Both the position numbers and the translations under genes were made by a program. From Rufibacter ruber (GTDB lineage: Bacteria > Bacteroidota > Bacteroidia > Cytophagales > Hymenobacteraceae), in contig NZ_LRMM01000005.1 of assembly GCF_001647275.1 (NCBI RefSeq), forward strand, positions 1 to 64,000: DNA of 64,000 nt. Direction: 5' to 3'. Positions 1 to 64,000 of the stretch are shown here, piece after piece; positions within the stretch are counted from its first letter, which is position 1; each line of letters starts with the position of its first letter. The notes below the pieces were generated by a model. It did no database searches, was not told the origin of the DNA, and saw only the letters and a program-made list of their open reading frames with translations.

Positions 1-34
1 CGGGCTAGTTTTTCTGAAAACAGCCCGAAAACAG
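1..34. repeat. Family A palindrome, copy 1 (cut by window edge)
   Basis: Right part of the ~40-bp dispersed palindrome; the outer left arm lies outside the window. The inner arms CGGGCT/AGCCCG pair around GTTTT-tct-GAAAAC. It lies 8 bp past the mutL stop codon. Confidence 0.75.
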
Positions 35-42
35 GAATATAC

Positions 43-1929
43 CTAACTCTTCAAAAACAGCTCCTGCAACTGGCTGAGCTGCAGAATCACCAGCGTTTTC
101 TGACCGCTGGGCGTGTAATTGGGCACCTGGCAGGCAAACAGCTGGTCTACCAGCGCGTTCATCTCCTGGTCGTTGAGGCGGCCAGTCAGCCGGGACGAAA
201 CACGTTTGGCCATGGCCCGCGCCAGGTTCTCCTGCCGGTCTACTTTTAAACTGGACAGGTTGTTCTTATATTGTTCCAATAAGCCTTCAATCAGTTCGCG
301 CTCATCACGGAGCGGAATCTCTGCCGGGATTCCGTTCACGGCAATGGTGTTGGCCCCGAACTCATGCAGCACAAACCCCAGCGCGCTGAACTCCTCGGCC
401 AGCTCCATCACCAGCGAGAAATCTGAAGGCGATAACTGCAGCGTCTGCGGGAACAACAGCTGCTGTGACGCCCCCGACCGTTTGCCCAGCGCCTGGCTGT
501 ATTTCTCGTACAGGATACGCTCCTGCGCCGCCTGCTGGTCTACCATCATCAACCCAGACTTCACCTGCACCAGTATGTACTTCTGATGCACCTGCAAAGT
601 TTTAGAACCGCCCGTCATGCCCGCAGAAGCCGCCGGAAACGCCTCTTCGTCAGAGAACAGCTTGCTCTCCACGTTGTTTTCTGGGCTGCTTTGCCGTGCC
701 GCTTCCCGCAGCGCGGAAGGCGTGAAAAAACTCTCATCCCGCTCGCCAGACCCACTGCTGCCCCCGCCGCTGAACGCTTTGCTGGCAAAGGTAGTGGTGA
801 CCGGCTGTGACACCGGCGGCTCCGCCGAAGCTCTGGGTGCCCGGGCCGGGGCGGCCTCAAAATCAGTAGACGCGGGAAACTTCATGGGCTGCAGCGGAAT
901 ATAGTTCACATCGGCCCCAAAGTCCAGCGAAGGGGCAATGTTGTGCAGCCCCAGGCTCTGTTTTACTGCCGCCCGCACAATGGCGTAGACCGTTTTCTCG
1001 TCCTCAAACTTGATTTCGGTCTTGGTAGGGTGCACGTTAATGTCAATCGTTTCCGGCGCAATTTCCAGAAACAGGACGTAAAACGGAAAGCTGTCTTTGG
1101 GCAGCAACCCTTCATAGGCCGTGAGCACGGCGTGGTTCAGGTACTGGCTCTTGATGAAACGATTGTTCACAAAGAAAAACTGCTCACCACGGCTCTTCTT
1201 CGCGAATTCGGGTTTGCCAATGTAGCCGCGTATGTTCAGAAACGGGGTGTTTTCCTCACAGCTGGCCAACTGCTCCTTGTACTCCTTGCCAAAAACACTC
1301 ACAATGCGCTGGCTCAACTTCCCGGCGGGCAGATTCATCACCTCCACCTCGTTCTGGTACAAAGAGAACGCAATCTCGGGGTTGGCCAGGGCCACGCGCT
1401 GGAACTCGTCCAGGATATGGCGCATCTCCACGGGGTTACTTTTCAGGAAATTCCGCCGCGCGGGTACGTTGTAGAAGAGATTTTTGACGCTCACCACCGT
1501 GCCTTCGGCCATGGCCGTGGGTTCCTGTTTAATGACCTCGTTGGCTTCAATGGTGAGACACGTGCCCAGCTCGGTGCCGCGCGCGCGCGATTTCAGTTCC
1601 ACCTGCGCCACGGCGGCAATGGAGGCCATGGCCTCGCCCCTGAACCCCATGGTCCTGATGCGGAACAGGTCCTCGGTGGTCTGGATTTTGGAGGTGGCGT
1701 GGCGCTCAAAGCACATGCGGGCGTCGGTCTCGGTCATGCCCAGGCCGTCATCTACCACTTGTATGAGCTGCTTGCCCGCGTCTTTCACAATGAGCTGAAT
1801 ACTAGTGCTGCGCGCGTCTACGCTGTTCTCCAACAACTCCTTCACCACGCTGGCCGGCCGCTGCACCACCTCGCCGGCGGCAATCTGGTTGGCCAAATGC
1901 TCGGGTAGTAATCTTATAATATCTGCCAT
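43..1929 (-). CDS. mutL: DNA mismatch repair protein MutL
   Basis: MutL links MutS mismatch recognition to strand incision and excision in post-replicative mismatch repair. The 628-residue protein has the GHKL ATPase signature at the N-terminus: E34/N35/D38 in the ELLENSVDA helix, VDDGLGM near residue 60, RHATSKI near 76 and GFRGEAMASI near 95. The transducer domain follows (VPARRNFLKS near 155), then a long low-complexity linker (about 345-430) and the C-terminal dimerization domain. The C-terminus has DQQAAQERILYE, a variant of the endonuclease motif DQHAxxExxxxE with H replaced by Q. The CPHGRP-type motif is not evident (PNYTPSGQKT is in its place), so nicking activity is uncertain. The ATG at 1927-1929 gives the standard family N-terminus. 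It is divergent from the GH3/beta-lactamase gene. Confidence 0.97.
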   Translation of the reverse strand: MADIIRLLPEHLANQIAAGEVVQRPASVVKELLENSVDARSTSIQLIVKDAGKQLIQVVDDGLGMTETDARMCFERHATSKIQTTEDLFRIRTMGFRGEAMASIAAVAQVELKSRARGTELGTCLTIEANEVIKQEPTAMAEGTVVSVKNLFYNVPARRNFLKSNPVEMRHILDEFQRVALANPEIAFSLYQNEVEVMNLPAGKLSQRIVSVFGKEYKEQLASCEENTPFLNIRGYIGKPEFAKKSRGEQFFFVNNRFIKSQYLNHAVLTAYEGLLPKDSFPFYVLFLEIAPETIDINVHPTKTEIKFEDEKTVYAIVRAAVKQSLGLHNIAPSLDFGADVNYIPLQPMKFPASTDFEAAPARAPRASAEPPVSQPVTTTFASKAFSGGGSSGSGERDESFFTPSALREAARQSSPENNVESKLFSDEEAFPAASAGMTGGSKTLQVHQKYILVQVKSGLMMVDQQAAQERILYEKYSQALGKRSGASQQLLFPQTLQLSPSDFSLVMELAEEFSALGFVLHEFGANTIAVNGIPAEIPLRDERELIEGLLEQYKNNLSSLKVDRQENLARAMAKRVSSRLTGRLNDQEMNALVDQLFACQVPNYTPSGQKTLVILQLSQLQELFLKS

Positions 1930-2304
1930 ACAAACTTCCCTGCGTAGATTTCGTGAGCTTTTAGCCGTTGCTGCCGCGGCTCAAAACCGCTTTGGCAGCA
2001 TTTTCTTCGGCATAAAAGCAAAATTTTCAGTAATATTACCAGCTTAAACAGCGACCTGAGGCCCCTCCTGCTCACCCGCTCGCTCTTCTGCTTCTTACGG
2101 TGAAACCAAGGCAAACTGCCGTCACCGTTGGGTAAGTTGAAGGGCGTTCTTGTAACGGTGAGGCACCCAACAATTCCGTTTTGGGCTTGTTTTGGGAAAA
2201 AGAGGCGATAAACGCCTTTCGGCGGAACAAAGGTCGCGGCTTGGTTTCCTTCTGCGAAATTAGGCCTATGAAACAGTTATTCAAATTTTATTACGCGTTG
2301 TGAA
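1930..2304. other. Intergenic gap between divergent mutL and GH3 fusion gene
   Basis: 375 bp between divergent start codons. It should hold both promoters, but no convincing TAnnTTTG box was found. The only clear structure is a degraded family A palindrome. Short open frames here are weak and have no recognisable similarity. Confidence 0.5.
2176..2214. repeat. Family A palindrome, degraded copy 2
   Basis: CCGTTTTGGGCTTGTTTT followed by an altered right arm ending in ATAAACG. The overall order matches the dispersed palindrome but the arms pair poorly. It sits between divergent genes. Confidence 0.5.
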
Positions 2305-5256
2305 ATGCTAAGACGATATAGCCTGGGGCTGTTGGCGGTGGTGATGGGCGCCTGGTGGGCTTTGTCGGGGTTTACACCGGCGGGGCGGGCCAAGCCCAGC
2401 CTGCAGGAACAGCGTTGGGTAGACAGTGTGTACCAGAGCCTTACGCCCGACCAGCGGCTGGGGCAGCTGTTCATGGTGGCAGCATACTCAAATAAACCGC
2501 AGAGCCACGTGCGCGAGATAGAAAATCTGGTGACCCAGTACGGCATTGGCGGCATCATGTTCATGCAGGGCGGCCCCGTGCGCCAAGCCAAACTGACTAA
2601 CCGCTACCAAGCCTTGGCTAAAACTCCGTTGCTGGTGGCCATTGACGCTGAGTGGGGCCTGGACATGCGTCTGGACAGCAGCATGCACTTCGCCAAACAG
2701 ATGACCCTGGGGGCCCTGCCCGATGACCGGTACGTGTACCTCATGGGCCGCGAGATTGCGCTCAAGCTCAAACGGCTGGGCGTGCACGTGAATTTCTCGC
2801 CGGTGGTAGACGTGAACAGCAACCCCAACAACCCGGTCATTGGCAACCGCTCCTTCGGCGAAAACAAGGAACAGGTCACCCAGCGCAGCATTGCCTACAT
2901 CAAAGGCCTGCAGGACCACGGCATTATTGCGGTGGCCAAACATTTTCCCGGCCACGGTGACACTAACACAGATTCGCACAAAACTTTGCCGGTGCTGCAC
3001 CATGACCTGGCGCGGCTTTCTGACGTGGAACTGTACCCGTTCCGGCGCTCATTTGACGCGGGCGTGATGGGCGTAATGGTGGCGCATCTGCACGTACCTA
3101 AGCTGGATTCTATTGCCAACCGCGCTGCCACGCTGTCGCCGTACTTAGTTCGCGACTTGCTCAAAGGGAAGATGGAGTACGAGGGGCTGGTTTTCACCGA
3201 TGCGCTCAACATGAAAGGCGTGACCCGCTACCACAAACCCGGCGAGGTAGACGCGCTGGCCTTTATGGCGGGCAATGACGTGTTGCTTTTCTCTGAAGAT
3301 GTACCCAAAGCCATCGCCAGCATCCGGCAGGCCGTGCAGGACAGCACCATTCAGGAAACTGAGATTGAGACGCGGGTGCGCAAGATTCTGCACGCCAAAT
3401 ATTGGTCAGGCCTGAATCAGTACAAGCCGGTAGATTTGCAGGATTTGTCGCATGAATTGAGTTTGCCCATGAGCCAGGTGCTGCAGCAGCAATTGTATGA
3501 GCAGGCCGTGACGGTGGTGGTGAACAAAGACAATTTGCTGCCGTTCCGGGTACTGGACACCACCGAGTTTGCGTCGGTGTCCATTGGCACCGGCTACAAC
3601 AACGCCTTCACCAAGACCCTGGACAAATACGCCTCGTTCAAGAAATTCTCGGTAAGTAGCCGCATTGCCCCCGACAGCGTGTATGCTACTATCAAGAAAG
3701 ATTTGGCTGGGTCTGATGTGGTGGTTATTTCCCTGCATAACTTGAACAGCACGCCGGGAAGGAACTTTGGAATTTCGGGCACCGCCCTAAACTTTATCAA
3801 AGACCTGCAGCGCGACCCAACCAAGAAAGTAGTGGTGGTGGTGATGGGCAACGCCTACAGCCTCAAGAATTTTGAAGACAGCAACTGGCTGGTGTGCGGC
3901 TATGAAGACAATGAGGTGGTGCAGAAAGTAGTGCCGCAAGTGTTGTTCGGGGCGCTTCCGGCCAACGGGCGGCTGCCGGTCACGGCTTCGCCGAAGTTCA
4001 GGGAAGGGGTTGGGCTCTCCACGCCTTCGTTGAGCCGCCTTAAATATTCGGTGCCCGAAAGTGTGGGCATGAACTCGGCTACGCTTAAGCAGATTGACAA
4101 CATCGCCCTGGAAGCCATTGCCTACGCGGCCACGCCGGGTTGCCAGGTGCTGGTGGTGAAAGACGGAACCGTGGTGCTGGACAAAGCCTACGGCTACTAC
4201 ACCTATGACCGCACCCAGCCCGTTACCGAGAAAACCATCTATGACCTGGCCTCTATCACCAAAGTAGCCGCCACGCTGCAGGCCGTTATGTTCCTGAACG
4301 ACCAGGGCCGATTGAACTTAGATGCCAAGCTGGTTACCTATCTACCTGAATTGAAGGGCTCCAACAAAGCCAACCTGTTGGTACGGGACGTGCTCTTGCA
4401 CCAGGCCGGTCTGAGCGCCAACCTCCCGTTCTGGCAGAGAACCCTGTTAGACGGCAAGCCGAACCCCATTTACTATGACACCCTGCGGTCAGAGGCATAT
4501 CCGTTGGAAGTAACGCCTAATCTATTCGCCAGCCGCCGCGTGGAGGATTCTGTCTGGACCTGGATTGTGAAATCTAACCTGGTGGGTAAGCGCCTGGCCA
4601 GCGGGAAGTTTGAGTACCGTTATTCAGACATTGGCATGCACCTCATGAAGCGTGTGGCCGAGCGGCTCCTGAACCAATCCCTGCCTGACTTCCTGGAGCA
4701 GAATTTCTATTCGCCCCTGGGCGCAAGTAGTCTGACCTATAACCCGCTGAACAAATTCCTGAAAGAACAGATCGCGCCCACGGCGAAGGATACCGTGTTC
4801 AGAAGAACGCAATTGCAGGGAACGGTGCATGATGAAAACGCCGCCATGCTGGGCGGGAAAGCCGGTCACGCGGGCTTGTTCTCCAACGCTAACGACCTGG
4901 CCATTCTCCTGCAGATGGATTTGCAGCACGGCAACTACGGCGGTCAGCAGTATTTCAGAACGCCGGTAGTCACCAACTTCGCGCAGAGCGCCAGCCTGGA
5001 TAACCGCCGCGGTCTGGGCTGGGACAAACCCGAGCCCCAGGGAGACGGTCCCACCTCTGAACTGGCCCCGTTGAGCACGTATGGGCACACCGGCTTTACC
5101 GGCACCGGCGCCTGGATTGACCCGGACAACAACCTCATTTACATCTTCTTGTCTAATCGCGTGCACCCTGAGTCAGAGAACAACAAGTTGCTCCAATACA
5201 ATATCCGCACGCGTATTCATGACGTGGTGTATCAGTCGTTAGAGCAGAGCCAGTAG
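2305..5256 (+). CDS. Secreted GH3 N-acetylglucosaminidase-like domain fused to a serine beta-lactamase-like domain
   Basis: A 983-residue envelope protein with two enzyme modules. Residues 1 to about 28 form a signal peptide. Residues about 35-375 are a family 3 glycoside hydrolase of NagZ type: KHFPGHG starts at K212, followed by the DSH motif that supplies the His-Asp acid/base in NagZ, and the likely nucleophile is D299 in FTDALNMKG. A GH3 C-terminal domain follows (about 400-590). Residues about 600-983 are a class C beta-lactamase/penicillin-binding-like fold with SxxK at S650-K653 (LASITK) and a YSD triad at Y773. This architecture is known in Bacteroidota. Acting on peptidoglycan amino sugars and peptides during wall recycling is an inference from the two families. 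The gene is monocistronic and followed by an intrinsic terminator. Confidence 0.9.
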   Translation: MLRRYSLGLLAVVMGAWWALSGFTPAGRAKPSLQEQRWVDSVYQSLTPDQRLGQLFMVAAYSNKPQSHVREIENLVTQYGIGGIMFMQGGPVRQAKLTNRYQALAKTPLLVAIDAEWGLDMRLDSSMHFAKQMTLGALPDDRYVYLMGREIALKLKRLGVHVNFSPVVDVNSNPNNPVIGNRSFGENKEQVTQRSIAYIKGLQDHGIIAVAKHFPGHGDTNTDSHKTLPVLHHDLARLSDVELYPFRRSFDAGVMGVMVAHLHVPKLDSIANRAATLSPYLVRDLLKGKMEYEGLVFTDALNMKGVTRYHKPGEVDALAFMAGNDVLLFSEDVPKAIASIRQAVQDSTIQETEIETRVRKILHAKYWSGLNQYKPVDLQDLSHELSLPMSQVLQQQLYEQAVTVVVNKDNLLPFRVLDTTEFASVSIGTGYNNAFTKTLDKYASFKKFSVSSRIAPDSVYATIKKDLAGSDVVVISLHNLNSTPGRNFGISGTALNFIKDLQRDPTKKVVVVVMGNAYSLKNFEDSNWLVCGYEDNEVVQKVVPQVLFGALPANGRLPVTASPKFREGVGLSTPSLSRLKYSVPESVGMNSATLKQIDNIALEAIAYAATPGCQVLVVKDGTVVLDKAYGYYTYDRTQPVTEKTIYDLASITKVAATLQAVMFLNDQGRLNLDAKLVTYLPELKGSNKANLLVRDVLLHQAGLSANLPFWQRTLLDGKPNPIYYDTLRSEAYPLEVTPNLFASRRVEDSVWTWIVKSNLVGKRLASGKFEYRYSDIGMHLMKRVAERLLNQSLPDFLEQNFYSPLGASSLTYNPLNKFLKEQIAPTAKDTVFRRTQLQGTVHDENAAMLGGKAGHAGLFSNANDLAILLQMDLQHGNYGGQQYFRTPVVTNFAQSASLDNRRGLGWDKPEPQGDGPTSELAPLSTYGHTGFTGTGAWIDPDNNLIYIFLSNRVHPESENNKLLQYNIRTRIHDVVYQSLEQSQ

Positions 5257-5279
5257 TTACAAAAAAGCTAAGCAATAGC

Positions 5280-5329
5280 AATAAGAAGAGGGAAGGTTAG
5301 AAACGGTCTAATTCTCCCTCTTTCTTATT
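5280..5329 (+). terminator. Intrinsic terminator after the GH3/beta-lactamase gene
   Basis: Hairpin with arms AAGAGGGA (5286-5293) and TCCCTCTT (5315-5322), an inner GTTAGA/TCTAAT pairing and outer AATAAG/CTTATT extension, starting 24 bp after the stop codon. It is T-rich on its 3' side. Confidence 0.7.
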
Positions 5330-5374
5330 AAGTAGTAGTCCCAAACTTTCCGCTTTGCGGTAAAGATGTTTTTA

Positions 5375-5413
5375 CGTTTTGGAGCTAGTTCTTGGAAAAC
5401 AGCCCGAAAACAG
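5375..5413. repeat. Family A palindrome, copy 3
   Basis: CGTTTTGGAGCTAGTT then GGAAAACAGCCCGAAAACAG. The arms are diverged, but length and order match the family. Tandem gap. Confidence 0.65.
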
Positions 5414-5601
5414 AATTCTGAAAGTCAAATCAAACACTTGCGATTGACACATAAAGGAAACCCATATACTGGCTTCTTGTCTTAAAGTGAACGTGGTGAT
5501 TCTCTGTGTGCGCGCTATTAGCATCTTCCGAGCCATAGTGGGGGACGCCATGACCGGCAGGTGTACTCCCCTTCCCATGGCGCAAGCGTCCGCTTGTGCC
5601 G

Positions 5602-5641
5602 CTGTTTTGGGGCTACTTTTCGAAAAACAGCACCAAAACAG
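5602..5641. repeat. Family A palindrome, copy 4
   Basis: CTGTTTTGGGGCTACTTTT with CGAAAAACAGCACCAAAACAG as the right arm. Second copy within the same tandem gap. Confidence 0.65.
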
Positions 5642-5787
5642 GAAATTCCTAATCTTATAAGGCCTAGCACCGAATTTATTTTCAAGTGGCGGGTTGGTTC
5701 ATCCAAAGAAATATTTACAGTTTATTTTAAACTTAATTCAGGCTTCTGCATTAGTATATAGGTATAAAGACAATTTGCATCTTCCAC

Positions 5788-5883
5788 TTTGTCATTCTGA
5801 AAGAATCTAGGCAGCGAACTAGATAAGCATTTGCCTACCGCTACTGCCGTTCGTCACCGAGATTCTTACAGAATGACAGAAAG
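5788..5883. repeat. Family B inverted repeat, copy 1
   Basis: About 96 bp with terminal inverted repeats: TTTGTCATTCTGAAAGAATC at the left and GATTCTTACAGAATGACA at the right, with inner GCGAAC/GTTCGT. The middle differs between copies. Resembles Bacteroidota REP/MITE-like elements. Confidence 0.75.
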
Positions 5884-6046
5884 GGAAATGTGTAAGATTA
5901 ATGGCACCCAGAACTTAGTATACCCAAGCATACCGTTCAGCCCCCTGTTTCTCATAACGTTTCTTACCTTTACAACCCGTTTGAATTGCTATTGAACAGG
6001 CCGGTTTTGCTTGATTGTTTATTGATTTTGATATACTGAAAGTATC

Positions 6047-7183
6047 ATGAAGATAGGAATTGTGTGTTACCCCACCTTTGGCGGTAGCGGCGTAGTGGCC
6101 ACTGAACTAGGGAAAGCGCTGGCCCAGAAGGGTCATAAAGTGCATTTCATTACCTACAGCCAGCCCGCCCGGCTGGACTATTTCAACGAGAACCTGTTTT
6201 ACCACGAGGTCAATATCCCCAATTACCCGCTGTTCCAGTACGCGCCTTATGAGTTGGCACTGGCCAGCAAGATGGTAGACATTGTGCAGTTTGAGAAGCT
6301 AGACGTGCTGCACGTGCATTATGCCATTCCGCATGCCTCGGCAGCGTTCATGGCCAAGCAGATTCTCTTGACCAAAGGCATTCAGATTCCGGTGATCACT
6401 ACGTTGCACGGCACAGATATCACGCTGGTGGGCAAAGATGCGTCGTATGAGCCAGTGGTCACGTTCAGTATTAACCAGTCAGACGCGGTGACCTCGGTGT
6501 CTGAAGACCTGCGCAAGGAGACGTATGAGTACTTCCCTATTGAGAAAGACATTGTGGTGATTCCCAACTTCATCAATCTGGAGCGGTTCCAGAAGCAGAA
6601 GAAAGAGCATTTCAAGGCCGCCATTGCGCCGTTTGGCGAAAAACTGCTGGTGCATACCTCCAATTTCAGGGGCGTGAAACGCATTGGCGACGTGATTAAA
6701 ATTTTCTACAAAGTGCGCGAGCAGATGCCGTCTAAACTGTTGCTGGTGGGTGACGGACCTGAGCGCCCCAAGATGGAAAACCTCTGCCGCAAGCTCAACA
6801 TCTGCCAGGACGTGCGCTTCCTGGGCAAGCTGGAAGCCGTGGAGGAACTCCTCTCAGTGGCCGATGTCTTTTTGATGCCCTCTGAAAAAGAAAGCTTCGG
6901 GTTGGCCGCGCTGGAAGCCATGGCCTGCGAGGTGCCCGTGATTTCGTCTAACGCCGGAGGTTTGCCAGAATTGAATATTCACGGCGTGACCGGCTTCGTG
7001 AGCAACGTGGGTGATGTGAAAGACATGGTCAAGAACACGCTTTTCCTCCTGCAAGACGACCAACTGCCAAAATTCAAAGCCGCCGCCCTGGCCCGCGCCA
7101 AGGAGTTTGAGATAAACAACATTGTGCCTATGTATGAGGCGGTGTACCAGCAAGCCATTGATGCGGTAAAGGCGGCGGTGTAG
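6047..7183 (+). CDS. bshA: N-acetyl-alpha-D-glucosaminyl L-malate synthase BshA
   Basis: A GT4 glycosyltransferase that joins GlcNAc from UDP-GlcNAc to L-malate, the first step of bacillithiol synthesis in the cytoplasm. The 378-residue length is normal for the family. The N-terminus IGIVCYPTFGGSGVVATELG is characteristic of BshA, and the C-terminal nucleotide-sugar site carries the E-x7-E motif in EKESFGLAALEA. GDGPERP and FLGK segments of the GT4 Rossmann fold are present. No bshB or bshC homologue lies in this window, so the later steps must be encoded elsewhere. A family A palindrome starts 6 bp after the stop codon. Confidence 0.95.
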   Translation: MKIGIVCYPTFGGSGVVATELGKALAQKGHKVHFITYSQPARLDYFNENLFYHEVNIPNYPLFQYAPYELALASKMVDIVQFEKLDVLHVHYAIPHASAAFMAKQILLTKGIQIPVITTLHGTDITLVGKDASYEPVVTFSINQSDAVTSVSEDLRKETYEYFPIEKDIVVIPNFINLERFQKQKKEHFKAAIAPFGEKLLVHTSNFRGVKRIGDVIKIFYKVREQMPSKLLLVGDGPERPKMENLCRKLNICQDVRFLGKLEAVEELLSVADVFLMPSEKESFGLAALEAMACEVPVISSNAGGLPELNIHGVTGFVSNVGDVKDMVKNTLFLLQDDQLPKFKAAALARAKEFEINNIVPMYEAVYQQAIDAVKAAV

Positions 7184-7188
7184 TTTTC

Positions 7189-7227
7189 TGTTTTCGGCCT
7201 GTTTTTTGGAAAATAAGCCGGAAACGG
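7189..7227. repeat. Family A palindrome, copy 5
   Basis: CTGTTTTCGGCCTGTTTT then GGAAAATAAGCCGGAAACGG. It begins 6 bp after the bshA stop, where a terminator would be expected. Confidence 0.8.
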
Positions 7228-7236
7228 AAGAAATTC

Positions 7237-7244
7237 GTATCTTT
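7237..7244 (+). promoter_or_regulatory. Candidate Bacteroidota -7 box for the TA pair
   Basis: TATCTTTA matches the TAnnTTTG consensus at 7 of 8 positions and lies 24-33 bp before the alternative antitoxin starts. The -33 TTG element is not clear. Confidence 0.4.
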
Positions 7245-7260
7245 AGTTAGAATTTTTGCA

Positions 7261-7503
7261 ATGGGAGTTATGAATATACAGACATTGAAGTACGAACTCA
7301 TAGAATGGGTCACTAAAACCAATGATAGCGCCCTTCTACAAACCCTCAAGTCTATTAAAGACTCTAATATTGCCTCCAGCGATTGGCTAGAAAAATTAAC
7401 GCCTGCCGAGCAGGAATCTTTAAACCGCGGTATAAATGACCAGGCACAAGGAAAAGTGTTAACAAGCAGAGAGTTTTGGGCGGATTATGAAGACAACGTT
7501 TGA
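7261..7503 (+). CDS. Putative antitoxin of a type II toxin-antitoxin pair
   Basis: An 80-residue acidic protein with a short helical N-terminus and the segment LTPAEQESLNRGINDQAQGK, a pattern common in antitoxins paired with ParE/RelE toxins. No known DNA-binding motif can be assigned by eye, so the call rests largely on context: its last codons overlap the downstream toxin gene by 17 bp. The ATG at 7270, preceded by GGGAG, may be the true start (77 residues). A TATCTTTA box lies just upstream at 7237-7244. Such antitoxins neutralise the toxin and usually repress the shared promoter. Confidence 0.7.
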   Translation: MGVMNIQTLKYELIEWVTKTNDSALLQTLKSIKDSNIASSDWLEKLTPAEQESLNRGINDQAQGKVLTSREFWADYEDNV

Positions 7504-7789
7504 CATTCGCTGGTCACAAGAGTCGAAAGCGAAGTTTCAAAAGATTATCGCCTATCTGCGCGCGGAGTGGACAGAAAAAGAAGTCAAAAAATTTGTAAAA
7601 CGGTTAAAGGAATTTGAGCAAATAGTGGTGCTTTTCCCAGAACTCTATGCCCCCACTAGGGGCGGACTTCGGCGCGCAGTTTTAGGCAAACATCATTCAG
7701 TTATTTATAGGATAGATTTTCAACATCGGCTTATCAGAGTCTACACTATCTTTGACAACCGGCAGAATCCGGCCTCTTTGAAAGGGTAA
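7487..7789 (+). CDS. RelE/ParE-family toxin
   Basis: A 100-residue basic protein with the ParE/RelE fold pattern: an initial strand (FDIRWSQESKAKF), two helices ending near EFEQIV, then the conserved LRRAVLGKHHSVIYRID segment and a C-terminal strand VYTIFDNRQNP. ParE-like toxins inhibit gyrase, whereas RelE-like toxins cleave mRNA on the ribosome; sequence alone does not decide between them. The start overlaps the antitoxin by 17 bp, implying translational coupling. Followed 13 bp later by a family A palindrome. Confidence 0.85.
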   Translation: MKTTFDIRWSQESKAKFQKIIAYLRAEWTEKEVKKFVKRLKEFEQIVVLFPELYAPTRGGLRRAVLGKHHSVIYRIDFQHRLIRVYTIFDNRQNPASLKG

Positions 7790-7801
7790 TCAAAATATTT
7801 C

Positions 7802-7839
7802 CGTTTTTAGCCTGTTGTGGCGAAAATAGGCCAAAAACG
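7802..7839. repeat. Family A palindrome, copy 6
   Basis: CGTTTTTAGCCTGTTG then CGAAAATAGGCCAAAAACG. Lies 13 bp after the toxin stop codon. Confidence 0.8.
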
Positions 7840-7857
7840 CAAATTCCACTTCTCCCC

Positions 7858-7958
7858 TTTGTCATCCTGAAAGGAACTTAGGGAACAATGGGCGAACTAG
7901 AAAAGCACTTCTCCCCGCTATTGCCACCTGTTCCCTAAGATTCTTCCAAAATGACAAA
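7858..7958. repeat. Family B inverted repeat, copy 2
   Basis: Left end TTTGTCATCCTGAAAGGAAC, right end GATTCTTCCAAAATGACAAA, with inner CTTAGGGAACA/TGTTCCCTAAG pairing. About 101 bp. Confidence 0.75.
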
Positions 7959-8019
7959 GAGTGGAGGAGGTAGAAGAACTTGAGAGAAAAGAGCCGGTCA
8001 AGGAAGAATAGTAATGAAT

Positions 8020-8057
8020 GGTAGAGAGTTAATGAATTAGAAAACCCGCTCTCTACC
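8020..8057. repeat. Short inverted repeat upstream of membrane protein gene
   Basis: GGTAGAGAG (8020-8028) and CTCTCTACC (8049-8057) pair perfectly over a 20-nt loop, 58 bp before the next start codon. It could be a leader hairpin or a repeat relic. Confidence 0.45.
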
Positions 8058-8115
8058 CAATCCTCTCCTTCTTCGTACCAAATCACTAAAAACAACGCCC
8101 ACTTTACTTCTTCCT

Positions 8116-8487
8116 ATGCGCAACTTCAAAATCAGCACGTTTGTGGGCCTTATCTGCGTGGTACAGCTATTGGTAGTGCTGGGCTTCGGGTGGTACAAGG
8201 AAAGTGGGGACCTGAAAACGGCGGCCATGTACCTGGTGGTATTTTACCTGACGGCGGTGCTCATCAACTTCGTGTTTGGTTTCTTTCTGATTCTCATCAA
8301 CCTCAAAAACCGGCTGGACCGGCTCACCTTTCTGCTGCTGTTCCTGCTGGCGGCCTTTCTGGTGGGAAATGAGTTTCTCCAAACCAATGGCTACGTGCTG
8401 TACCGGTTTGTAATCATGGTTTCCTTCTTTTTGTGTGCCTTCTACTTCTACCGCGTGCTGAAAAAGAACCAGGCAACTGTCGCGTGA
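8116..8487 (+). CDS. Small four-helix membrane protein of unknown function
   Basis: A 123-residue protein made almost entirely of four hydrophobic segments, at about residues 8-26, 36-62, 72-88 and 94-114, with a basic end (RVLKKNQ). No motif identifies a function. It stands alone between family A palindromes and is not obviously co-transcribed with the NUDIX gene. Codon use is like that of the neighbours, and the ATG start gives a plausible inner-membrane N-terminus. Confidence 0.75.
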   Translation: MRNFKISTFVGLICVVQLLVVLGFGWYKESGDLKTAAMYLVVFYLTAVLINFVFGFFLILINLKNRLDRLTFLLLFLLAAFLVGNEFLQTNGYVLYRFVIMVSFFLCAFYFYRVLKKNQATVA

Positions 8488-8505
8488 TTACGGCACTTGC
8501 ACCTT

Positions 8506-8543
8506 CCGTTTTTGGGCTGTTTTCAGAAAAACAGCAAAAACGG
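8506..8543. repeat. Family A palindrome, copy 7
   Basis: CCGTTTTTGGGCTGTTTT, then AGAAAAACAG and CAAAAACGG; the right arm lacks a few bases of the GGCC core. Lies 19 bp after a stop codon. Confidence 0.75.
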
Positions 8544-8598
8544 AATTCTCCTTTTAAATTAGCACATCAGCACCTTCAAAAATTAGCATAGTAACCTC

Positions 8599-9168
8599 GT
8601 GAAACCAGAACATTCTCTAGATAACCCGTGGACCACCCTTGAAACCAAGCCCGTGTACAGCAACCCCTGGATTAGCGTGCGCGAAGACCAGGTGATTAAC
8701 CCCGGCGGCGGCAACGGCATTTACGGCGTGGTCTCCATGAAGAACAAGGCCATCGGTATTATTCCCATTGATGACGAAGGCAACACGTGGTTGGTGGGCC
8801 AGTACCGTTATCCATTAAACGAGTACTCGTGGGAGATTCCCATGGGCGGCGGCCCCGTGGAGCTGGACGTGCTGGAATCCGCGAAGCGGGAACTGAAGGA
8901 GGAAACCGGCCTCACCGCCGCTGAATGGACCAAAATTGCCCGCATTCACACCTCCAATTCCGTCACAGACGAAGAAGGGTTTATTTTTCTGGCCGAGGAA
9001 CTGACCCACGGCGAGACCGAGATGGAGGAAACCGAGGACATCAAAATCTGGAAGCTTCCGTTCCCTGAGGCCGTGAGAATGGCCATGAACGATGAGATTA
9101 CCGATGCCATCAGCGTGGCCGGTCTGCTCAAAGCCGAAAAGATTTTATTGACCCGCCGCCCAAAATAA
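8599..9168 (+). CDS. NUDIX hydrolase (ADP-ribose pyrophosphatase-like)
   Basis: A 189-residue NUDIX protein that would hydrolyse a nucleoside diphosphate linked to another moiety, most like the ADP-sugar pyrophosphatase branch. The NUDIX box runs from GGGPVE through RELKEETGL, with the metal-binding REx2EE glutamates intact. The N-terminal VYSNPWISVREDQV strand pattern is typical of ADP-ribose/ADP-sugar pyrophosphatases. The start is a GTG; the next in-frame ATG would remove the first fold strand, so GTG is preferred. Substrate is not determined by the sequence. Confidence 0.88.
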   Translation: MKPEHSLDNPWTTLETKPVYSNPWISVREDQVINPGGGNGIYGVVSMKNKAIGIIPIDDEGNTWLVGQYRYPLNEYSWEIPMGGGPVELDVLESAKRELKEETGLTAAEWTKIARIHTSNSVTDEEGFIFLAEELTHGETEMEETEDIKIWKLPFPEAVRMAMNDEITDAISVAGLLKAEKILLTRRPK

Positions 9169-9206
9169 GCGCTTTTTATTGCACTAACTTTTAGTGGCTG
9201 GCGTTG

Positions 9207-9246
9207 CCGTTTTGAGCCTGTTTTGGTGAAAACAGGCCAAAAACGG
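9207..9246. repeat. Family A palindrome, copy 8
   Basis: CCGTTTTGAGCCTGTTTT, loop ggt, GAAAACAGGCCAAAAACGG. Well preserved; between the NUDIX gene and the plsC operon. Confidence 0.85.
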
Positions 9247-9287
9247 GTGGCACCGGCCAGAAACGTGGTGCATTTCCTTTTAATTCG

Positions 9288-9295
9288 TAATTTTG
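9288..9295 (+). promoter_or_regulatory. TAnnTTTG-type box at the plsC start
   Basis: TAATTTTG is an exact match to the Bacteroidota -7 consensus. It is only 5 bp before the chosen ATG at 9301, so if it is used the mRNA would be nearly leaderless or start inside the gene. Confidence 0.35.
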
Positions 9296-9300
9296 GAAAG

Positions 9301-10104
9301 ATGAAAGCGCTCAAGGCCATCGGTAGAAAGGTGTATTCAGTGTGGTGTACCACCTGGTTTGTACTTCCGTTCATTGTGACGTACCCGCTGTTTAGGCTGT
9401 TTATTGCCAAACCCAGCCGTCTTAAGCACGCGCACACCATTAACCGCATCTGGTCTAAGCTGCAGCTGCGCATGTACCTCATGCCCATCACCATACGTGG
9501 CCGCGAGCACATTGACCCCAAGCAGCTGTACGTGTTCGCGCCTAACCACAGCTCGTACATTGACATTCCGTTGATCATTGCGGTCATGCCCGGTTTCCTG
9601 AATTTTGTGGGGAAAAAGTCTTTGACCAAGGTGCCGCTGTGGGGCAAGATTTACCAGGCGCTCTACATTGCCGTTGACCGGGACAGCCCCGTGAGCCGCG
9701 CCAAAGCCTACGTTTCCAGCAAGCAGAGCATTGAGGCGGGGCGCAGCGTGGTGATTTTCCCCGAGGGCAAGATTTCGCCGGAGGCGGGCCGTACCATGCT
9801 GCCGTTCAAAGACGGTCCGTTCAAGCTGGCCATTGAGAAGCAGGTGCCGCTGGTGCCCATCACCATGCCCTACAACCACCTGTTCCTGCCAGACGTGAAA
9901 GGCAAACTGGTCATTAGGTACCACCCGCTGGAAATGACCATTCACCCGCCAATTTCTACCCAAGGCATGACGTTAGTGGATTTAGAAGCTCTCAAACAGA
10001 AGACCTTTGACATTATACAAGCTGAATTAGACGCCCACCAACCACATGAGTACCAACATAGAAACCCTGCGCCAGTTGGCGCACTTAGCCCGGCTAGAGT
10101 TTGA
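9301..10104 (+). CDS. plsC: 1-acyl-sn-glycerol-3-phosphate acyltransferase (PlsC family)
   Basis: A membrane-bound acyltransferase that converts lysophosphatidate to phosphatidate in phospholipid synthesis. With the ATG at 9301 the protein has 267 residues. An N-terminal hydrophobic stretch (WFVLPFIVTYPLFRLF) is followed by acyltransferase motif I NHSSYIDIP (H and D catalytic), motif II near DRDSPVSRAK and motif III FPEGKISP. An upstream in-frame ATG at 9223 lies inside a family A palindrome and is rejected as a start. The end of the gene overlaps gatC by 59 bp. Some PlsC-family members acylate other lipids, so the substrate is inferred. Confidence 0.9.
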   Translation: MKALKAIGRKVYSVWCTTWFVLPFIVTYPLFRLFIAKPSRLKHAHTINRIWSKLQLRMYLMPITIRGREHIDPKQLYVFAPNHSSYIDIPLIIAVMPGFLNFVGKKSLTKVPLWGKIYQALYIAVDRDSPVSRAKAYVSSKQSIEAGRSVVIFPEGKISPEAGRTMLPFKDGPFKLAIEKQVPLVPITMPYNHLFLPDVKGKLVIRYHPLEMTIHPPISTQGMTLVDLEALKQKTFDIIQAELDAHQPHEYQHRNPAPVGALSPARV

Positions 10105-10333
10105 CCAGACCAAAGAGCAGGAAATGCTTCAGGACCTGAACAACATCTTGAATTGGGTAGACAAGCTGCGCGAACTGGACACCCAGCACGTGGCTCCGCT
10201 CATTCATATTTCAGAAGAACTGAATGTGATGCGCGAAGACGTGGCCCAGAACACCGTGAAGCATGAAGATGCCCTGCGCCTGGCGCCGCGCAAAGATTCA
10301 GATTATTTCAGGGTTCCTAAGGTTCTGGAGTAG
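10046..10333 (+). CDS. gatC: Asp-tRNA(Asn)/Glu-tRNA(Gln) amidotransferase subunit C
   Basis: GatC is the small scaffold subunit of GatCAB, which amidates misacylated Glu-tRNA(Gln) and Asp-tRNA(Asn). The 95-residue length, the N-terminal LRQLAHLARLEF helix and the C-terminal APRKDSDYFRVPKVLE tail, which inserts into the GatA interface, are all diagnostic. gatA and gatB are not in the window. The first 59 bp overlap plsC in another frame, and the next gene begins within 6 bp, so it belongs to the operon. Confidence 0.95.
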   Translation: MSTNIETLRQLAHLARLEFDQTKEQEMLQDLNNILNWVDKLRELDTQHVAPLIHISEELNVMREDVAQNTVKHEDALRLAPRKDSDYFRVPKVLE

Positions 10334-10338
10334 CCTTG

Positions 10339-13300
10339 ATGAAGCCTTTCCCATATTGGCAGGCCCTGGAGCCAAGCCGGCGTTTTCTCTACCTTTTCCT
10401 CACGGCCCTTGTAGTGGCCGTGATTGGTTTAGGGGTGTACGGTTATTTCAAAGGCGAACAACTTGTTTATCCGTTAGAAAAGGAAACGGAGCTGTTCCCG
10501 GCTGAGGCGCACCTTTTTCCGTCGGCCCCTTTGCTCACTCCTATGCGGGTAGAGGTCAATGCCTATTTGGTCTCGGAACAATATGCCATTGGTGCCATGC
10601 ATCTCCCCCAGTGGGCGGTTTGGGTGCATTTGGCGGGTCTGGCGGTAGCACTGGTCTTCTTCTGGACAGAGACCAGCACCTTAACCCGTATGGCATATTA
10701 CGTGGCGGCTACGCTGGGCATGCTCTGGCTCTCCACGTTCAACCTGGACCTGTTGGGGATTTTCCCGGGCACCAGCCGAACGCTTTTACTTATTGGGTTA
10801 GGCCTGTTTGGGGTGACCAGCTATCTTTTTCATGCTTTCTGGCGCTCAGGCTCTTTTCTGTTACGTTTTGTGGTGTTCACAGCGCTTACCCTCCTCTTCG
10901 GCGGAGCCGTTTTCTTTGCCTCCCCCCTTTCTGGTGCCCTGACAGCCCTGCATATTGTCAATTACAGCACGTTGGGCAGTTTTGTGGCCGCGGTGCTGCT
11001 GATGCTGTTAGTGGCGTATGAGAACCTGCACGGCCTTCTCTGGTTCAATACCCATGCCCAACAGCCGCAAAGGCGCTTCGGGCTCCCACAGTTTCTCCTG
11101 ATCAGTGTACTTTACCTGGGCAACCTGCTCCTGTTGTACCTCCGGCAGGCCGGAATCCTGGAGATAGATTACTTGGGGTTTGATGCCTTGCTGCTCTTCC
11201 TTTTTTCTACTGCAGTAGGGTTCTGGGGCCTGCGACAACGGGAGGTGCAATATGCCCGTTTTCTCCAGTTTAAAACCGAGGCAGCGCCTCTGTACCTGGT
11301 ATTAGCCCTGCTGTCTTTCCTAAACCTGGGGTACGCTTGCTTAATGGCCAATGATACCATGGTACAAGCCTACCGCGGTGCTATCATTCTTACACACTTG
11401 GCTTTTGGCATTTCATTTTTGCTGTACGTTCTGGCTAATTTCTGGCCGCTGCTAAAAGAAAAGCTGCGGGTGTACCGGGTGGTGTATGACCCAAAGCGGT
11501 TGTCCTTCTTTGTAGTCTACCTCATGGGGGCGGTGTTGCTGGTGATCATGGTCATCAGAAACAACTATGCTGTTTTTTACCAGACCCAGTCAGCGTACTA
11601 CACCTATCTGGGGGATATGTACCAACAGACTGAAGAAAGTCCGCTGCTGGCAGAGCAGTTTTACAGCGAGGCCAGTCACCGCTCCAGGAGCAATACCCGA
11701 GCTCTAGCCTCTCTGGCAGACATGTACCATGCTGGCGGCATGCGCACCTTAGAGAGGAACCGGCTTGAGGATCTTCTCTCCAGAAAACCCTCCCCGCAGG
11801 GATTCTTACAATTAGCCAATCTCTATACAGACCCGTCAGATTTGTTTGACCATCTCAAGGTCCTCCAGACGGGTGTACGCCAGTTTCCTGAATACGCGCC
11901 GCTTCTGAACAACCTGGGCTTGCTGTATGGCACCACTACCTTCACAGACTCTGCGGCTTTTTATTTAGACAAGGCGCTGGCTCACAGCCATGAGCCGGAA
12001 GTGGTACAGGCAAATCAGCTGGCATTTCTCTTCAAGCATGGCTTTAAGCAGCAGGCGGTAGAATTCTCCCAGACGTATGACCATGACCGCCACCTGCCCC
12101 TACTGACAAACAAATTAGCCATCGGTTTTCTTATTGGTGGAAAAACACCTGTACAGACAACGGCTCCATTACAGGACAGCATCCTGTCTTCCGCATCTTT
12201 TGCGTATTTCTACCTCCAACACCTGCTTCCTACATCTAAAGGCGAGCGCAAGGCGGGCATTGCCCAAGTAGACCGGCTCCTGAGACAAGAGGCAAACCTT
12301 GGGTTTACTGATGACCTTACCCTCCTGAAGGCTGTTCTACAGCAACGGGCCGGTTACCCCGCTCAGGCAAAAGCGACCCTGGAGCAATTGGCCGCTAACA
12401 ATACAGCAACGGCTGGCCACTACAATGACATTTTGGGGCAATGGATGCTGCAGGTACAGCTGTATCCTTCTGCTGCTGCCTATTTTGGGAAGGCCCGGCA
12501 GGCTGGGTACCGTGATGCGCAGTTACATGAAGCGGTGGCCTTGGCCTTGGCTGGGCAAGAAAGTGAGGCCGCTCAACTGGCGCTGCAAACCACTACCCTG
12601 CCGGAGGCGTGGCAACAGCGCGCCGCCACCCAACTGGCCATTGCCACGCAGTTGACGCCTAGCCAGGCAGCCACAGCCCCAGATTCCCTGAAAGTCCAGT
12701 TTCTGCAGCTTAAAGCCCAGAAGTTGCCCCTGGACCAGGTGGAGCAGGTGGCCACTACCATTACCACTCCAGCGCTGGCCCCGGCAGCTGCCTTGCCCTT
12801 GATTGAAAGGTATCTGCAGGAAAAAAACCTCACCACTGCCCAAAACCTGTTACAGGCCCATTTTCCGGCTTCTTTTCCCAAAAATTATCTAAAGTCAAAA
12901 GCCAACGCCTTGCAGGCGGCACTATGGTGGCAGGCAGAGCAGTGGCAGGAGCTGAAAACCCAGCTGCCTTCCCTTTATTTTACCCCCCAAGACATAGGTG
13001 TCAAGCTTTATTATCAGGCAAAGCTGGCTCAGCGTAATAAACAGACCAAAGAAGCGACTAATCTCTTTGAACAGCTGGTACGGCAGGCACCATGGTATGA
13101 AGCAGGTTATTTGGCTGCCGCCGATTTCCTGGTCCGCCAAAAGCAGCCTCTGAAAGCCTATGACTTACTGCTGGAAGGTATTACCTTTAACCCGTCCTCC
13201 ATCGCTTTGAGAAAAGCCTATGTGCGGTTGGCATTTGACCAGGGGTTACGGGAGTATGGCCTGCAGGGACTGGAGCAACTGGAGCCTTTGTTACTGCCCG

Positions 13301-13377
13301 CTGATTACTTTCGCTTTAGAAAAGAAATAGATGCCAAACTGCAGGCCAGTGATTCACTGCAGCAGGAATGGCAATAA
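10339..13377 (+). CDS. Large multi-pass membrane protein with C-terminal TPR repeats
   Basis: A 1012-residue protein whose first ~420 residues hold about ten or more hydrophobic helices (first near [19 protein letters not shown]), ending in [17 protein letters not shown]. The remaining ~590 residues are helical repeats of TPR type: successive A/L/Y-patterned pairs such as [26 protein letters not shown] and [14 protein letters not shown]. No enzymatic motif is visible. The ATG at 10339 is preferred over a TTG one codon earlier. It sits between gatC (5 bp) and an ABC ATPase gene (11 bp), so it is co-transcribed. The TPR part probably faces the periplasm or cytoplasm as a scaffold; function unknown. 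Confidence 0.85.
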
Positions 13378-13388
13378 ACAACGGCCTT

Positions 13389-14123
13389 ATGAGCACCATC
13401 ATTAAAACCGAGGAAATCTCTAAGATGTACCAGATGGGAACAGAACAGATCCACGCGCTCCGTTCTATTTCCATTGAAATTAAAAAAGGGGAATACGTGG
13501 CCTTCATGGGCCCGTCCGGTTCTGGAAAGTCTACGCTTATGAATATTGTAGGCTGCCTGGACACGCCCACCTCCGGCCGGTATATCCTGAACGGGAATGA
13601 TGTCAGCAATATGGTAGACAACGAGCTGGCCACCGTGCGCAACAAAGAGATTGGGTTTGTGTTTCAGACGTTCAACCTGCTTCCCCGCTCCTCTTCCCTA
13701 GACAATGTGGCCCTCCCCCTGATCTATGCCGGTTACGGCAAAGCCGAAAGGGAAGAACGCGCCATGGCTGCGCTGACCAGCGTTGGCCTTGGCAGCAGAG
13801 CCCATCATAAACCCAATGAGTTGTCTGGTGGTCAGCGCCAACGGGTAGCCATTGCCCGCGCCCTTGTCAATGATCCCAGCATTATTCTGGCAGATGAGCC
13901 TACCGGGAACCTGGACACCAAGACTTCTTATGAAATCATGGAGCTGTTTGAGAACCTGCACGCCAAAGGCAATACCATTATCATGGTTACGCACGAAGAC
14001 GACATTGCCCATTATGCCCACCGTATTGTGCGCCTGCGGGACGGGCTAGTAGAAACCGATGAAATGAACCAGAACGTGACGGTTCCTGCCCAGCAGGCGG
14101 CCGCGCATACTTCCCCCTCATGA
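13389..14123 (+). CDS. ABC transporter ATP-binding protein (LolD/MacB/FtsE type)
   Basis: A 244-residue ATPase of the lipoprotein-release/macrolide-export group. It has Walker [11 protein letters not shown]-loop [11 protein letters not shown], signature LSGGQRQRV, Walker [13 protein letters not shown] and the H-loop MVTHEDD. The Gly-Asn-Leu-Asp after Walker B is typical of LolD/MacB. The ATG at 13389 ([10 protein letters not shown]) fits the family better than the upstream start at 13368, which overlaps the previous gene. No FtsX/MacB-like permease is adjacent; the partner may be encoded elsewhere, or may be the large membrane protein upstream (speculative). The stop overlaps the next start by 4 bp (ATGA). 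Confidence 0.92.
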
Positions 14124-14671
14124 AGATTTATACCAAGACCGGAGACAAAGGAGAAACATCGCTCATTGGTGGTACCCGCGTAAAGAAATCGCACCTGCGC
14201 ATTGAGGCCTACGGTACTGTAGATGAGCTCAACTCTTTTATTGGCGTGGTGCGCGACCAGGAGGTAAACCAGAAACGGCAGGAGCTGTTTTCAGAAATTC
14301 AAGACAGGCTCTTTACTATTGGCGCTACCTTGGCCACAGATCCTGACAAAAACGTGAAGATGCAGACCCCAGACCTCCATGAAACGGATATACAGCTACT
14401 GGAAGAGCAAATGGATCTGCTGGACCAGCACCTTCCGGCATTACGCAACTTCATCTTACCGGGTGGTCACCAGGCTGTCTCTTTCTGTCACGTGGCCCGC
14501 AGCGTCTGCCGCCGGGCAGAGCGCCTGGCTATTGCCCTTCAGGAGGAATCTCATGTAGATGACCTGGTGGTGAAGTATTTAAACCGTCTTTCAGATTTCT
14601 TATTTGTCTTAAGTAGGGCAATAAGTTTTGAATTAGGAGTAAAAGAAATAACTTGGAAGCCTCGTATGTGA
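14120..14671 (+). CDS. Cob(I)alamin adenosyltransferase, PduO type
   Basis: Transfers the adenosyl group of ATP to cob(I)alamin to make adenosylcobalamin. The 183-residue length and the N-terminus [14 protein letters not shown] (ATP binding) are diagnostic, as are [12 protein letters not shown] and the C-terminal [10 protein letters not shown] helix with the conserved Arg/Glu. It is the last gene of the operon and is coupled to the ABC ATPase by an ATGA overlap. Methylmalonyl-CoA mutase, whose small subunit begins at 63311, is the likely consumer of the cofactor. The stop codon lies inside the following terminator hairpin. Confidence 0.95.
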
Positions 14672-14681
14672 GGCTTTTTTT
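14659..14681 (+). terminator. Intrinsic terminator overlapping the PduO stop codon
   Basis: GCCTC (14659-14663) pairs with GAGGC (14670-14674) over a 6-nt loop and is followed by seven T. The TGA at 14669-14671 lies partly in the right arm. Confidence 0.9.
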
Positions 14682-14731
14682 ATTCTTTCCAGCCATATTT
14701 TACGTACACTATTACCATTTACACCATACCT

Positions 14732-15802
14732 ATGCAAACAGAAGCGATGCCAATTCATACTACTGTTACCACCGCCAGCCAACTGGCTAACTTAGATTTA
14801 GAGAACCTCCAGTTCGGAAAAGTTTTTGCAGACCACATGCTGGTCATTGATTATAAAAACGGTGCCTGGCAAGAGCCTCACATCTTGCCTTATGGCCCTA
14901 TTGAAGTAAGTCCGGCCATGGCGGCCATTCACTACGGCCAAGCGCTTTTTGAAGGCATGAAAGCCTATAAAACCAAAGAAGGTGAAGTCGTGCTTTTCCG
15001 CCCGCAAGCTAACTGGGCCCGGTTGAATGAATCGGCCAAACGCCTGTGCATGCCTGAGATCCCAGAAGACCTTTTCATGGAGGGTTTAAAGCAGTTGGTT
15101 GCTTTAGATGCGGACTGGGTTCCCCAGCGCCCGGGTTACTCTCTGTACATCCGGCCAGTGATGTTCGGGTCAGAGGGATTGTTGGGCGTTCGTCCTGCTG
15201 AGGAATACAAATTCATCATTTTCTGCAGCCCCGCCAGCAGCTATTATGCAGAGCCGGTACGGGTTAAAATTGAGGAACATTACACCAGAGCCGTTGAAGG
15301 CGGATTTGGTTTTGCCAAAGCAGCCGGGAACTACGGCGGCTCTCTGCTCCCGGCAAAGCTGGCCCACCAGGAAGGGTACCATCAAATCATCTGGACAGAT
15401 GGCCGCGAACACAATTTCATTGAGGAGTCAGGCACCATGAACGTTATGTTTGTGATAGATGGCACCTTGGTTACCCCCGCCTTGAGTACTTCTATTCTGG
15501 CAGGGGTAACCCGTGATAGCGTACTACAGTTGGCCCGCGACTGGGGCATGAAGGTAGAGGAGCGCAGAATTCCTATTCAGGAAATTGTAGATGCCTACGC
15601 CGCCGGCAAACTGGAAGATGCGTTTGGTACCGGTACTGCCGCCACCATTGCGCATATCAAGTCTATCACCTACCAAGACCAGGAAATGATGTTGCCACCG
15701 GTAGCAGATAGAAAATTCTCCAACCGTGTTGCCCAGGAGCTGGATGCCATTAGGTATGGAATGGCCCCAGACCCTCATGGCTGGGTAGTTCCCGTTCAAT
15801 AA
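14732..15802 (+). CDS. ilvE: Branched-chain amino acid aminotransferase
   Basis: A PLP fold-type IV transaminase that interconverts Leu, Ile and Val with their 2-oxo acids. The 356-residue length and motifs match the BCAT type: YGPIEVSPAMAAIHYGQALFEGMKAY, quoted only in part here as FEGMKAY, then RPVMFGSEGLLGV. The PLP lysine lies in FAKAAGNYGG, EESGTMNVMF contributes substrate and phosphate contacts, and GTGTAA is the C-terminal phosphate loop. An alternative ATG at 14747 would shorten it by five residues. It is a single-gene unit between two intrinsic terminators. Confidence 0.95.
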   Translation: MQTEAMPIHTTVTTASQLANLDLENLQFGKVFADHMLVIDYKNGAWQEPHILPYGPIEVSPAMAAIHYGQALFEGMKAYKTKEGEVVLFRPQANWARLNESAKRLCMPEIPEDLFMEGLKQLVALDADWVPQRPGYSLYIRPVMFGSEGLLGVRPAEEYKFIIFCSPASSYYAEPVRVKIEEHYTRAVEGGFGFAKAAGNYGGSLLPAKLAHQEGYHQIIWTDGREHNFIEESGTMNVMFVIDGTLVTPALSTSILAGVTRDSVLQLARDWGMKVEERRIPIQEIVDAYAAGKLEDAFGTGTAATIAHIKSITYQDQEMMLPPVADRKFSNRVAQELDAIRYGMAPDPHGWVVPVQ

Positions 15803-15822
15803 GTATTCTTTCACTATATCCT

Positions 15823-15864
15823 TAGGAAGTAGCGGGCTGATCTGGCTCCTACTTCCTATTTTTG
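15823..15864 (+). terminator. Intrinsic terminator after ilvE
   Basis: TAGGAAGTAG (15823-15832) and CTACTTCCTA (15849-15858) pair perfectly, followed by TTTTTG. It starts 21 bp after the stop codon. Confidence 0.88.
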
Positions 15865-15902
15865 TTTCAGGGGAGACATCATAAAAAAGCGTAGCCAGGT
15901 GA

Positions 15903-15947
15903 TTTCTGTTTTTGGCCTGTTTTTCAAAAAACAGTCAAAAACAGAAA
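15903..15947. repeat. Family A palindrome, copy 9
   Basis: TTTCTGTTTTTGGCCTGTTT, loop, AACAGTCAAAAACAGAAA. It lies after a complete terminator, so here it is not needed for termination. Confidence 0.8.
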
Positions 15948-16027
15948 CCCGGTTCATGAACTGAACGGTTATTATTTGTGCTCCTGTACATACTTGCACC
16001 CAGTTAAAAATTACTAGATTATAAACC

Positions 16028-17105
16028 ATGACTCAAGAACAGATTAAAGAGTTGAAAGGCCGCGTTGAGGCTTTGAGGAGGTATCTTTGACTATGATGCC
16101 AAGAAAGAACAGGTAACCGCGTTAGAAGAAAAATCTCTTGCCCCTGATTTTTGGGATGATCCTAAAAAAGCAGAGTCACTCCTGAAGGAAACAAAAAGCC
16201 TGAAAACCTGGACAGATGATTTTGAAGCTACGGCCAAAGCCGTAGAAGACCTGGAGGTGTTGTTTGATTTCTACAAAGAGGGTGACGTGTCTGAAGAAGA
16301 CATGAATTCTGAATTCAAACAAACCGAGAAGGTAGTGGAAGGGCTTGAGTTCAAACGGATGCTCAGCAATGAGGAAGACCAGTTAGGCGCCATGTTGGAA
16401 GTAAACTCCGGAGCCGGCGGTACTGAGAGCCAGGATTGGGCAGAAATGCTCTACCGCATGTACCTCATGTGGGGAGAACGCAAAGGCTACACGGTTAAAC
16501 AGGTAGATTTTCAGCCCGGTGATGGTGCTGGAATCAAGTCTGCCACGCTCCAGTTTGAAGGGGACTTTGCCTACGGCTACTTAAAAGCAGAGATTGGGGT
16601 TCACCGCCTGGTACGTATTTCCCCGTTTGATTCCGGCGGCCGCCGCCACACTTCTTTTGCCTCTGTCTTCGCCTACCCTATTGTAGATGATACCATTGAT
16701 ATTCAGGTAAACCCGGCAGATATTGAATGGGACACGTTCCGGTCAGGAGGTGCCGGTGGGCAGAATGTGAACAAGGTGGAAACAGCGGTACGCCTGAAAC
16801 ATAAGCCCTCTGGCATTGTCATTGCCTGCCAAATTGAGCGGTCCCAGCTCATGAACAAAGAGCACGCCATCAGAATGCTGAAATCCCAGCTCTACCAGAT
16901 TGAAATCAACAAGCGGAATGAGGAACGGGATAAGCTGGAAAGCACCAAAAAGCGCATCGACTTTGGTTCCCAGATCAGGAACTATGTACTGCACCCGTAC
17001 AAACTGGTGAAAGATATTAGAACCAGTGTGGAGCGCAGTGATGTGCAGAATGTGTTAGATGGGGATTTGGATGAGTATATTAAGGCTTATTTGATGCAGA
17101 GTTAG
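16028..17105 (+). CDS. prfB: Peptide chain release factor 2, with programmed +1 frameshift
   Basis: RF2 recognises UGA and UAA and releases the nascent chain. Translation starts at ATG 16028 and reads 20 codons to an in-frame TGA at 16088-16090. A +1 shift on CTT then continues from GAC at 16089 to the stop at 17103-17105, giving about 358 residues. The downstream frame has no ATG until well inside the gene, so the shift is required. The shifted product has the RF2 features: [13 protein letters not shown] (the SPF stop-codon motif), the peptidyl-hydrolysis GGQ in [18 protein letters not shown], and the C-terminal domain. RF2 autoregulates: low RF2 makes ribosomes pause at UGA and shift. Confidence 0.96.
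16076..16091 (+). promoter_or_regulatory. prfB programmed frameshift signal
   Basis: An internal Shine-Dalgarno-like AGGAGG (16076-16081) lies three bases before the slippery CTT (16085-16087). The stop TGA is followed by C. This is the arrangement of the classical RF2 site, and it is striking in a phylum that makes little use of Shine-Dalgarno initiation. Confidence 0.95.
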
Positions 17106-17216
17106 GTTTAAAAGTATCTAAATCCATTAACTATTAGATGGTTTACAATGGCAGAAGTTAGATTCTGAAACTAACTCGGATATCCATTAAATAATTTTAT
17201 TTTACCTCCTACCTAG

Positions 17217-17258
17217 TTTTATTTTCTGGCTTTTTTCTAAAACAGCTAGAAAATAAAA
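17217..17258. repeat. Family A palindrome, diverged copy 10
   Basis: TTTTATTTTCTGGCTTTTTT, then CTAAAACAGCTAGAAAATAAAA. It is A+T-shifted like the surrounding DNA but keeps the outer dyad. Convergent gap. Confidence 0.55.
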
Positions 17259-17325
17259 AGATTACATATTCTGAAGAATCTATATTACTAACTATATTCA
17301 ATTACAAGTTGTATTTCTCTTGTTT

Positions 17326-17367
17326 AATAATAAAAAAGGGCTGCAAATGCAGCCCTTTTTTATTATT
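17326..17367. terminator. Bidirectional terminator between prfB and the DUF1735 gene
   Basis: A 20-bp perfect stem: arms 17326-17345 and 17348-17367, core AAAAAAGGGCTGC/GCAGCCCTTTTTT. It has a T-run on both strands, suiting convergent genes. Confidence 0.92.
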
Positions 17368-17378
17368 AAAAGTTAATA

Positions 17379-18314
17379 TTAGGGCCTAGGGCCCGTATAA
17401 ATCCACTTCTCCTTCAAGAAGAGAGTTTCAACACCTGCTTGAACCATAATATAACTTACTTCTAATGTTTTATCACCAGTTGGAGTAATTGTCATTTTAT
17501 TAACTCCTGTTGGATCAATTTTAGCGCTTCTATTACTAGCATTTCCAGCTGGATAGTAATTATCCACAGAAACTACATTATTAGTAGCCAAATCAAAATT
17601 AAAAACTGGGCTAAAGTTACCAAAATAGCTCCCTGCGCCAGCATTCAAGAAGCTAATACCTTGCAAACCACCGTTCAAAACTGGGTCAAAAGATTCATTT
17701 GAATCTTCATCTAATGTACGAAGCTGTCTAGTTCTTGGTGTATTAGCAGTAAACGCTGCATTAGAATGTCTAAAAACAATGTTTTCAACTCTGTAAACAC
17801 CATCATATTTGTTCTTTACAGAAACAGAAATAACATTGGTGCCATAATTACCACTAATAGTATATCCTGCTTTGTCAACATTAGCAATTGATAGAGGTAA
17901 GCCATATACTACCGCTGGATTTAATAAGCTAGTATTTAAAGTAGCTTTCAAGACACCTTTTCTGCTTCCAGCAGGAATTACTACCTCCAACCCATTGGGT
18001 AAAGTGTAAAAATTTGTTGGTAATAACGTTCTTGTAGCAGGGAGTTTAGTAGGATCAATTTTCAATGTCACCTTGATATCTTCATTAGCTACTTCACTTG
18101 CGGCCAAATTGATTGTAATCAGATCAATGGCAGTTGGCTGGGCTGAAATCTCAGTAGCTATAGCCTTCGTAGTAGTAGGAAACTCTACCACTTTGAAGGC
18201 ATCCTCATTGATCATACCATACTTTTGCTCTTCCTCAATAAAAGGATCATTTAGGCAAGAAGTCAACCCGGCTACAAATAAAGCCAAGGTAAACAGTTTA
18301 GAATATTTTATCAT
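17379..18314 (-). CDS. DUF1735-like surface lipoprotein of a SusC/D locus
   Basis: A 311-residue secreted lipoprotein with the signal peptide ending in the lipobox LTSC. A likely DUF1735 beta-sandwich follows (about 40-160, with VVIPAGSRKGVLKATL), then a C-terminal all-beta region ending KWIYTGP. Such proteins act as auxiliary glycan- or ligand-binding lipoproteins of SusC/D systems at the cell surface. It is the last gene of a minus-strand operon after susC and susD (25 bp after the SusD stop). The domain assignment is by pattern and not searched. Its A+T-rich codon usage matches its operon. Confidence 0.75.
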   Translation of the reverse strand: MIKYSKLFTLALFVAGLTSCLNDPFIEEEQKYGMINEDAFKVVEFPTTTKAIATEISAQPTAIDLITINLAASEVANEDIKVTLKIDPTKLPATRTLLPTNFYTLPNGLEVVIPAGSRKGVLKATLNTSLLNPAVVYGLPLSIANVDKAGYTISGNYGTNVISVSVKNKYDGVYRVENIVFRHSNAAFTANTPRTRQLRTLDEDSNESFDPVLNGGLQGISFLNAGAGSYFGNFSPVFNFDLATNNVVSVDNYYPAGNASNRSAKIDPTGVNKMTITPTGDKTLEVSYIMVQAGVETLFLKEKWIYTGPRP

Positions 18315-18339
18315 TTTCTTATAAGACTTAAATCAGAAA

Positions 18340-19863
18340 CTATTTATCCCAAAACACTTTAGAAGTCTGAGGATTCACATTACCCTCAGCAGACACATTA
18401 CCAGCATTTGTAGTATATTCAATAGTAGGATACTGCAAACGAAGTGGAATGATATTATTACCTCTTCCACTAGCCAGTGATAGCGGCAGGTCATTTGGAA
18501 CACCTACTCTTCTGTAATCAACGTATGCTTCAAAGTTAGCAATACCAGTTAAAGCCAGGTATTTCTGCATTACTATCAAGTTAATTTTGTTAGCAGCTGC
18601 ATCATAATTAGCAATGCTTTCAGTCAAATAAGTATTAGCAGTAGCTGTTGCATTTGTTACACCTAGCCACATAAATGACTCTCTAACCGCATTTTCATAG
18701 GCTGTTTTGGCATCACCGGCCATCCATCCTCTCTGAACAGCTTCTGCCTGTAAAAACATACTTTCTACTGAAGTCAACAGCCATTGGGGTTGTGTAGCAC
18801 TTCTTGCTAAGCCTGGGCCAGCAACATCTGAAGAGTTAGCGGCCTTTGGTTCGTCGTTACCTATGGCTTCACCAAAGTTATAACCATAATAATCATTTGG
18901 CTGAGCAGTAGTTTTAGTAGCAACTTTGCTAAAAAAGTACTGATAGCGTATATCATTATTATTTCTATACTTATTCAATACATAGTTGTTGGCTCTGTTG
19001 TACTGATCTACTGCGGCTGTAGGGGCAGTAGCATTCGCTTTGTACGCATCCCAGAAAGGGTTTTGCTGCCCAGTGATAACAGCATATCCAGGTTGTACGG
19101 CGGCAGTCTCCCCGCTCATTAAAAACCCACTTCCCTCTGCTGTAACTTTAGCAAGTTCAGCAGTTGCATTGAACCCAGTTACCTCAGACTGACGAACGAT
19201 TAGCTTGAGACGCTGAGTGTTGATTAATTTTCTCCACATCAATTTTTCAGCGGCGGCATCTGTAGTTCTCCCTGCACCAAATAGAATATCTACGTTACGC
19301 ATTTCTGGGGTTATCTCAGCGTCAGCCATTAATTTGGCGGCTGTTTCTAACTGTACCAGCAGGTCTTTATAGATATCTTCCCCTTTATCATAGGCAGGCA
19401 AGATGTTCCCTTGAAAGTCAAATGCTTTGGAGTAAGGTACGTTGTTGTATTGATCCACTAAATACATAAAGCCAATAGACTTGATCACTTTAGCAGCAGC
19501 AGTATAAAATGGCTGGTTTAATACAACAGATTTCTTCTCCATGATATCTGCATCTGTTAAGATATCATACCAACCAGACCATTGTCCTGCCTGGTATCCA
19601 GTAGAGATGTTATAAGATTCCTGCTCATTGTTAGGACCATACGTTCCTGAACGAGCCCAGTAACCAGTCCAGTGTGCCGCATAGTTAAATGACGTAGCCA
19701 CCCTGGCAGCAGTAGCATGCAAAGCCCTTGGCAAAATTAACTGAGGGGTAATAGACTCTTCAGTTGCCGAGTTTGGGTTTTGGTTGATATCAAAGAAGTC
19801 ATCACCACAGCCAGACGCGCCAAGCATCAGCAGTGCAAAGACCGTATATATAACTTTTTTCAT
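18340..19863 (-). CDS. SusD/RagB-family nutrient-binding lipoprotein
   Basis: A 507-residue outer-membrane lipoprotein that forms the lid over the partner SusC barrel and captures the nutrient. The signal peptide ends in LGASGC, the lipobox cysteine. DFFDINQNPNSATEE and the TPR-like helical body with FNYAAHWTGYWARSG are typical of the SusD-like_2 branch. The C-terminus has the EAYVDYRRVGVP motif. It follows susC by 29 bp on the minus strand. The specific ligand cannot be read from the sequence, and no glycoside hydrolase is adjacent. Confidence 0.93.
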   Translation of the reverse strand: MKKVIYTVFALLMLGASGCGDDFFDINQNPNSATEESITPQLILPRALHATAARVATSFNYAAHWTGYWARSGTYGPNNEQESYNISTGYQAGQWSGWYDILTDADIMEKKSVVLNQPFYTAAAKVIKSIGFMYLVDQYNNVPYSKAFDFQGNILPAYDKGEDIYKDLLVQLETAAKLMADAEITPEMRNVDILFGAGRTTDAAAEKLMWRKLINTQRLKLIVRQSEVTGFNATAELAKVTAEGSGFLMSGETAAVQPGYAVITGQQNPFWDAYKANATAPTAAVDQYNRANNYVLNKYRNNNDIRYQYFFSKVATKTTAQPNDYYGYNFGEAIGNDEPKAANSSDVAGPGLARSATQPQWLLTSVESMFLQAEAVQRGWMAGDAKTAYENAVRESFMWLGVTNATATANTYLTESIANYDAAANKINLIVMQKYLALTGIANFEAYVDYRRVGVPNDLPLSLASGRGNNIIPLRLQYPTIEYTTNAGNVSAEGNVNPQTSKVFWDK

Positions 19864-19892
19864 TTTACTTTTTTGTGTTTAAATAATATTAA

Positions 19893-22800
19893 TTAAAACG
19901 TCAAGGTGATATTACCACCAAACACCCGGGTAGGGGGGTTAATTTGAGAGGTAGTCACACCGGCAGAGTTTCCTGTAGTATTGTTGAAATCAGGGTCAGT
20001 GAACTCATTTGTATCAGGTAACCATAAGAAAAGGTTTCTACCTGTTAAGGCAACTGTTACACCCTTCACTACATTCTGTCTGGCAAGAAGGCTGGCAGGA
20101 AGCGAATAGCTTAGTGCAACCTCACGAAGCCTCCAAGAGGCAGCACTTGTAATAAAGTTTGAAGTTACTGATCTGTAAACGGTTGTATAAAAAGTCTCTG
20201 GGCTGTTGATGGTAACATTGGTATTTGGCACATAGTTCCCATCAGACCCTAGAATTACAGAGTTAGGGAATACAAATCTCTCACGGTTATTTCTTGCGGT
20301 TGCAGCAGAAACCCCTGTCCAAGCCATTGCATTGCCAATGTCATGGTAGGAGTAGTGTCCAGTTTTGTATTCAGCTAGCACAGACAGATTCAACCCTTTC
20401 CAGGTTACTGATGGGTTCAAGCCTACAGTCCATTTAGGTAATGTACGTCCATATATTTTATTAACAGGGTCAAGTGAAGGCAAGCCTGAAGTAGCATCCA
20501 CAATTACTCTTCCTTGTGGGTCTCTGGCATAATCAGCTGCTTTCAATACATAGGCTGGCATGCCGTTTACAATATTGTTCAGGTTGCCAATAGAAAGTTC
20601 ATTAAGCTCTCCATACACTTCATTTACCTCATTTGTGTTGTAAGAGGCATTCCCTCTAAACTCTACATCAAAGTCACCTAACTTCACCAATGGGGTTAAT
20701 CTTAAATCAAATTCAACCCCCTGGTTTTTGAAAGATGCTGCATTCACAGTAGCACCTGTATACCCAGTTGCTGGAGAAATCTGGATATCAATGATTTGAT
20801 CTGAGTTTTGTTGCGTATAGTAGGTAGCCTCAATATTTACTCTACCATCTAAGAAACCACTTTCAAATCCAACCTCAGTACTTTTAATAGATTCAGGTTT
20901 TAAGTATCTGTCAGGGATAGTGTTGGCAGCAGTATAACCGGGAAGAGTTCCGTAGGGGAAACCACTCGCCTGGCCAAAGGTAGCCTGTAAGCTATAGGCA
21001 TCAATATCAGCATTTGCAGTTTCATTCCAGGAAGCTCTCAATTTTAAGTAAGAAAGGAATTTGTTATCCTGTAAAACTGGAATCACATCACTCAACACCA
21101 ATGAACCGCTTACTCCTGGGTAGAAGAAAGAATTATTGCTTGGGTCAAGTACTGACACCTGATCATTACGTCCAGTAAATTCAACGTTTGCCCATCCTTT
21201 ATAGCTTAAGCCGGCGCTGGCATAGTATGAGAACATCCGAACTTTGCTAGAAGGAGAAGAACCACCCAATTGGCCAATACGGTTACCAACATTAAATAAC
21301 TCAGGAACTACCAAGCTATTAGCACTTACTCTAGTATCCCGGGCATCTGTCTGGCGCACATAGGTACCCACAATAGCATTCACTTTAAAATCATCATTGA
21401 TCTGCTTATTGAAATTAGCAAAAAACTCAGATGATAATCTGATGTATTTATAAGATCTCTCACCAACAGCGCCAGGCACATTTTTCAGACCTCTCTGAAT
21501 AGCATAGACAGAAGGAACTTCTCCTTTAGAAGTACTTCTTTCGGTTATTGTTTGATTAGTTAGACCAGCGCGGTAAGTGAAGCTTAACCAGTCAGTTGCT
21601 TTAAAACCAAAATCTAAATTTGAAATCAAGTCTTCCCTTCTACCGTCCAAACGCCAGTTATCAATTGCAAAATAAGGGTTTAAGCCGTAGTCATTGAAAT
21701 AAGTATTGTACTGTGCGTAAGGATTGTTATTAAAGTCTTTGTAAGAGGTTAAAGGTACATGGGCAGGTGTATTGAAAATTAGGTTCATCAAACCTGAATT
21801 CAAACCTACGTTGTTTGCCGTATTCCAGGCAGCCATAGACGCATCATCAAATACGTTATAGTTTTGCTGGATATAGTTTACATTAAAACCTGCTCTAAAT
21901 TTACCGTATTCTCTTGCAGTATTTAAACGAACACCAGTTCTACGGTTCTCATCATCAGGCACAATACCATTTATTTTGGCATCTTGTAAACTCAAGTAAA
22001 AATCTTTTAAAGCAAAAGAGACATCATTTTGCATGGTCACTCCTGTGTTAAAGAATTTCTTTCTATCGTTTTTAGGGCTATAAGTGGTTGTTTGCACTGT
22101 TGGCTGACCAGTTGCAGGGTCATCAAACTCATGACCTAACTCAACTGTAGAGCCATCAAAGGCAGGCCCCCAAGACCAGTTTTCATAAGGAATATACTCT
22201 CCTGAACCGCCGCTACCAAAAGACTCCTGAAATTTAGGGAAGAAAGAAATTCTCTGAAGTTGAGTAGAATGGCTTACAGTAACAACAGGTTTTTCATCAA
22301 GAGAACCCTTTTTAGTATTCAAAACAATTACCCCGTTACGAGCATCTGGACCATAAAGGGCAGCACCGGAAGCACCTTTCAATACAGTTACACTCTCTAT
22401 ATCATTAGGGTTGATAGAAGAAAGGTAGCTAATGCTTGTAGGAACCCCATCTAACAAAAGAAGCGGGTTGTTGTTTCCAGTCAAAGAACGAATACCTCTC
22501 AAGTTGATTTTCACATTCTCGAACACCCCGTTATTTACTGAGTTGATGTTCAAACCAGATACTTTTCCTTGTAAACCGTGGGCAACGTTCACGGGTGTAG
22601 CCCGGGTAATTACCTCTTCCGTCACAGTAGTGGCAGCATACCCTACTTCCTTTTTCTGTCTCTCAATACCCAAGGCAGTAACAACCACCTCACCTAATTG
22701 ACGGGCATCTACAGCCAGACGAACATTGACAGTAGTTTGGTTGCCAATGGCAATTTCTTGCGCATTATACCCAATAAAGGAGAACACCAAAGTACCGCCA

Positions 22801-23003
22801 GCAGAAGGAACAGTGATGGAATACCCACCGTTCACATCTGTAGGAGACGCTGTACTAGTTCCTTTTAATTGTACTGTCACGCCAGGCATTCCTTCGCCAG
22901 TAGACGCATCAGTCACTCGCCCCGTGATCGTCTTGCCTTGTGCCATGGCTTCATTCAGAAGCACAGACAACAAGAAAAGACTTAAGAGTAAGATTTTCTT
23001 CAT
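19893..23003 (-). CDS. SusC/RagA-family TonB-linked outer membrane transporter
   Basis: A TonB-dependent barrel that imports the ligand held by SusD. With ATG 23003 (MKKILLLSLFLLSVLL) it has 1036 residues and a good signal peptide ending in AQG. The longer frame to 23090 lacks a signal peptide and is rejected. Domains: carboxypeptidase-regulatory-like ITGRVTDASTGEGMPGVTV (about 24-100), plug domain with VVVTALGIERQKKEVGYA and GVIVLNTKKG, then the beta barrel ending in NITLTF. First gene of a susC-susD-DUF1735 operon. The locus is visibly richer in A+T than its flanks. Confidence 0.95.
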   Translation of the reverse strand: MKKILLLSLFLLSVLLNEAMAQGKTITGRVTDASTGEGMPGVTVQLKGTSTASPTDVNGGYSITVPSAGGTLVFSFIGYNAQEIAIGNQTTVNVRLAVDARQLGEVVVTALGIERQKKEVGYAATTVTEEVITRATPVNVAHGLQGKVSGLNINSVNNGVFENVKINLRGIRSLTGNNNPLLLLDGVPTSISYLSSINPNDIESVTVLKGASGAALYGPDARNGVIVLNTKKGSLDEKPVVTVSHSTQLQRISFFPKFQESFGSGGSGEYIPYENWSWGPAFDGSTVELGHEFDDPATGQPTVQTTTYSPKNDRKKFFNTGVTMQNDVSFALKDFYLSLQDAKINGIVPDDENRRTGVRLNTAREYGKFRAGFNVNYIQQNYNVFDDASMAAWNTANNVGLNSGLMNLIFNTPAHVPLTSYKDFNNNPYAQYNTYFNDYGLNPYFAIDNWRLDGRREDLISNLDFGFKATDWLSFTYRAGLTNQTITERSTSKGEVPSVYAIQRGLKNVPGAVGERSYKYIRLSSEFFANFNKQINDDFKVNAIVGTYVRQTDARDTRVSANSLVVPELFNVGNRIGQLGGSSPSSKVRMFSYYASAGLSYKGWANVEFTGRNDQVSVLDPSNNSFFYPGVSGSLVLSDVIPVLQDNKFLSYLKLRASWNETANADIDAYSLQATFGQASGFPYGTLPGYTAANTIPDRYLKPESIKSTEVGFESGFLDGRVNIEATYYTQQNSDQIIDIQISPATGYTGATVNAASFKNQGVEFDLRLTPLVKLGDFDVEFRGNASYNTNEVNEVYGELNELSIGNLNNIVNGMPAYVLKAADYARDPQGRVIVDATSGLPSLDPVNKIYGRTLPKWTVGLNPSVTWKGLNLSVLAEYKTGHYSYHDIGNAMAWTGVSAATARNNRERFVFPNSVILGSDGNYVPNTNVTINSPETFYTTVYRSVTSNFITSAASWRLREVALSYSLPASLLARQNVVKGVTVALTGRNLFLWLPDTNEFTDPDFNNTTGNSAGVTTSQINPPTRVFGGNITLTF

Positions 23004-23926
23004 GTTGATTTTGTTTAATGGTTTGTTTGGATGAAAATGATTCCAATGATAGGGAACTTTAACAAGAAATAAAAATAAAACATCATACAATATAATTCAA
23101 GCACGCCTATAGCCTCGTTTTGGCAATTATTTGAATATACCACCATATTCAAATTCTGAAAAGGTTTTAAAGATTACCTCTACCTGTCTATGATAAAAAC
23201 ATATAAAAAACTGTATATTTAAAATAGCACCCTACTCAACAGGTAGCTTTCAAAGAGACGGATCATGTTTTAAGAATTACTTTCTTTATGGTAGTGGGTA
23301 GGATTATTCAACAATTGTGACGGTTACAATTGCTCAAATAGTTGACTTGAGAGCCTAAGGAGGAGCCTGTGCGGCCACCCAGGCAATTGTTTTGCAAATC
23401 AAATTCATGAAAGCATACATTCTTTATGCTCTATCTTCTACTTGAAAAACCTCACATCTAATAACGGAGACGCTTATTTTCCACCTCTAGGCATACAAGC
23501 TTTACTAAAATAAAAACACTTTCATATCACCAGTATTCAATGCATTTAGGGGATGAAAATTCTTGCTTAAGAATTATACTTAATATAACCTTATCCTACT
23601 TTATAGAATCAGTAGTTTACATAATATCATACACTCAATTGATATAGAATTAATTTACTCATTTAATTAATAATTACGCAAGGGTATATTTTATTATAAT
23701 TCACTAATTATCTTTCAATTAATTCCAAACACAAGAACCAAATTATCAAACACTTACAAGGATCAATAAAGTACTCCATGATTCTATTAAATAAATTTCT
23801 CAGTTCTATTTTCCAATAATCTTGCCCCAGATTTAAATATCGGAACAAGCTGCAGGCAAATAGTGTTAATGTCACCAGGAAGGAAGCTATTCTCCCCAGA
23901 CTCCAGACATCAAGTTCAGTACCACA
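23004..23926. other. A+T-rich intergenic region upstream of the first susC
   Basis: About 920 bp between divergent genes, very A+T-rich, with no credible coding frame. An inverted repeat CAATTGT (23312-23318)/ACAATTG (23326-23332) could be an operator for the susC operon. I see no sigma/anti-sigma genes next to this locus. Confidence 0.5.
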
Positions 23927-25102
23927 ATGCCCCCATACGTACAACGGCAGAACACACTTGCCTTCAACAAGAAGACGAAGCGGAAGAAAGCTACTTCTCT
24001 TCTTCAGCAGGTTTTGTTGGCAGCTGTCCTGCCCTTTCTCTTCCTGCTGACAACAGGGTTCCAACCAGTCAGTCCTATTGACCCCATCCAGTTAAAAGCA
24101 GAGCCCTTGCCTTTCACGCCTAAAGAATTTTACCTGGCAGAAGTGCTGGACGAACGATCAACAACAAAAGCGGTGGCATTTTTGATTACAGGCAACTCTA
24201 AGTCAACTACGCCCCAGGGGATAGACCTGCAGGGAGGGGGCCTGGCGGCGGTGAAAGCGTATATAGCAGAAAGTTTGCCCCGCAACCCCAGTCTGCGCCC
24301 AATCCAGATGCGGCTGAAAGAGTACCAGGTAACAGAAACACCCGGCGCAAACGGGAAAATTGACGGCAGGGTGAGTATTTCCGCATCATTTGAGGTACAG
24401 CGCGAGGGGCAGATGCTCCACCTGTTTGAGTATAAAAGCGGCGCCCGCTACAGCAGACCCGCAGCTCAGCTGGGGGTAGTGGAGCCCACCCTCCGGAAAG
24501 TTCTATCAGAATCTCTGCGGTATCTGGATTTGTGGGTCAACCAGGAGGCGCCGTACAACGAGAAGTTAGCCAGAAATTTAAAAGTCACTTTTTCAGACTA
24601 TACCCGCAACACAGAAGAAGACACTCTCTTTTATGATGTGAACCGCCCGTTGCAGTGGAGCGACTTCAAGGGCGGGTCGCCAAGGGGAGGTTTTGCCGCT
24701 TCCATTTTCCCCTTCATTTCTAATGATATCCACGCAGTGGTCAAGAATGGCACCATTTACGTAAACATCCAGATCAAGACGTACATGATCAAAAGCCTGT
24801 CCCGGTCAAGGGCAGACGCCAGAAACGCCTATGGCCTGAACCACGAGCAGCGGCATTTTGATCTGGTAAAACTGGTGACAGAGCATTACAAGCAGCGCAT
24901 CAGAAAAGCCAAGCTGACCCTGGCCGACTATGACAGCATGATCAAATACCAATACCTGGAGGAACTCTGGGAATTAGACGCCTTGCAAAAAAAATACGAC
25001 ACAGAAACCAACCATGGCCTCAACGCAACGGCGCAAACCAGATGGAACCAGAAAATTGAGGAGGAACTTGCAAGTTTAGGACTCAGGAAACCTTCCCTTT
25101 AA
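23927..25102 (+). CDS. Putative exported HExxH zinc protease-like protein (DUF922-like)
   Basis: A 391-residue protein with a basic N-terminus and one hydrophobic segment (about 27-43, LLAAVLPFLFLLTTGF), so it is exported or anchored. The C-terminal part has LNHEQRHFDLVKL, a canonical HExxH zinc-binding motif, in a context like the DUF922 family of predicted secreted proteases (DVNRPLQWSDFKG before it). The first half is all-beta and unrecognised. No partner gene is adjacent. Other starts downstream (for example the second Met near the hydrophobic segment) are not obvious. The activity is inferred from the motif only. Confidence 0.7.
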   Translation: MPPYVQRQNTLAFNKKTKRKKATSLLQQVLLAAVLPFLFLLTTGFQPVSPIDPIQLKAEPLPFTPKEFYLAEVLDERSTTKAVAFLITGNSKSTTPQGIDLQGGGLAAVKAYIAESLPRNPSLRPIQMRLKEYQVTETPGANGKIDGRVSISASFEVQREGQMLHLFEYKSGARYSRPAAQLGVVEPTLRKVLSESLRYLDLWVNQEAPYNEKLARNLKVTFSDYTRNTEEDTLFYDVNRPLQWSDFKGGSPRGGFAASIFPFISNDIHAVVKNGTIYVNIQIKTYMIKSLSRSRADARNAYGLNHEQRHFDLVKLVTEHYKQRIRKAKLTLADYDSMIKYQYLEELWELDALQKKYDTETNHGLNATAQTRWNQKIEEELASLGLRKPSL

Positions 25103-25108
25103 AAACAC

Positions 25109-25147
25109 CAGCGGGGCACTCCTATATTATATAGGAGTGCCCCGCTG
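25109..25147. terminator. Strong 18-bp hairpin terminator between convergent genes
   Basis: CAGCGGGGCACTCCTATA (25109-25126) pairs perfectly with 25130-25147 over a TTA loop. It begins 6 bp after the plus-strand stop codon; T-rich DNA follows. Confidence 0.85.
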
Positions 25148-25153
25148 TTTATG

Positions 25154-25183
25154 CCTGTTTTACAAAAAGTAGCCTAAAAACAG
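25154..25183. repeat. Family A palindrome, degraded copy 11
   Basis: CCTGTTTTACAAAAAGTAGCC then TAAAAACAGG. The left GGCC arm is lost but the outer CCTGTTTT/AAAAACAGG pairing remains. Convergent gap. Confidence 0.5.
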
Positions 25184-25199
25184 GAAGAGCTATGGAGAA

Positions 25200-25991
25200 C
25201 TAGCTGCCAAATATTTCCTCCAGCACCCCCGCCAGCCGCACCCCGCCTTTCAGCAGTTGCGCATTCAGGGTGGCTATGTAATGAAAGTTGTACGTATAGC
25301 TGAGCTTTTCCTGCGGCTTCACGCCTTTGTAGAGCTGGTCAGCAATCTGGTAAGACTCAAAGAACCACTGGGTCATGGGCTGGTTCTTCCAGATCTTGCT
25401 CTGTTCTTTAGAGACACAGTTGAGCGCGGTGGCGTATTCTGTATAGCTCAGCTGCTGGTATTCTATCAATTGGCTGTCCCAGAGACGGTGCAGGTTGGTG
25501 GGTTGGTTGAACCACTCCACCCTAATACGGTTTCCGCCCAGGTCTTCTGGCCGGCCCACGTGCATGGGTTGGTGCACATCCCCCACCAAGTGGATCAATA
25601 TCTTGAGGTATTGTGCTTTCTTAACCGGCTCCAGCTCCTTCTTCTTCAGTTCAGCTATCAGGAAATTGATTCTGGTGTAGGCATCAACGGCGGTGTCCTG
25701 CTTTAAAATTGTCTCCACCTCGGCCTGGGTGAGGCCTTCCTTCAGGTTGATGTAATGCCACGTGTCCAGGTAGTCAAAGGCGGGGTCAGACTTCACAAAA
25801 TCAGGCCAGTTGCTGACCATGGCCACAGATTCAGGGCCTAAGACCTTGCGTATGTTCTTCTTCGCCCTGTTAGACAGGTGCCTCTCAGCTATTTCGCCCA
25901 CAATACGGTGGCCCAGCATTCCCCACGCCATAGACTGCAGCGGGAGGTAGACAAACAAACAAAGCAGGAGAACTCGCTGAAGAACTTTCAT
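25200..25991 (-). CDS. S1/P1-type nuclease
   Basis: A secreted zinc-dependent nuclease for single-stranded nucleic acids and 3'-nucleotides. From ATG 25991 it has 263 residues with a signal peptide cut before WGMLGHR, so the mature N-terminal Trp can bind zinc as in P1 nuclease. The other ligands are visible: GHRIVGEIAERHL, SNWPDFV, HYINL, HLVGDVHQPMHVG, and NLHRLWDSQLI. A longer frame to 26042 would bury the signal peptide and is rejected. A good TAnnTTTG box lies 40 bp upstream. Confidence 0.95.
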   Translation of the reverse strand: MKVLQRVLLLCLFVYLPLQSMAWGMLGHRIVGEIAERHLSNRAKKNIRKVLGPESVAMVSNWPDFVKSDPAFDYLDTWHYINLKEGLTQAEVETILKQDTAVDAYTRINFLIAELKKKELEPVKKAQYLKILIHLVGDVHQPMHVGRPEDLGGNRIRVEWFNQPTNLHRLWDSQLIEYQQLSYTEYATALNCVSKEQSKIWKNQPMTQWFFESYQIADQLYKGVKPQEKLSYTYNFHYIATLNAQLLKGGVRLAGVLEEIFGS

Positions 25992-26030
25992 GAATGCGTT
26001 GGTAGAAGTATTTCGGCGGCCGCCGATGCA

Positions 26031-26038
26031 CAAAAGTA
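26031..26038 (-). promoter_or_regulatory. Candidate -7 promoter box of the S1/P1 nuclease gene
   Basis: On the minus strand TACTTTTG matches TAnnTTTG exactly, 40 bp before the ATG. The -33 element is not distinct. Confidence 0.45.
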
Positions 26039-26064
26039 GCAAAACCCCTAAACTTTACACGCCG

Positions 26065-26111
26065 AATTCTGTTTTCGGCCTGTTTTTAGGAAAACAGGCC
26101 AAAACAGAATT
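26065..26111. repeat. Family A palindrome, copy 12 (near perfect)
   Basis: AATTCTGTTTTCGGCCTGTT, loop, AACAGGCCAAAACAGAATT. Arms extend to 21-22 bp, and the right end overlaps the last codons of the SDR gene. Confidence 0.88.
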
Positions 26112-26838
26112 AGAAATCCCGAACCGAACAGACCACCCCCTTCGCCAACGCCGGGTTCTCCATTAACTGCACCAGCTTGGCCGCCGCCGCCTCTGGGGAG
26201 GCCAGCTGCCCGTTTGCCTTCAGGTCTTTAAAGTACTGCAGGCTGCTGAACTGGCCTGGGTGCGCCCCTCTGATCTGCTCCTGCATGTCTGTGTCTATTA
26301 CGCCCGGCGCCACCGAGTAAATGCGTACGCCGGTGCCTAGCTTCTCCTGCTCTACCTGCGCGGTTTGGGAGAGCATGTCCAGCGCCGCCTTTGAGGCGCA
26401 GTAGGCCGCCCAACCGTCTTTGGGGCTTTTACCGGCTCCGGAGCTGATGTTCAGGATCATCTTTTCGCAGTTGGTCTTGTGTTGGTAACTCTGCAGGAAC
26501 AGGTTCATGAACATGGCCGGTACAATCACGTTCACGTCAAAGACGAATTCAAAGTGCTCGTTCTGGCTTTGCCCCATGTACCCAATCTCCCCTACCACCC
26601 CGGCGTTGTTCACCAGCACCAGCCGCTGGGCGTCTTCAAACGGAAGAAACACCTTGTGCAGATTATGCTCCACCCCGGCAATGTCTGAAAAATCAAGGGG
26701 CTGGTGCCGGTAACGCGGGTGCGTGAGGGTGCAGTTGCGGGAAACCCCTATCACAAAGTTGGTCTCCTGCTCCAGCAGAGACTCTGCCAGGGCTTTACCC
26801 ACGCCCCGGCTGGTACCGGTAATAATGTAGTAGTTCAT
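26110..26838 (-). CDS. Short-chain dehydrogenase/reductase (sepiapterin reductase-like)
   Basis: A 242-residue NAD(P)-dependent oxidoreductase. TGTSRGVG is the cofactor-binding TGxxxGxG motif, NNAGV the central loop, and NISSGAG with YCASK the catalytic Ser and Tyr-x3-Lys. The start TGTSRGVGKALAE, the long EKMILNISS strand and DTDMQEQIR near the C-terminus resemble the sepiapterin/benzil reductase branch. Substrate is not determined. The stop codon lies within a family A palindrome. No partner gene shares its operon clearly. Confidence 0.9.
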   Translation of the reverse strand: MNYYIITGTSRGVGKALAESLLEQETNFVIGVSRNCTLTHPRYRHQPLDFSDIAGVEHNLHKVFLPFEDAQRLVLVNNAGVVGEIGYMGQSQNEHFEFVFDVNVIVPAMFMNLFLQSYQHKTNCEKMILNISSGAGKSPKDGWAAYCASKAALDMLSQTAQVEQEKLGTGVRIYSVAPGVIDTDMQEQIRGAHPGQFSSLQYFKDLKANGQLASPEAAAAKLVQLMENPALAKGVVCSVRDF

Positions 26839-26845
26839 TTCAATC

Positions 26846-26871
26846 TATTAGGAATTGAGAATTAAGAATTT
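26846..26871. repeat. Short GGAATTGAGAATTAAGAATT repeat unit
   Basis: This A+T-rich stretch just upstream of the SDR start resembles both arms of the inverted repeat at 28238-28303. Confidence 0.4.
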
Positions 26872-26930
26872 ACCTCAGCCCGGTGGTTCTTATGACCTTT
26901 CTTGAAAACCTCCTGTCAAATACACTGTTT

Positions 26931-26969
26931 CTGTTTTCGGGCTGTTTTGGCCAAAATAGGCCGGAAACG
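26931..26969. repeat. Family A palindrome, copy 13
   Basis: CTGTTTTCGGGCTGTTTT, loop ggcc, AAAATAGGCCGGAAACG. Tandem minus-strand gap. Confidence 0.75.
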
Positions 26970-27053
26970 CAAATATCACCTCACGTAGCCAGCAGTATCA
27001 CGGTCTGCTGACCAATAACATCTACGGAAAACTGTCTCTATGGCTTCACGCCC

Positions 27054-27635
27054 TTAGCCTTGCCCCTCTCCTTTCCAATCTTCCTTCGGCCGCCAGGCCG
27101 GGTCAAACGCTTTGGCCTGCGGGCCTAAATTCCCCAAGTCAAGGGTGATGCCGCTGTCTCCTTTCCGGTTGCTGGTGTGGTGGTCCAGAATGAGACAGAA
27201 CGCCAGGAGCAACTCATGGTCTGCGCGGTCATCTGCCACCAGATGGTAATTGTCACCGTTGAACCAGGAAACCGCCGCCTTGTCCCACCACGCTAGCTGC
27301 CGCCCGTCTTTGTACACCGAATATTTGCGGCCACGGTGCCCGAAAACCTCATACCGGCTGCCCCCCACGTAGCACTGGTAATGGTTCTTCCAGAACGAGA
27401 CGGTGGTAAATGCGGCCTCGGTGCCGCCCTCAAATTTAAGGCCGTAGCTGGCCTTGCCCCACGCCCACTGCTGCCGTATGGTCACCGCCGGAAAATCACA
27501 GCCCACCTTGAACACCTGCAGCTCGGCCATCCACTTAAACAGGCTGCTGGTGGCGTAGTACGCTTCCTGCCCGTTCAGGTAGATCCTGTACTTGTCCCGT
27601 ACCGACAGTTTTTGCTGGTTGATGTCTATGACCAT
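27054..27635 (-). CDS. Unknown protein, possibly of LURP-one/tubby-like fold
   Basis: A 193-residue soluble protein, rich in aromatic residues and short beta strands (VRDKYRIYLNGQEAYYA, GSRYEVFGHRGRKYSVYKDG), without signal peptide. Repeated beta hairpins with a 'Y-x-V-x-G..x-Y-x-V-Y-K-D-G' pattern recall LURP-one-related/phospholipid scramblase-like folds, but this is a visual impression only. Ends in a charged DPAWRPKEDWKGEGQG tail. It is isolated by repeats on both sides. Codon use is normal for the high-G+C genes here. No function is proposed. Confidence 0.6.
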   Translation of the reverse strand: MVIDINQQKLSVRDKYRIYLNGQEAYYATSSLFKWMAELQVFKVGCDFPAVTIRQQWAWGKASYGLKFEGGTEAAFTTVSFWKNHYQCYVGGSRYEVFGHRGRKYSVYKDGRQLAWWDKAAVSWFNGDNYHLVADDRADHELLLAFCLILDHHTSNRKGDSGITLDLGNLGPQAKAFDPAWRPKEDWKGEGQG

Positions 27636-27651
27636 GGAGGCGGCTTATTGG

Positions 27652-27691
27652 CTGTTTCTACGCTAATTTCCTGAAAACAGCCCGAAAACAG
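27652..27691. repeat. Family A palindrome, copy 14
   Basis: CTGTTTCTACGCTAATTTCC with a normal right arm TGAAAACAGCCCGAAAACAG. The left arm is diverged. Confidence 0.65.
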
Positions 27692-27743
27692 AAAAGCTTC
27701 TTCGCCTGCGGCGGAAATATCTTCCCCCCCAACTTCTCTCAAG

Positions 27744-27879
27744 CCGGCTCTTCCAGATTTGCAATCCGGAAGCAAGTACTCCGGGTATTTGCAATCCCCG
27801 TCCCGAATTATTTGACTTCCACGCGCCGCGGATTGCAAATCCGCAGTTACTGAAATTCGGGATTACAAATCCTGAATAG
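27744..27879. repeat. Family C multi-hairpin element, copy 1
   Basis: About 136 bp with successive short dyads: CTTCC-agatttgcaat-CCGGAAG-like, GCGGATTGCAAATCCGC and CGGGATTACAAATCC(T)G. Shares order and core sequences with 43649-43783. Similar sequences are known as dispersed Bacteroidota repeats. Confidence 0.75.
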
Positions 27880-27917
27880 TTAAAATTTTGAACAGCAAAG
27901 CTGAAAGATACACATAA

Positions 27918-27952
27918 AGGTGTTCCCCTCCTTGGAGGGGCAGGGGTGGGTT
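27918..27952. repeat. Family D-like fragment
   Basis: GGTGTTCCCCTCCTTGGAGG then GGCAGGGGTGGGTTAC, similar to the ends of the larger family D elements (CCCCTTCAAAGGGGG-type core). Confidence 0.45.
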
Positions 27953-28028
27953 ACTAGTACCTATGAGATGCGCAGCATCTGTGATATGTAACTTGCTTCG
28001 CATTCAGTTTCAATCCTCTTCACCAAGA

Positions 28029-28068
28029 CCGTTTCTGACCTGTTTTCACAAAAACAGGCCCAAAACGG
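28029..28068. repeat. Family A palindrome, copy 15
   Basis: CCGTTTCTGACCTGTTTT, loop, AAAACAGGCCCAAAACGG. Between the unknown protein and hslU. Confidence 0.8.
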
Positions 28069-28070
28069 AA

Positions 28071-28108
28071 GAAGCCGCTCCCTAAAAGTAAAGGAAACGG
28101 CTTCTCTT
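28071..28108. repeat. Imperfect hairpin downstream of hslU
   Basis: GAAGCCG and CGGCTTC flank a partly paired interior (TCCCT/AGG), followed by a T-rich tract on the plus strand. Possible terminator or relic. Confidence 0.4.
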
Positions 28109-28164
28109 CTATCTCTTTTATAGAAAAAGAAGTTAGACCAAAGGGTCATTGCACTCGCTTGTAT

Positions 28165-28240
28165 AGTTTGCCCACAGGTTCCTTTCAGGATGACAGAAAG
28201 GAAGAGGTTGGCCCACAAGATTCTTCCAGAATGACAATTG
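28165..28240. repeat. Family B element, copy 3 (two right ends in tandem)
   Basis: GCCCACAGGTTCCTTTCAGG followed by ATGACAGAAAGG, and then a second half GCCCACAAGATTCTTCCAGA followed by ATGACA. Two right ends of the family lie in the same orientation with no left end. Confidence 0.6.
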
Positions 28241-28303
28241 GGAATTGAGAATCAAGAATTCATAATGTCTAATTCTTGATTCCTGATTCTCAATTCCCAA
28301 TTA
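28238..28303. terminator. Long A+T-rich inverted repeat at the end of hslU
   Basis: TTGGGAATTGAGAATCA and TGATTCTCAATTCCCAA pair over the outer 17 bp, with inner AAGAATT/AATTCTT. The right arm reaches the hslU stop. It may act as a terminator but lacks a clear G+C stem; equally it is a repeat unit. Confidence 0.5.
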
Positions 28304-29701
28304 AAGAATGTATTGGCTCAGGTCGCGGTTCTTCACCATGTCTCTAAGACGTTCTTCTACCATTTCTGGGGTTATCATGAGCTTGGCGTTTACCGGAATG
28401 GTGTCTGGCACCTCAAACAGAATATCATTGAGCAGGCGGCTCATGACGGTGTGCAGGCGGCGGGCCCCAATGTTCTCCACTTCAGCGTTGACCTCAAACG
28501 AAATCTCGGCCAGCTTGTGCAGGGCTTCGTCTGAAAAACTCAGCTCCACGTCTTCGGCGCGAAGCAACTCTTCATACTGCTTGGTGAGCGCGTTTTTGGG
28601 GTACTTGAGAATCTGGTAGAAATCGTCTTTGCTCAGGCTCTGCAATTCCACCCTGATGGGGAAACGCCCCTGCAACTCCGGAATCAGATCAGACGGCTTG
28701 GCCACGTGAAACGCGCCGGCGGCGATGAACAGGATATGGTCAGTCTTGATGACGCCGTACTTGGTGTTCACGGTGCTGCCTTCCACAATGGGGAGCAGGT
28801 CGCGCTGCACGCCCTCGCGGCTCACGTCTGGGCCGCCGCTGCCTTTGCCGCTGGCGCTGGCCACTTTGTCAATCTCGTCAATGAAGATGACCCCGGCGTT
28901 TTCGGCTTTGGCAATGGCTTCGTCTTTCACCTCGTCCATGTCAATGAGCTTGGCGGCTTCCTCTTCCAACAGGATTTTACGCGCCTCGGCAATGGTCACT
29001 TTGCGCTTCTTGGTCTTCTTGGGCAGCATGTTGCCAATCATCTCCTGAATGTTCATCATAGACATCTCATCCATGCCCGGGCCCACTACGCCCACGCCCG
29101 AAGAAGGGCTTTGGGACACCTTGATGTCTATCTTGCGGTCTTCCAGTTCACCGTTCCTGATTTTCTCCCGGAACCGCTCGCGCGTGCGCTCGTTCAGCTC
29201 CAGATCACTCTCTGGCATCTCAGAGGAAGACGAAAGCCCAAAACTGTCGCCTGAGCGGTTGCCGGGCTGGTTAATGGGCGGAATGAGGGCATCCAGGATC
29301 ACTTCTTCCACCAGTAGGGCGGCCTGCTGCTTTACCTCCTCCTTTTTCCTGGTCTTGACCATGTTCACGGCCTGCTCCACTAGGTCCCGCACCATGCTCT
29401 CCACATCCCGGCCCACGTAGCCCACCTCGGTAAACTTGGAGGCTTCCACTTTGGTGAAGGGTGCATCAGCAATGCTGGCCAGACGGCGGGCAATCTCAGT
29501 TTTTCCCACGCCGGTGGCCCCAATCATTAAAATATTGTTGGGTACAATTTCTTTCTGCATCTCAGGGGCGGCGTGCATGCGGCGCCAGCGGTTACGCAAG
29601 GCAATGGCCACGTTGCGTTTGGCATCATGCTGGCCAATAATGTATTTGTCAAGTTCGGCTACAATCTGAGCGGGGGTTAAATACTTGCTTGAATCTAACA
29701 T
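28301..29701 (-). CDS. hslU: ATP-dependent protease ATPase subunit HslU (ClpY)
   Basis: AAA+ unfoldase that feeds substrates to the HslV peptidase in the cytoplasm. The 466 residues show the HslU start LTPAQIVAELDKYIIGQ, Walker A GATGVGKT, the GYVGRD pore loop, an intermediate (I) domain about 110-240, Walker B VIFIDEIDKVA and a C-terminal end RDLSQYIL typical of the HslV-activating tail. hslV is not adjacent, unlike in many proteobacteria. The gene is alone between family A palindromes and reads away from porQ. Confidence 0.97.
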   Translation of the reverse strand: MLDSSKYLTPAQIVAELDKYIIGQHDAKRNVAIALRNRWRRMHAAPEMQKEIVPNNILMIGATGVGKTEIARRLASIADAPFTKVEASKFTEVGYVGRDVESMVRDLVEQAVNMVKTRKKEEVKQQAALLVEEVILDALIPPINQPGNRSGDSFGLSSSSEMPESDLELNERTRERFREKIRNGELEDRKIDIKVSQSPSSGVGVVGPGMDEMSMMNIQEMIGNMLPKKTKKRKVTIAEARKILLEEEAAKLIDMDEVKDEAIAKAENAGVIFIDEIDKVASASGKGSGGPDVSREGVQRDLLPIVEGSTVNTKYGVIKTDHILFIAAGAFHVAKPSDLIPELQGRFPIRVELQSLSKDDFYQILKYPKNALTKQYEELLRAEDVELSFSDEALHKLAEISFEVNAEVENIGARRLHTVMSRLLNDILFEVPDTIPVNAKLMITPEMVEERLRDMVKNRDLSQYIL

Positions 29702-29881
29702 GCGGTTTTACTATGTGTGGTGTCATGACGGTGCAAATGAGTGAGTACATCTCCCACTGCCCGTTTACGTGAAACTGTCTATTCTCTTTTCTTTTACAGT
29801 ACAGGTACAGCCGGTTAGGCTATAAAACAACCCTTGTTAGGGGTAAATACCAACAACGGCTAACGCTATTTATGGCTTTCG

Positions 29882-29920
29882 CGTTTTTGGCCTATTTTTC
29901 AGAAAACAGGCCAAAAACAG
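29882..29920. repeat. Family A palindrome, copy 16
   Basis: CGTTTTTGGCCTATTTTT, loop, GAAAACAGGCCAAAAACAG. Tandem gap between porQ and hslU; the remainder of this 261-bp gap shows nothing else. Confidence 0.85.
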
Positions 29921-29962
29921 GAATAGGAAGGTATCTACCCCACAACGTTCTCACCCCCAGCT

Positions 29963-31018
29963 TTATAGATCCTGCAACGTGGCCTTCTTGAGAAAGCGGT
30001 TGAGGTCTGTGGTGAGGGTAAGGTAATTGGCCGCACCGGCTACATGCATCTTGGCATACGTGTAATCAAACCGGAAGGCGTAAATTTTAATGGAGGCCCC
30101 AAAGGAAAACCCGGCCATGCCGCCCACGTTCTCTACCCCCAGCTCCTGCCGCCGCAGATGGTTGTAGCCCGCCCGCAGCTGAAAGCCCGGCCCCAGGATA
30201 AACTCGGCCCCGGTCACAAAATGCCGCGCCAGCTGGTCTCCAAAAGACTTCTCCTCTTTCACTTCCTCTCCGTTCTCGTTGATGGTGCCTTTCTTGTTGG
30301 GGTCCAGGTACACCACGTCCCAGCGGTTCAGCTGGTGGGCCGTCACAGAAAGCCGGAAGGGGGCGTGCTCTGGCTTGTAGCTGGCACCCAGTTGTATGTC
30401 TAGGGGCATGGCGTCGCGCTCACCGGTGCCATAGGTGTTTAGCATGAGGCCCAGGTTCTTTACGGCCAGCCCCACCACAAAGTCCTGCTCCGGGTGGTTG
30501 AAGGTACCGCCAATGTCTACCAGTGTGGCCACCGCCTGGTCTCCAGCTATGCTGGAAACCGCTACTTTGGCCGTGGCGCCCAAGGTAAAATGCTCAATGG
30601 TAGCCGCGTGGGAAAAAGACACCGCGTAATCACGTACGGTAAAGCTTCCTTCCTCCTGCCCGGCGGCGTCACGCTGCACAAAGTCACCGTAGTCCAGGTA
30701 CTGCACGCCAATGGCGTTTCTCCCCCACCGCTTGCTCTCAAAGGCATACTGGAGGTTGTTCTGGCTTATATCTGAGAGGTAATTGAGGTAGGAGAAGCCC
30801 AGCTGGTGGTTAGTCTTTCCTTGCAGCAAGGCCGGGTTGGCCGTTACAGCGTTCACCTCTTCCAGACCAGATGAGACATTCACGCCGCCCAACGCTGCCA
30901 CCCGCGCATGGGTGGGCACCTCCAGAAACCGGAACGCAAAACGCCCTCCCATCTGGGCAGTAGCCACCTGGGCGGCAACCAGTACTAAGACTCCCAGCAG
31001 GAAAAGGCGTTTTTGCAT
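29963..31018 (-). CDS. porQ: PorQ-like type IX secretion outer membrane protein
   Basis: A 351-residue outer-membrane beta-barrel protein. In Porphyromonas-type systems PorQ takes part in the PorU-V-Q-Z attachment complex that anchors T9SS cargo. The signal peptide ends in ATAQ. The PorV/PorQ family start FLEVPTHARVAALGG follows, with VTANPALL, then alternating beta strands to the C-terminus (YLTLTTDLNRFLKK). The specific PorQ assignment over another PorV paralogue is by overall pattern. It is 32 bp downstream of lon in the same direction, with half a family A element in between. Confidence 0.85.
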   Translation of the reverse strand: MQKRLFLLGVLVLVAAQVATAQMGGRFAFRFLEVPTHARVAALGGVNVSSGLEEVNAVTANPALLQGKTNHQLGFSYLNYLSDISQNNLQYAFESKRWGRNAIGVQYLDYGDFVQRDAAGQEEGSFTVRDYAVSFSHAATIEHFTLGATAKVAVSSIAGDQAVATLVDIGGTFNHPEQDFVVGLAVKNLGLMLNTYGTGERDAMPLDIQLGASYKPEHAPFRLSVTAHQLNRWDVVYLDPNKKGTINENGEEVKEEKSFGDQLARHFVTGAEFILGPGFQLRAGYNHLRRQELGVENVGGMAGFSFGASIKIYAFRFDYTYAKMHVAGAANYLTLTTDLNRFLKKATLQDL

Positions 31019-31046
31019 TGTTTTTCTAAAAGTAGCCCGGAAACAG
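31019..31046. repeat. Half of a family A palindrome (copy 17)
   Basis: GTTTTTCTAAAAGTAGCCCG then GAAACAG. Only the centre and right arm remain in the 32-bp gap between lon and porQ. Confidence 0.5.
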
Positions 31047-31050
31047 AAAC

Positions 31051-33552
31051 TTAAGAGGCATCGGCCTGGGCCGAAGTATTCTCTTCGCGCACCCGCAGGT
31101 CCAGGGGCCGAGCCACTTTCTCTGGCAGCAGCGCAAAGTCCAGCACTTCATCCACGCGGTCTACGTAATGGATGTTCAGCCCCTCAATATAGTGCGCTGA
31201 GATTTCATTGACGTCTTTCCGGTTCTTCTGGCACAGGATCACGTCTTTGATGCCCGCCCGCTTGGCCGCCAGAATCTTCTCCTTGATGCCACCCACCGGC
31301 AGTACTTTTCCGCGCAGCGTAATCTCACCGGTCATGGCCAGATGGGACCGCACCTTGCGCTGGGTGAACACTGAGGCAATGGAGGTGAAGATGGCAATAC
31401 CGGCACTGGGCCCGTCTTTGGGCACCGCCCCCTCAGGGAAGTGGATGTGCAGGTCATACTGGTCAAACAGGCGGTAGTCAATGCCCAGGTCCTCTGCGTG
31501 GGCGCGCAGGTAAGATACGGCCGTAATGGCAGACTCTTTCATCACATCACCCAGCTGACCAGACAGGGTCAGCTTGCCTTTGCCGCGGCTCAGCAGAGAT
31601 TCTATGAACAGGATGTCGCCGCCCACGCTGGTCCAGGCCAGGCCGGTCACTACGCCTGCGGTTTCATTGTCCTGGTAAAGTTCTTTGTCAAAGATCTCAG
31701 GCCCCAGAATACGCACCACATCTTTGGGTTCCAGCTTGGCCGGCCACTCCTCTTCCATGGCCTTTGATTTGGCAATGTTCCGGATGACCGCCCCCAGCTT
31801 GCGCTCCAGATTTCTAACGCCAGATTCGCGGGTATAGTCTTCAATTACTTTCTGAATGGCCGCACCAGACAGCGTCACGTCTTTGGCTTCCAGGCCGTGG
31901 TCTGTCTTTAGCTTAGGGATCAGGTGGCGCTTGGCTATCTCCACCTTTTCCTCAATGGTATAACCGGTCACTTCAATGATCTCCATGCGGTCCCGCAGGG
32001 CCGGGTGAATGGTGTCTAAAGAGTTGGCCGTGGCAATGAACAACACTTTTGACAGGTCATACTCCACCTCCAGGTAGTTGTCTACAAAGGTGTGGTTCTG
32101 CTCAGGGTCCAGCACCTCCAGCAGCGCAGAAGACGGGTCGCCACGGAAATCAGAGTTCAGCTTGTCTACCTCGTCCAGAATCATAACGGGGTTAGAAGAC
32201 TCTACTTTCTTGATCTGGCTGATGATGCGGCCCGGCATGGCGCCCACGTAGGTTTTCCTATGCCCTCTGATCTCGGCCTCATCCCGCACGCCGCCCAGGG
32301 CTATGCGCACATATTTTCTACCCAGAGACTTCGCCACAGACCGGCCCAGAGAGGTTTTACCCACCCCCGGAGGCCCATAGAGGCAAAGGATAGGCGCTTT
32401 CATGTCATTCTTCAGCTTGAGCACGGCCAGGTACTCCAGAATGCGCTCTTTCACCTTCTCCAGGCCGTAATGGTCTGTGTCCAGTACTTTCTTGGTGCGC
32501 TTCAGGTTGAAGTTGTCTTTGGTATGCTCGCTCCACGGCAGGTCCAGCAGGAACTCGCAGTAGTTCAGGGAAATAGGATACTCTGCCGCCTGCGGATTTA
32601 AGCGGCTCAGCTTGTCCAGTTCTTTGTTGAAATGCTTGGCCACAGCCTCAGGCCATTTTTTCTTGGCGGCTTTTGCGCGCATGCGCTCCACCTCCTGCTC
32701 AGGCCCGTCCATGCCCAGCTCGTCTTGCAAGACCTTGATCTGCTGGCGCAGGAAATAATCCCGCTGCTGCTCGTCAATATCTAAATGCACCTTGCTGTGA
32801 ATCTCCTGCTTGATCTCCAGCATCTGGATCTCCCGCATCATGAGCTGCAACAGCGTGGTTCCCCGCTCCACCCCGTCATTGATCTCCAACAGTTTCTGCT
32901 TCTGCGGCACTTCTACGTTGATGTTACTGGACAAGAAGTGGGTCAAAAAGCTGGGGCTGTCAATATTGTCCAGCGCCACCTGCGCCTCCTGGGGTATCTC
33001 CGGGTTCAGCTTCAGGATCTTGGCCGCCGCCTCTTGCAGCGACTGCACCAGCGCCTTCACCTCCTTGCTGTTCTTCTTAGGGAACGTTTCTGGCTGGTGT
33101 GACACCCTGGCTACCATGTACGGCTCCTCCTGGGTCACTTCCTCTATCTTAAAGCGGCTCTGCCCCTGAATGATGATGGTGGTATTGCCGTCTGGCAGCA
33201 CCAGCATTTTCAGGATTTTGGCCATGGTGCCCACCTCAAACAGGTCCTCAGAGGTAGGTTCTTCCGCGTTCATGTTCTTCTGGGCCACCACCCCCACGGT
33301 TTTGTCGCCGCGGTACGCTTTGCGCACCAGACGCACAGATTTTTTCCGGCTCACGGTTATGGGCAGCACCACCCCGGGGAACAGAACGGTGTTCCTGATG
33401 GGCAGAAGCGGCAATGTGTCTGGAGTATTTTTTTCAGCGCCTTCGTCATTGTCTAAATCTGAGGCAATGATGGTGATGAGTTCGCCATTATTATCGTCAG
33501 ACAAATCAGACAGCATGAGTTGGTGCAGTAGGTTCTCTCGGGTATAATTCAT
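31051..33552 (-). CDS. lon: ATP-dependent protease Lon
   Basis: A cytoplasmic AAA+ serine protease that degrades misfolded and regulatory proteins. From ATG 33552 it has 833 residues; an ATG 24 bp upstream (33576) is also possible. The substrate-binding LonN domain begins [14 protein letters not shown], Walker A is GPPGVGKT, Walker [11 protein letters not shown], and the Ser-Lys protease has the catalytic Ser in PKDGPSAG and Lys in the [14 protein letters not shown] segment. It is followed closely by porQ, so read-through is possible. The divergent neighbour is the PorE-like gene. Confidence 0.97.
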
Positions 33553-33746
33553 AAAACAGGCCTCTGGGAGTGCCATAATGGCAGTATTCCTCCCCTCCGT
33601 ACAGTAGATTTCCTTTAATGTATATATTTTACAAGAGCTATGCCAATGTTTGCGTGCAAAACTTGGCCGTTTCGTTTATATTTCAGGGGAGAAAGGAGTA
33701 CATTTGACTCCCCTTTCTGGGTATTGCCTGCTCGTGCTGCTTTGTT

Positions 33747-35747
33747 ATGATGCCTACTCGTTCCATACTCCCCCTTCTGCTGCTGCTGGCCCTGGCTTGC
33801 TCTGTTCACGGGCAAACCAAGAACCCGCTGCGCCTCAAGCAAAGGCCTGTCACAGACTCCCTGCGCAAAAAGTTGCCAGACGCTGAGCTGGTTCTGGAGT
33901 TTAAGCACATCAACGAGTTGCCGTACTACTACCACAAGTCCAAGTTAGCCCAAATACAGAAACTGGAAAAGAAACAGCAGTGGAACAAAGTGCTTCCGCT
34001 GTTGCAGGTGTACGTGGGCAATTTCGGGATTGAGAATTTCTACAAAGATACAAAACTCTTGTGGCGTTTGGGCCAGCTTTATGAAAGGACGGGGCAGCGC
34101 GAACGGGCCATTGCCTATTACCGGCTGGTGCTTAAACACCACCGCACAGACATCAAGCAGGTGCAGCTGTATTATGACTCGCTGGAGCAGAAGAAAAAAG
34201 ACTTCTATGTTCCCCTCAACTACTATTATGAGCTGGTGGAGTACCGCAAGTCAGTGGCCACCTTTAAACCGCCGCGCGGGGTGTACACCAACATGGGTGA
34301 TGCCATCAACTGCAAAGTAGAGGACTATGGCCCCGCCGTGCATTCAGATGATGATATTTTTATCTTCACCTCGCGCCGCAAAGGGGTAAAAGCCACTGGC
34401 ACAGATGAGGACATCTACTTCTCTAAGAACGAAAACGGCTTTTGGCACGAGGCCCAGTCTTTTGGAAAGCCCATCAACAGCATTTACAACGAAGGCTCTG
34501 CCTGCCTGAGCCGCGACGGGAAAACCATTTTCTTCGCCCGCTGTGACAGCCCAGACGGCTTTGGCAACTGTGACCTCTATACCGCCTCCAAGCTCTCTGA
34601 CGGCAGCTGGGGCCAGATCAAGAACCTGGGCCCCACGGTGAACACCAAAGCCTGGGATTCCCAGCCCACCCTTTCGCCCGGAGAGGACACGCTTTATTTC
34701 GCCTCTGACCGGCTGGGCGGCTTTGGCATGTCTGACATCTACTACACCGTGAAACTGAAGAACGGGCAGTGGTCAAACGCCCAGAACCTGGGCCCGGTGG
34801 TGAATACCCGGGAAAGCGAGGTAAGCCCTTACTTTCACCCGCTGTACCAGGTGCTGTACTTCAGCTCGCGGGGGCAACTGCTCAACTTTGGGGACTTTGA
34901 CATCTACAAGACCTACCGGGTCAAGGGAAACTGGCAGGAACCGCGCAACGTGGGCCCGCTGGTGAACGGCAAAGGCAGTGAGTACTACTTCACCATCAAC
35001 GCCGCCTCTACCAACCTGTATTACGCCCGCTCTGAGCCCACAGACCCGAAGAACCTGGACCTGTACTCGTTCCCGCTGCCCATGGAGGCGCACCCGCTGG
35101 CCGTGACCAAACTGTCTGGGGTGCTTACAGATTCAGTGACCAACCAGCCCCTGAAGGGCATCATCTCCATCATTGACCTGGATAACGGCATTGAGGTGGC
35201 ATCAAAATATGTGCGGGAAGACGGGTCTTTTGACTTTGACCTCATAGACAACAGCCGCTACATGATGCTGATCCAGAGCCCCGACTTTTTCTCCATTGAA
35301 AAAGAAATTGACCTGAAAAATGACACGGTGTTGAAAATCATGAGCACACTCATTGACTACAGCATTCCGTTGATCTTTAAAAACCTGGAATTTGATGAAG
35401 GCAAAGCCGATATCAAAGACGCCATGCAGGCCACGCTTGACCGCATTGTGCTGTTCATGGTAGACCACCCGCAGGTGAAACTCAGCATAGAAGGCCACAC
35501 AGACAGCAGCGGCGACCCTACGGCTAACCAGGAGCTAAGCCAGTGGCGGGCCATTGCCATCAAGAAGTACATTGAAGAAAAAGGGAAACTGAACATAGGC
35601 CGAATACATGCCGTAGGCAAGGGAAGTACAGAACCCATTAAAGAGGAGCGCACCCTTGAAGACCGGGCCGTGAACCGGCGGGTAGAGTTCAAGCTCATCA
35701 AACCCAGCACCGCCCCGGGCTCTGAAAACGGCACCGGCAACTGGTAA
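33747..35747 (+). CDS. PorE-like outer membrane protein (TPR, PD40 repeats, regulatory-like domain, OmpA)
   Basis: A 666-residue periplasmic/outer-membrane protein: signal peptide ending in VHGQ, helical TPR-like segment (about 55-145), PD40 beta-propeller repeats (about 195-440, for example QPTLSPGEDTLYFASD), a carboxypeptidase-regulatory-like domain (about 450-540) and a C-terminal OmpA domain with LSIEGHTDSSGDPTANQELS and RAVNRRVEF that binds peptidoglycan. This order matches PorE, the T9SS protein linking the secretion apparatus to the cell wall. Other OmpA/PD40 proteins share it, so PorE is an inference, strengthened by porQ nearby. Upstream is an imperfect hairpin (33690-33718). Confidence 0.85.
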   Translation: MMPTRSILPLLLLLALACSVHGQTKNPLRLKQRPVTDSLRKKLPDAELVLEFKHINELPYYYHKSKLAQIQKLEKKQQWNKVLPLLQVYVGNFGIENFYKDTKLLWRLGQLYERTGQRERAIAYYRLVLKHHRTDIKQVQLYYDSLEQKKKDFYVPLNYYYELVEYRKSVATFKPPRGVYTNMGDAINCKVEDYGPAVHSDDDIFIFTSRRKGVKATGTDEDIYFSKNENGFWHEAQSFGKPINSIYNEGSACLSRDGKTIFFARCDSPDGFGNCDLYTASKLSDGSWGQIKNLGPTVNTKAWDSQPTLSPGEDTLYFASDRLGGFGMSDIYYTVKLKNGQWSNAQNLGPVVNTRESEVSPYFHPLYQVLYFSSRGQLLNFGDFDIYKTYRVKGNWQEPRNVGPLVNGKGSEYYFTINAASTNLYYARSEPTDPKNLDLYSFPLPMEAHPLAVTKLSGVLTDSVTNQPLKGIISIIDLDNGIEVASKYVREDGSFDFDLIDNSRYMMLIQSPDFFSIEKEIDLKNDTVLKIMSTLIDYSIPLIFKNLEFDEGKADIKDAMQATLDRIVLFMVDHPQVKLSIEGHTDSSGDPTANQELSQWRAIAIKKYIEEKGKLNIGRIHAVGKGSTEPIKEERTLEDRAVNRRVEFKLIKPSTAPGSENGTGNW

Positions 35748-35766
35748 AGACTTGCACAACGTAAAT

Positions 35767-35806
35767 CCCGTTTTCGCTGTTTTCCGAAAAACAGGCCGAA
35801 AACGGG
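35767..35806. repeat. Family A palindrome, copy 18
   Basis: CCCGTTTTCGCTGTTTTCCG with GAAAAACAGGCCGAAAACGGG. Convergent gap, 20 bp after a stop codon. Confidence 0.82.
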
Positions 35807-35840
35807 TTTCACCTTTGACGGAACTTCTAAACTTTGATGA

Positions 35841-36010
35841 CGCATTCCGTCCCTCTTTGAAGGGGTAGGGGGATGATTACTTGTGCTAATCTACTCGTGC
35901 AGAGTTTCGCATTCCCGAGAATCACTTTTTCATTTCATTTGGCTAGAACAGACGGTTTTTCAAAGGCCTTCGTCATCCCCCTACCCCCTTCAAAGGGGGA
36001 CGGAATGCGT
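35841..36010. mobile_element. Family D MITE-like element, copy 1
   Basis: About 170 bp with near-identical inverted ends: CGCATTCCGTCCCTCTTTGA on the left, and CTTCAAAGGGGGACGGAATG then CG on the right. An internal segment contains CATTCCCGAGA. Its reverse complement matches 43859-44016 along most of its length. It has no coding capacity. Confidence 0.75.
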
Positions 36011-36060
36011 GCCTCAATTCGACCTAAAGCCTAAAAACCACAGCCAGATTACCACTCCGT

Positions 36061-36810
36061 TTACTTCCGCAAATTCAGGCCGCCCACATTGATCACCACG
36101 CCAACGCTCAACACAGAGTTGCCGGCCGTCATAAAGTCCCGGTTCTTTAGCCCGAAGTTGCTGCCGCTGGTGTACTGCAGCTGCACGTGGGGGCTCAATA
36201 CCATGCGGGTAAAGAAGATGGGCTCCAGAAAAATATTGTCTTCGGCCGGCTGGCTCACATTGTCCCGCACAAACCCCAGCATGTTCACATGGCTTACCCG
36301 CAGGGCGGTGCCGTAATTTAACGGGTACTTCTCACCAAAGAGCCGCAAATACCGTTTTTTCTTAGAGGAGTAATTGACCTGCAGAAAGAGCTTTTTAAAA
36401 TTGGTCTCCTGCCGGTCATAGCTCACCACGCCCTCTGGGGATTCTTTCTTGTGGGTGCGGTCACTGCTGCCGTAGCCCAGGCCGGCATAAATTTCCAGCA
36501 CGCGGTTGTTCTCAGGCCCAAAGGTGGTAAAATACCCGCCGCCGCCCTCCAGCAGCATGTGCCTGAAGTCTTCCTTTTTGCGGCTGTTGTTCATCATGGA
36601 ACCGTTCAGCAGCACCCCAATGTGGTCAGAAACGGCGTACGCCGAATTAAAATTGGCATTGCCCCTGAAAGTGATGTGCGCCCCAGTGCTCAGCTCACCT
36701 TTGGCCGTGAGCATGGGCGTGTTGGGCACGTTGGGCATGTACAGGGAAGAGCAGCCGCTGGCAAAAAAAACCAGGGCCAGAGAACTCAGGAGGGAAAAGC
36801 GTTTCAACAT
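36061..36810 (-). CDS. Outer membrane lipoprotein of unknown function
   Basis: A 249-residue protein from ATG 36810 with a lipoprotein signal peptide (LVFFASGC lipobox). The rest is rich in beta strands and glycine (GGGGYFTTFGPENNRVLEIYAG in part), which fits a small outer-membrane barrel or surface lipoprotein. The longer frame to 36855 adds an unlikely N-terminus and is rejected. It ends within 50 bp of the MITE-like element and lies downstream of the DUF6702 gene in the same direction, separated by a family A palindrome. No family assigned. Confidence 0.7.
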   Translation of the reverse strand: MLKRFSLLSSLALVFFASGCSSLYMPNVPNTPMLTAKGELSTGAHITFRGNANFNSAYAVSDHIGVLLNGSMMNNSRKKEDFRHMLLEGGGGYFTTFGPENNRVLEIYAGLGYGSSDRTHKKESPEGVVSYDRQETNFKKLFLQVNYSSKKKRYLRLFGEKYPLNYGTALRVSHVNMLGFVRDNVSQPAEDNIFLEPIFFTRMVLSPHVQLQYTSGSNFGLKNRDFMTAGNSVLSVGVVINVGGLNLRK

Positions 36811-36880
36811 GGGGGAATTGGTTTGTACTACAACAGTGGTCCTGCGGTTACCCAAAGTGCCAGGTGAGCCGGAGGCAATT

Positions 36881-36920
36881 CTGTTTTCGGGCTGTTTTCT
36901 GAAAAACAGGTCAAAAACGG
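36881..36920. repeat. Family A palindrome, copy 19
   Basis: CTGTTTTCGGGCTGTTTTCT, GAAAAACAGGTCAAAAACGG. Tandem minus-strand gap. Confidence 0.8.
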
Positions 36921-36947
36921 CTGGGACGGGAAAAAGTTGGGTTGGGT

Positions 36948-37460
36948 TTAGAAAGTGATGTTCTGCTGGGTATCACCTGTCTTGAGCAGGGCAGAGCGTT
37001 TCTTGCCCGCCACTTCTACGTTCACAATGTTGGTCTGGTCAGTAAACAGCTCGGTTAGCAGCGCGTTCTGCACCCAGACCTGCCCCCCCGGGGCCTTGCC
37101 CGCCGGAATCTCCACATACAGCCACACCGCGTCTGCCTCTTCCTGCAGGCCTAAGAAACGGAGTGCGGGCCGCGCCCCCTTGGCATGGGCGATAGCCAGG
37201 TGCGCCTGCAGGTACTCAGCAATGAGTTTGTTCACCCGCTCAGATTTGTCTAACCGAACGGGGGTTTTCTGCCTTCTGGTCAGGGCCTCTTCCAGGTCAT
37301 CTGCAAACACCCGCACTGACAGCTCAAAGGTGGCGTTTTTAGCGTTATAGCGGGCATCTGTGATGCTGGTGTGAAACTCATGCGCCCATGCCGGCCCCGT
37401 CAGAAAGAAAGCCACCAGCAGCGCCAAAATCGGCCGGAGGCCACGTCTCTTCTTTTTCAT
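36948..37460 (-). CDS. DUF6702-like exported protein
   Basis: A 170-residue secreted protein: signal peptide ending in PAWA, mature start HEFHTSITDARYN, then VRVFADDLEEAL, and conserved short beta strands to IVNVEVAGKKRS. This pattern (H-x-F-H-x-S start, FxDDLE segment) is typical of DUF6702, a widespread Bacteroidota family of unknown function, often near M1 peptidases. Here it follows rseP by about 100 bp on the same strand, so it may be in the dxr-rseP unit. Assignment by pattern. Confidence 0.75.
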   Translation of the reverse strand: MKKKRRGLRPILALLVAFFLTGPAWAHEFHTSITDARYNAKNATFELSVRVFADDLEEALTRRQKTPVRLDKSERVNKLIAEYLQAHLAIAHAKGARPALRFLGLQEEADAVWLYVEIPAGKAPGGQVWVQNALLTELFTDQTNIVNVEVAGKKRSALLKTGDTQQNITF

Positions 37461-37490
37461 CGTTCTCTCCTTCTCCCCTATAAACAGCTA

Positions 37491-37513
37491 GAGACGCTTG
37501 GTTAGTGCGTCTC
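37491..37513. repeat. Hairpin between rseP and the DUF6702 gene
   Basis: GAGACGC (37491-37497) and GCGTCTC (37507-37513) form a perfect 7-bp stem with a 9-nt loop. No T-run follows on the minus strand, so termination is doubtful. Confidence 0.45.
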
Positions 37514-37556
37514 CAGGTGGTAAAATAAAAATCTTGAACAGGCACTACCGACCCGG

Positions 37557-38870
37557 CTAGTTGAACAGCAGCTTGAAGAAGTCATTGAAAATGGCAAAGC
37601 CCATCAGGCCCAGCAGCAGCACCATGCCCACTTTCTGGGCATTTTCCAGAAACTTGTCTGACGGTTTTCGGCCCGAGATCATCTCATAGGTCAGGAACAT
37701 CACGTGCCCGCCGTCCAGGGCCGGAATGGGCAGAAAGTTCATGAAAGCCAGTACCATGGAAAGCATGGCCGTGATGGCCCAGAAATTAACCCAGGAGAAG
37801 TTGCCGCCAAAGATCTGCGCAATACCAATAGGCCCGCTCAACGCTTTAGAGGCAGACACCTCCCGTCTGAAAATCTTGGCAAACCCCTTGATGTTGGTGG
37901 TGATCACGCCAAATGCCTTCTCAGCGCCCACCGGTATAGATTGCAGCAACCCGTACTCCCGCGTAGCCCGCGGCAAAAGCAGCTCCGGCTGAAACCCAAT
38001 CACCCCATCTTCATCAATGGTGGTGTTAAGGGTAAGCTGCTGCCCGTTGCGCTCAACCTGCATGGGAACCGTCTTGCCTTTCAGGTTCTGAAGCGCCAGC
38101 TGGAACTCATGGAAAAACTGCACCGGCTGTCCGTTCACCTTCACAATTCGGTCTCCGGCTTGCAGGCCGGCTTTGGCCGCGTTGCTTTTGGCTTTCACCG
38201 CCTCAACGGCAAACGGCTCCCTTGGCAGAATAAAACCTACCCTGTCGCCGTCGGCCAGTTTGTCCATCAGGTCTACCGGTACTTTAATTTGAACTTGCTG
38301 GCCGTTGCGCTCAACCGTGTAAGAGGCGTTCTGCCCCAGCAGCACGTCTGGGCTGTACACGTCATTGAACTCCACCAGCGGGTTGCCGTTAATGGCCACA
38401 ATCTTGTCACCGTCCCGGAGGCCCATCTTCTGGCCAATCTCATTGGTCACTATGCCGTACTGCACGTCTTTGGCCAGCAGGTAGCTCTCACCGTACACGT
38501 AGGTTAAGGCGGCAAATATAAGGATACCCGTAATCACGTTGAAGATGATGCCGCCCATCATGACAATGAGGCGCTGCCAGGCCGGCTTGGCCCTGAACTC
38601 CCACGGCTGCGGCTCCTGTGAGAGCATGGCGGTGTCCAGTGACTCGTCTACCATGCCTGAGATTTTCACAAATCCGCCCAGCGGAATCATGCCAATCATG
38701 TACTCGGTCTCCCCTACCTGTTTGCTCACCAGCTTGGGCGGAAACCCGATGGCGTATTTCTCAACGCGCATGCCAAACCATTTGGCGGTGAGCATGTGCC
38801 CTAACTCATGTATTCCAACTAAGATGGTCAGCCCCAGAATTAACTGGCCGGCCATTACTAATGCATCCAT
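37557..38870 (-). CDS. rseP: Site-2 protease RseP (RIP metalloprotease)
   Basis: An inner-membrane zinc metalloprotease that cleaves substrates within the membrane, typically anti-sigma factors. 437 residues with HELGH near residue 22 in the first membrane helix, two PDZ domains (about 125-205 and 205-290), and the third catalytic residue in ALDGGH (LDG motif) near 385. It lies just downstream of dxr on the same strand; a dxr-rseP order is common in Bacteroidota. Its target is not deducible from the window. Confidence 0.94.
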   Translation of the reverse strand: MDALVMAGQLILGLTILVGIHELGHMLTAKWFGMRVEKYAIGFPPKLVSKQVGETEYMIGMIPLGGFVKISGMVDESLDTAMLSQEPQPWEFRAKPAWQRLIVMMGGIIFNVITGILIFAALTYVYGESYLLAKDVQYGIVTNEIGQKMGLRDGDKIVAINGNPLVEFNDVYSPDVLLGQNASYTVERNGQQVQIKVPVDLMDKLADGDRVGFILPREPFAVEAVKAKSNAAKAGLQAGDRIVKVNGQPVQFFHEFQLALQNLKGKTVPMQVERNGQQLTLNTTIDEDGVIGFQPELLLPRATREYGLLQSIPVGAEKAFGVITTNIKGFAKIFRREVSASKALSGPIGIAQIFGGNFSWVNFWAITAMLSMVLAFMNFLPIPALDGGHVMFLTYEMISGRKPSDKFLENAQKVGMVLLLGLMGFAIFNDFFKLLFN

Positions 38871-38961
38871 TTACTACGGTTATAAGGTAGAAACCAAACA
38901 CCCGGGGGTTTGTTTGGCTTTGCTGTCAATTTACTTGTAAGTCGTTGGCAGCGGCAGAAAC

Positions 38962-40116
38962 TTACGCCTGCAAGTGCTCTAACGCCAAACGACGGGCTTC
39001 TTTGTCTGACTCCACGTAGTCATCTAACGAAGGGCTGGCAATATACGCAACTTTAGCGAGACAGTCAGAAATGAGGTCGCTCATCTCCAGAAAGCCCACC
39101 TCGTCGCGCAGGAACGCCGCCACCGCCACCTCATTGGCGGCATTGAGCACGCACGGCGCGTTGCCGCCTTTCTCCATGGCCGCAAACGCCAGCCCCAGAT
39201 TCCGGAACGTCTCCAGGTCTGGCTGCTCAAACGTGAGCTGCGGGTAGTTCAGGAAGTTGAACCGGGGAAAATCTGCTTTCAGGCGGTTGGGGTAGTTGAG
39301 CGCATACTGAATGGGCAGCTTCATGTCAGGCAGGCCCATCTGCGCCTTTAAAGAACCGTCTTCAAACTGAACGAGCGAATGCACAATAGATTGCGGGTGC
39401 ACCACCACTTCTATCTGGTCATTGCGCAGCCCAAACAGCCATTTGGCCTCAATCACCTCCAGCCCCTTGTTCATGAGGCTGGCCGAATCTATGGTAATCT
39501 TCGCGCCCATCTCCCAATTAGGGTGCTTGAGCGCCTGGGCTTTGGTCACGGTCTGTAGAAAGGCCCGATCTTTGCCCCGGAACGGCCCACCCGAAGCGGT
39601 CAGGATAATCTTCTCAATGGGATTGTGGAATTCGCCGGCCAGACACTGGAAAATGGCGCTGTGCTCAGAGTCAACGGGGTAAATGTTCACGCCTTTCTCC
39701 CGCGCCAGTTCTGTGATGAGCTGCCCTGCTACCACCAGCGTCTCTTTGTTCGCCAGGGCGATGGTTTTCTGGGCTTCAATGGCTTTGATAGTGGGTTGCA
39801 GCCCGGCGTAGCCCACCATGGCGGTGAGCACAATGTCTACGGTGTCCATCTGCACCACGCTGTTCACGGCGCTCATGCCCGCGTAAACTTTGATGGGGTG
39901 CGCCGCCAGTGCATCGCGCACCTGGTCATACAACTCTTCCTTGGTGATGACTACCACGTTGGGCTGAAAGGCCATGGCCTGCGCAATAAGTAAATCTGCG
40001 TTGCTGTGGGCAGTGAGCACTTCCACCTCAAATGCCTGCGGCTGCGCCTGAATCACCTCCAGCGCCTGGGTGCCAATAGAGCCCGTTGAGCCAAGAACGG
40101 CTACTCGTTTCTTCAT
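38962..40116 (-). CDS. dxr: 1-deoxy-D-xylulose 5-phosphate reductoisomerase
   Basis: Converts DXP to MEP with NADPH in the non-mevalonate isoprenoid pathway. The 384-residue length is standard. The N-terminus carries GSTGSIGTQAL (NADPH), the middle NKETLVVAG and the active-site VDSEHSAIFQC with metal-binding D and E, and LTASGGPF is the flexible-loop region. MPDMKLPIQYAL follows. First gene of a likely dxr-rseP unit. Confidence 0.97.
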   Translation of the reverse strand: MKKRVAVLGSTGSIGTQALEVIQAQPQAFEVEVLTAHSNADLLIAQAMAFQPNVVVITKEELYDQVRDALAAHPIKVYAGMSAVNSVVQMDTVDIVLTAMVGYAGLQPTIKAIEAQKTIALANKETLVVAGQLITELAREKGVNIYPVDSEHSAIFQCLAGEFHNPIEKIILTASGGPFRGKDRAFLQTVTKAQALKHPNWEMGAKITIDSASLMNKGLEVIEAKWLFGLRNDQIEVVVHPQSIVHSLVQFEDGSLKAQMGLPDMKLPIQYALNYPNRLKADFPRFNFLNYPQLTFEQPDLETFRNLGLAFAAMEKGGNAPCVLNAANEVAVAAFLRDEVGFLEMSDLISDCLAKVAYIASPSLDDYVESDKEARRLALEHLQA

Positions 40117-40131
40117 GTACTCTGGTTAACG

Positions 40132-40171
40132 CCGTTTCTGGCCTGTTTTCGCGAAATTAGGGGAAAAACGG
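40132..40171. repeat. Family A palindrome, copy 20
   Basis: CCGTTTCTGGCCTGTTTTCG and GAAATTAGGGGAAAAACGG; the right arm is slightly diverged. It lies 16 bp upstream of dxr. Confidence 0.75.
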
Positions 40172-40257
40172 GAGTTTCTTTCTATTTTCTGATTTGCATG
40201 GGTGGTTCTGGTAGTGGCTTCATGACCTGCCACCAACACACTTTTCATTCTTCTAAC

Positions 40258-40350
40258 TTGTCATTCTGGAAGAATCTAGGTGGCGAACGGTTATAGCATT
40301 GTAGTAAAGGGCACTGCTGTTCGCCCACAAGTTCCTTTCAGGATGACAAA
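40258..40350. repeat. Family B inverted repeat, copy 4
   Basis: Left end TTGTCATTCTGGAAGAATCT, right end TTCCTTTCAGGATGACAAA, inner GGCGAAC/GTTCGCC. About 93 bp. Confidence 0.78.
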
Positions 40351-40382
40351 ATACGTAAGGGTGAAGCGTCCGATTATGCCTA

Positions 40383-40420
40383 CGTTTCCACCCTAATTTC
40401 CTGAAAACAGGCCGAAAACG
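40383..40420. repeat. Family A palindrome, copy 21
   Basis: CGTTTCCACCCTAATTTCCT and GAAAACAGGCCGAAAACG. It lies 6 bp past the CNNM/CBS stop. Its left arm resembles copy 14. Confidence 0.72.
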
Positions 40421-40426
40421 GAAAAG

Positions 40427-41710
40427 CTATTTCACCGGAATTTCCTTCAACAGCACTTTGTCCATCTTGCTGCCGTCCAGGTCTACAATCTCCAGCTCGA
40501 AGCCGTTATAGGTGAATTTCTCGCCGGTGGCGGGAATGCGGTTGAGGTAATAGATGATAAAACCGGCCAGGGTCTCAAACTCGGTGGGGTTTTTCTTGAT
40601 GAGTTCGCGCTTGAGCTGTCTGTTCAGGTCTTTCACTTCCAGGCCGCCGCTCACCAGGTAAGAGCCGTCTTCACGTTTCACCAGCAGCGTTTCCTCCAGC
40701 TCATCAATGTCTGGGATGTTGCCCACAATGGCCTCCAGAATGTCATGCAGCGTGATAATGCCCTCTACCGCGCCAAACTCGTCTACCACAATGCCCAGGT
40801 ACTGCTTTTTCTCCTTGAACAGCGTGAGCACCGCGCTGGCGTACATGGTCTCAGGCACGTAAATAGGCTCTTTCACAATGGCAGCCACGGGCAGGCGCTG
40901 GGTCAACAGGTTCTCGTAAAAGTCTTTGGCGGTGAGAATGCCCATGATTTTGTCTTGCAGGCCGTCATAAACCGGAAACTTGGAATGCGCGCTCGCCTTG
41001 ATTTTGCGGTGTATTTCCTCCAGCGGTTCCTGCAGGTTCACCCACTCCACCTCGCGGCGGTGGGTTCTCAGGTTACGCGCCCGCTGCCCCGAATACTGGA
41101 AAATGTTCTGGTGCAAATCGGTTTCGTCTTTGGCCAATACGCCCTGTTTGCCCGCCGTCTTAATAATCTGCCGAAGTTCTTCCTCAGACATTTTCTCTTC
41201 CTCCGGCGCCTTCACGCGCAGCAACTTCATGACCAGGTTAGTGGACACCGACAGCAGTTTGACCAGCGGCAGCGTGCCCTTGGTAAACGCCTTGATGATG
41301 GGCGCCACAAACAACGCAATGCGCTCGCTGTTGCCCATGGCCAGGGTTTTGGGAATGAGTTCGCCAATCACAATGGAGAAATACGTAATCAGGCCCACCA
41401 CAATGATAATGGAGAGCGTGTCTGCGTACGGGGCCAGAAACTCCACCTGCACCAGCACGCCCCGCATGTCATCAGAGAGGGCCGCGCCCCCGTACGCCCC
41501 CAGCACCACGCCAATCAAGGTAATGCCCACCTGCACCGCCGACAGGAAATCTTCGGGTTCGGCCAGCAGATCCAGCACGGTCTGGGCGCTTTTGCTGCCT
41601 TCCTGCGCCTTGCGCTTCATGCGGTCTTTGCGCACGGAAATGATGGAGATTTCTGACAGCGCGAAGAAGCCGTTTAACAAGGTGAGGACAACAAGAATGA
41701 GAATTTCCAT
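40427..41710 (-). CDS. CNNM/CBS-domain membrane protein (hemolysin C/CorC family)
   Basis: A 427-residue inner-membrane protein. DUF21/CNNM transmembrane domain at about 1-195 (LILVVLTLLNGFFALSEISI, the ExxE-like acidic helix; VQVGITLIGVVLGAYGG), a pair of CBS domains (about 205-330, including GIVVDEFGAVEGIITLHDIL in part) and a C-terminal transporter-associated CorC/HlyC domain (about 345-427). CNNM/CorC proteins handle Mg2+ or Na+ transport; the 'hemolysin' name is historical. Single gene bounded by family A palindromes. Confidence 0.92.
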   Translation of the reverse strand: MEILILVVLTLLNGFFALSEISIISVRKDRMKRKAQEGSKSAQTVLDLLAEPEDFLSAVQVGITLIGVVLGAYGGAALSDDMRGVLVQVEFLAPYADTLSIIIVVGLITYFSIVIGELIPKTLAMGNSERIALFVAPIIKAFTKGTLPLVKLLSVSTNLVMKLLRVKAPEEEKMSEEELRQIIKTAGKQGVLAKDETDLHQNIFQYSGQRARNLRTHRREVEWVNLQEPLEEIHRKIKASAHSKFPVYDGLQDKIMGILTAKDFYENLLTQRLPVAAIVKEPIYVPETMYASAVLTLFKEKKQYLGIVVDEFGAVEGIITLHDILEAIVGNIPDIDELEETLLVKREDGSYLVSGGLEVKDLNRQLKRELIKKNPTEFETLAGFIIYYLNRIPATGEKFTYNGFELEIVDLDGSKMDKVLLKEIPVK

Positions 41711-41779
41711 GGGGAAGTAAGAGAACGCGAATCAGGTAAAAGAAAATCTTGGATTACTTTGGGCATAACGAGCAATTGG

Positions 41780-41817
41780 CGTTTTCAGCATGTTTTCAGA
41801 AAAACAGGCCAGAAACG
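41780..41817. repeat. Family A palindrome, copy 22
   Basis: CGTTTTCAGCATGTTTTCAG and AAAAACAGGCCAGAAACG. It starts 3-6 bp beyond the downstream gene's stop on the minus strand. Confidence 0.8.
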
Positions 41818-41822
41818 GTCTA

Positions 41823-43319
41823 TTACCGCGCCACCTCCAGCAGCCCCTCCGCCAGATGACGGTCATTGCTCAGCCGGGGCACCTTGTTTTGGCCGCCCAG
41901 CTTGCCCTGGCCCTTCATGTACCGCTGAAAAGCGTCTGGCGGCAGCGGCGTGATCTTCAGATTGTCCAGAATGTTCCCGGAGATAAGATCGTCATAGTAG
42001 CTGTTGCGGCGGCGCAGGTGCCAGTTCAGGGCTTTGGCGAACCGCTCCGGGTCGTGCGGCGGGGTATCAAAGGCAATGAGCCACTCATGGTAAGACGCAC
42101 CGGCATTCTGGCTCACGTAGGGCGCCACGGTGAACTCGGTCACGGCCACTTCCTTGAACTCGGCCATGGCGTCTTGCAGGGCGCCCTCCACTTCTTCGGC
42201 AATGACGTGTTCGCCAAAGGCGGAAATAAAATGCTTGAGGCGGCCGCTCACCACCAATTTGTGCGGAAACAAAGACGTGAACTTGACCGTGTCGCCAATG
42301 GAGTAGCCCCAGAGACCGGCGTTGCTGTTGATGATGAGCGCATAGTTTACGCCGGTTTTCACCTCGGCCAGCGTGAGGCGGCGCGGGTTGGGCTGGTGGT
42401 ATTCCTCGGCGGGAATGAATTCGTAGAAGATGCCGCTGTCGGCCATGAGGAGCAAACCAGGGTCTTCTTGCTGGTTCTGGTAGGCGAAAAAGCCTTCTGA
42501 GGCCGGAAATGTCTCAATAGAATCAATTTTCCGCCCAATGCTCTCCAGCAGCTTCGCCCGGTAGGGCGCAAAGTTCACGCCGCCGTACACAAACAGGTTG
42601 AAGTCTGGGAACACGTCTTTGATGTGCTGCCCGGTACGGGCCATGATTTTGTCAAAGTACATCTGCACCCACGGCGGTATACCTGAGATCAAGGTCATCT
42701 GCTGGCCCAGCGTCTCGTCAATAATCGCGTCCAGCTTGGTTTCCCAGTCTTCCAGGCAGTTGGTCTGGTAGCTGGGCATCTGGTTGGTGCGCAGGTACCC
42801 CGGCACGTGGTGGTTCACAATGCCCGACAACCGGCCGGTATTAATGCCCGCCACCTGTTCCAGCACCGGGCTTCCGCTCAAAAAAATGAGTTTGCCGTCC
42901 AGAAACTGCGCCTTGCCCGTCTCGTGAATGTAGTTCAGGAGCGCGTTGCGGGCGCTGTTGATGTGGTTGGGGATAGAGTCTTTGGTGATGGGAATGTATT
43001 TGGTGCCCGAGGTGGTGCCTGACGTTTTGGCGAAATACAGCGGAAGCCCCGGCCACAGCACGTCTTTCTCGCCCTTTTTCAGGCGGTCAAAATACGGCCG
43101 CAGCCCTTCATAGTCCCGCACCGGCACCGCCTGCACAAAATCCTTATGGCTCTGAATGTCTTTGAAGTAATGGTCTTTGCCAAAGGCCGTGTTGGCCGCC
43201 TTCTTCATGATCTGGTGAAAAATCTGTTGCTGAGCCTGGGCCGGACGCTCCATCCAGCCTTTCTGCCGGGCATGCACCCACGCGGCAAACGGTTTACTCA
43301 ACAATGACTTTACTCCCAT
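41823..43319 (-). CDS. GH3-type acyl-acid-amide synthetase-like protein
   Basis: A 498-residue member of the GH3 auxin-responsive promoter family, an ANL-like acyl-adenylating enzyme unrelated to GH3 glycosidases. AMP-binding motif KTSGTTSGTKYIP, YASEGFFAYQ-like loop (FPASEGFFAYQ), and INSNAGLWGYSIGD are visible. Plant homologues conjugate amino acids to acyl hormones; the bacterial substrate is unknown. The gene stands alone, bounded by family A palindromes. Confidence 0.9.
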   Translation of the reverse strand: MGVKSLLSKPFAAWVHARQKGWMERPAQAQQQIFHQIMKKAANTAFGKDHYFKDIQSHKDFVQAVPVRDYEGLRPYFDRLKKGEKDVLWPGLPLYFAKTSGTTSGTKYIPITKDSIPNHINSARNALLNYIHETGKAQFLDGKLIFLSGSPVLEQVAGINTGRLSGIVNHHVPGYLRTNQMPSYQTNCLEDWETKLDAIIDETLGQQMTLISGIPPWVQMYFDKIMARTGQHIKDVFPDFNLFVYGGVNFAPYRAKLLESIGRKIDSIETFPASEGFFAYQNQQEDPGLLLMADSGIFYEFIPAEEYHQPNPRRLTLAEVKTGVNYALIINSNAGLWGYSIGDTVKFTSLFPHKLVVSGRLKHFISAFGEHVIAEEVEGALQDAMAEFKEVAVTEFTVAPYVSQNAGASYHEWLIAFDTPPHDPERFAKALNWHLRRRNSYYDDLISGNILDNLKITPLPPDAFQRYMKGQGKLGGQNKVPRLSNDRHLAEGLLEVAR

Positions 43320-43427
43320 AGACGCAAAAAAATCAAGTTCTTAAAATACAAATTCCTGACCTTAGAAACACAGCCAAGTGGGTAAAGATACTAATCTTCT
43401 CCTAAAGTAGATGACGCCGCACTCTCG

Positions 43428-43466
43428 CTGTTTTCGGCCTGTTTTGTCGAAAACAGGCCGAAAACA
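43428..43466. repeat. Family A palindrome, copy 23 (near perfect)
   Basis: CTGTTTTCGGCCTGTTTT, loop gtc, GAAAACAGGCCGAAAACA. Paired GGCC and CGA/TCG; only the last base fails. Divergent gap. Confidence 0.88.
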
Positions 43467-43648
43467 TAACTGGCTTTCTTGAAACTTCTGCACCAATTTC
43501 CGCCTGGGCGGCAATAACCAAACCTCTTAAATTTCAGTACAGCTTACAGGAACTCAGGGGTTGGGAATTCAACCTACCGGGCAACTGCGGCGTTTTGGTA
43601 GGCATGGGTACTCACTTTCAGCGTATGAGAAAAGGTAAATGTTCTTGA

Positions 43649-43783
43649 ACCGCTCTTCCGGATTTAAAATCTGGAAGGAAATAACCGGAGATTTGTAATC
43701 CCCGTCTCTGCGCCATCCATCAGAAAAGCCGCGGATTGCAAATCCGCAGTTACCCAGGTTCGGGATTACAAATCCCGAACAGG
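43649..43783. repeat. Family C multi-hairpin element, copy 2
   Basis: About 135 bp with dyads CTTCC..GGAAG, GGAGATTTGTAATCCCC, GCGGATTGCAAATCCGC, and CGGGATTACAAATCCCG. Same order as 27744-27879. Confidence 0.78.
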
Positions 43784-43858
43784 AGGGGCAGCAGAGCAGT
43801 GTGGGAATAAAAGAGAGAATTCAGCAATGTCATTCTAATCGTTCCATGGTCTTTGCTG

Positions 43859-44016
43859 CACGCATTGCGTCCCCCTTTGAAGGGGGTAGGGGGATGACGA
43901 AGGCCGTTGAAGAACCGTCTGATTTGTATAAAATGAAAAAGAGGAAATGAATCTCGGGAATGCGAGACTCTGCACGAGTATTCATCCCGGGCCTTCAAAG
44001 GGGGACAGAATGCGTG
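43859..44016. mobile_element. Family D MITE-like element, copy 2 (opposite orientation)
   Basis: About 158 bp. CACGCATTGCGTCCCCCTTT on the left, AAAGGGGGACAGAATGCGTG on the right; interior GGGGGATGACGAAGGCC and CTCGGGAATGCGA. It is the reverse complement of 35841-36010 apart from small changes. Confidence 0.78.
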
Positions 44017-44035
44017 GAAATTCAGGAGTTCTCGT

Positions 44036-44043
44036 TATCTTTC
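44036..44043 (+). promoter_or_regulatory. Candidate -7 box of the OsmC gene
   Basis: TATCTTTC differs from TAnnTTTG at one position and lies 30 bp before the ATG at 44074. Confidence 0.4.
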
Positions 44044-44073
44044 ATCAAAACCAACCTAACAAATTTTAAAACT

Positions 44074-44511
44074 ATGGCAAATAACACAGGTACGGCGGTC
44101 TGGGAAGGCGGCCTCAAAGACGGCAAAGGCTCTCTCTCCACCCAAAGCGGCACCCTGGACGCGCGTTTCTCGTTCGGGTCACGGTTTGAGGAAGGCGCCA
44201 GCGGCACCAACCCCGAGGAACTCATTGGCGCGGCCCACGCCGGCTGCTTCTCCATGTTCCTGAGCGCGTTGCTGGAAGGCGCGGGCACGCCCGCCACTTC
44301 GGTGAAAACCGTGGCCAAAATCACGTTGGGCAAAGATGATACCGGCCCGTTCATCTCCAAGATCGCGCTGACGTGCGAGGCTGACGTGTCCGGCATCTCC
44401 AACGATGATTTCCAGCAACAGGCCCAGAAAGCCAAAGAGGGCTGCCCAATTTCCAGAGCGTTGGCCTCAGTGCCCGAGATCACGCTGCAGGCAACCCTGA
44501 AAGGTGCCTGA
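44074..44511 (+). CDS. OsmC-family peroxiredoxin
   Basis: A 145-residue thiol peroxidase of the OsmC/Ohr group that reduces organic hydroperoxides. The catalytic cysteine lies in AAHAGCFSMFLSALL and the resolving cysteine in KEGCPISRAL; GTNPEELIGAAHAGC is the family signature. The ATG at 44074 is chosen because earlier in-frame starts run into the MITE-like element. The PH-like gene follows after a promoter box of its own. Confidence 0.95.
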   Translation: MANNTGTAVWEGGLKDGKGSLSTQSGTLDARFSFGSRFEEGASGTNPEELIGAAHAGCFSMFLSALLEGAGTPATSVKTVAKITLGKDDTGPFISKIALTCEADVSGISNDDFQQQAQKAKEGCPISRALASVPEITLQATLKGA

Positions 44512-44543
44512 TCTTCGGCCTGAGGCCGATATCAAAATTTCAT

Positions 44544-44551
44544 TATCTTTG
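44544..44551 (+). promoter_or_regulatory. -7 promoter box of the PH-like membrane gene
   Basis: TATCTTTG is an exact TAnnTTTG match 18 bp before the ATG at 44569, a typical spacing for a short leader. Confidence 0.5.
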
Positions 44552-44568
44552 CCCAATAGATTGAATGC

Positions 44569-45063
44569 ATGAAATCATTGGCTAGAGTTGGGTTGCGCCC
44601 GTCGCGTGACCATAAAATCTCCTTCGGGGTGCAGTTGGCGCTGGTGCTGCTGTGGTTGGCGTACGGTACGTTTTTGATTATGACGGAGCCCGGCTCCTCT
44701 ACCAACGACCGTCACTTTATCCACTACATCTTTCTGGTGCTGGCCTTTTGTTACCTGCTGTTCATTCTGGCGCAGAACACGTCTCTGTTTGGGCAACAGT
44801 CTTACATTGAGATCACGCCCGCTTACGTGGTGGAGAAACGGGGCCATTTTAAGAGCAAAGTGGCTATTCCGCTGCAAGATGTCACAGACATCTCCCTGAA
44901 CAACACCCAGGCCCGCTTTGCCATGCGTGACGGCTCCCGCTGCCACGTTAACCTCAAACTGGTGAGCACCCGCAAAGGGCAGCGCGTTGTGCGGGAGAAG
45001 CTGCTGGTGGTGGCTGAGCGCCATGCCATTCCGGTAACCGACAGCTCTACGGCCAGAAGATAG
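44569..45063 (+). CDS. Two-helix membrane protein with PH-like domain
   Basis: A 164-residue protein: basic N-terminus, two transmembrane helices (about 22-40 and 52-68), then a soluble beta-rich part (about 75-150) with EITPAYVVEKRGHFKSKVAI and IPLQDVTDISLNN, a pattern seen in bacterial PH (YdbT/PF03703-like) domains. It could sit in the inner membrane with the PH part cytoplasmic. No enzymatic motif. Convergent with the peroxiredoxin gene and separated by a strong terminator. Confidence 0.75.
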   Translation: MKSLARVGLRPSRDHKISFGVQLALVLLWLAYGTFLIMTEPGSSTNDRHFIHYIFLVLAFCYLLFILAQNTSLFGQQSYIEITPAYVVEKRGHFKSKVAIPLQDVTDISLNNTQARFAMRDGSRCHVNLKLVSTRKGQRVVREKLLVVAERHAIPVTDSSTARR

Positions 45064-45067
45064 ATTC

Positions 45068-45107
45068 CTGTTTTGGGGGTATTTTCCTGAAAACAGGCCA
45101 AAAACAG
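45068..45107. repeat. Family A palindrome, copy 24
   Basis: CTGTTTTGGGGGTATTTTCC, TGAAAACAGGCCAAAAACAG. Directly adjoins the terminator hairpin that follows. Confidence 0.75.
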
Positions 45108-45143
45108 AAAGGCCCTTCTTGGCAGAAGGGCCTTTCTGTTTTT
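45100..45143. terminator. Bidirectional terminator between PH-like and peroxiredoxin genes
   Basis: A 15-bp perfect stem (45105-45119/45124-45138, core GGCCCTTCT/AGAAGGGCC) flanked by A-run and T-run (TTTTT 45139-45143). Confidence 0.93.
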
Positions 45144-45158
45144 ACCAAAATTGGCAGC

Positions 45159-45797
45159 TTAGTCCAGGTTTGGCTGGGGCGTCATGCGCAGGTAGGGCTT
45201 GATCACCACGTGGCCTTTCGGGAATTTAGATTCTACTTCTTCCTGTTTCACAGACGGCAGAATCACGCAGTCCTGGCCGTTTTCCCAGTTAGCCGGGGTG
45301 GCCACACTGTGGTTGGCAGTCAGTTGCAAGGAATCAATCACGCGCAGAATCTCAGCGAAGTTACGGCCGGTAGAGGCTGGGTACGTGAAGATGAGTTTCA
45401 CTTTTTTGTCTGGCCCAATAATGAACACGCTGCGCACGGTGAAGGTGTCACTGGCGTTGGGGTGAATCATGTCATACAGGTCAGAGACTTTGCGCTCCGG
45501 GTCTGCAATGATGGGGAAGTTCACGGTGGTGTTCTGGGTTTCGTTGATGTCCTGAATCCAGCCGTGGTGCGAGTCAATGGGGTCAACGCTCAAGGCGGCT
45601 ACTTTCACGCCTCTGCGGTCAAACTCGTCTTTGATTTTAGAAACGGCGCCCAGCTCAGTGGTACAAACCGGGGTATAGTCGCGCGGGTGCGAGAACAGGA
45701 CCGCCCAGCCATCGCCAATCCACTCATGGAAATGGATAGTGCCTTGTGAGGTTTCTGCGGTGAAATCTGGGGCAATGTCGCCTAATCTTAAAGCCAT
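45159..45797 (-). CDS. 1-Cys peroxiredoxin (Prx6 type)
   Basis: A 212-residue cytoplasmic peroxidase for hydroperoxides. The peroxidatic cysteine lies in HPRDYTPVCTTEL and there is no conserved resolving cysteine in the AhpC position. The C-terminal dimerisation part ends KPYLRMTPQPNLD. Length and SVDPIDSHHGWIQDI segment are those of the Prx6 subfamily. It converges on the OsmC/PH genes, giving a local peroxide-defence cluster on opposite strands. Confidence 0.95.
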   Translation of the reverse strand: MALRLGDIAPDFTAETSQGTIHFHEWIGDGWAVLFSHPRDYTPVCTTELGAVSKIKDEFDRRGVKVAALSVDPIDSHHGWIQDINETQNTTVNFPIIADPERKVSDLYDMIHPNASDTFTVRSVFIIGPDKKVKLIFTYPASTGRNFAEILRVIDSLQLTANHSVATPANWENGQDCVILPSVKQEEVESKFPKGHVVIKPYLRMTPQPNLD

Positions 45798-46195
45798 CGT
45801 TTTGTTCTTTATGCGGTGAATGGTTAACTGTCTTTTGTCTGCCCTCTGCCTGGCTCCATATACTTATAGCCAGCAACAGAGTTTTAGAATCTCTATAGAA
45901 GAAGTAGACAAAGAAAGACACCAATTATTGTAATTCCAACTGAAAGCTGAAATATTTGACGAGATGGCAAGAAAAGAATGGATTTTTAGTGAAGGTGACA
46001 GATGGTCCGGGAAAGGCTGTTTTGATGTTGATTTGAGGAAAGTAGGCTGGGAACGTAACTGGCGCAGACGCTCGCAGGTGCTGCGCACGCTACGAGGTCT
46101 TTTGAGAATTGCTGCTGGTTAATTGGTGATTGTTATTAGAGAGCGCTGGCGCGAGCTTGTAGCTCGTAACCACTTGTGCTGAGTCTCCAGATTCA

Positions 46196-46402
46196 CAGAG
46201 GACCGTTCAGCCATGCGTGGAACCTACCCCTCCGGGGAGGGGAATACCGGGAATGCGTGAGAGGCAAGGCGGTGCCTGGTCTCTACGAGTGGGGAAAACA
46301 GCCATGCGTGCGGGCGTATGCCATACACCCCTACATATGCAATGCGTGGACCTGCAGGTGTAAACATCCCCCTTCGCCCCCTTCAAAGGGGGAGTATCAG
46401 AT
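46196..46402. repeat. Family D-like fragments
   Basis: Pieces resembling family D ends: ATGCGTGGAACCTACCCCTC, GGGAATGCGTGAGAGG and CCCCCTTCAAAGGGGGAG. They are partial and rearranged. Confidence 0.5.
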
Positions 46403-46567
46403 AAAATAGTTTGAGGCTTTGCCTCAGGGAAGTTAGAAACTTCCCAACATGGATTGGTCCAAGCTGCAAGCTTGAACCAGCATCAGAATTGCGTGAGTAA
46501 TGTAGAATTGCATGAGAAAAGGGGAATAGCGTGGGGAACTTGAAGTAGAGGAAGCAAACCAAACTGA

Positions 46568-46605
46568 GTGACTGGCCTGTTTTCCGGAAAGTAGGCCAGA
46601 AACGG
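46568..46605. repeat. Family A palindrome, copy 25
   Basis: Core GGCCTGTTTTCCGGAAAGTA with GGCC and AGAAACGG. The left outer arm (GTGACT) is unlike the family. Confidence 0.65.
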
Positions 46606-46752
46606 AGCTGCCCGAAACGCAGCTACCCTTAAAACTCATTCCCAAACGTTGATGTGCGCAGCACGGGCCCGGCTCAGGCTAGCGGATCAGCAGCGGTGAC
46701 GTGCAGAGGCAGACAAACAAGTAAAGGCTGATCAGGAGAGGAACCAAAACCA

Positions 46753-46843
46753 GTCCTGGGGGTGAGCGCCTCTGTTAATACGGTGCCGCACCTGCGGCAA
46801 GGCCGGAGGGCCTAGTTTTAACAGCAGTGCTCACCGCCAGGAC
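46753..46843. ncRNA. Large imperfect hairpin, possible structured RNA
   Basis: Arms 46753-46778 and 46818-46843 pair at 22 of 26 positions (GTCCTGG/CCAGGAC, GGTGAGC/GCTCACC, CTGTTAA/TTAACAG), counting no wobble. The loop holds two perfect small hairpins, GCCGCA-cc-TGCGGC and GGCC-ggag-GGCC, making a three-way-junction-like shape. Strand and expression are unknown. It does not match RNase P, SRP, tmRNA or 6S signatures I know. It may also be a repeat element. Confidence 0.4.
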
Positions 46844-46896
46844 GGGGCCCCGCGGCCGTGAGCGCTTACCGGAAATGATGAAACAACTCAGTGAGT

Positions 46897-47079
46897 GAGG
46901 CACTGTCAACAGCGCTCCAGCCCAGGGAAACAGCAGACTACGCATTGCATCAGCAGCAGCTAGCCAAGGAAACAGCGGTTAACCATTCCAGCATCTGCAG
47001 CAGCGGCAAAAATGAAACATTTGCTCCATGGAGGCACTGCATCCAACTGCCCAGCAAAGGGAACAGCAGACTACGCATT
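46897..47079. repeat. Diverged direct repeats with core AACAGCAGACTACGCATT
   Basis: An 18-nt core is identical at 46929-46946 and 47062-47079 (133-bp offset), with related flanks GAGGCACTG and CCCAG. A third weaker unit GGAAACAGCGGTTAACCATT lies between. Origin unknown. Confidence 0.55.
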
Positions 47080-47200
47080 CCAACCCTACCTCAGTCACCG
47101 TCGCCAAAGCCAACGGAAAAACAACCGAAGCATTCCCTTAAAGCACTTGCGTCAGATTCTTCAACAAGCTAAGAAAAACTTGACAGGAATTGTATAAAAG

Positions 47201-47238
47201 CGTTTTCGGCCTGTTTTTTCATCAAACAGCGAAAACAG
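47201..47238. repeat. Family A palindrome, copy 26
   Basis: CGTTTTCGGCCTGTTTTTTC, ATCAAACAGCGAAAACAG. It lies 6 bp past the Rrf2 stop on the minus strand. Confidence 0.78.
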
Positions 47239-47244
47239 AAACTA

Positions 47245-47694
47245 TCAAATTTGGTTGGCTTCTTCCTCTATCATCAACGCCGTGACTTTAGAGAAATCTG
47301 CCAGATACGTGGTATCCAGAATTTCACAGGTGGCATCGCGCACGCGCTTCATGAGCAGCCTGATCTCACAGGTAGCCTCGTCTATGCATTCATCACACTT
47401 CTTATAATAAAGGTGACTCACGCAGTGCACCGGCGCCAGCGGCCCGTCAATCATCCGGATCACGTTGCCTACTGAGATCTGCGCCGGGTCTTTCACCAGC
47501 GTGTAGCCGCCGTTCTTGCCGCGGGTACTCTGCACCACCTGCTGCACCTTCAGGTCTACCAGAATGGCCTCCAGAAACTTACGCGGAATGCGCTCAGCGG
47601 CGGCAATCTCAGAGATGAGCACCAGACCGCGGTCATGCTGCTTCGCCAAATAAAGAAGTGCTTTGAGGGCGTACTTGGCCTTTTTTGAAATCAT
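47245..47694 (-). CDS. Rrf2-family transcriptional regulator
   Basis: A 149-residue winged-helix regulator. The N-terminal HTH (SKKAKYALKALLYLAK and RKFLEAILVDLK) and wing (RGKNGGYTL) fit Rrf2. A cysteine-rich segment (VHCVSHLYYKKCDECI, then TCEI) near residues 90-112 could bind an Fe-S cluster as in IscR/NsrR-type members, though the spacing is not identical. It starts 22 bp after the dnaA stop on the same strand, so dnaA-rrf2 is probably one transcript. Targets unknown. Confidence 0.9.
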   Translation of the reverse strand: MISKKAKYALKALLYLAKQHDRGLVLISEIAAAERIPRKFLEAILVDLKVQQVVQSTRGKNGGYTLVKDPAQISVGNVIRMIDGPLAPVHCVSHLYYKKCDECIDEATCEIRLLMKRVRDATCEILDTTYLADFSKVTALMIEEEANQI

Positions 47695-47716
47695 AGGGTT
47701 TAGAGAAAACGCGTTG

Positions 47717-49147
47717 TTAAACCGCCTTCACCTTGAACTTCTTCTGCAGCTCCTGAATAGAAGCCTTGAATTTCTTGTCGGTATCAATCAGGTCAGAGAC
47801 GGTCTGCACCGAGTGGATTACCGTAGAGTGGTCGCGGCCGCCAAAATGGTACCCAATGGACTTGAGCGAGTGGCTGGTGTATTCCTTCGCGAAGTACATA
47901 GCCACCTGGCGCGCCGTCACAATCTCTTTCTTACGGGTCTTGGCTTTGAGCGAATCCAGGCTTACCTGAAAGTACTCAGCCACGGTTTTCTGGATAAAAT
48001 CCAGGTTTACCTCAGTCTCTACATCTTCAATGATGTGTTTGAGTGCGGCTTTGGCCAGTTCCAGGTCAATCTCTTTGCGGTTCAAGGAGGACTGCGCTAT
48101 CAACGAAATCAACACCCCTTCCAGTTCCCGCACGTTGGTATCTACGCTGTAAGCCAGGTATTCAATCACGTTGTCCGGAATATGGATCCCGTCGCTCTGC
48201 ATCTTTTTCTGGATGATGGCCATGCGGGTTTCAAAGTCCGGGCTCTGCAAATCGGCCGTGAGGCCCCACTTGAAGCGGGACAACAGACGCTCCTCCAAGC
48301 CTTTCAGGTCACGGGGCGGACAGTCTGAGGTCATCACAATCTGCTTACCGCTCTGGTGCAGGTGGTTGAAGATATGGAAGAACATTTCCTGCGTCTTCTC
48401 TTTGCCGCTCAGGAACTGCACGTCATCAATGATGAGAATATCAACCAGCAGGTAGAAATTGGCGAAGTCCTGTACGCTGTTGGTCTTCAAAGATTCAATG
48501 AACTGGTTCACGAACTTCTCAGAAGACACGTACAGCACAAACTTGTCTGGATTGTTGCTCTTGATGTGGTTGCCAATGGCCTGCACCAGGTGCGTTTTGC
48601 CTAAGCCCACGCCACCGTACACCATTAACGGGTTGAAAGACGTGGTGCCCGGCTTATTCGCCACGGCGTAACCCGCAGAACGCGCCAGACGATTGCAGTC
48701 ACCTTCAATATAGTTCTCAAAGGTATAGCTCTGGTTCAGCTGCGAGTTGAAGAAGTGCCGGTCAATGGCTTTTGACTCAAACGGGTTCTTCAGGAATGAG
48801 CGCTCCGGGCTGTATGAATTGGCGACGGCCGCCGGTACTTTCTTGGTGGGGATGTTAACGGTCTGGGGTTTGCTGTGGTCGTTGCCCTGGTCTACAATGA
48901 TGGAGTATTCCAGGCGGCCTTCGCTGCCCAGTTCCTGAAACACGACTTTTTTCAGCAGGCCCACATAGTGTTCCTCCAGCCACTCATAGAAGAACTGGCT
49001 GGGCACTTGAATTGTCAATACGTTGCCGGCCAAAGACAAGGGCGTAATGGGCTCGAACCACGTCTTGTAGCTCTGCTCGCCAATATTGTCTTTGATAACC
49101 TGTAAACAGTTATGCCAGACGGTTGTACAGTCTTTTACCATTAACAT
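47717..49147 (-). CDS. dnaA: Chromosomal replication initiator DnaA
   Basis: Binds DnaA boxes and opens oriC. From ATG 49147 it has 476 residues, with GGAAGAAG just upstream as a possible Shine-Dalgarno; a TTG at 49159 gives 480, and an ATG at 49141 gives 474. Domain I is at about 1-75 (WFEPITPLSL), the AAA+ Walker A is GGVGLGKTH with Walker B ILIIDDVQFL, and domain IV has the box-binding signature GGRDHSTVIHS. No DnaA-box cluster is evident in the ~100 bp upstream, so oriC is probably elsewhere. Confidence 0.97.
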   Translation of the reverse strand: MLMVKDCTTVWHNCLQVIKDNIGEQSYKTWFEPITPLSLAGNVLTIQVPSQFFYEWLEEHYVGLLKKVVFQELGSEGRLEYSIIVDQGNDHSKPQTVNIPTKKVPAAVANSYSPERSFLKNPFESKAIDRHFFNSQLNQSYTFENYIEGDCNRLARSAGYAVANKPGTTSFNPLMVYGGVGLGKTHLVQAIGNHIKSNNPDKFVLYVSSEKFVNQFIESLKTNSVQDFANFYLLVDILIIDDVQFLSGKEKTQEMFFHIFNHLHQSGKQIVMTSDCPPRDLKGLEERLLSRFKWGLTADLQSPDFETRMAIIQKKMQSDGIHIPDNVIEYLAYSVDTNVRELEGVLISLIAQSSLNRKEIDLELAKAALKHIIEDVETEVNLDFIQKTVAEYFQVSLDSLKAKTRKKEIVTARQVAMYFAKEYTSHSLKSIGYHFGGRDHSTVIHSVQTVSDLIDTDKKFKASIQELQKKFKVKAV

Positions 49148-49237
49148 CGCTTCTTCCAATCCCGCTTTAATTTGAGTGTCGATTTTTTCAGGGGGTTACA
49201 AAAATGGAAAAAAAGTCTTGAGAAAAAAACTTGAACT

Positions 49238-50173
49238 TCACGAAATTCTGACACTGTCATTCAATGGCAGAACAGAGGCCGTGGTGGCCGTTTTTGTTTT
49301 GCTTTTTCTGTCAAAGGTAAAGTCAATGCGGCCCAGGTTGATGCCTGACCAACCCACTTGGTTCACCAGCGTCACGTGCCCGCTGGAATGGGCAATCTTC
49401 ACGGGCTCATCAAGGAAGGTATGGGTGTGGCCGCCAATGATCAGGTCAATGCCGCTCACCTGCTTGGCCAGCTTGCGGTCATCTATCTTGTCATACTCAT
49501 AGCTATATCCCAGGTGGGACAGGCAGATCACCAGGTCCACCTTTTCGTCCTGCTTAAGCGTCCTCACCATTTTTTCGGCGGTAGCCACAGGGTCTAAGTA
49601 CCTGGTGCCGCCAATGTTGTTATCGGCCACCAGCCCCTGCAACTGGATTCCCAACCCGAACACGCCTACGCGCACCCCGTCTTTCACAAATACCTTGTAC
49701 GGCTGAAATCTGCCTTTCAGAATAGTATTGGAGAAGTCATAGTTGGCTACAATAAACGGGAAGCCCGCGTGCGGAAGCTGCTTCTGCAGCCCTTCCAGCC
49801 CATTGTCAAAGTCATGGTTGCCCAGCGTGGCGGCATCATAGCCCATCTGGGTCATGAGCTTGTACTCCAGCTCGCCCCCAAAAAAGTTGAAATACGGCGT
49901 GCCCTGCCAGATATCACCGGCGTCTAGCAGCAGTACGTTGGGTTCCTGCGCCCTGATCTGCTTCACCAGCGTGGCACGCCTGGCCATACCGCCCAACCCG
50001 CCGTGCTTGCGGCCGTCATTGGGGAACGGCTCAATGCGGGAGTGCATGTCATTGGTGTGCAGAATGGTCAGTTTGATGGAGGACCTGGCCGCACTGGCCA
50101 AACCTGGCAAGCCCAGCACCGCCAGCCCAGCCGTTCCGGCTATGGTATTCTTTATAAACTCTCTGCGTTTCAT
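49238..50173 (-). CDS. 5'-nucleotidase/metallophosphoesterase half (UshA N-terminal-like), Tat-exported
   Basis: A 311-residue calcineurin-like phosphoesterase. It has a twin-arginine type signal (MKRREFIKNTIAGTAG) and metal-binding motifs LTILHTNDMHSR, LLDAGDIWQG, LGNHDFD and IGGHTHTF. It lacks the substrate-binding C-terminal domain of UshA; that domain is encoded by the gene just upstream on the same strand. The pair probably forms a periplasmic nucleotidase or nucleotide pyrophosphatase that salvages phosphate and nucleosides; the specificity is not known. Confidence 0.93.
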   Translation of the reverse strand: MKRREFIKNTIAGTAGLAVLGLPGLASAARSSIKLTILHTNDMHSRIEPFPNDGRKHGGLGGMARRATLVKQIRAQEPNVLLLDAGDIWQGTPYFNFFGGELEYKLMTQMGYDAATLGNHDFDNGLEGLQKQLPHAGFPFIVANYDFSNTILKGRFQPYKVFVKDGVRVGVFGLGIQLQGLVADNNIGGTRYLDPVATAEKMVRTLKQDEKVDLVICLSHLGYSYEYDKIDDRKLAKQVSGIDLIIGGHTHTFLDEPVKIAHSSGHVTLVNQVGWSGINLGRIDFTFDRKSKTKTATTASVLPLNDSVRIS

Positions 50174-50180
50174 GGTTTTG

Positions 50181-50255
50181 GTATCATGTATCGCGTATCA
50201 ATATCAAGACAAGAGCCTATTGGAGTCTTGCTACTTGATACCTGCTACCTGATAC
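50181..50255. repeat. Inverted repeat between the two nucleotidase genes
   Basis: GTATCA..CGCGTATCAATATCAAGAC (50181-50211) and GTCTTG..TTGATACC..GATAC (50225-50255) form a long imperfect dyad. It fills the gap and reaches the stop codon of the C-domain gene. Similar GTATCA-rich palindromes are common in this phylum. Confidence 0.55.
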
Positions 50256-51028
50256 TAATTTAAAACTTTCACCCGTCCGTCTTTCTCAGCCACCACGGGT
50301 TTGCCCTGGGCGGTGCGTTGTTTGATTTCCTTCATAATGGCGTCACGGGCCAGCAGGCCGGTCTGCTCCCGTTTCAAAGCATCCTTCAGAAAAGACATGT
50401 TGTCTCCGCCGTTGGCGAGGTAATCTGAGATGGCCAGGGTGTAGGTCTTGTTTTGGTCAAAGGGCTTCCCGCCAATGAAGATGCTCTTCACCTGCCCGTT
50501 GCGCACAGTGTAAGAGGCGTTGGCAAGGACCAGGATTCTGGTGCGGGCGGCAAAGTCAAACATTTCTTTCACGGTCTGCCCTGATAGGGTGAGCACCAGC
50601 ATCTCGTTCTCAAACGGCATGAGCTCAAAGACATCGCCCACCGTGATAGGCCCTTGGTCAATAGGGTTGCGCAAGCCGCCGTTGGTCATGCCGCCCAGGT
50701 CAATGGGCTTGCCATACACCGCCATGGTCTGGGTACGGCTCAGGTCAGACACAAAATTACCAAGCGCTGACTCATACACCCCCTTCTCCAGCGCCACCGG
50801 CGCCTGGCCAATCACCTCGTTCATGGTCTGGTTCACGCGGGTCTGGTACGGGGCAATGGTCTTTTCAGCGGTGGGGTCTGGGGCAATCTGGGTATTCACC
50901 GGAAGGTTGGTGGGCCGGGTGAGCTGGGCCGTGGGGGTGAGCCCGCGCTGGCAAGCCCCCAGGGTCATCAAAAGTGCTACCGCTAAGACTGCCCACCGGC
51001 GGGTATTGAAAGGGAGAATAGAAGTCAT
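50255..51028 (-). CDS. 5'-nucleotidase C-terminal domain lipoprotein
   Basis: A 257-residue lipoprotein (LMTLGAC lipobox) made of the UshA-type substrate-binding domain. GGMTNGGLRNPIDQGPITVGD in part, DVFELMPFENEMLVLTLSG, and DYLANGGDNMSFL (the NGGDN adenine/nucleoside pocket) are characteristic. It carries no phosphoesterase metal motifs. It is 81 bp upstream of the phosphoesterase gene, so the usual two-domain enzyme is split, with domain order reversed relative to UshA. Membrane anchoring may place the pair at the outer membrane. Confidence 0.92.
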   Translation of the reverse strand: MTSILPFNTRRWAVLAVALLMTLGACQRGLTPTAQLTRPTNLPVNTQIAPDPTAEKTIAPYQTRVNQTMNEVIGQAPVALEKGVYESALGNFVSDLSRTQTMAVYGKPIDLGGMTNGGLRNPIDQGPITVGDVFELMPFENEMLVLTLSGQTVKEMFDFAARTRILVLANASYTVRNGQVKSIFIGGKPFDQNKTYTLAISDYLANGGDNMSFLKDALKREQTGLLARDAIMKEIKQRTAQGKPVVAEKDGRVKVLN

Positions 51029-51090
51029 GAAAAAAAACGGTTTCTCAAAGGTACGCCCCTGCCCGTTAAAAACCCAAAGCCGGGGCTATG

Positions 51091-51130
51091 CTGTTTTTGA
51101 GCTGTTTTTCTGAAAACAGCTCAAAAACAG
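51091..51130. repeat. Family A palindrome, copy 27 (perfect)
   Basis: CTGTTTTTGAGCTGTTTT tct-loop with AAAACAGCTCAAAAACAG. Both arms changed from GGCC to GAGC/GCTC together. Divergent gap. Confidence 0.9.
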
Positions 51131-51164
51131 TGCCTGTCTTTTCTTTAAAGAATAAGATAAAAGC

Positions 51165-51195
51165 TTGACAATTAATTACTTTTTCTATAAACTTG
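51165..51195 (+). promoter_or_regulatory. Candidate promoter upstream of small ORFs
   Basis: TTGACA at 51165-51170 and TATAAACTTG at 51186-51195. It resembles both a sigma70-like pair and the Bacteroidota TTG/TAnnTTTG pattern (TAAACTTG, one mismatch). It would give a transcript entering 51200-51921. Confidence 0.4.
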
Positions 51196-51248
51196 TCTCC
51201 ATCAGGTAGCTGGCCCGCCACCTGGTAGTCACCCTTTCAGCACCCGCT

Positions 51249-51533
51249 ATGCTACAGATTCTTTGGCATATCTTCCGTCAGCTGTGGTTTGGGGTACCGG
51301 GGTTTGCCCGGTGCCTGTCCTGGGTGCGGGCCACCCGCCCGGCGCCGCGCCACTGGCGCGCACGGGCAAGACACGTGTGGCACCGTCTGCTGCACCGGTT
51401 TACCCTTTCCAGTTCTCTGTCCATTCTTTTTCGCCTGCAGGTTACAGCGTGGGCGGCCAGCGGAACCTCCCTCTCCTCTCCCCGTGCCGTGCTGCCTTCC
51501 CTGTACCTGCTCTTCCGGCGAATCCTGACGTAG
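51249..51533 (+). CDS. Doubtful small basic ORF
   Basis: A 94-residue frame rich in Arg, Trp and Leu (IFRQLWFGVPGF, RARARHVWHRLL). No family recognised and no good ribosome site. It is kept as a possibility only because a candidate promoter lies just upstream and other frames here are also open. The region might instead be a leader of the next gene. Confidence 0.2.
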   Translation: MLQILWHIFRQLWFGVPGFARCLSWVRATRPAPRHWRARARHVWHRLLHRFTLSSSLSILFRLQVTAWAASGTSLSSPRAVLPSLYLLFRRILT

Positions 51534-51654
51534 CCACTGTAACCTTGCCCTTTTCCCCCGCCCTCCGTTAATCTGTTTCCCTTCTGGGGATAAGGATTCT
51601 CTTCTATTCCCATTCCTTCCAACCTGAGCAACCATTGTAACCGTTCTTTACATT

Positions 51655-51921
51655 ATGAGCACTTCTTACCTGCAGTACAGCAAGTTCATTCTCCTGAAAG
51701 TTAGTTTTGATGTAAAGTTGTTTGAGAAGGAGCTGCGCAAATGCCTGAGGCTACTGTTAACCCAGGAGATACGGGAGTTGAAGCGCTGGTGCCGCGCCAC
51801 CTTCCCCAAGAATTTCAGACGTATGATGACCCGCTGCTTTCGGCTTTTCAGAAGAAACAAGGCAGCCAAGCCCCAGTCAGCGGCCCTTGCGGCGCCGGCC
51901 GCCTCAGAGCCTGGCCGGTAG
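51655..51921 (+). CDS. Small conserved-type hypothetical protein
   Basis: An 88-residue protein beginning MSTSYLQYSKFILLKVSFD and containing FEKELRKCLRLLLTQEIREL, a pattern I recognise from short Bacteroidota proteins of unknown function (~60-70 residues) with a 'SYLxYSKxILxKVSFD' start. The C-terminal part is basic (FRRMMTRCFRLFRRN) and then Ala/Pro-rich and looks variable. No signal peptide or known motif. It lies between family A palindromes, upstream of ctlX. Confidence 0.65.
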   Translation: MSTSYLQYSKFILLKVSFDVKLFEKELRKCLRLLLTQEIRELKRWCRATFPKNFRRMMTRCFRLFRRNKAAKPQSAALAAPAASEPGR

Positions 51922-51959
51922 CATAGCACCCTTTGGGGAACATTTCTAATAAAAGCAGA

Positions 51960-52001
51960 AGCGTTTTTAGCCTGTTTTTCTGAAAACAGGTCAGAAACGC
52001 T
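51960..52001. repeat. Family A palindrome, copy 28
   Basis: AGCGTTTTTAGCCTGTTTTT, CTGAAAACAGGTCAGAAACGCT. Tandem gap. Confidence 0.85.
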
Positions 52002-52130
52002 TTCCTGTTGCAGGCCTCAGGGGTTCCGGAATTTGCCACCCCTGCACTTTCTGGCAGATCCTGCTGCCTCTTCTTAGCGACTGCCTGTTGAATTCTGTAT
52101 CTTGCGGCGCCACCAAACCGGCCACCTTGT

Positions 52131-53081
52131 ATGGAACTTCCGCAACTTCCCGCCCACCCCACTTATCCGTTAGCCCAACAGGTCCTGCTGGTGCGCCCCG
52201 CCCACTTTGGGTCTAACCCAGAGACGGCCGCCACCAACGCCTTTCAACAGGAGGTTCCGGCGGGCACTGAGGCCAAGGTGCAGCAGAAGGCACTGGACGA
52301 GTTCAACCAGTTCCTGCTCAAGCTGTGGGCCGCCCGCATTGACGCCGTGGTGCTGGATGATCTAGAGACACCCGCCACCCCAGACGCCGTGTTCCCCAAC
52401 AACTGGATCTCGTTCCACACAGGCGGGAAAGTAGTGCTTTACCCCCTCTTCTCCCCCACCCGAAGGCTGGAGCGCCACCCTGACCTGCTGGCCCAGCTGC
52501 AGGAAGCACACGGCCTGGCATTCAAGGAAGTCATAGACCTTACCTCTTTTGAGGCCGAAGGCAAATTTCTGGAAGGGACCGGCAGCCTGGTCTTAGACCG
52601 CAAGCACCGCATTGCCTACGCCTGCCTCTCTGCCCGTACCCACCTGGAACCCCTCAACGCTTTCTGTGAAGCTCTGGATTACCGCCCTGTTCCATTCCAT
52701 GCGTTTGACAGCACCGGCCTGCCCATCTACCACACCAATGTCATCCTGACCATAGGCGTAGACTTCGCGCTGGTGTGCCTGGAGGCAATCCCTGACGAGG
52801 AGGAGCAGGGCCAGTTGCTGGAAGCCTTGGTAGACACTGGCAAGGAAATCATTGATTTAAGCCTGGCGCAGGTGAAGAAAATGGCGGGCAACATGCTGCA
52901 GGTGCGCAACAAAGCGGGTGAACCGGTGTTGGTTATGTCTGAGAAGGCCTACAAAGCCCTGCGCAAAGACCAGTTTGAGGAACTGAACAGCCGCACCAAA
53001 ATGGTACGGGCCGATTTAAGGACGATTGAACTACACGGCGGCGGAAGCGCCCGTTGCATGCTGGCGGAGATTTTCAGGTAA
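52131..53081 (+). CDS. ctlX: Arginine deiminase-related amidinohydrolase, CtlX type
   Basis: A 316-residue member of the guanidino-modifying pentein family (COG4874). The N-terminus VLLVRPAHFGSNPETAATN, the DAVFPNNWISFHTGG motif with guanidine-binding residues, the central GTGSLVLDRKHRIAYACLSARTH in part, the catalytic His in YHTNVILTIG, and the catalytic Cys near the end in GGGSARCMLAEIF are all visible. CtlX-named homologues are annotated as citrulline-utilisation hydrolases; the substrate here is inferred. Single gene between palindromes. Confidence 0.9.
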   Translation: MELPQLPAHPTYPLAQQVLLVRPAHFGSNPETAATNAFQQEVPAGTEAKVQQKALDEFNQFLLKLWAARIDAVVLDDLETPATPDAVFPNNWISFHTGGKVVLYPLFSPTRRLERHPDLLAQLQEAHGLAFKEVIDLTSFEAEGKFLEGTGSLVLDRKHRIAYACLSARTHLEPLNAFCEALDYRPVPFHAFDSTGLPIYHTNVILTIGVDFALVCLEAIPDEEEQGQLLEALVDTGKEIIDLSLAQVKKMAGNMLQVRNKAGEPVLVMSEKAYKALRKDQFEELNSRTKMVRADLRTIELHGGGSARCMLAEIFR

Positions 53082-53145
53082 GCGGGTTGTTCTTCGCTGA
53101 TTATGATTTAATTAATGCTAGCTCCCACCTATAATGGTTGAAGTT

Positions 53146-53185
53146 CTGTTTTTGGCCTACTTTCAGGAAAACAGGTCAAAAACAG
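53146..53185. repeat. Family A palindrome, copy 29
   Basis: CTGTTTTTGGCCTACTTTCA, GGAAAACAGGTCAAAAACAG. Convergent gap after ctlX. Confidence 0.8.
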
Positions 53186-53189
53186 AGAA

Positions 53190-53656
53190 AATCCTTATTG
53201 GTGCAGAGCCCTACGCCCTGATCAGGCACACATAGAATAGCTTCTGGTTAAAGGTTGATTCACCATTCTGCTGGGAACCTAAACGACTTAGATTCATGGG
53301 CGGGGAGTCTTCAGATTTCCCCTGTTACTTCCGAAGCAAATACAAGCCTTGCTATCATTTCTGCTTCACAGCCATTTTCACCAAACCAATCTGCACTGCT
53401 TGAGCCATTCATTGGCCTTTTTTTAAGTCCTGCAGCTTGGGCATCTAGCTGGTGCAGGGTGCTGTTCAACTTGGCCCAACAAAGAAAGTAGAACTGCAGG
53501 CAGCTTCCTCCCCAAAAAAAGCAGTCAATTTCTTTTATTACACCGGGCAAGCAACCCTCATTTCTTGGCAACATGATGACCTCACGCGAGAGATTCACCT
53601 CTGTTGTGGCATGCCCATGGGAGACTTTTCAAGAGAAAAAAGACCGCACAGCTGAA
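53190..53656. other. Intergenic stretch with weak open frames, possible gene remnant
   Basis: About 470 bp. A minus-strand frame (53598-53311) encodes FLCWAKLNSTLHQLDAQAAG and WFGENGCEAEMIARLVFAS, which looks somewhat protein-like but has no identified family. It could be a fragment of a decayed mobile element. No terminal repeats seen. Confidence 0.3.
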
Positions 53657-56014
53657 TCAATTCTTACTGAATTCTTTAATGCGTACGTGAGGGCTCAGTA
53701 CTTTATTTACTTTCTGGACAATAATACTTTTAGGCAGCGTGAAGGAGGCGGTTTGTTTAATGTTCTGGGACGAGGCTCCTACCTTGACCTGGTAAAGTCC
53801 TGCGTCAGCTACCCAGGCAGAGGTATTTACATCAAAAGAGGCCAACGCGTGGGCATCTAAGGTAAACATCAAGGATTGGGTTTCCCCCGGCTGTAGCAGC
53901 CTGGTTTTAGCAAAGCCTTTTAATTCTTTCAGCGGCTTCTCCATGGTCTTGGCAGGAGCACTTATATATACTTGCACTACCTCTCTCCCCGCCACGTTAC
54001 CAGTGTTTGTCACCTCTAAGGTAACAGTAACTTTATCTTTAAAAGTACCAGAGCCAAGTTTCAAGTTCTTGTAACCAAAGGTTGTATATGACAGACCATA
54101 CCCGAACTCATAAGCAGGATCAACCTTGAAAGAATCAAAGTACCTATACCCCACATAGACACCTTCTTCATACACCACCTGCTTAGGCTCACCCGCAGGG
54201 GTACCCGGAAAATTCTTAGAGGAAGGGCTATCTTGGTAATCTTTTGGGAAGGTGGTGGCCAATTTACCAGATGGATTGACTTTTCCGGAGATTAAATCTG
54301 CAAGTGCATTTCCTCCCTCCTGCCCTGGCTGCCACGCCAACAGGATAGCGTCTGCCATGCCGCGCCAGCTCGCTACTTCTATCACGCCTCCTATGTTCAA
54401 AATCACTACCACCTTCTTTCCCTGCGCATGAAACGAGTCAGACACGGTTTTCAACAAGCTTCTCTCCTCTGCAGTTAGATAATAATCGTTGGCCAGCTTT
54501 CGGTCACCGCCTTCCCCAAAAACCCGCATGATGGTAATTACGGCCAGATCTGCCTCTTTGGCTTTTAGGTGAATCAGGGATTCATCAATGGCCATTTCAC
54601 CTAAGATGCTATCCAACTTAGGTAAAGCCGTAATGAGGCTGTCAGCTTTCAGATTTTGGGGCCTTCCTCTGGTCAGGTATGCTTGATACCGCTCTTTCAG
54701 CCCTTTGTCTAACTGGTAGCCAGCATTCTCCAAACCCTGCACCAGTGAAACACCATATTTGTTATTGACCATGCCACTGCCCGTGCCACCTACTATCAAC
54801 TTGTAAGAGTAATTTCCAAACGCCGCTATTTTTTTGTCAGTCTCTGACAAAGGAAGGGCTTTGCTATCATTCTTCAGCAGCACCATTGACTGGGCGGCTG
54901 CCTCCCGTGCTAACCGGGCATTTGCAACAAGGTTGGGTTTTTCTGAATATGGGTAATTCTTAAAGGTAGGAGTCTTAAGGGCTACCTGTAGAATTCTGCT
55001 GATGTTCTGGTCAACCAAACTAACCTCCAAGCTCCTGTGCCTGACAGCACTGTCAATCTTGTTGGACCATACTGCCAACCCCGGCATGAGCAAATCATTG
55101 CCTGCTTTCATTTGCTTTACCGCATCTTCGCCCCCGTACCAGTCACTTAACACAAAGCCATCAAAGCCCCACTCCTCCCGCAGTATTGTCTCCAGCAGTT
55201 CTTTACTCTCTGAAGTGTACACCCCGTTTATCTTGTTATAAGAGGACATTACGGTCCAAGGCTTTGCCTCGCGCACCGCTATCTCAAAGCCTTTCAGGTA
55301 GATCTCCCGCAAAGCACGCTCACTTACAACGGTATTGATAAAGCGCCTGCTGGTTTCCTGGTTGTTGGCCGCGAAGTGTTTAAGACAGGCGCCTACTCCC
55401 TGTGACTGTATTCCCTGCACGGCGGCAGCGGCCATTTTGCCTGAAACCAGCGGGTCTTCAGAATAATATTCAAAACTCCGTCCGCCCAGCGGGTCACGGT
55501 GAAGGTTCAAGGCCGGGCCGAGCAGAATATCTACACCATACTCCAGCGCCTCATGCCCCATTCCCCGGCCTACCTGTTCGGCAAGCTGTACATCCCAGCT
55601 GGAAGCCACCAGGGTAGCAACAGGAAAAGCGGTGCAGTAGTAGGTATTGGGATCATTCTCTCTCCGGGGTGCAATACGCAACCCCGCCGGGCCATCTGAA
55701 AGATAAATGGCCGGTATCCCTAACCGGACAAACGGATACGTATAGCCACCTACTGCGGTAATGTTCTTTTGCTTTCGGCCCAGGGTGGCCACCGGCACCA
55801 CCTCCCGCCGCTTTGCGCCTGTCACCATCAGTGATTTCTCTTCAAGGGTCATGGCCTTGAGCACCTCCGCTATAGGGTCGCGCCCAAGTTGTGGAGGCAA
55901 GGGAGAGGCTGGTGCACCTCCAGCTGGCACTGACGCTGACTGAGCCTGTACCAGACCGAAAACCATAAATTGAAGCGCTAGGCAAGATAGAATATAGGAT
56001 CTTCTGATTTTCAT
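53657..56014 (-). CDS. Secreted GH3 beta-glucosidase of a polysaccharide-utilization operon
   Basis: A 785-residue periplasmic or outer-membrane glycosidase; from ATG 56014 it has a signal peptide ending in VQAQ. GH3 N-terminal barrel with LGPALNLHRDPLGGRSFEYY, KHFAANNQE, nucleophile Asp in FVLSDWYGGE, GH3 C-terminal domain (about 380-600), and a fibronectin type III-like domain at the end (VTLEVTNTGNVAGREVVQVY in part). Most like beta-glucosidases rather than NagZ. Third gene after susC and susD, so it probably trims imported beta-glucoside oligosaccharides. The longer frame to 56086 lacks a proper signal and is rejected. Confidence 0.93.
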   Translation of the reverse strand: MKIRRSYILSCLALQFMVFGLVQAQSASVPAGGAPASPLPPQLGRDPIAEVLKAMTLEEKSLMVTGAKRREVVPVATLGRKQKNITAVGGYTYPFVRLGIPAIYLSDGPAGLRIAPRRENDPNTYYCTAFPVATLVASSWDVQLAEQVGRGMGHEALEYGVDILLGPALNLHRDPLGGRSFEYYSEDPLVSGKMAAAAVQGIQSQGVGACLKHFAANNQETSRRFINTVVSERALREIYLKGFEIAVREAKPWTVMSSYNKINGVYTSESKELLETILREEWGFDGFVLSDWYGGEDAVKQMKAGNDLLMPGLAVWSNKIDSAVRHRSLEVSLVDQNISRILQVALKTPTFKNYPYSEKPNLVANARLAREAAAQSMVLLKNDSKALPLSETDKKIAAFGNYSYKLIVGGTGSGMVNNKYGVSLVQGLENAGYQLDKGLKERYQAYLTRGRPQNLKADSLITALPKLDSILGEMAIDESLIHLKAKEADLAVITIMRVFGEGGDRKLANDYYLTAEERSLLKTVSDSFHAQGKKVVVILNIGGVIEVASWRGMADAILLAWQPGQEGGNALADLISGKVNPSGKLATTFPKDYQDSPSSKNFPGTPAGEPKQVVYEEGVYVGYRYFDSFKVDPAYEFGYGLSYTTFGYKNLKLGSGTFKDKVTVTLEVTNTGNVAGREVVQVYISAPAKTMEKPLKELKGFAKTRLLQPGETQSLMFTLDAHALASFDVNTSAWVADAGLYQVKVGASSQNIKQTASFTLPKSIIVQKVNKVLSPHVRIKEFSKN

Positions 56015-56207
56015 CTGATAGTATGCCAATAGTAATTTGAGTTGGAGAATATGCCGCACATGAATGCTTGGCCCCATGCACTTCACTAACTAGCCAGCAA
56101 AGTACCGGCTACCGGCCATTTGCCTGGCTAGCTACTTTTGATTGCAATTGTATGTGGTAAAGCCTTCCTTCTAAACCACCACTGACAGAGGAAAAACCAG
56201 AATTCTT

Positions 56208-56257
56208 CAGATCCTGTTTCTGCTGTGTGCAAGCAAACGACGCAGAAACAGGATCTG
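56208..56257. repeat. 16-bp perfect inverted repeat between susD and the GH3 gene
   Basis: CAGATCCTGTTTCTGC (56208-56223) and GCAGAAACAGGATCTG (56242-56257) with an 18-nt loop. No T-run on the minus strand. It may stabilise or attenuate the operon mRNA. Not a family A element. Confidence 0.7.
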
Positions 56258-56458
56258 ATTTAGGGCTCACGGCACTTAAAAGTTCCCAATTATGAGCATA
56301 TTTAAAACTTGTCTTTGTACTGTAATGGCCGTATCCAGAACCAACCATCCCGCTTTTATCACTCTGCAGCGCTGCTATGAGGCTCAATAACTGCCATAGA
56401 AAACGCTAGGGCTGATACGTTTCACTACAATTTCAACTTTTCAGAATGCTCTTAGCCT

Positions 56459-57886
56459 CTAGTAGCCGGGGTTTTGGATTAGCTTAGGATTGATCTCTAT
56501 CTCCCTTCTGGGAATTGGCAGAATCAACTCATGGTCAGCCACTGAAAAGTTCAAGCCTTTGGCCTGATAGAAGGCATTGATCACTTCCCTGGCTTTTCCA
56601 GTTCGCACCAGATCAAACCACCGGTGTGCTTCATACGCCAACTCCACCCTTCTTTCATGCTGAATGGCAGCTCTGGCTTCTTCCTGTGTAAGATCTTCTA
56701 AACCGTCAAGGCTAGCGCGCGCACGAACCCTGTTCAGGTACAGAAGTGCATCATCTGTTTGGCCTTGTTCATTCAACGCCTCAGCGTACATTAATAAAAC
56801 ATCAGCGTAGCGTAACACCGTAAAATTAATGCTGCCATCTCTGGGGTTCACGGCGGTGAAATCAACAAATTTGAGACCATGCCGGCTATAGAATCTTTCG
56901 CCCGTAAGATTTGATGTAATGTATTCGCCTACAGAGACTTCCTTTCTAAGGTCACCATCTTCATATGCTTCTACTAAGCTAAGGGTAGGGGTTATTCTGC
57001 CAGAGCCCTGCTGTCCGTTGGCTAGCAGACCTGTAGTGGCAGGGGTAAACTGGATAGAATAGCTATTACCCAGGTTGGCGCCAGATATAAATTTCAGCTC
57101 GAAGATAGATTCTGCCAAATTCTCATTTCCGTTGGTAAACAGGCTGGTATAATTTGTAACCAAAGAATACTGGTTTGACTCTATTACCTCCCAAAGTTTT
57201 GTTTCGGCTAGTTGAAACTGCCTTTGGGTCAGGTACACTTTTCCTAACAGTGTTTTTACGGTTCCTCTGGATGCATATCCTTTATTAGGATTAAGGGTAG
57301 CGGGCAATAGCGTTTCTGCCGCGGTCAGGTCTTCTATGATTTTCGCATACACCGCCTCTTTGGGCTTCAAACTTAAATCTGCAGACGCCACCTGGTCCGG
57401 GCTTCTAAATTCAGCATCGGTTATGGGTACGTTCCCAAAGGTTTGCACCAGGATGAAATAACTATACGCCCGCATGAATTTCGCCTCACCCATTAGCCGG
57501 TCTTTTACTTGGGCGTCAATGTCTGCCTCAGGCAGCCTGTTTATGATGATGTTGCAGCGGGCTACCGTGTACAGAGAAGTACTCCAGATGGATTGCAAAA
57601 TGGTGTTGGCAGGGGTCACATTCAGTTCATCAAACTCAACCTCTGTAATGGAAGAAGAGGAGATGGAAATCTCTGCGTTGTCTGACATCAACTCTGCTAC
57701 ATAGAAGAGATTAGTGTTGTACATTTCCTTAAAGGTACCGTACACCCCAATCATAGCTTTCTCAAAGTCATTCTTGGTTTTATAAAAGTTCTGTTCATTG
57801 ATCTGAGACTCCGGCTGCAACTCCAAAAAGCTGTCACAGGCAGTAGCCATGCCCAAAAACAGGCAAATACATATTATCTTTTTCAT
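56459..57886 (-). CDS. SusD/RagB-family lipoprotein (second locus)
   Basis: A 475-residue surface glycan-binding lipoprotein from ATG 57886, with lipobox ATAC. The N-terminus DSFLELQPESQINEQNFYKT and the C-terminal HERRVELAYEAHRWFDLVRTG (in part) with IPRREIEINP are textbook SusD/RagB features. The longer frame overlaps susC and is rejected. It begins 16 bp after the SusC stop and precedes the GH3 beta-glucosidase, forming a minimal PUL. Confidence 0.95.
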   Translation of the reverse strand: MKKIICICLFLGMATACDSFLELQPESQINEQNFYKTKNDFEKAMIGVYGTFKEMYNTNLFYVAELMSDNAEISISSSSITEVEFDELNVTPANTILQSIWSTSLYTVARCNIIINRLPEADIDAQVKDRLMGEAKFMRAYSYFILVQTFGNVPITDAEFRSPDQVASADLSLKPKEAVYAKIIEDLTAAETLLPATLNPNKGYASRGTVKTLLGKVYLTQRQFQLAETKLWEVIESNQYSLVTNYTSLFTNGNENLAESIFELKFISGANLGNSYSIQFTPATTGLLANGQQGSGRITPTLSLVEAYEDGDLRKEVSVGEYITSNLTGERFYSRHGLKFVDFTAVNPRDGSINFTVLRYADVLLMYAEALNEQGQTDDALLYLNRVRARASLDGLEDLTQEEARAAIQHERRVELAYEAHRWFDLVRTGKAREVINAFYQAKGLNFSVADHELILPIPRREIEINPKLIQNPGY

Positions 57887-57902
57887 GGCTCTTAATAATT
57901 GG

Positions 57903-60900
57903 TTATTGAAGGGAGATTCTAACACCCATGGTAAACACCCTGGAAACTGGGTAAGAGAAATAGTCAATGCCCGTAGCAGCGATATTATCACCGGTAGAGC
58001 TGGCTTCAGGGTCATAGCCTGGATAATCAGTGAACGTGTAGGCATTGGCTACGTCTGCAAATACCGTAAGGCCTGGCACATGTAACGCCCTTAGCAGACT
58101 GGCGGGAAGGTTGTAAGAAAGGTTAATGTTCTTTATTCTCACAAAAGAACCATCAAACAAGTATCTGGAGTTTGAACTTATGCCTCTGGCGTGGTCGCTT
58201 CTGATAGCTCTGGGTATTACGCCGTTCCCGGGGTTATCCTCAGATCTCCAGCGGTCTGCCACCATGGCCAGCTGATTCTGTACACCAGCACCATTTAAAA
58301 CAATCTCGCCTCCCTGAAAATATACTTCATTCCCCTGGGAGCCAACAATCACTGTACTGAAGGTTAATCCTTTATAAGAAAATCTATTAGTAACACCAAA
58401 CGTATAGTCTGGCCAGGGGCTCCCTACAAAAGTTTTATCAGCGTCTGTAATGACCTTGTCACCGTTCACATCTTCAAATTTCAGGTCCCCTGGCTTTACG
58501 TTAGGGTGCTGCTTAGGGCTGGCGTCTACTTCCGCCTGGTTCCTGAATACCCCAATGGCCTTTAGCATGAAAAAGCTAGAGATGGGGTGGCCTACTTCTG
58601 TTACCTGGTACGCGGAGTTAGGGATACGGGAATTAGCAGAGTTTAGCGCCAACACCTCGTTTCTGTTCATGCTAATATTAAAGCTGGTGTTCCAGGTGAA
58701 GTCTGTGCTTTTGATCACATCTACCCCTAGGGCTATCTCCAGGCCTTTGTTCTCCAACTCACCCACGTTCTGGATAGAAGACTCAAAGCCCGAGGCCGCT
58801 GGCAGCAACGTATTCAGCAACAGGTCTTTTTTATGGTTTCGGTAGGCATCAACAGACAAGGTGATTCTATTATTAAACAGAGCCAGATCTACCCCTATGT
58901 TGGTTTGAAGCGAACGCTCCCAGGTAAGGTCATCGTTGGCCAAGCCCTGGGGTACTACGCCTAAAACAGGTTGCCCGTTCGCCACATATCTAGAAATACC
59001 CAACAACCCAATATGCGCGTAATTCCCAATCAGGTTGTTCCCAGAGACCCCGTAGCTGGCCCTGAGCTTTAGGTCATCAATAAAAGCCAGGTCTGACATG
59101 AAAGGCTCTTCAGAGACTCTGTAACCCAAAGAGAAAGACGGAAAGGTTCCCCACCGCTCATTGACCCCAAAACGGGAACTACCGTCTCGTCTTACCGTTG
59201 CCGTAAATAAATATCTGTCATTGTAAGTATAGCTTACCCTTGCCAGCCAGGAAAGCATTGCCCATTCTGATACATAGTTGGTGCCCGCATTCACATTGCC
59301 CCCGGCCAGATACTGTATATAATCAGTAGGGAAGTCTGTTGCCCCTGCCTGAAACATCTCTAGCGCATCTTTCTGCACGGTGAAACCCGCTACAGCATTG
59401 ATACTGTGCTTCTCATTGAACACCCTCTTAAAACTAACGGTGTTCTCATTAAGCCAGTTTAGGTTGGTACGGTTATGGACGCCCGCAGTAGCCGGACTTG
59501 TTTTACTCCCCCACTCTCCTATCTCAGAAGATTTCCAGAGTCTTGTTTTGTCTACTATGTAATTGATCCCAATAGAGGTGCGGGCGGTAAGTCCTTCCAA
59601 CAATTCAAACTCCAGGTAATTGTTGGTAAAAACGTTAGTAGACTGGCGCTTGTCTCTAAACTCATCTAAAATAAGGAGAGGGTTTTCAACGGGTACACCC
59701 AGCGGGTCTAACAGTTCAGAGGTGTAGTCCCCATTCTCTTCATAGACGGGCAATGCCGGAGAACTAGCCAGCGCCGCCGAGATTAGCCCCCTCTGCCCTA
59801 AGTGCCCTTCGGCACGGGCGAAATCACCGTAAGAATGTGAGCCCGCCACTGAAACACCTAACCTTACCCGTTTATTTAAATCAACATCTATGTTGCTGCG
59901 CAGGTTGAACTTCTTGAAGTTAGACCCTTCTATGATCCCCTCCTGGTCCAAATAGCCAGCCCCAACATAATAGGTAGAATTGTTAGCACCACCGCTGGCA
60001 GATAGTTGGTAATTTTGAATGGAGGCCGGCCGGAAGATCACATCCTGCCAATCTGTGTGCACATTAAGCGCTCCCGGATTCCTGAATTCTGGCTTTACCC
60101 TTGTACCACCTGACCGCACAGGGTTTGGGTCAGAAGCGCTACCACCAGCATACACCCAGGCATTGTCACGTCCTTCTGCTACAAACTCAGCAAACTGGCC
60201 GGCATCTAATACGTCTAATTTGTTGGCTATGGTTTGAATTCCGCCAGAAGCCTCCAGATTGATACTTGCTTTGCCTTGTTTCCCTCTTTTAGTAGTAATA
60301 ATAACCACCCCGTTAGCCCCTCTTGAGCCGTAAATGGCAGTGGCAGAAGCATCTTTCAAGATCTCTATAGACTCAATATCTGCGGGGTTAATGCTGCTTA
60401 GGGGGTTTATTTTGCTAGCTGTATTGTTGGCCATCCCGCTCGAAGAAAAGGAGTTCCCATTGAAACTACTCACGTCTGACCCACCGCCCCCGGAACCGAT
60501 GGCATACCCGTCAATAACGTATAAGGGTTGGTTACCGCCCGTAATGGAACTGATCCCCCTAATTACAATATTGACATTTCCGCCGGGGGCGCCGGTGGTC
60601 TGGGTAATCTGGGCACCAGCCACTTTGCCCTGCATCAACTGGTCAAAGCTGGCAGCTGGCGTGGGAATCAGTTCAGTGGCAGAAAGGCTTACCACAGAAC
60701 CGGTGAGGTCTTTTTTCTGCTGTGTACCGTACCCTACCACCACTACCTCATTTAGTAGTTTTTGGTCTGACTGCAAGGCAATATCCACTTCTGCTTTGTT
60801 CCCAACAGGCACTTCTATGGTGGTAAACCCAATATAACTGACCACCAGAGTAGCGTTAGACGCTACTGTCAGGTTGAACTGCCCGTTCACGTCAGTTGCC

Positions 60901-61091
60901 GTACCGTTTGTAGTCCCTTTCTCTACCACAGAAACCCCAACCAGAGGCGCACTATTGACAGCTTCAGTTATCCTGCCTTTGACTGTAAGTGTTTTTGCCG
61001 TTTGCGCCGCTACAGCATTCATACTTGCCAATAGCCACAGCATACTCCATATCACCGCTGGAGATAGCCGATTACGTAAAATGTGTCTCAT
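57903..61091 (-). CDS. SusC/RagA-family TonB-linked transporter (second locus)
   Basis: A 1062-residue TonB-dependent outer-membrane transporter. Signal peptide ending in AVAAQ, regulatory-like beta-sandwich VKGRITEAVNSAPLVGVSV, the plug with EVVVVGYGTQQKKDLTGSV and GVVIITTKRGKQG, then a large barrel ending FTMGVRISLQ. First gene of susC-susD-GH3. Less A+T-rich than the first SusC, closer to the genome average. The gene upstream is 1.2 kb away on the same strand, so the promoter is in 61092-61400. No ECF sigma or hybrid two-component regulator is adjacent. Confidence 0.95.
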   Translation of the reverse strand: MRHILRNRLSPAVIWSMLWLLASMNAVAAQTAKTLTVKGRITEAVNSAPLVGVSVVEKGTTNGTATDVNGQFNLTVASNATLVVSYIGFTTIEVPVGNKAEVDIALQSDQKLLNEVVVVGYGTQQKKDLTGSVVSLSATELIPTPAASFDQLMQGKVAGAQITQTTGAPGGNVNIVIRGISSITGGNQPLYVIDGYAIGSGGGGSDVSSFNGNSFSSSGMANNTASKINPLSSINPADIESIEILKDASATAIYGSRGANGVVIITTKRGKQGKASINLEASGGIQTIANKLDVLDAGQFAEFVAEGRDNAWVYAGGSASDPNPVRSGGTRVKPEFRNPGALNVHTDWQDVIFRPASIQNYQLSASGGANNSTYYVGAGYLDQEGIIEGSNFKKFNLRSNIDVDLNKRVRLGVSVAGSHSYGDFARAEGHLGQRGLISAALASSPALPVYEENGDYTSELLDPLGVPVENPLLILDEFRDKRQSTNVFTNNYLEFELLEGLTARTSIGINYIVDKTRLWKSSEIGEWGSKTSPATAGVHNRTNLNWLNENTVSFKRVFNEKHSINAVAGFTVQKDALEMFQAGATDFPTDYIQYLAGGNVNAGTNYVSEWAMLSWLARVSYTYNDRYLFTATVRRDGSSRFGVNERWGTFPSFSLGYRVSEEPFMSDLAFIDDLKLRASYGVSGNNLIGNYAHIGLLGISRYVANGQPVLGVVPQGLANDDLTWERSLQTNIGVDLALFNNRITLSVDAYRNHKKDLLLNTLLPAASGFESSIQNVGELENKGLEIALGVDVIKSTDFTWNTSFNISMNRNEVLALNSANSRIPNSAYQVTEVGHPISSFFMLKAIGVFRNQAEVDASPKQHPNVKPGDLKFEDVNGDKVITDADKTFVGSPWPDYTFGVTNRFSYKGLTFSTVIVGSQGNEVYFQGGEIVLNGAGVQNQLAMVADRWRSEDNPGNGVIPRAIRSDHARGISSNSRYLFDGSFVRIKNINLSYNLPASLLRALHVPGLTVFADVANAYTFTDYPGYDPEASSTGDNIAATGIDYFSYPVSRVFTMGVRISLQ

Positions 61092-62306
61092 TATATATAG
61101 GATTTAGTTTATTAAATACAACATTCACGGCCTGCATCCTCTAAAGCGCCCAAATGGGCAAGTGATATTTGTTTAGATGCCGACAACATAAGCACTCCTA
61201 TGCCTTACATGCGTGCGTCTCTGCCGTTCGTTCTCACTTCACAGCTCAAGCAATGGGCTTCTGTACTTTCAATCCCCTCTTCTGTCTTATTTTCTATTAA
61301 GCAGGTACTTTAACATAAAGTTAAATTCTTAACGCACTAACTTTATTCCGCTGTAAAGTATATTCATATTTTAAAAAAAACAACCATTTGGTGATAAATC
61401 TTAAATAAGCGAGACACTTAACCCACAATGATTGAGGAAATTTAATTCACATCCTCTCAATCATAATATCATCAAAAGCATACAACAACGCTTAGAGCAC
61501 TAAGAAAATGAACTTTTGAAAACAAATATTCGGTAATCAAGTTCAAGAACTTTTGAGGGGAGGCAGGCAGTACAACCTGTTTTGTGGTCTGCCTTTACCA
61601 GTACAAGTAGAGTGGGAGAAACAGGTATTCTTCTGAAGCCAGAAGAGATAGAAGGGTTTTGGTAGTTTTCCTTGTCCCTCCCTTAAAACGGCCACCTTTG
61701 TAGCCACTTGCCATGAGAAAGCAAGTACCTAATTAGCCTTTATAACTGGAAACTCAGCAAAAGAAAATAGATAAAGGGCAGGTTCCTGGCTAAGAGCTTG
61801 TTTACATTTTGTTTTAGCAAGCGAAAACGGGGAGCGAAAGGTTCTTCTATAGCGTTTTTTGAGCAACATACGCCCCGCTATGGTGCGAGTCAACCGCGAA
61901 GTCAGGTTCTTTTGATACCCGTTTGCAGTTCAAATGACAAATTAAACATGCTCTAAGAAGAATATAACCTTTATCCTTTTGGCTATCATCACAGCACATC
62001 TTTAAATAGTCCCCTTCTTTCAGATAATTAGCCCACCTGCTCCTTAAAAAGCATTCATTCCCGGTAAACCCATTCATTTTCCTCTAACAAAAAGAAAATG
62101 CATGGGCCATTTAAATGGTTGCTTACTTATTGGAATGCATTTAACCTGGACTTGGGGGAAGATGGTGTACTCCTAATTTCTAGAGTAGGCTGTAAAGGCA
62201 CCGTGCCAAGTAGCCCCAGTGTAAGTCCAGAGCTGTTTTAGGCCTGTTTTTCTAAAAACAGGCCTAAAACAGACATGCTGGTCCGGCCCCAGCCCAAAAA
62301 CACACC
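61092..62306. other. A+T-rich intergenic region upstream of the second susC
   Basis: About 1.2 kb. The first ~450 bp are A+T-rich and should hold the PUL promoter. The remainder has short frames only (one of 76 codons near 61847-62077, minus strand, unsupported). A family A palindrome lies near the right end. I see no operator that I can name. Confidence 0.5.
62233..62272. repeat. Family A palindrome, copy 30 (perfect)
   Basis: CTGTTTTAGGCCTGTTTT, loop, AAAACAGGCCTAAAACAG; arms fully complementary, with TAGGCC/GGCCTA variant. Lies 35 bp past the DUF72 stop. Confidence 0.92.
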
Positions 62307-63056
62307 TTATAAATTCAACAGCATCTGCTGCAGCTTCTGCGCGTCTGTGGTGGCGTTGCCCCCAATGGTGTTGTTGAAGAAGCACCACACCTCTTTGCCG
62401 TCTAGCAGCCAGTCCTGCGCCATATAGGAGAAACGCTCCAGTTCCTCAGCGGGGTATGGGCTCCGGTAGACAACGTCATGGCCGTGCAGGCGCAGGTAAA
62501 CCGTATCTGTAGTGGCGGCGGCCAGTGCGGGCCATTTTTTGCCGGCGCTCACCACCACCAGCGATATCTGGTACTCCTCCAGCAGTTCCAGTGCCTCCTG
62601 GGTGTGCCAGGAGGCGTGCCGTACTTCCAGCGCGAAGACCGTTTCTGGGTACAGATCACGGAGGAGGGTGAAGAAATGCTTGGCCACCCGCTCATTGTAG
62701 TGAAAAGACGCCGGCAACTGCACCAGCACCGGCCCCAGCCGGTCGCCCATGAGCAGGAACCGGTCCATCCATTTTCTGAGCGGGTCCTCAATGTTCTGCA
62801 GGCGGTTCTCATGGGTGATGGAGCGGTGCAGCTTGGGGGCGAACCTGAAGTGCGGCGGGGTGGCCTCCAGCCATTTGAGAATGGTTTTCTCCATGGTGAA
62901 GTGGTAGAAGCTGCTGTTCACCTCAGTGCAGTTGAAGTGCTGGGCGTAGAACGGCAGCATCTCGGCAGACTTGAGGTCTTCCGGGTAGAAGATGCCGCGC
63001 CAGGCGTAGCTCCAGCCAGAGGTGCCAATGTAGAGTTTGTCTTCAGGAATGTCCAT
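62307..63056 (-). CDS. DUF72-family protein
   Basis: A 249-residue TIM-barrel-like protein. The start at ATG 63056 (MDIPEDKLYIGTSGWSYAWR) is preferred to a TTG nine codons upstream. Motifs GTSGWSY, NCTEVNSSFYH, FRFAPKLHRSITHE, FALEVRHASW, and the C-terminal VWCFFNNTIGGNATTDAQKL (in part) are those of DUF72, a common family of unknown biochemical role. Convergence or operon partners are absent; a family A palindrome lies on each side. Confidence 0.93.
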   Translation of the reverse strand: MDIPEDKLYIGTSGWSYAWRGIFYPEDLKSAEMLPFYAQHFNCTEVNSSFYHFTMEKTILKWLEATPPHFRFAPKLHRSITHENRLQNIEDPLRKWMDRFLLMGDRLGPVLVQLPASFHYNERVAKHFFTLLRDLYPETVFALEVRHASWHTQEALELLEEYQISLVVVSAGKKWPALAAATTDTVYLRLHGHDVVYRSPYPAEELERFSYMAQDWLLDGKEVWCFFNNTIGGNATTDAQKLQQMLLNL

Positions 63057-63092
63057 GCTGAGTACAGACGCAGAATCAGGCAACGGGTTTCT

Positions 63093-63132
63093 CTGTTTTC
63101 GGCCTGTTTTCAGAAAAAGAGGCCAGAAACAG
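63093..63132. repeat. Family A palindrome, copy 31
   Basis: CTGTTTTCGGCCTGTTTTCA, GAAAAAGAGGCCAGAAACAG. Divergent gap between DUF72 and the mutase gene. Confidence 0.83.
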
Positions 63133-63278
63133 GGGTTGCCCCCTTTTCACCGGCTACTGGAGGCATCAATCTCTGCTTCACCGCGCTTGTGGGCCTGAAA
63201 ATAATCCTACTTCTGAAAATCTGGCCCGGCAGACAGCGCAATTCACGGTTCTGCCGTAGAACAGTTACGGCAAAAAGC

Positions 63279-63286
63279 TATCTTTA
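63279..63286 (+). promoter_or_regulatory. Candidate -7 box of the methylmalonyl-CoA mutase gene
   Basis: TATCTTTA is one mismatch from TAnnTTTG and lies 24 bp before the ATG at 63311. Confidence 0.42.
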
Positions 63287-63310
63287 CCCAATCATTTGCC
63301 GGTATTTCCT

Positions 63311-64000
63311 ATGACTGACACTACCTCTACTGAGGCATTATTCCCAGAGTTCGGGCCGGTGACGGCAGCGCAATGGGCCGCCAAGATACAGCAAGACCTA
63401 AAAGGCGCCAATCCCCGGGACCTGCACTGGCAGAGCTATGAGGGCATTGACGTGGCGCCTTTTTATACTCAGAAAGACCTCCCAAGGGAGGCAGCGTTTT
63501 TTTCCGCCCCCGGCCAATACCCGTACCTGCGCACGGCTAAGCAAGACAGGAATGCCTGGGTGAACCTGCAGCCCGTGCGGGCCACCGGCAAAGGCCGCGA
63601 GGCGGTAGACAAAGCCGTAGACGCCCTCACCCGCGGGGCAGACGGCATTCATTTCATCATGCTGAACGGCTTTGACTTTGACTGCGACTACCTGATTCAG
63701 GAGATTGACCTGAGCAAGGTGCCCGTTGCCTACACCGTCTCTACAGAGGCCGCCAACTTTCTGCACCACCTCACCACGGGGCTGCACCGCAAAAAGATTT
63801 CACTGGACAGCCTGCGGGGTTTCCTGAAGTGCTCGCCCATCATGTCTTCAGAGAGCTACAAGCAGCTGGACATGGAGCATGCGCTGCACCTGCTGGAACA
63901 GACCCTGGATGCACCCAACTTCTACGCCCTCACCATTAACGGCTCCCATTTCAGCAACAAGGGGGCCACGCTGGTGCAGGAAGTGGCCATCACGCTGGCC
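63311..64000 (+). CDS. mutA: Methylmalonyl-CoA mutase small subunit (3' truncated by window end)
   Basis: The first 230 codons of the small (alpha-type, catalytically inactive) subunit, with no stop before the window ends. The protein starts MTDTTSTEALFPEFGPVTAA, then QQDLKGANPRDLHWQSYEGI, YTQKDLP, PYLR, and WVNLQPVRATG, all matching the N-terminal barrel of the mutase. The large B12-binding subunit normally follows. The enzyme interconverts succinyl-CoA and methylmalonyl-CoA and needs adenosylcobalamin, which the PduO enzyme at 14120 makes. Homology is strong; only the gene symbol convention (mutA/mcmA) varies. Confidence 0.93.
   Translation, partial: MTDTTSTEALFPEFGPVTAAQWAAKIQQDLKGANPRDLHWQSYEGIDVAPFYTQKDLPREAAFFSAPGQYPYLRTAKQDRNAWVNLQPVRATGKGREAVDKAVDALTRGADGIHFIMLNGFDFDCDYLIQEIDLSKVPVAYTVSTEAANFLHHLTTGLHRKKISLDSLRGFLKCSPIMSSESYKQLDMEHALHLLEQTLDAPNFYALTINGSHFSNKGATLVQEVAITLA

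Follow-up and report, generated by a model that had tools for sequence, protein, structure and literature searches.

Dispersed palindromes whose arms differ from copy to copy and still match each other raise the question of what keeps the two arms in step. A repeat of this kind, here called family A, occurs in a stretch of 64,000 nucleotides from Rufibacter ruber (contig NZ_LRMM01000005.1, positions 1 to 64,000), the whole of which is referred to as the window. A sequence-only reading of this DNA had proposed that the arms vary but change together, so that pairing or two-fold symmetry, not just recent copying, would matter. Are these arms selected to pair as a hairpin in RNA or DNA, or do they match for another reason?

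Family A is a symmetric intergenic element of nearly fixed length

Family A consists of two-fold-symmetric DNA elements that are scattered between genes across the whole genus and vary little in length. Their layout is GTTT-N9-TTT-loop-AAA-N9-AAAC, with a core length of 36 in 662 of 772 copies. By nhmmer, using a profile made from the window copies and a threshold of E <= 1e-3, there are 30 copies in the 64 kb (counted from the listing), and the genome's own profile finds 29; no Rfam 15 family matches within the window at its gathering score. The copies are given below, with gap types and gene positions, here and throughout, taken from our own simple gene caller.

8–34, unstranded, family A palindrome (partial match), near the window edge
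2176–2214, unstranded, family A palindrome, divergent gap
5375–5413, unstranded, family A palindrome
5602–5641, unstranded, family A palindrome
7188–7227, unstranded, family A palindrome, 5 nt after a stop codon
7801–7839, unstranded, family A palindrome, 12 nt after a ParE-like gene
8506–8543, unstranded, family A palindrome
9207–9246, unstranded, family A palindrome, overlaps the called start of an acyltransferase ORF
15906–15944, unstranded, family A palindrome
25147–25183, unstranded, family A palindrome, convergent gap
26069–26105, unstranded, family A palindrome
26931–26969, unstranded, family A palindrome
27652–27691, unstranded, family A palindrome
28029–28068, unstranded, family A palindrome
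29882–29920, unstranded, family A palindrome
31008–31046, unstranded, family A palindrome, between lon and the next gene; several relatives are similar there
35768–35805, unstranded, family A palindrome, convergent gap, about 20 nt after an OmpA-family gene
36881–36920, unstranded, family A palindrome
40132–40171, unstranded, family A palindrome, 16 nt upstream of the dxr start codon; several relatives have one there
40383–40421, unstranded, family A palindrome
41780–41818, unstranded, family A palindrome, 5 nt after a GH3-like gene
43428–43466, unstranded, family A palindrome, divergent gap between a GH3-like and an OsmC-like gene
45068–45107, unstranded, family A palindrome, convergent gap; the terminator stem 45100–45143 takes its outer left arm from the last eight bases
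46573–46605, unstranded, family A palindrome (partial match)
47201–47238, unstranded, family A palindrome (decayed), after the gene beside dnaA
51091–51130, unstranded, family A palindrome, divergent gap by gene calls
51962–51999, unstranded, family A palindrome
53146–53185, unstranded, family A palindrome, convergent gap
62233–62272, unstranded, family A palindrome, 35 nt past the stop of a DUF72 gene on the minus strand
63093–63132, unstranded, family A palindrome, divergent gap

Inspection of the sequence confirmed both quoted arms at 43428 (CGGCCTG/CAGGCCG), 51091 (GAGCTG/CAGCTC) and 62233 (AGGCCT/AGGCCT); the outermost pair of the 43428 copy is a mismatch, C against T (AAAACAT). The outer arms CGTTTT/AAAACG reported at 35767 are present as well, but the left inner arm of this copy is two bases short (CGCTG versus CAGGCCG). 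By our gene calls, the 43428 and 51091 copies lie in divergent gaps, that at 35767 lies in a convergent gap and the fourth, 62233, follows a stop codon. The site after the gene beside dnaA bears a 17–23 bp hairpin in 6 of 15 relatives; in two species (G060 and G037), a shifted hairpin made from the inner part of the element, together with a T-run, replaces the hairpin of the other species.

Copies are dense and practically confined to Rufibacter

In eleven data sets of 200–384 kb from ten genomes, profile searches found 0.31–0.52 copies per kb, corresponding to about one element per 2–3 kb, between genes. Reversed sequence gave zero profile matches in all eleven sets, including the reversed 384 kb of the genome that contains the window (G000). 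With 201 copies in these 384 kb, simple extrapolation would place about 2,900 copies in the whole genome of 5.5 Mb. The profile threshold was 0.001 for densities and dialects in one set and a looser 0.01 for the ortholog comparisons. The middle of the consensus is species-specific, reading, for instance, CGGGCTCA in G051 and AGGGGCTC in G048. At the copy upstream of dxr (40132–40171), at least seven relatives have TAATTT(C/T)G at the centre, unlike their dialects, and to judge from its sequence this copy may perhaps have a leader function.

The exact pattern of the window recurs in G000 and 12 of 15 other members of the genus and in 0 of 184 other genomes of the same taxonomic family. A covariance model gave 65–105 matches, among the best 105 scored, in each of 14 genus members, and one or two matches in 2 of 46 non-genus genomes of the family; because of this cap, the matches do not serve as genome-wide copy numbers. 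Among the genomes of the taxonomic family that were searched, the element is thus practically limited to Rufibacter. Among named genomes, dxr is closest to that of Rufibacter latericius (90%). De novo hairpin searches at 11 of 80 named loci (about 21 kb each) gave 0 to 4 intergenic hairpins per locus, those from outside Rufibacter being unrelated in sequence; as the test also missed the decayed copies of R. latericius, its outcome carries little weight. We found no earlier description of this element family in the open-licence literature.

In five data sets, copies occupy 65–93% of convergent, 33–60% of tandem and 29–67% of divergent gaps, and tandem copies lie closer to the upstream stop than under random placement; in G000, 35% of tandem copies fall within 30 nt of the upstream stop, as compared with 15% at random. 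We also considered DNA uptake sequences, which occur as inverted pairs and whose single half-sites are spread through genes. This identity was rejected: lone half-sites of family A number 3/263, 0/72, 0/89 and 1/65, none of them in genes. Species dialects are a feature shared with the uptake sequences of the Neisseriaceae (DUS; PMC3630211).

Several further repeats lie in or near the window. The segments 27825–27879 and 43728–43782 (GGATTGCAAATCC and GGGATTACAAATCC) are 89% alike, and 35892–36017 and 43853–43980 form an inverted repeat pair about 8 kb apart (69 nt at 93% and 44 nt at 86%). A dispersed repeat, TTGTCATTCTGAAAGAATCT, with a partner ending in GAATGACA or similar, is found at 5780, 5849, 7850, 7937, 28166, 28207, 40249 and 40319. 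About 4 kb past the end of the window, G000:C112:68181-68354 gives a weak Y1-transposase match in a RAYT-like open frame of 209 aa (25.5 bits).

Joint variation of the arms is true but small

When the 3' letters of the 27 aligned window copies were shuffled, the number of cells changed on both sides dropped from 29 to 18.1, and 5 of 500 shuffles reached the observed value. The proportion of paired cells (81.9% versus 80.4%; 25/500 shuffles as high) and the covariation score (0.150 versus 0.123; 11/500) were also slightly elevated, and the true hairpin structure outscored all six slid versions. Of the both-sided changes, ten affected the outer C/T pair, seven the N pair (between TTTT and GG), five a flank pair and four the C/G pair; three further pairs had one each. 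No excess was seen among these copies in the number of pairs with both-sided change (7 versus 7.4 shuffled; 384/500) or in further pair types (20 versus 20.4; 334/500).

A similar pattern emerged from larger samples. Among 193 copies from 384 kb of G000, 2 of 17 column pairs exceeded z = 4 (5.9 and 7.8; the outer and the N pair), five of the 17 not being scorable because one of their columns never varies, and the 12 top-ranking column pairs comprised one paired and 11 unpaired combinations. Per data set, for all eleven sets, z = 4 was exceeded by 0 to 2 pairs, 0 to 2 of the 12 top column pairs were paired ones, and complementarity surpassed the column expectation by 0.4 to 3.6 points. In the 772 of 998 copies that had the required GTTT..AAAC core, the flanks beyond the core were complementary above shuffle for about 7 nt, mainly in the 166 copies with near-perfect cores. 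Both-sided changes thus exceed the shuffled level, but the effect is small and family-wide covariation weak.

Old copies retain their T-blocks while the middle drifts

To follow single copies through time, we compared orthologous gaps in three sister species pairs over 200 kb around dxr, which represents one part of the chromosome. Both genomes were occupied in 126 of the 176 gaps that had a copy in either. After filtering for gap length (94 of 105 single-copy pairs used), the two copies aligned to each other in 91 of 94 cases. Among 46 one-sided gaps, 39 aligned without a large gap, 2 partly and 5 not at all, in species pairs that are distant; at least 60% identity was reached in 31 of the 39 (our own count). 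Since both the copies and the one-sided gaps align in place, we conclude that the copies are old and vertically inherited, which bears out the contention that recent copying is not the whole story.

In two of the three species pairs, the conservation of the element as a whole hardly exceeds that of the surrounding gap (identities of 0.776 versus 0.767, 0.843 versus 0.691 and 0.746 versus 0.704), and fourfold degenerate sites are 59–70% identical in these pairs. Within the element, conservation is uneven. Counting a position as kept if the consensus letter of one genome is retained in the other, 94.8% of the T-block positions (GTTT, TT and their complements; 1113/1174) were kept in 128 element pairs, each counted once, as against 77.5% of the GGNCTGT middle (779/1005). 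The retention of T-blocks and middle was 0.961 and 0.783 in tandem, 0.942 and 0.785 in convergent and 0.918 and 0.734 in divergent gaps, and the 5' and 3' arms were conserved alike (p=0.32). When changes were polarised by an outgroup (72 elements from two overlapping species trios), T-blocks were retained at 528/553 = 0.955, T/A runs elsewhere in the same gaps at 0.892 (p=1e-6), other gap positions at 0.846 and the middle at 0.777, although T-block values may be inflated, as the profiles were trained on T-blocks and aligners favour T runs. The constraint therefore concerns sequence blocks, is symmetric and does not depend on transcription context. A symmetric, strand-independent sequence constraint of this kind is expected of a DNA site bound by a protein with matching symmetry.

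Compensatory change in place was detected against this background. In 96 of 105 single-copy pairs (filtered for length and identity), we counted 45 double Watson-Crick changes, with about 11 expected if the two sides were independent, versus 395 single-sided changes. By position-wise shuffling, in-place double changes amounted to 69 versus 41 over all copies, 19 versus 11 in strong-stem copies and 50 versus 35 in the others. The 22 of 105 pairs in which at least one species has a strong stem contributed 70 of the 109 double changes (counted from both sides), and the five pairs that are strong in both species showed 30 double and 11 single changes.

Mismatch orientation sets apart a terminator-like minority

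Selection on an RNA hairpin should leave more G.U than A.C mismatches when these are read on the transcribed strand. Ordinary terminators outside family A behave in this way (G.T 158 versus A.C 82 in 540 terminators). The same is true of those tandem copies of family A that are followed by a T-tract, defined as at least 5 T in 8 nt (64 of 551, or about one in nine; 52:22, p=0.0006). Tandem copies without a T-tract show no such bias, neither overall (329:337 in 487 copies) nor within 30 nt of a stop codon (131:137), and the difference between the two classes is significant (p=0.0008). The bias of the T-tract copies is not a mere effect of T-rich ends, because it persists in the inner 15 pairs alone (45:19), because the commonest mismatch sets a U of the 5' arm against a G of the 3' arm, and because 24 individual copies are richer in G.T and 7 in A.C (p=0.003). 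Near-perfect copies are also commoner in the T-tract class (47%) than outside it (15%). An earlier count from five data sets gave 153:139 for tandem, 61:58 for convergent and 41:40 for divergent copies; divergent copies, counted without orientation by transcription, gave 83:111.

A terminator minority thus stands apart from a DNA-symmetric majority by its G.U bias. The 64 tandem copies share with intrinsic terminators the T-tract, the more frequent near-perfect stems and the G.U bias. The other 487 of the 551 lack the U-tract that defines intrinsic terminators, and family A further differs from such terminators in that it fills divergent gaps and has its T-blocks inside the stem rather than behind it. 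The proposal that pairing or two-fold symmetry matters consequently holds for symmetry, whereas most copies keep the sequence of the T/A blocks and not pairing; where pairing itself is concerned, it holds best for the terminator-like minority. Some pairing signal nevertheless persists outside the terminator class, namely in the outer and N pairs, the flanks and the 50 versus 35 double changes.

We draw no conclusion from the adjacency of family A to ordinary terminators. Copies lie 0–10 nt behind 93 and before 49 of the 540 terminators, but their T-rich ends help such calls to pass; in a stricter test, a separate hairpin was present within 12 nt on 3.5% of sides, compared with 1.1% at control places. 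One neighbouring terminator is instructive in its own right. In the convergent gap 45064–45158, the stem 45100–45143 (AAAAACAG..CTGTTTTT) uses the end of a family A copy as its outer left arm. It measures 15–33 bp in 16/16 genus genomes, and several of its pairs occur in three to four Watson-Crick types and are compensatory; its loop reads TTGC in 8/16 species and the reverse complement GCAA in two (G006 and G051), without loss of the stem. Here compensatory evolution is genuine, but it belongs to a terminator and not to family A as a whole.

Discussion

On balance, we favour the view that family A is a two-fold-symmetric DNA element, putatively read by a protein, whose palindromy stems mostly from copying and a minority of whose copies serve as intrinsic terminators with selected pairing. 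Its conserved blocks would be where a symmetric, dimeric DNA-binding protein recognises or bends the DNA. Each lineage may have multiplied its elements as palindromes, which would explain both the matching arms and the species dialects; after multiplication, the middle would drift and the T-blocks would be kept. The co-varying arms would then represent mostly inherited variation plus weak compensation in place, with strong base-pair compensation being concentrated in those copies that were presumably taken over as intrinsic terminators. The protein, the multiplication and any chromosome-level role are what we infer here. Against this explanation stand the low conservation of the whole element relative to its gap in two of three species pairs, the pairing signal outside the terminator class and the possible inflation of the T-block values; moreover, no recent insertion was seen in the compared gaps.

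Mobility offers a different account of the dialects. REP/BIME sequences with RAYT are short, palindromic, intergenic, often situated after genes, high in copy number and lineage-specific, and family A resembles them in all these respects. It differs from them in having no consistent flanking of RAYT-like genes, in being symmetric at both ends and in having T-blocks selected in place; the REP foot GT[AG]G is absent from its consensus, the profile consensuses starting with TGTTTT, CGTTT or CCGTTTT. Dispersed palindromic repeats that equally lack a terminal tag are known as untagged REP-like families; the accessible part of PMC3733652 names organisms other than Rufibacter and makes no mention of T-block conservation. 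A REP-like palindrome spread by RAYT/TnpA_REP or another enzyme and then left to neutral decay would fit the many intergenic copies with their species dialects. In addition, Y1-transposase matches (PF01797) occur in 15/16 genus genomes, and at least five of the Y1 proteins have both the NHLH and the YIHQNP motif, like subclass 2.6 in the accessible part of PMC6006769. We nonetheless consider this scenario unlikely. A PF01797 search of 16 genomes yielded 30 loci at varying distances from family A, with no consistent tie (by eye), and 7 of these 30 had no copy in about 3.2 kb (again by eye). In four loci, the hairpin found within 160 nt is of a GGATT..AATCC type, G017 has no Y1 match and yet 0.41–0.43 copies per kb, and none of the 46 one-sided gaps contained, by eye, an empty place with intact flanks. 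Moreover, neutral decay does not conserve T-blocks in place. Besides the repeat at 27825–27879 and 43728–43782, GGATT..AATCC hairpins also occur near some RAYT-like genes (L120, L128, L129 and L146), and for this reason that repeat, rather than family A, may be RAYT's own.

Less probable still is the notion that all copies are selected RNA (or DNA) hairpins with compensating arms, acting, for example, as 3'-end stabilisers or terminators. Such a role would be consistent with the preferential filling of convergent gaps, the proximity of tandem copies to stop codons, the share of double changes contributed by strong-stem ortholog pairs, the complementary flanks and the deep conservation of the neighbouring convergent terminator, with its up to four Watson-Crick types per pair. 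However, divergent gaps are also filled, copies without a T-tract show no G.U bias even close to stop codons, the stem's middle changes more rapidly than other gap positions, and single changes far exceed double ones. For most copies, the selected-hairpin reading is therefore largely refuted.

Arms may also be kept alike without any selection on pairing, if template switching within the hairpin copies one arm onto the other, a mechanism described in the accessible part of PMC8794818. It would produce an excess of in-place double changes, and the inverted loop of the 45100–45143 stem is what it would leave behind. This explanation appears rather doubtful for family A, given that no exact loop inversion was found in the 70 usable of 91 family ortholog pairs, that loops are nearer to themselves than to their own reverse complement (28:8, with 34 ties) and that single-sided changes dominate. 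Gene conversion or recombination, which would homogenise the copies and import arm changes as blocks, is very improbable: although each species has its own consensus middle at sites shared with its sister, imported blocks should link unpaired columns, which are rarely linked (1/613 above G=30 in G000 and 0 in the other ten sets, an argument qualified by the 11 of 12 top column pairs in G000 that are unpaired), and flanks outside the core are complementary above shuffle.

Returning to the protein-read DNA element, it is tempting to speculate that a T-block site recurring every 2–3 kb could be read by a putative dimeric protein, which would structure the chromosome or insulate transcription units, with the middle free to drift and the palindrome repeatedly recruited into terminators; we offer this extension tentatively, as a possibility rather than an expectation. 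More generally, arms that match and co-vary across a dispersed palindrome do not on their own point to selection for an RNA hairpin, and orienting mismatches by transcription separates the RNA-selected T-tract minority from the DNA-symmetric copies. Family A also points to a chromosomal site that is dense and specific to the genus; an oligonucleotide could serve as direct bait for the protein that would read it.
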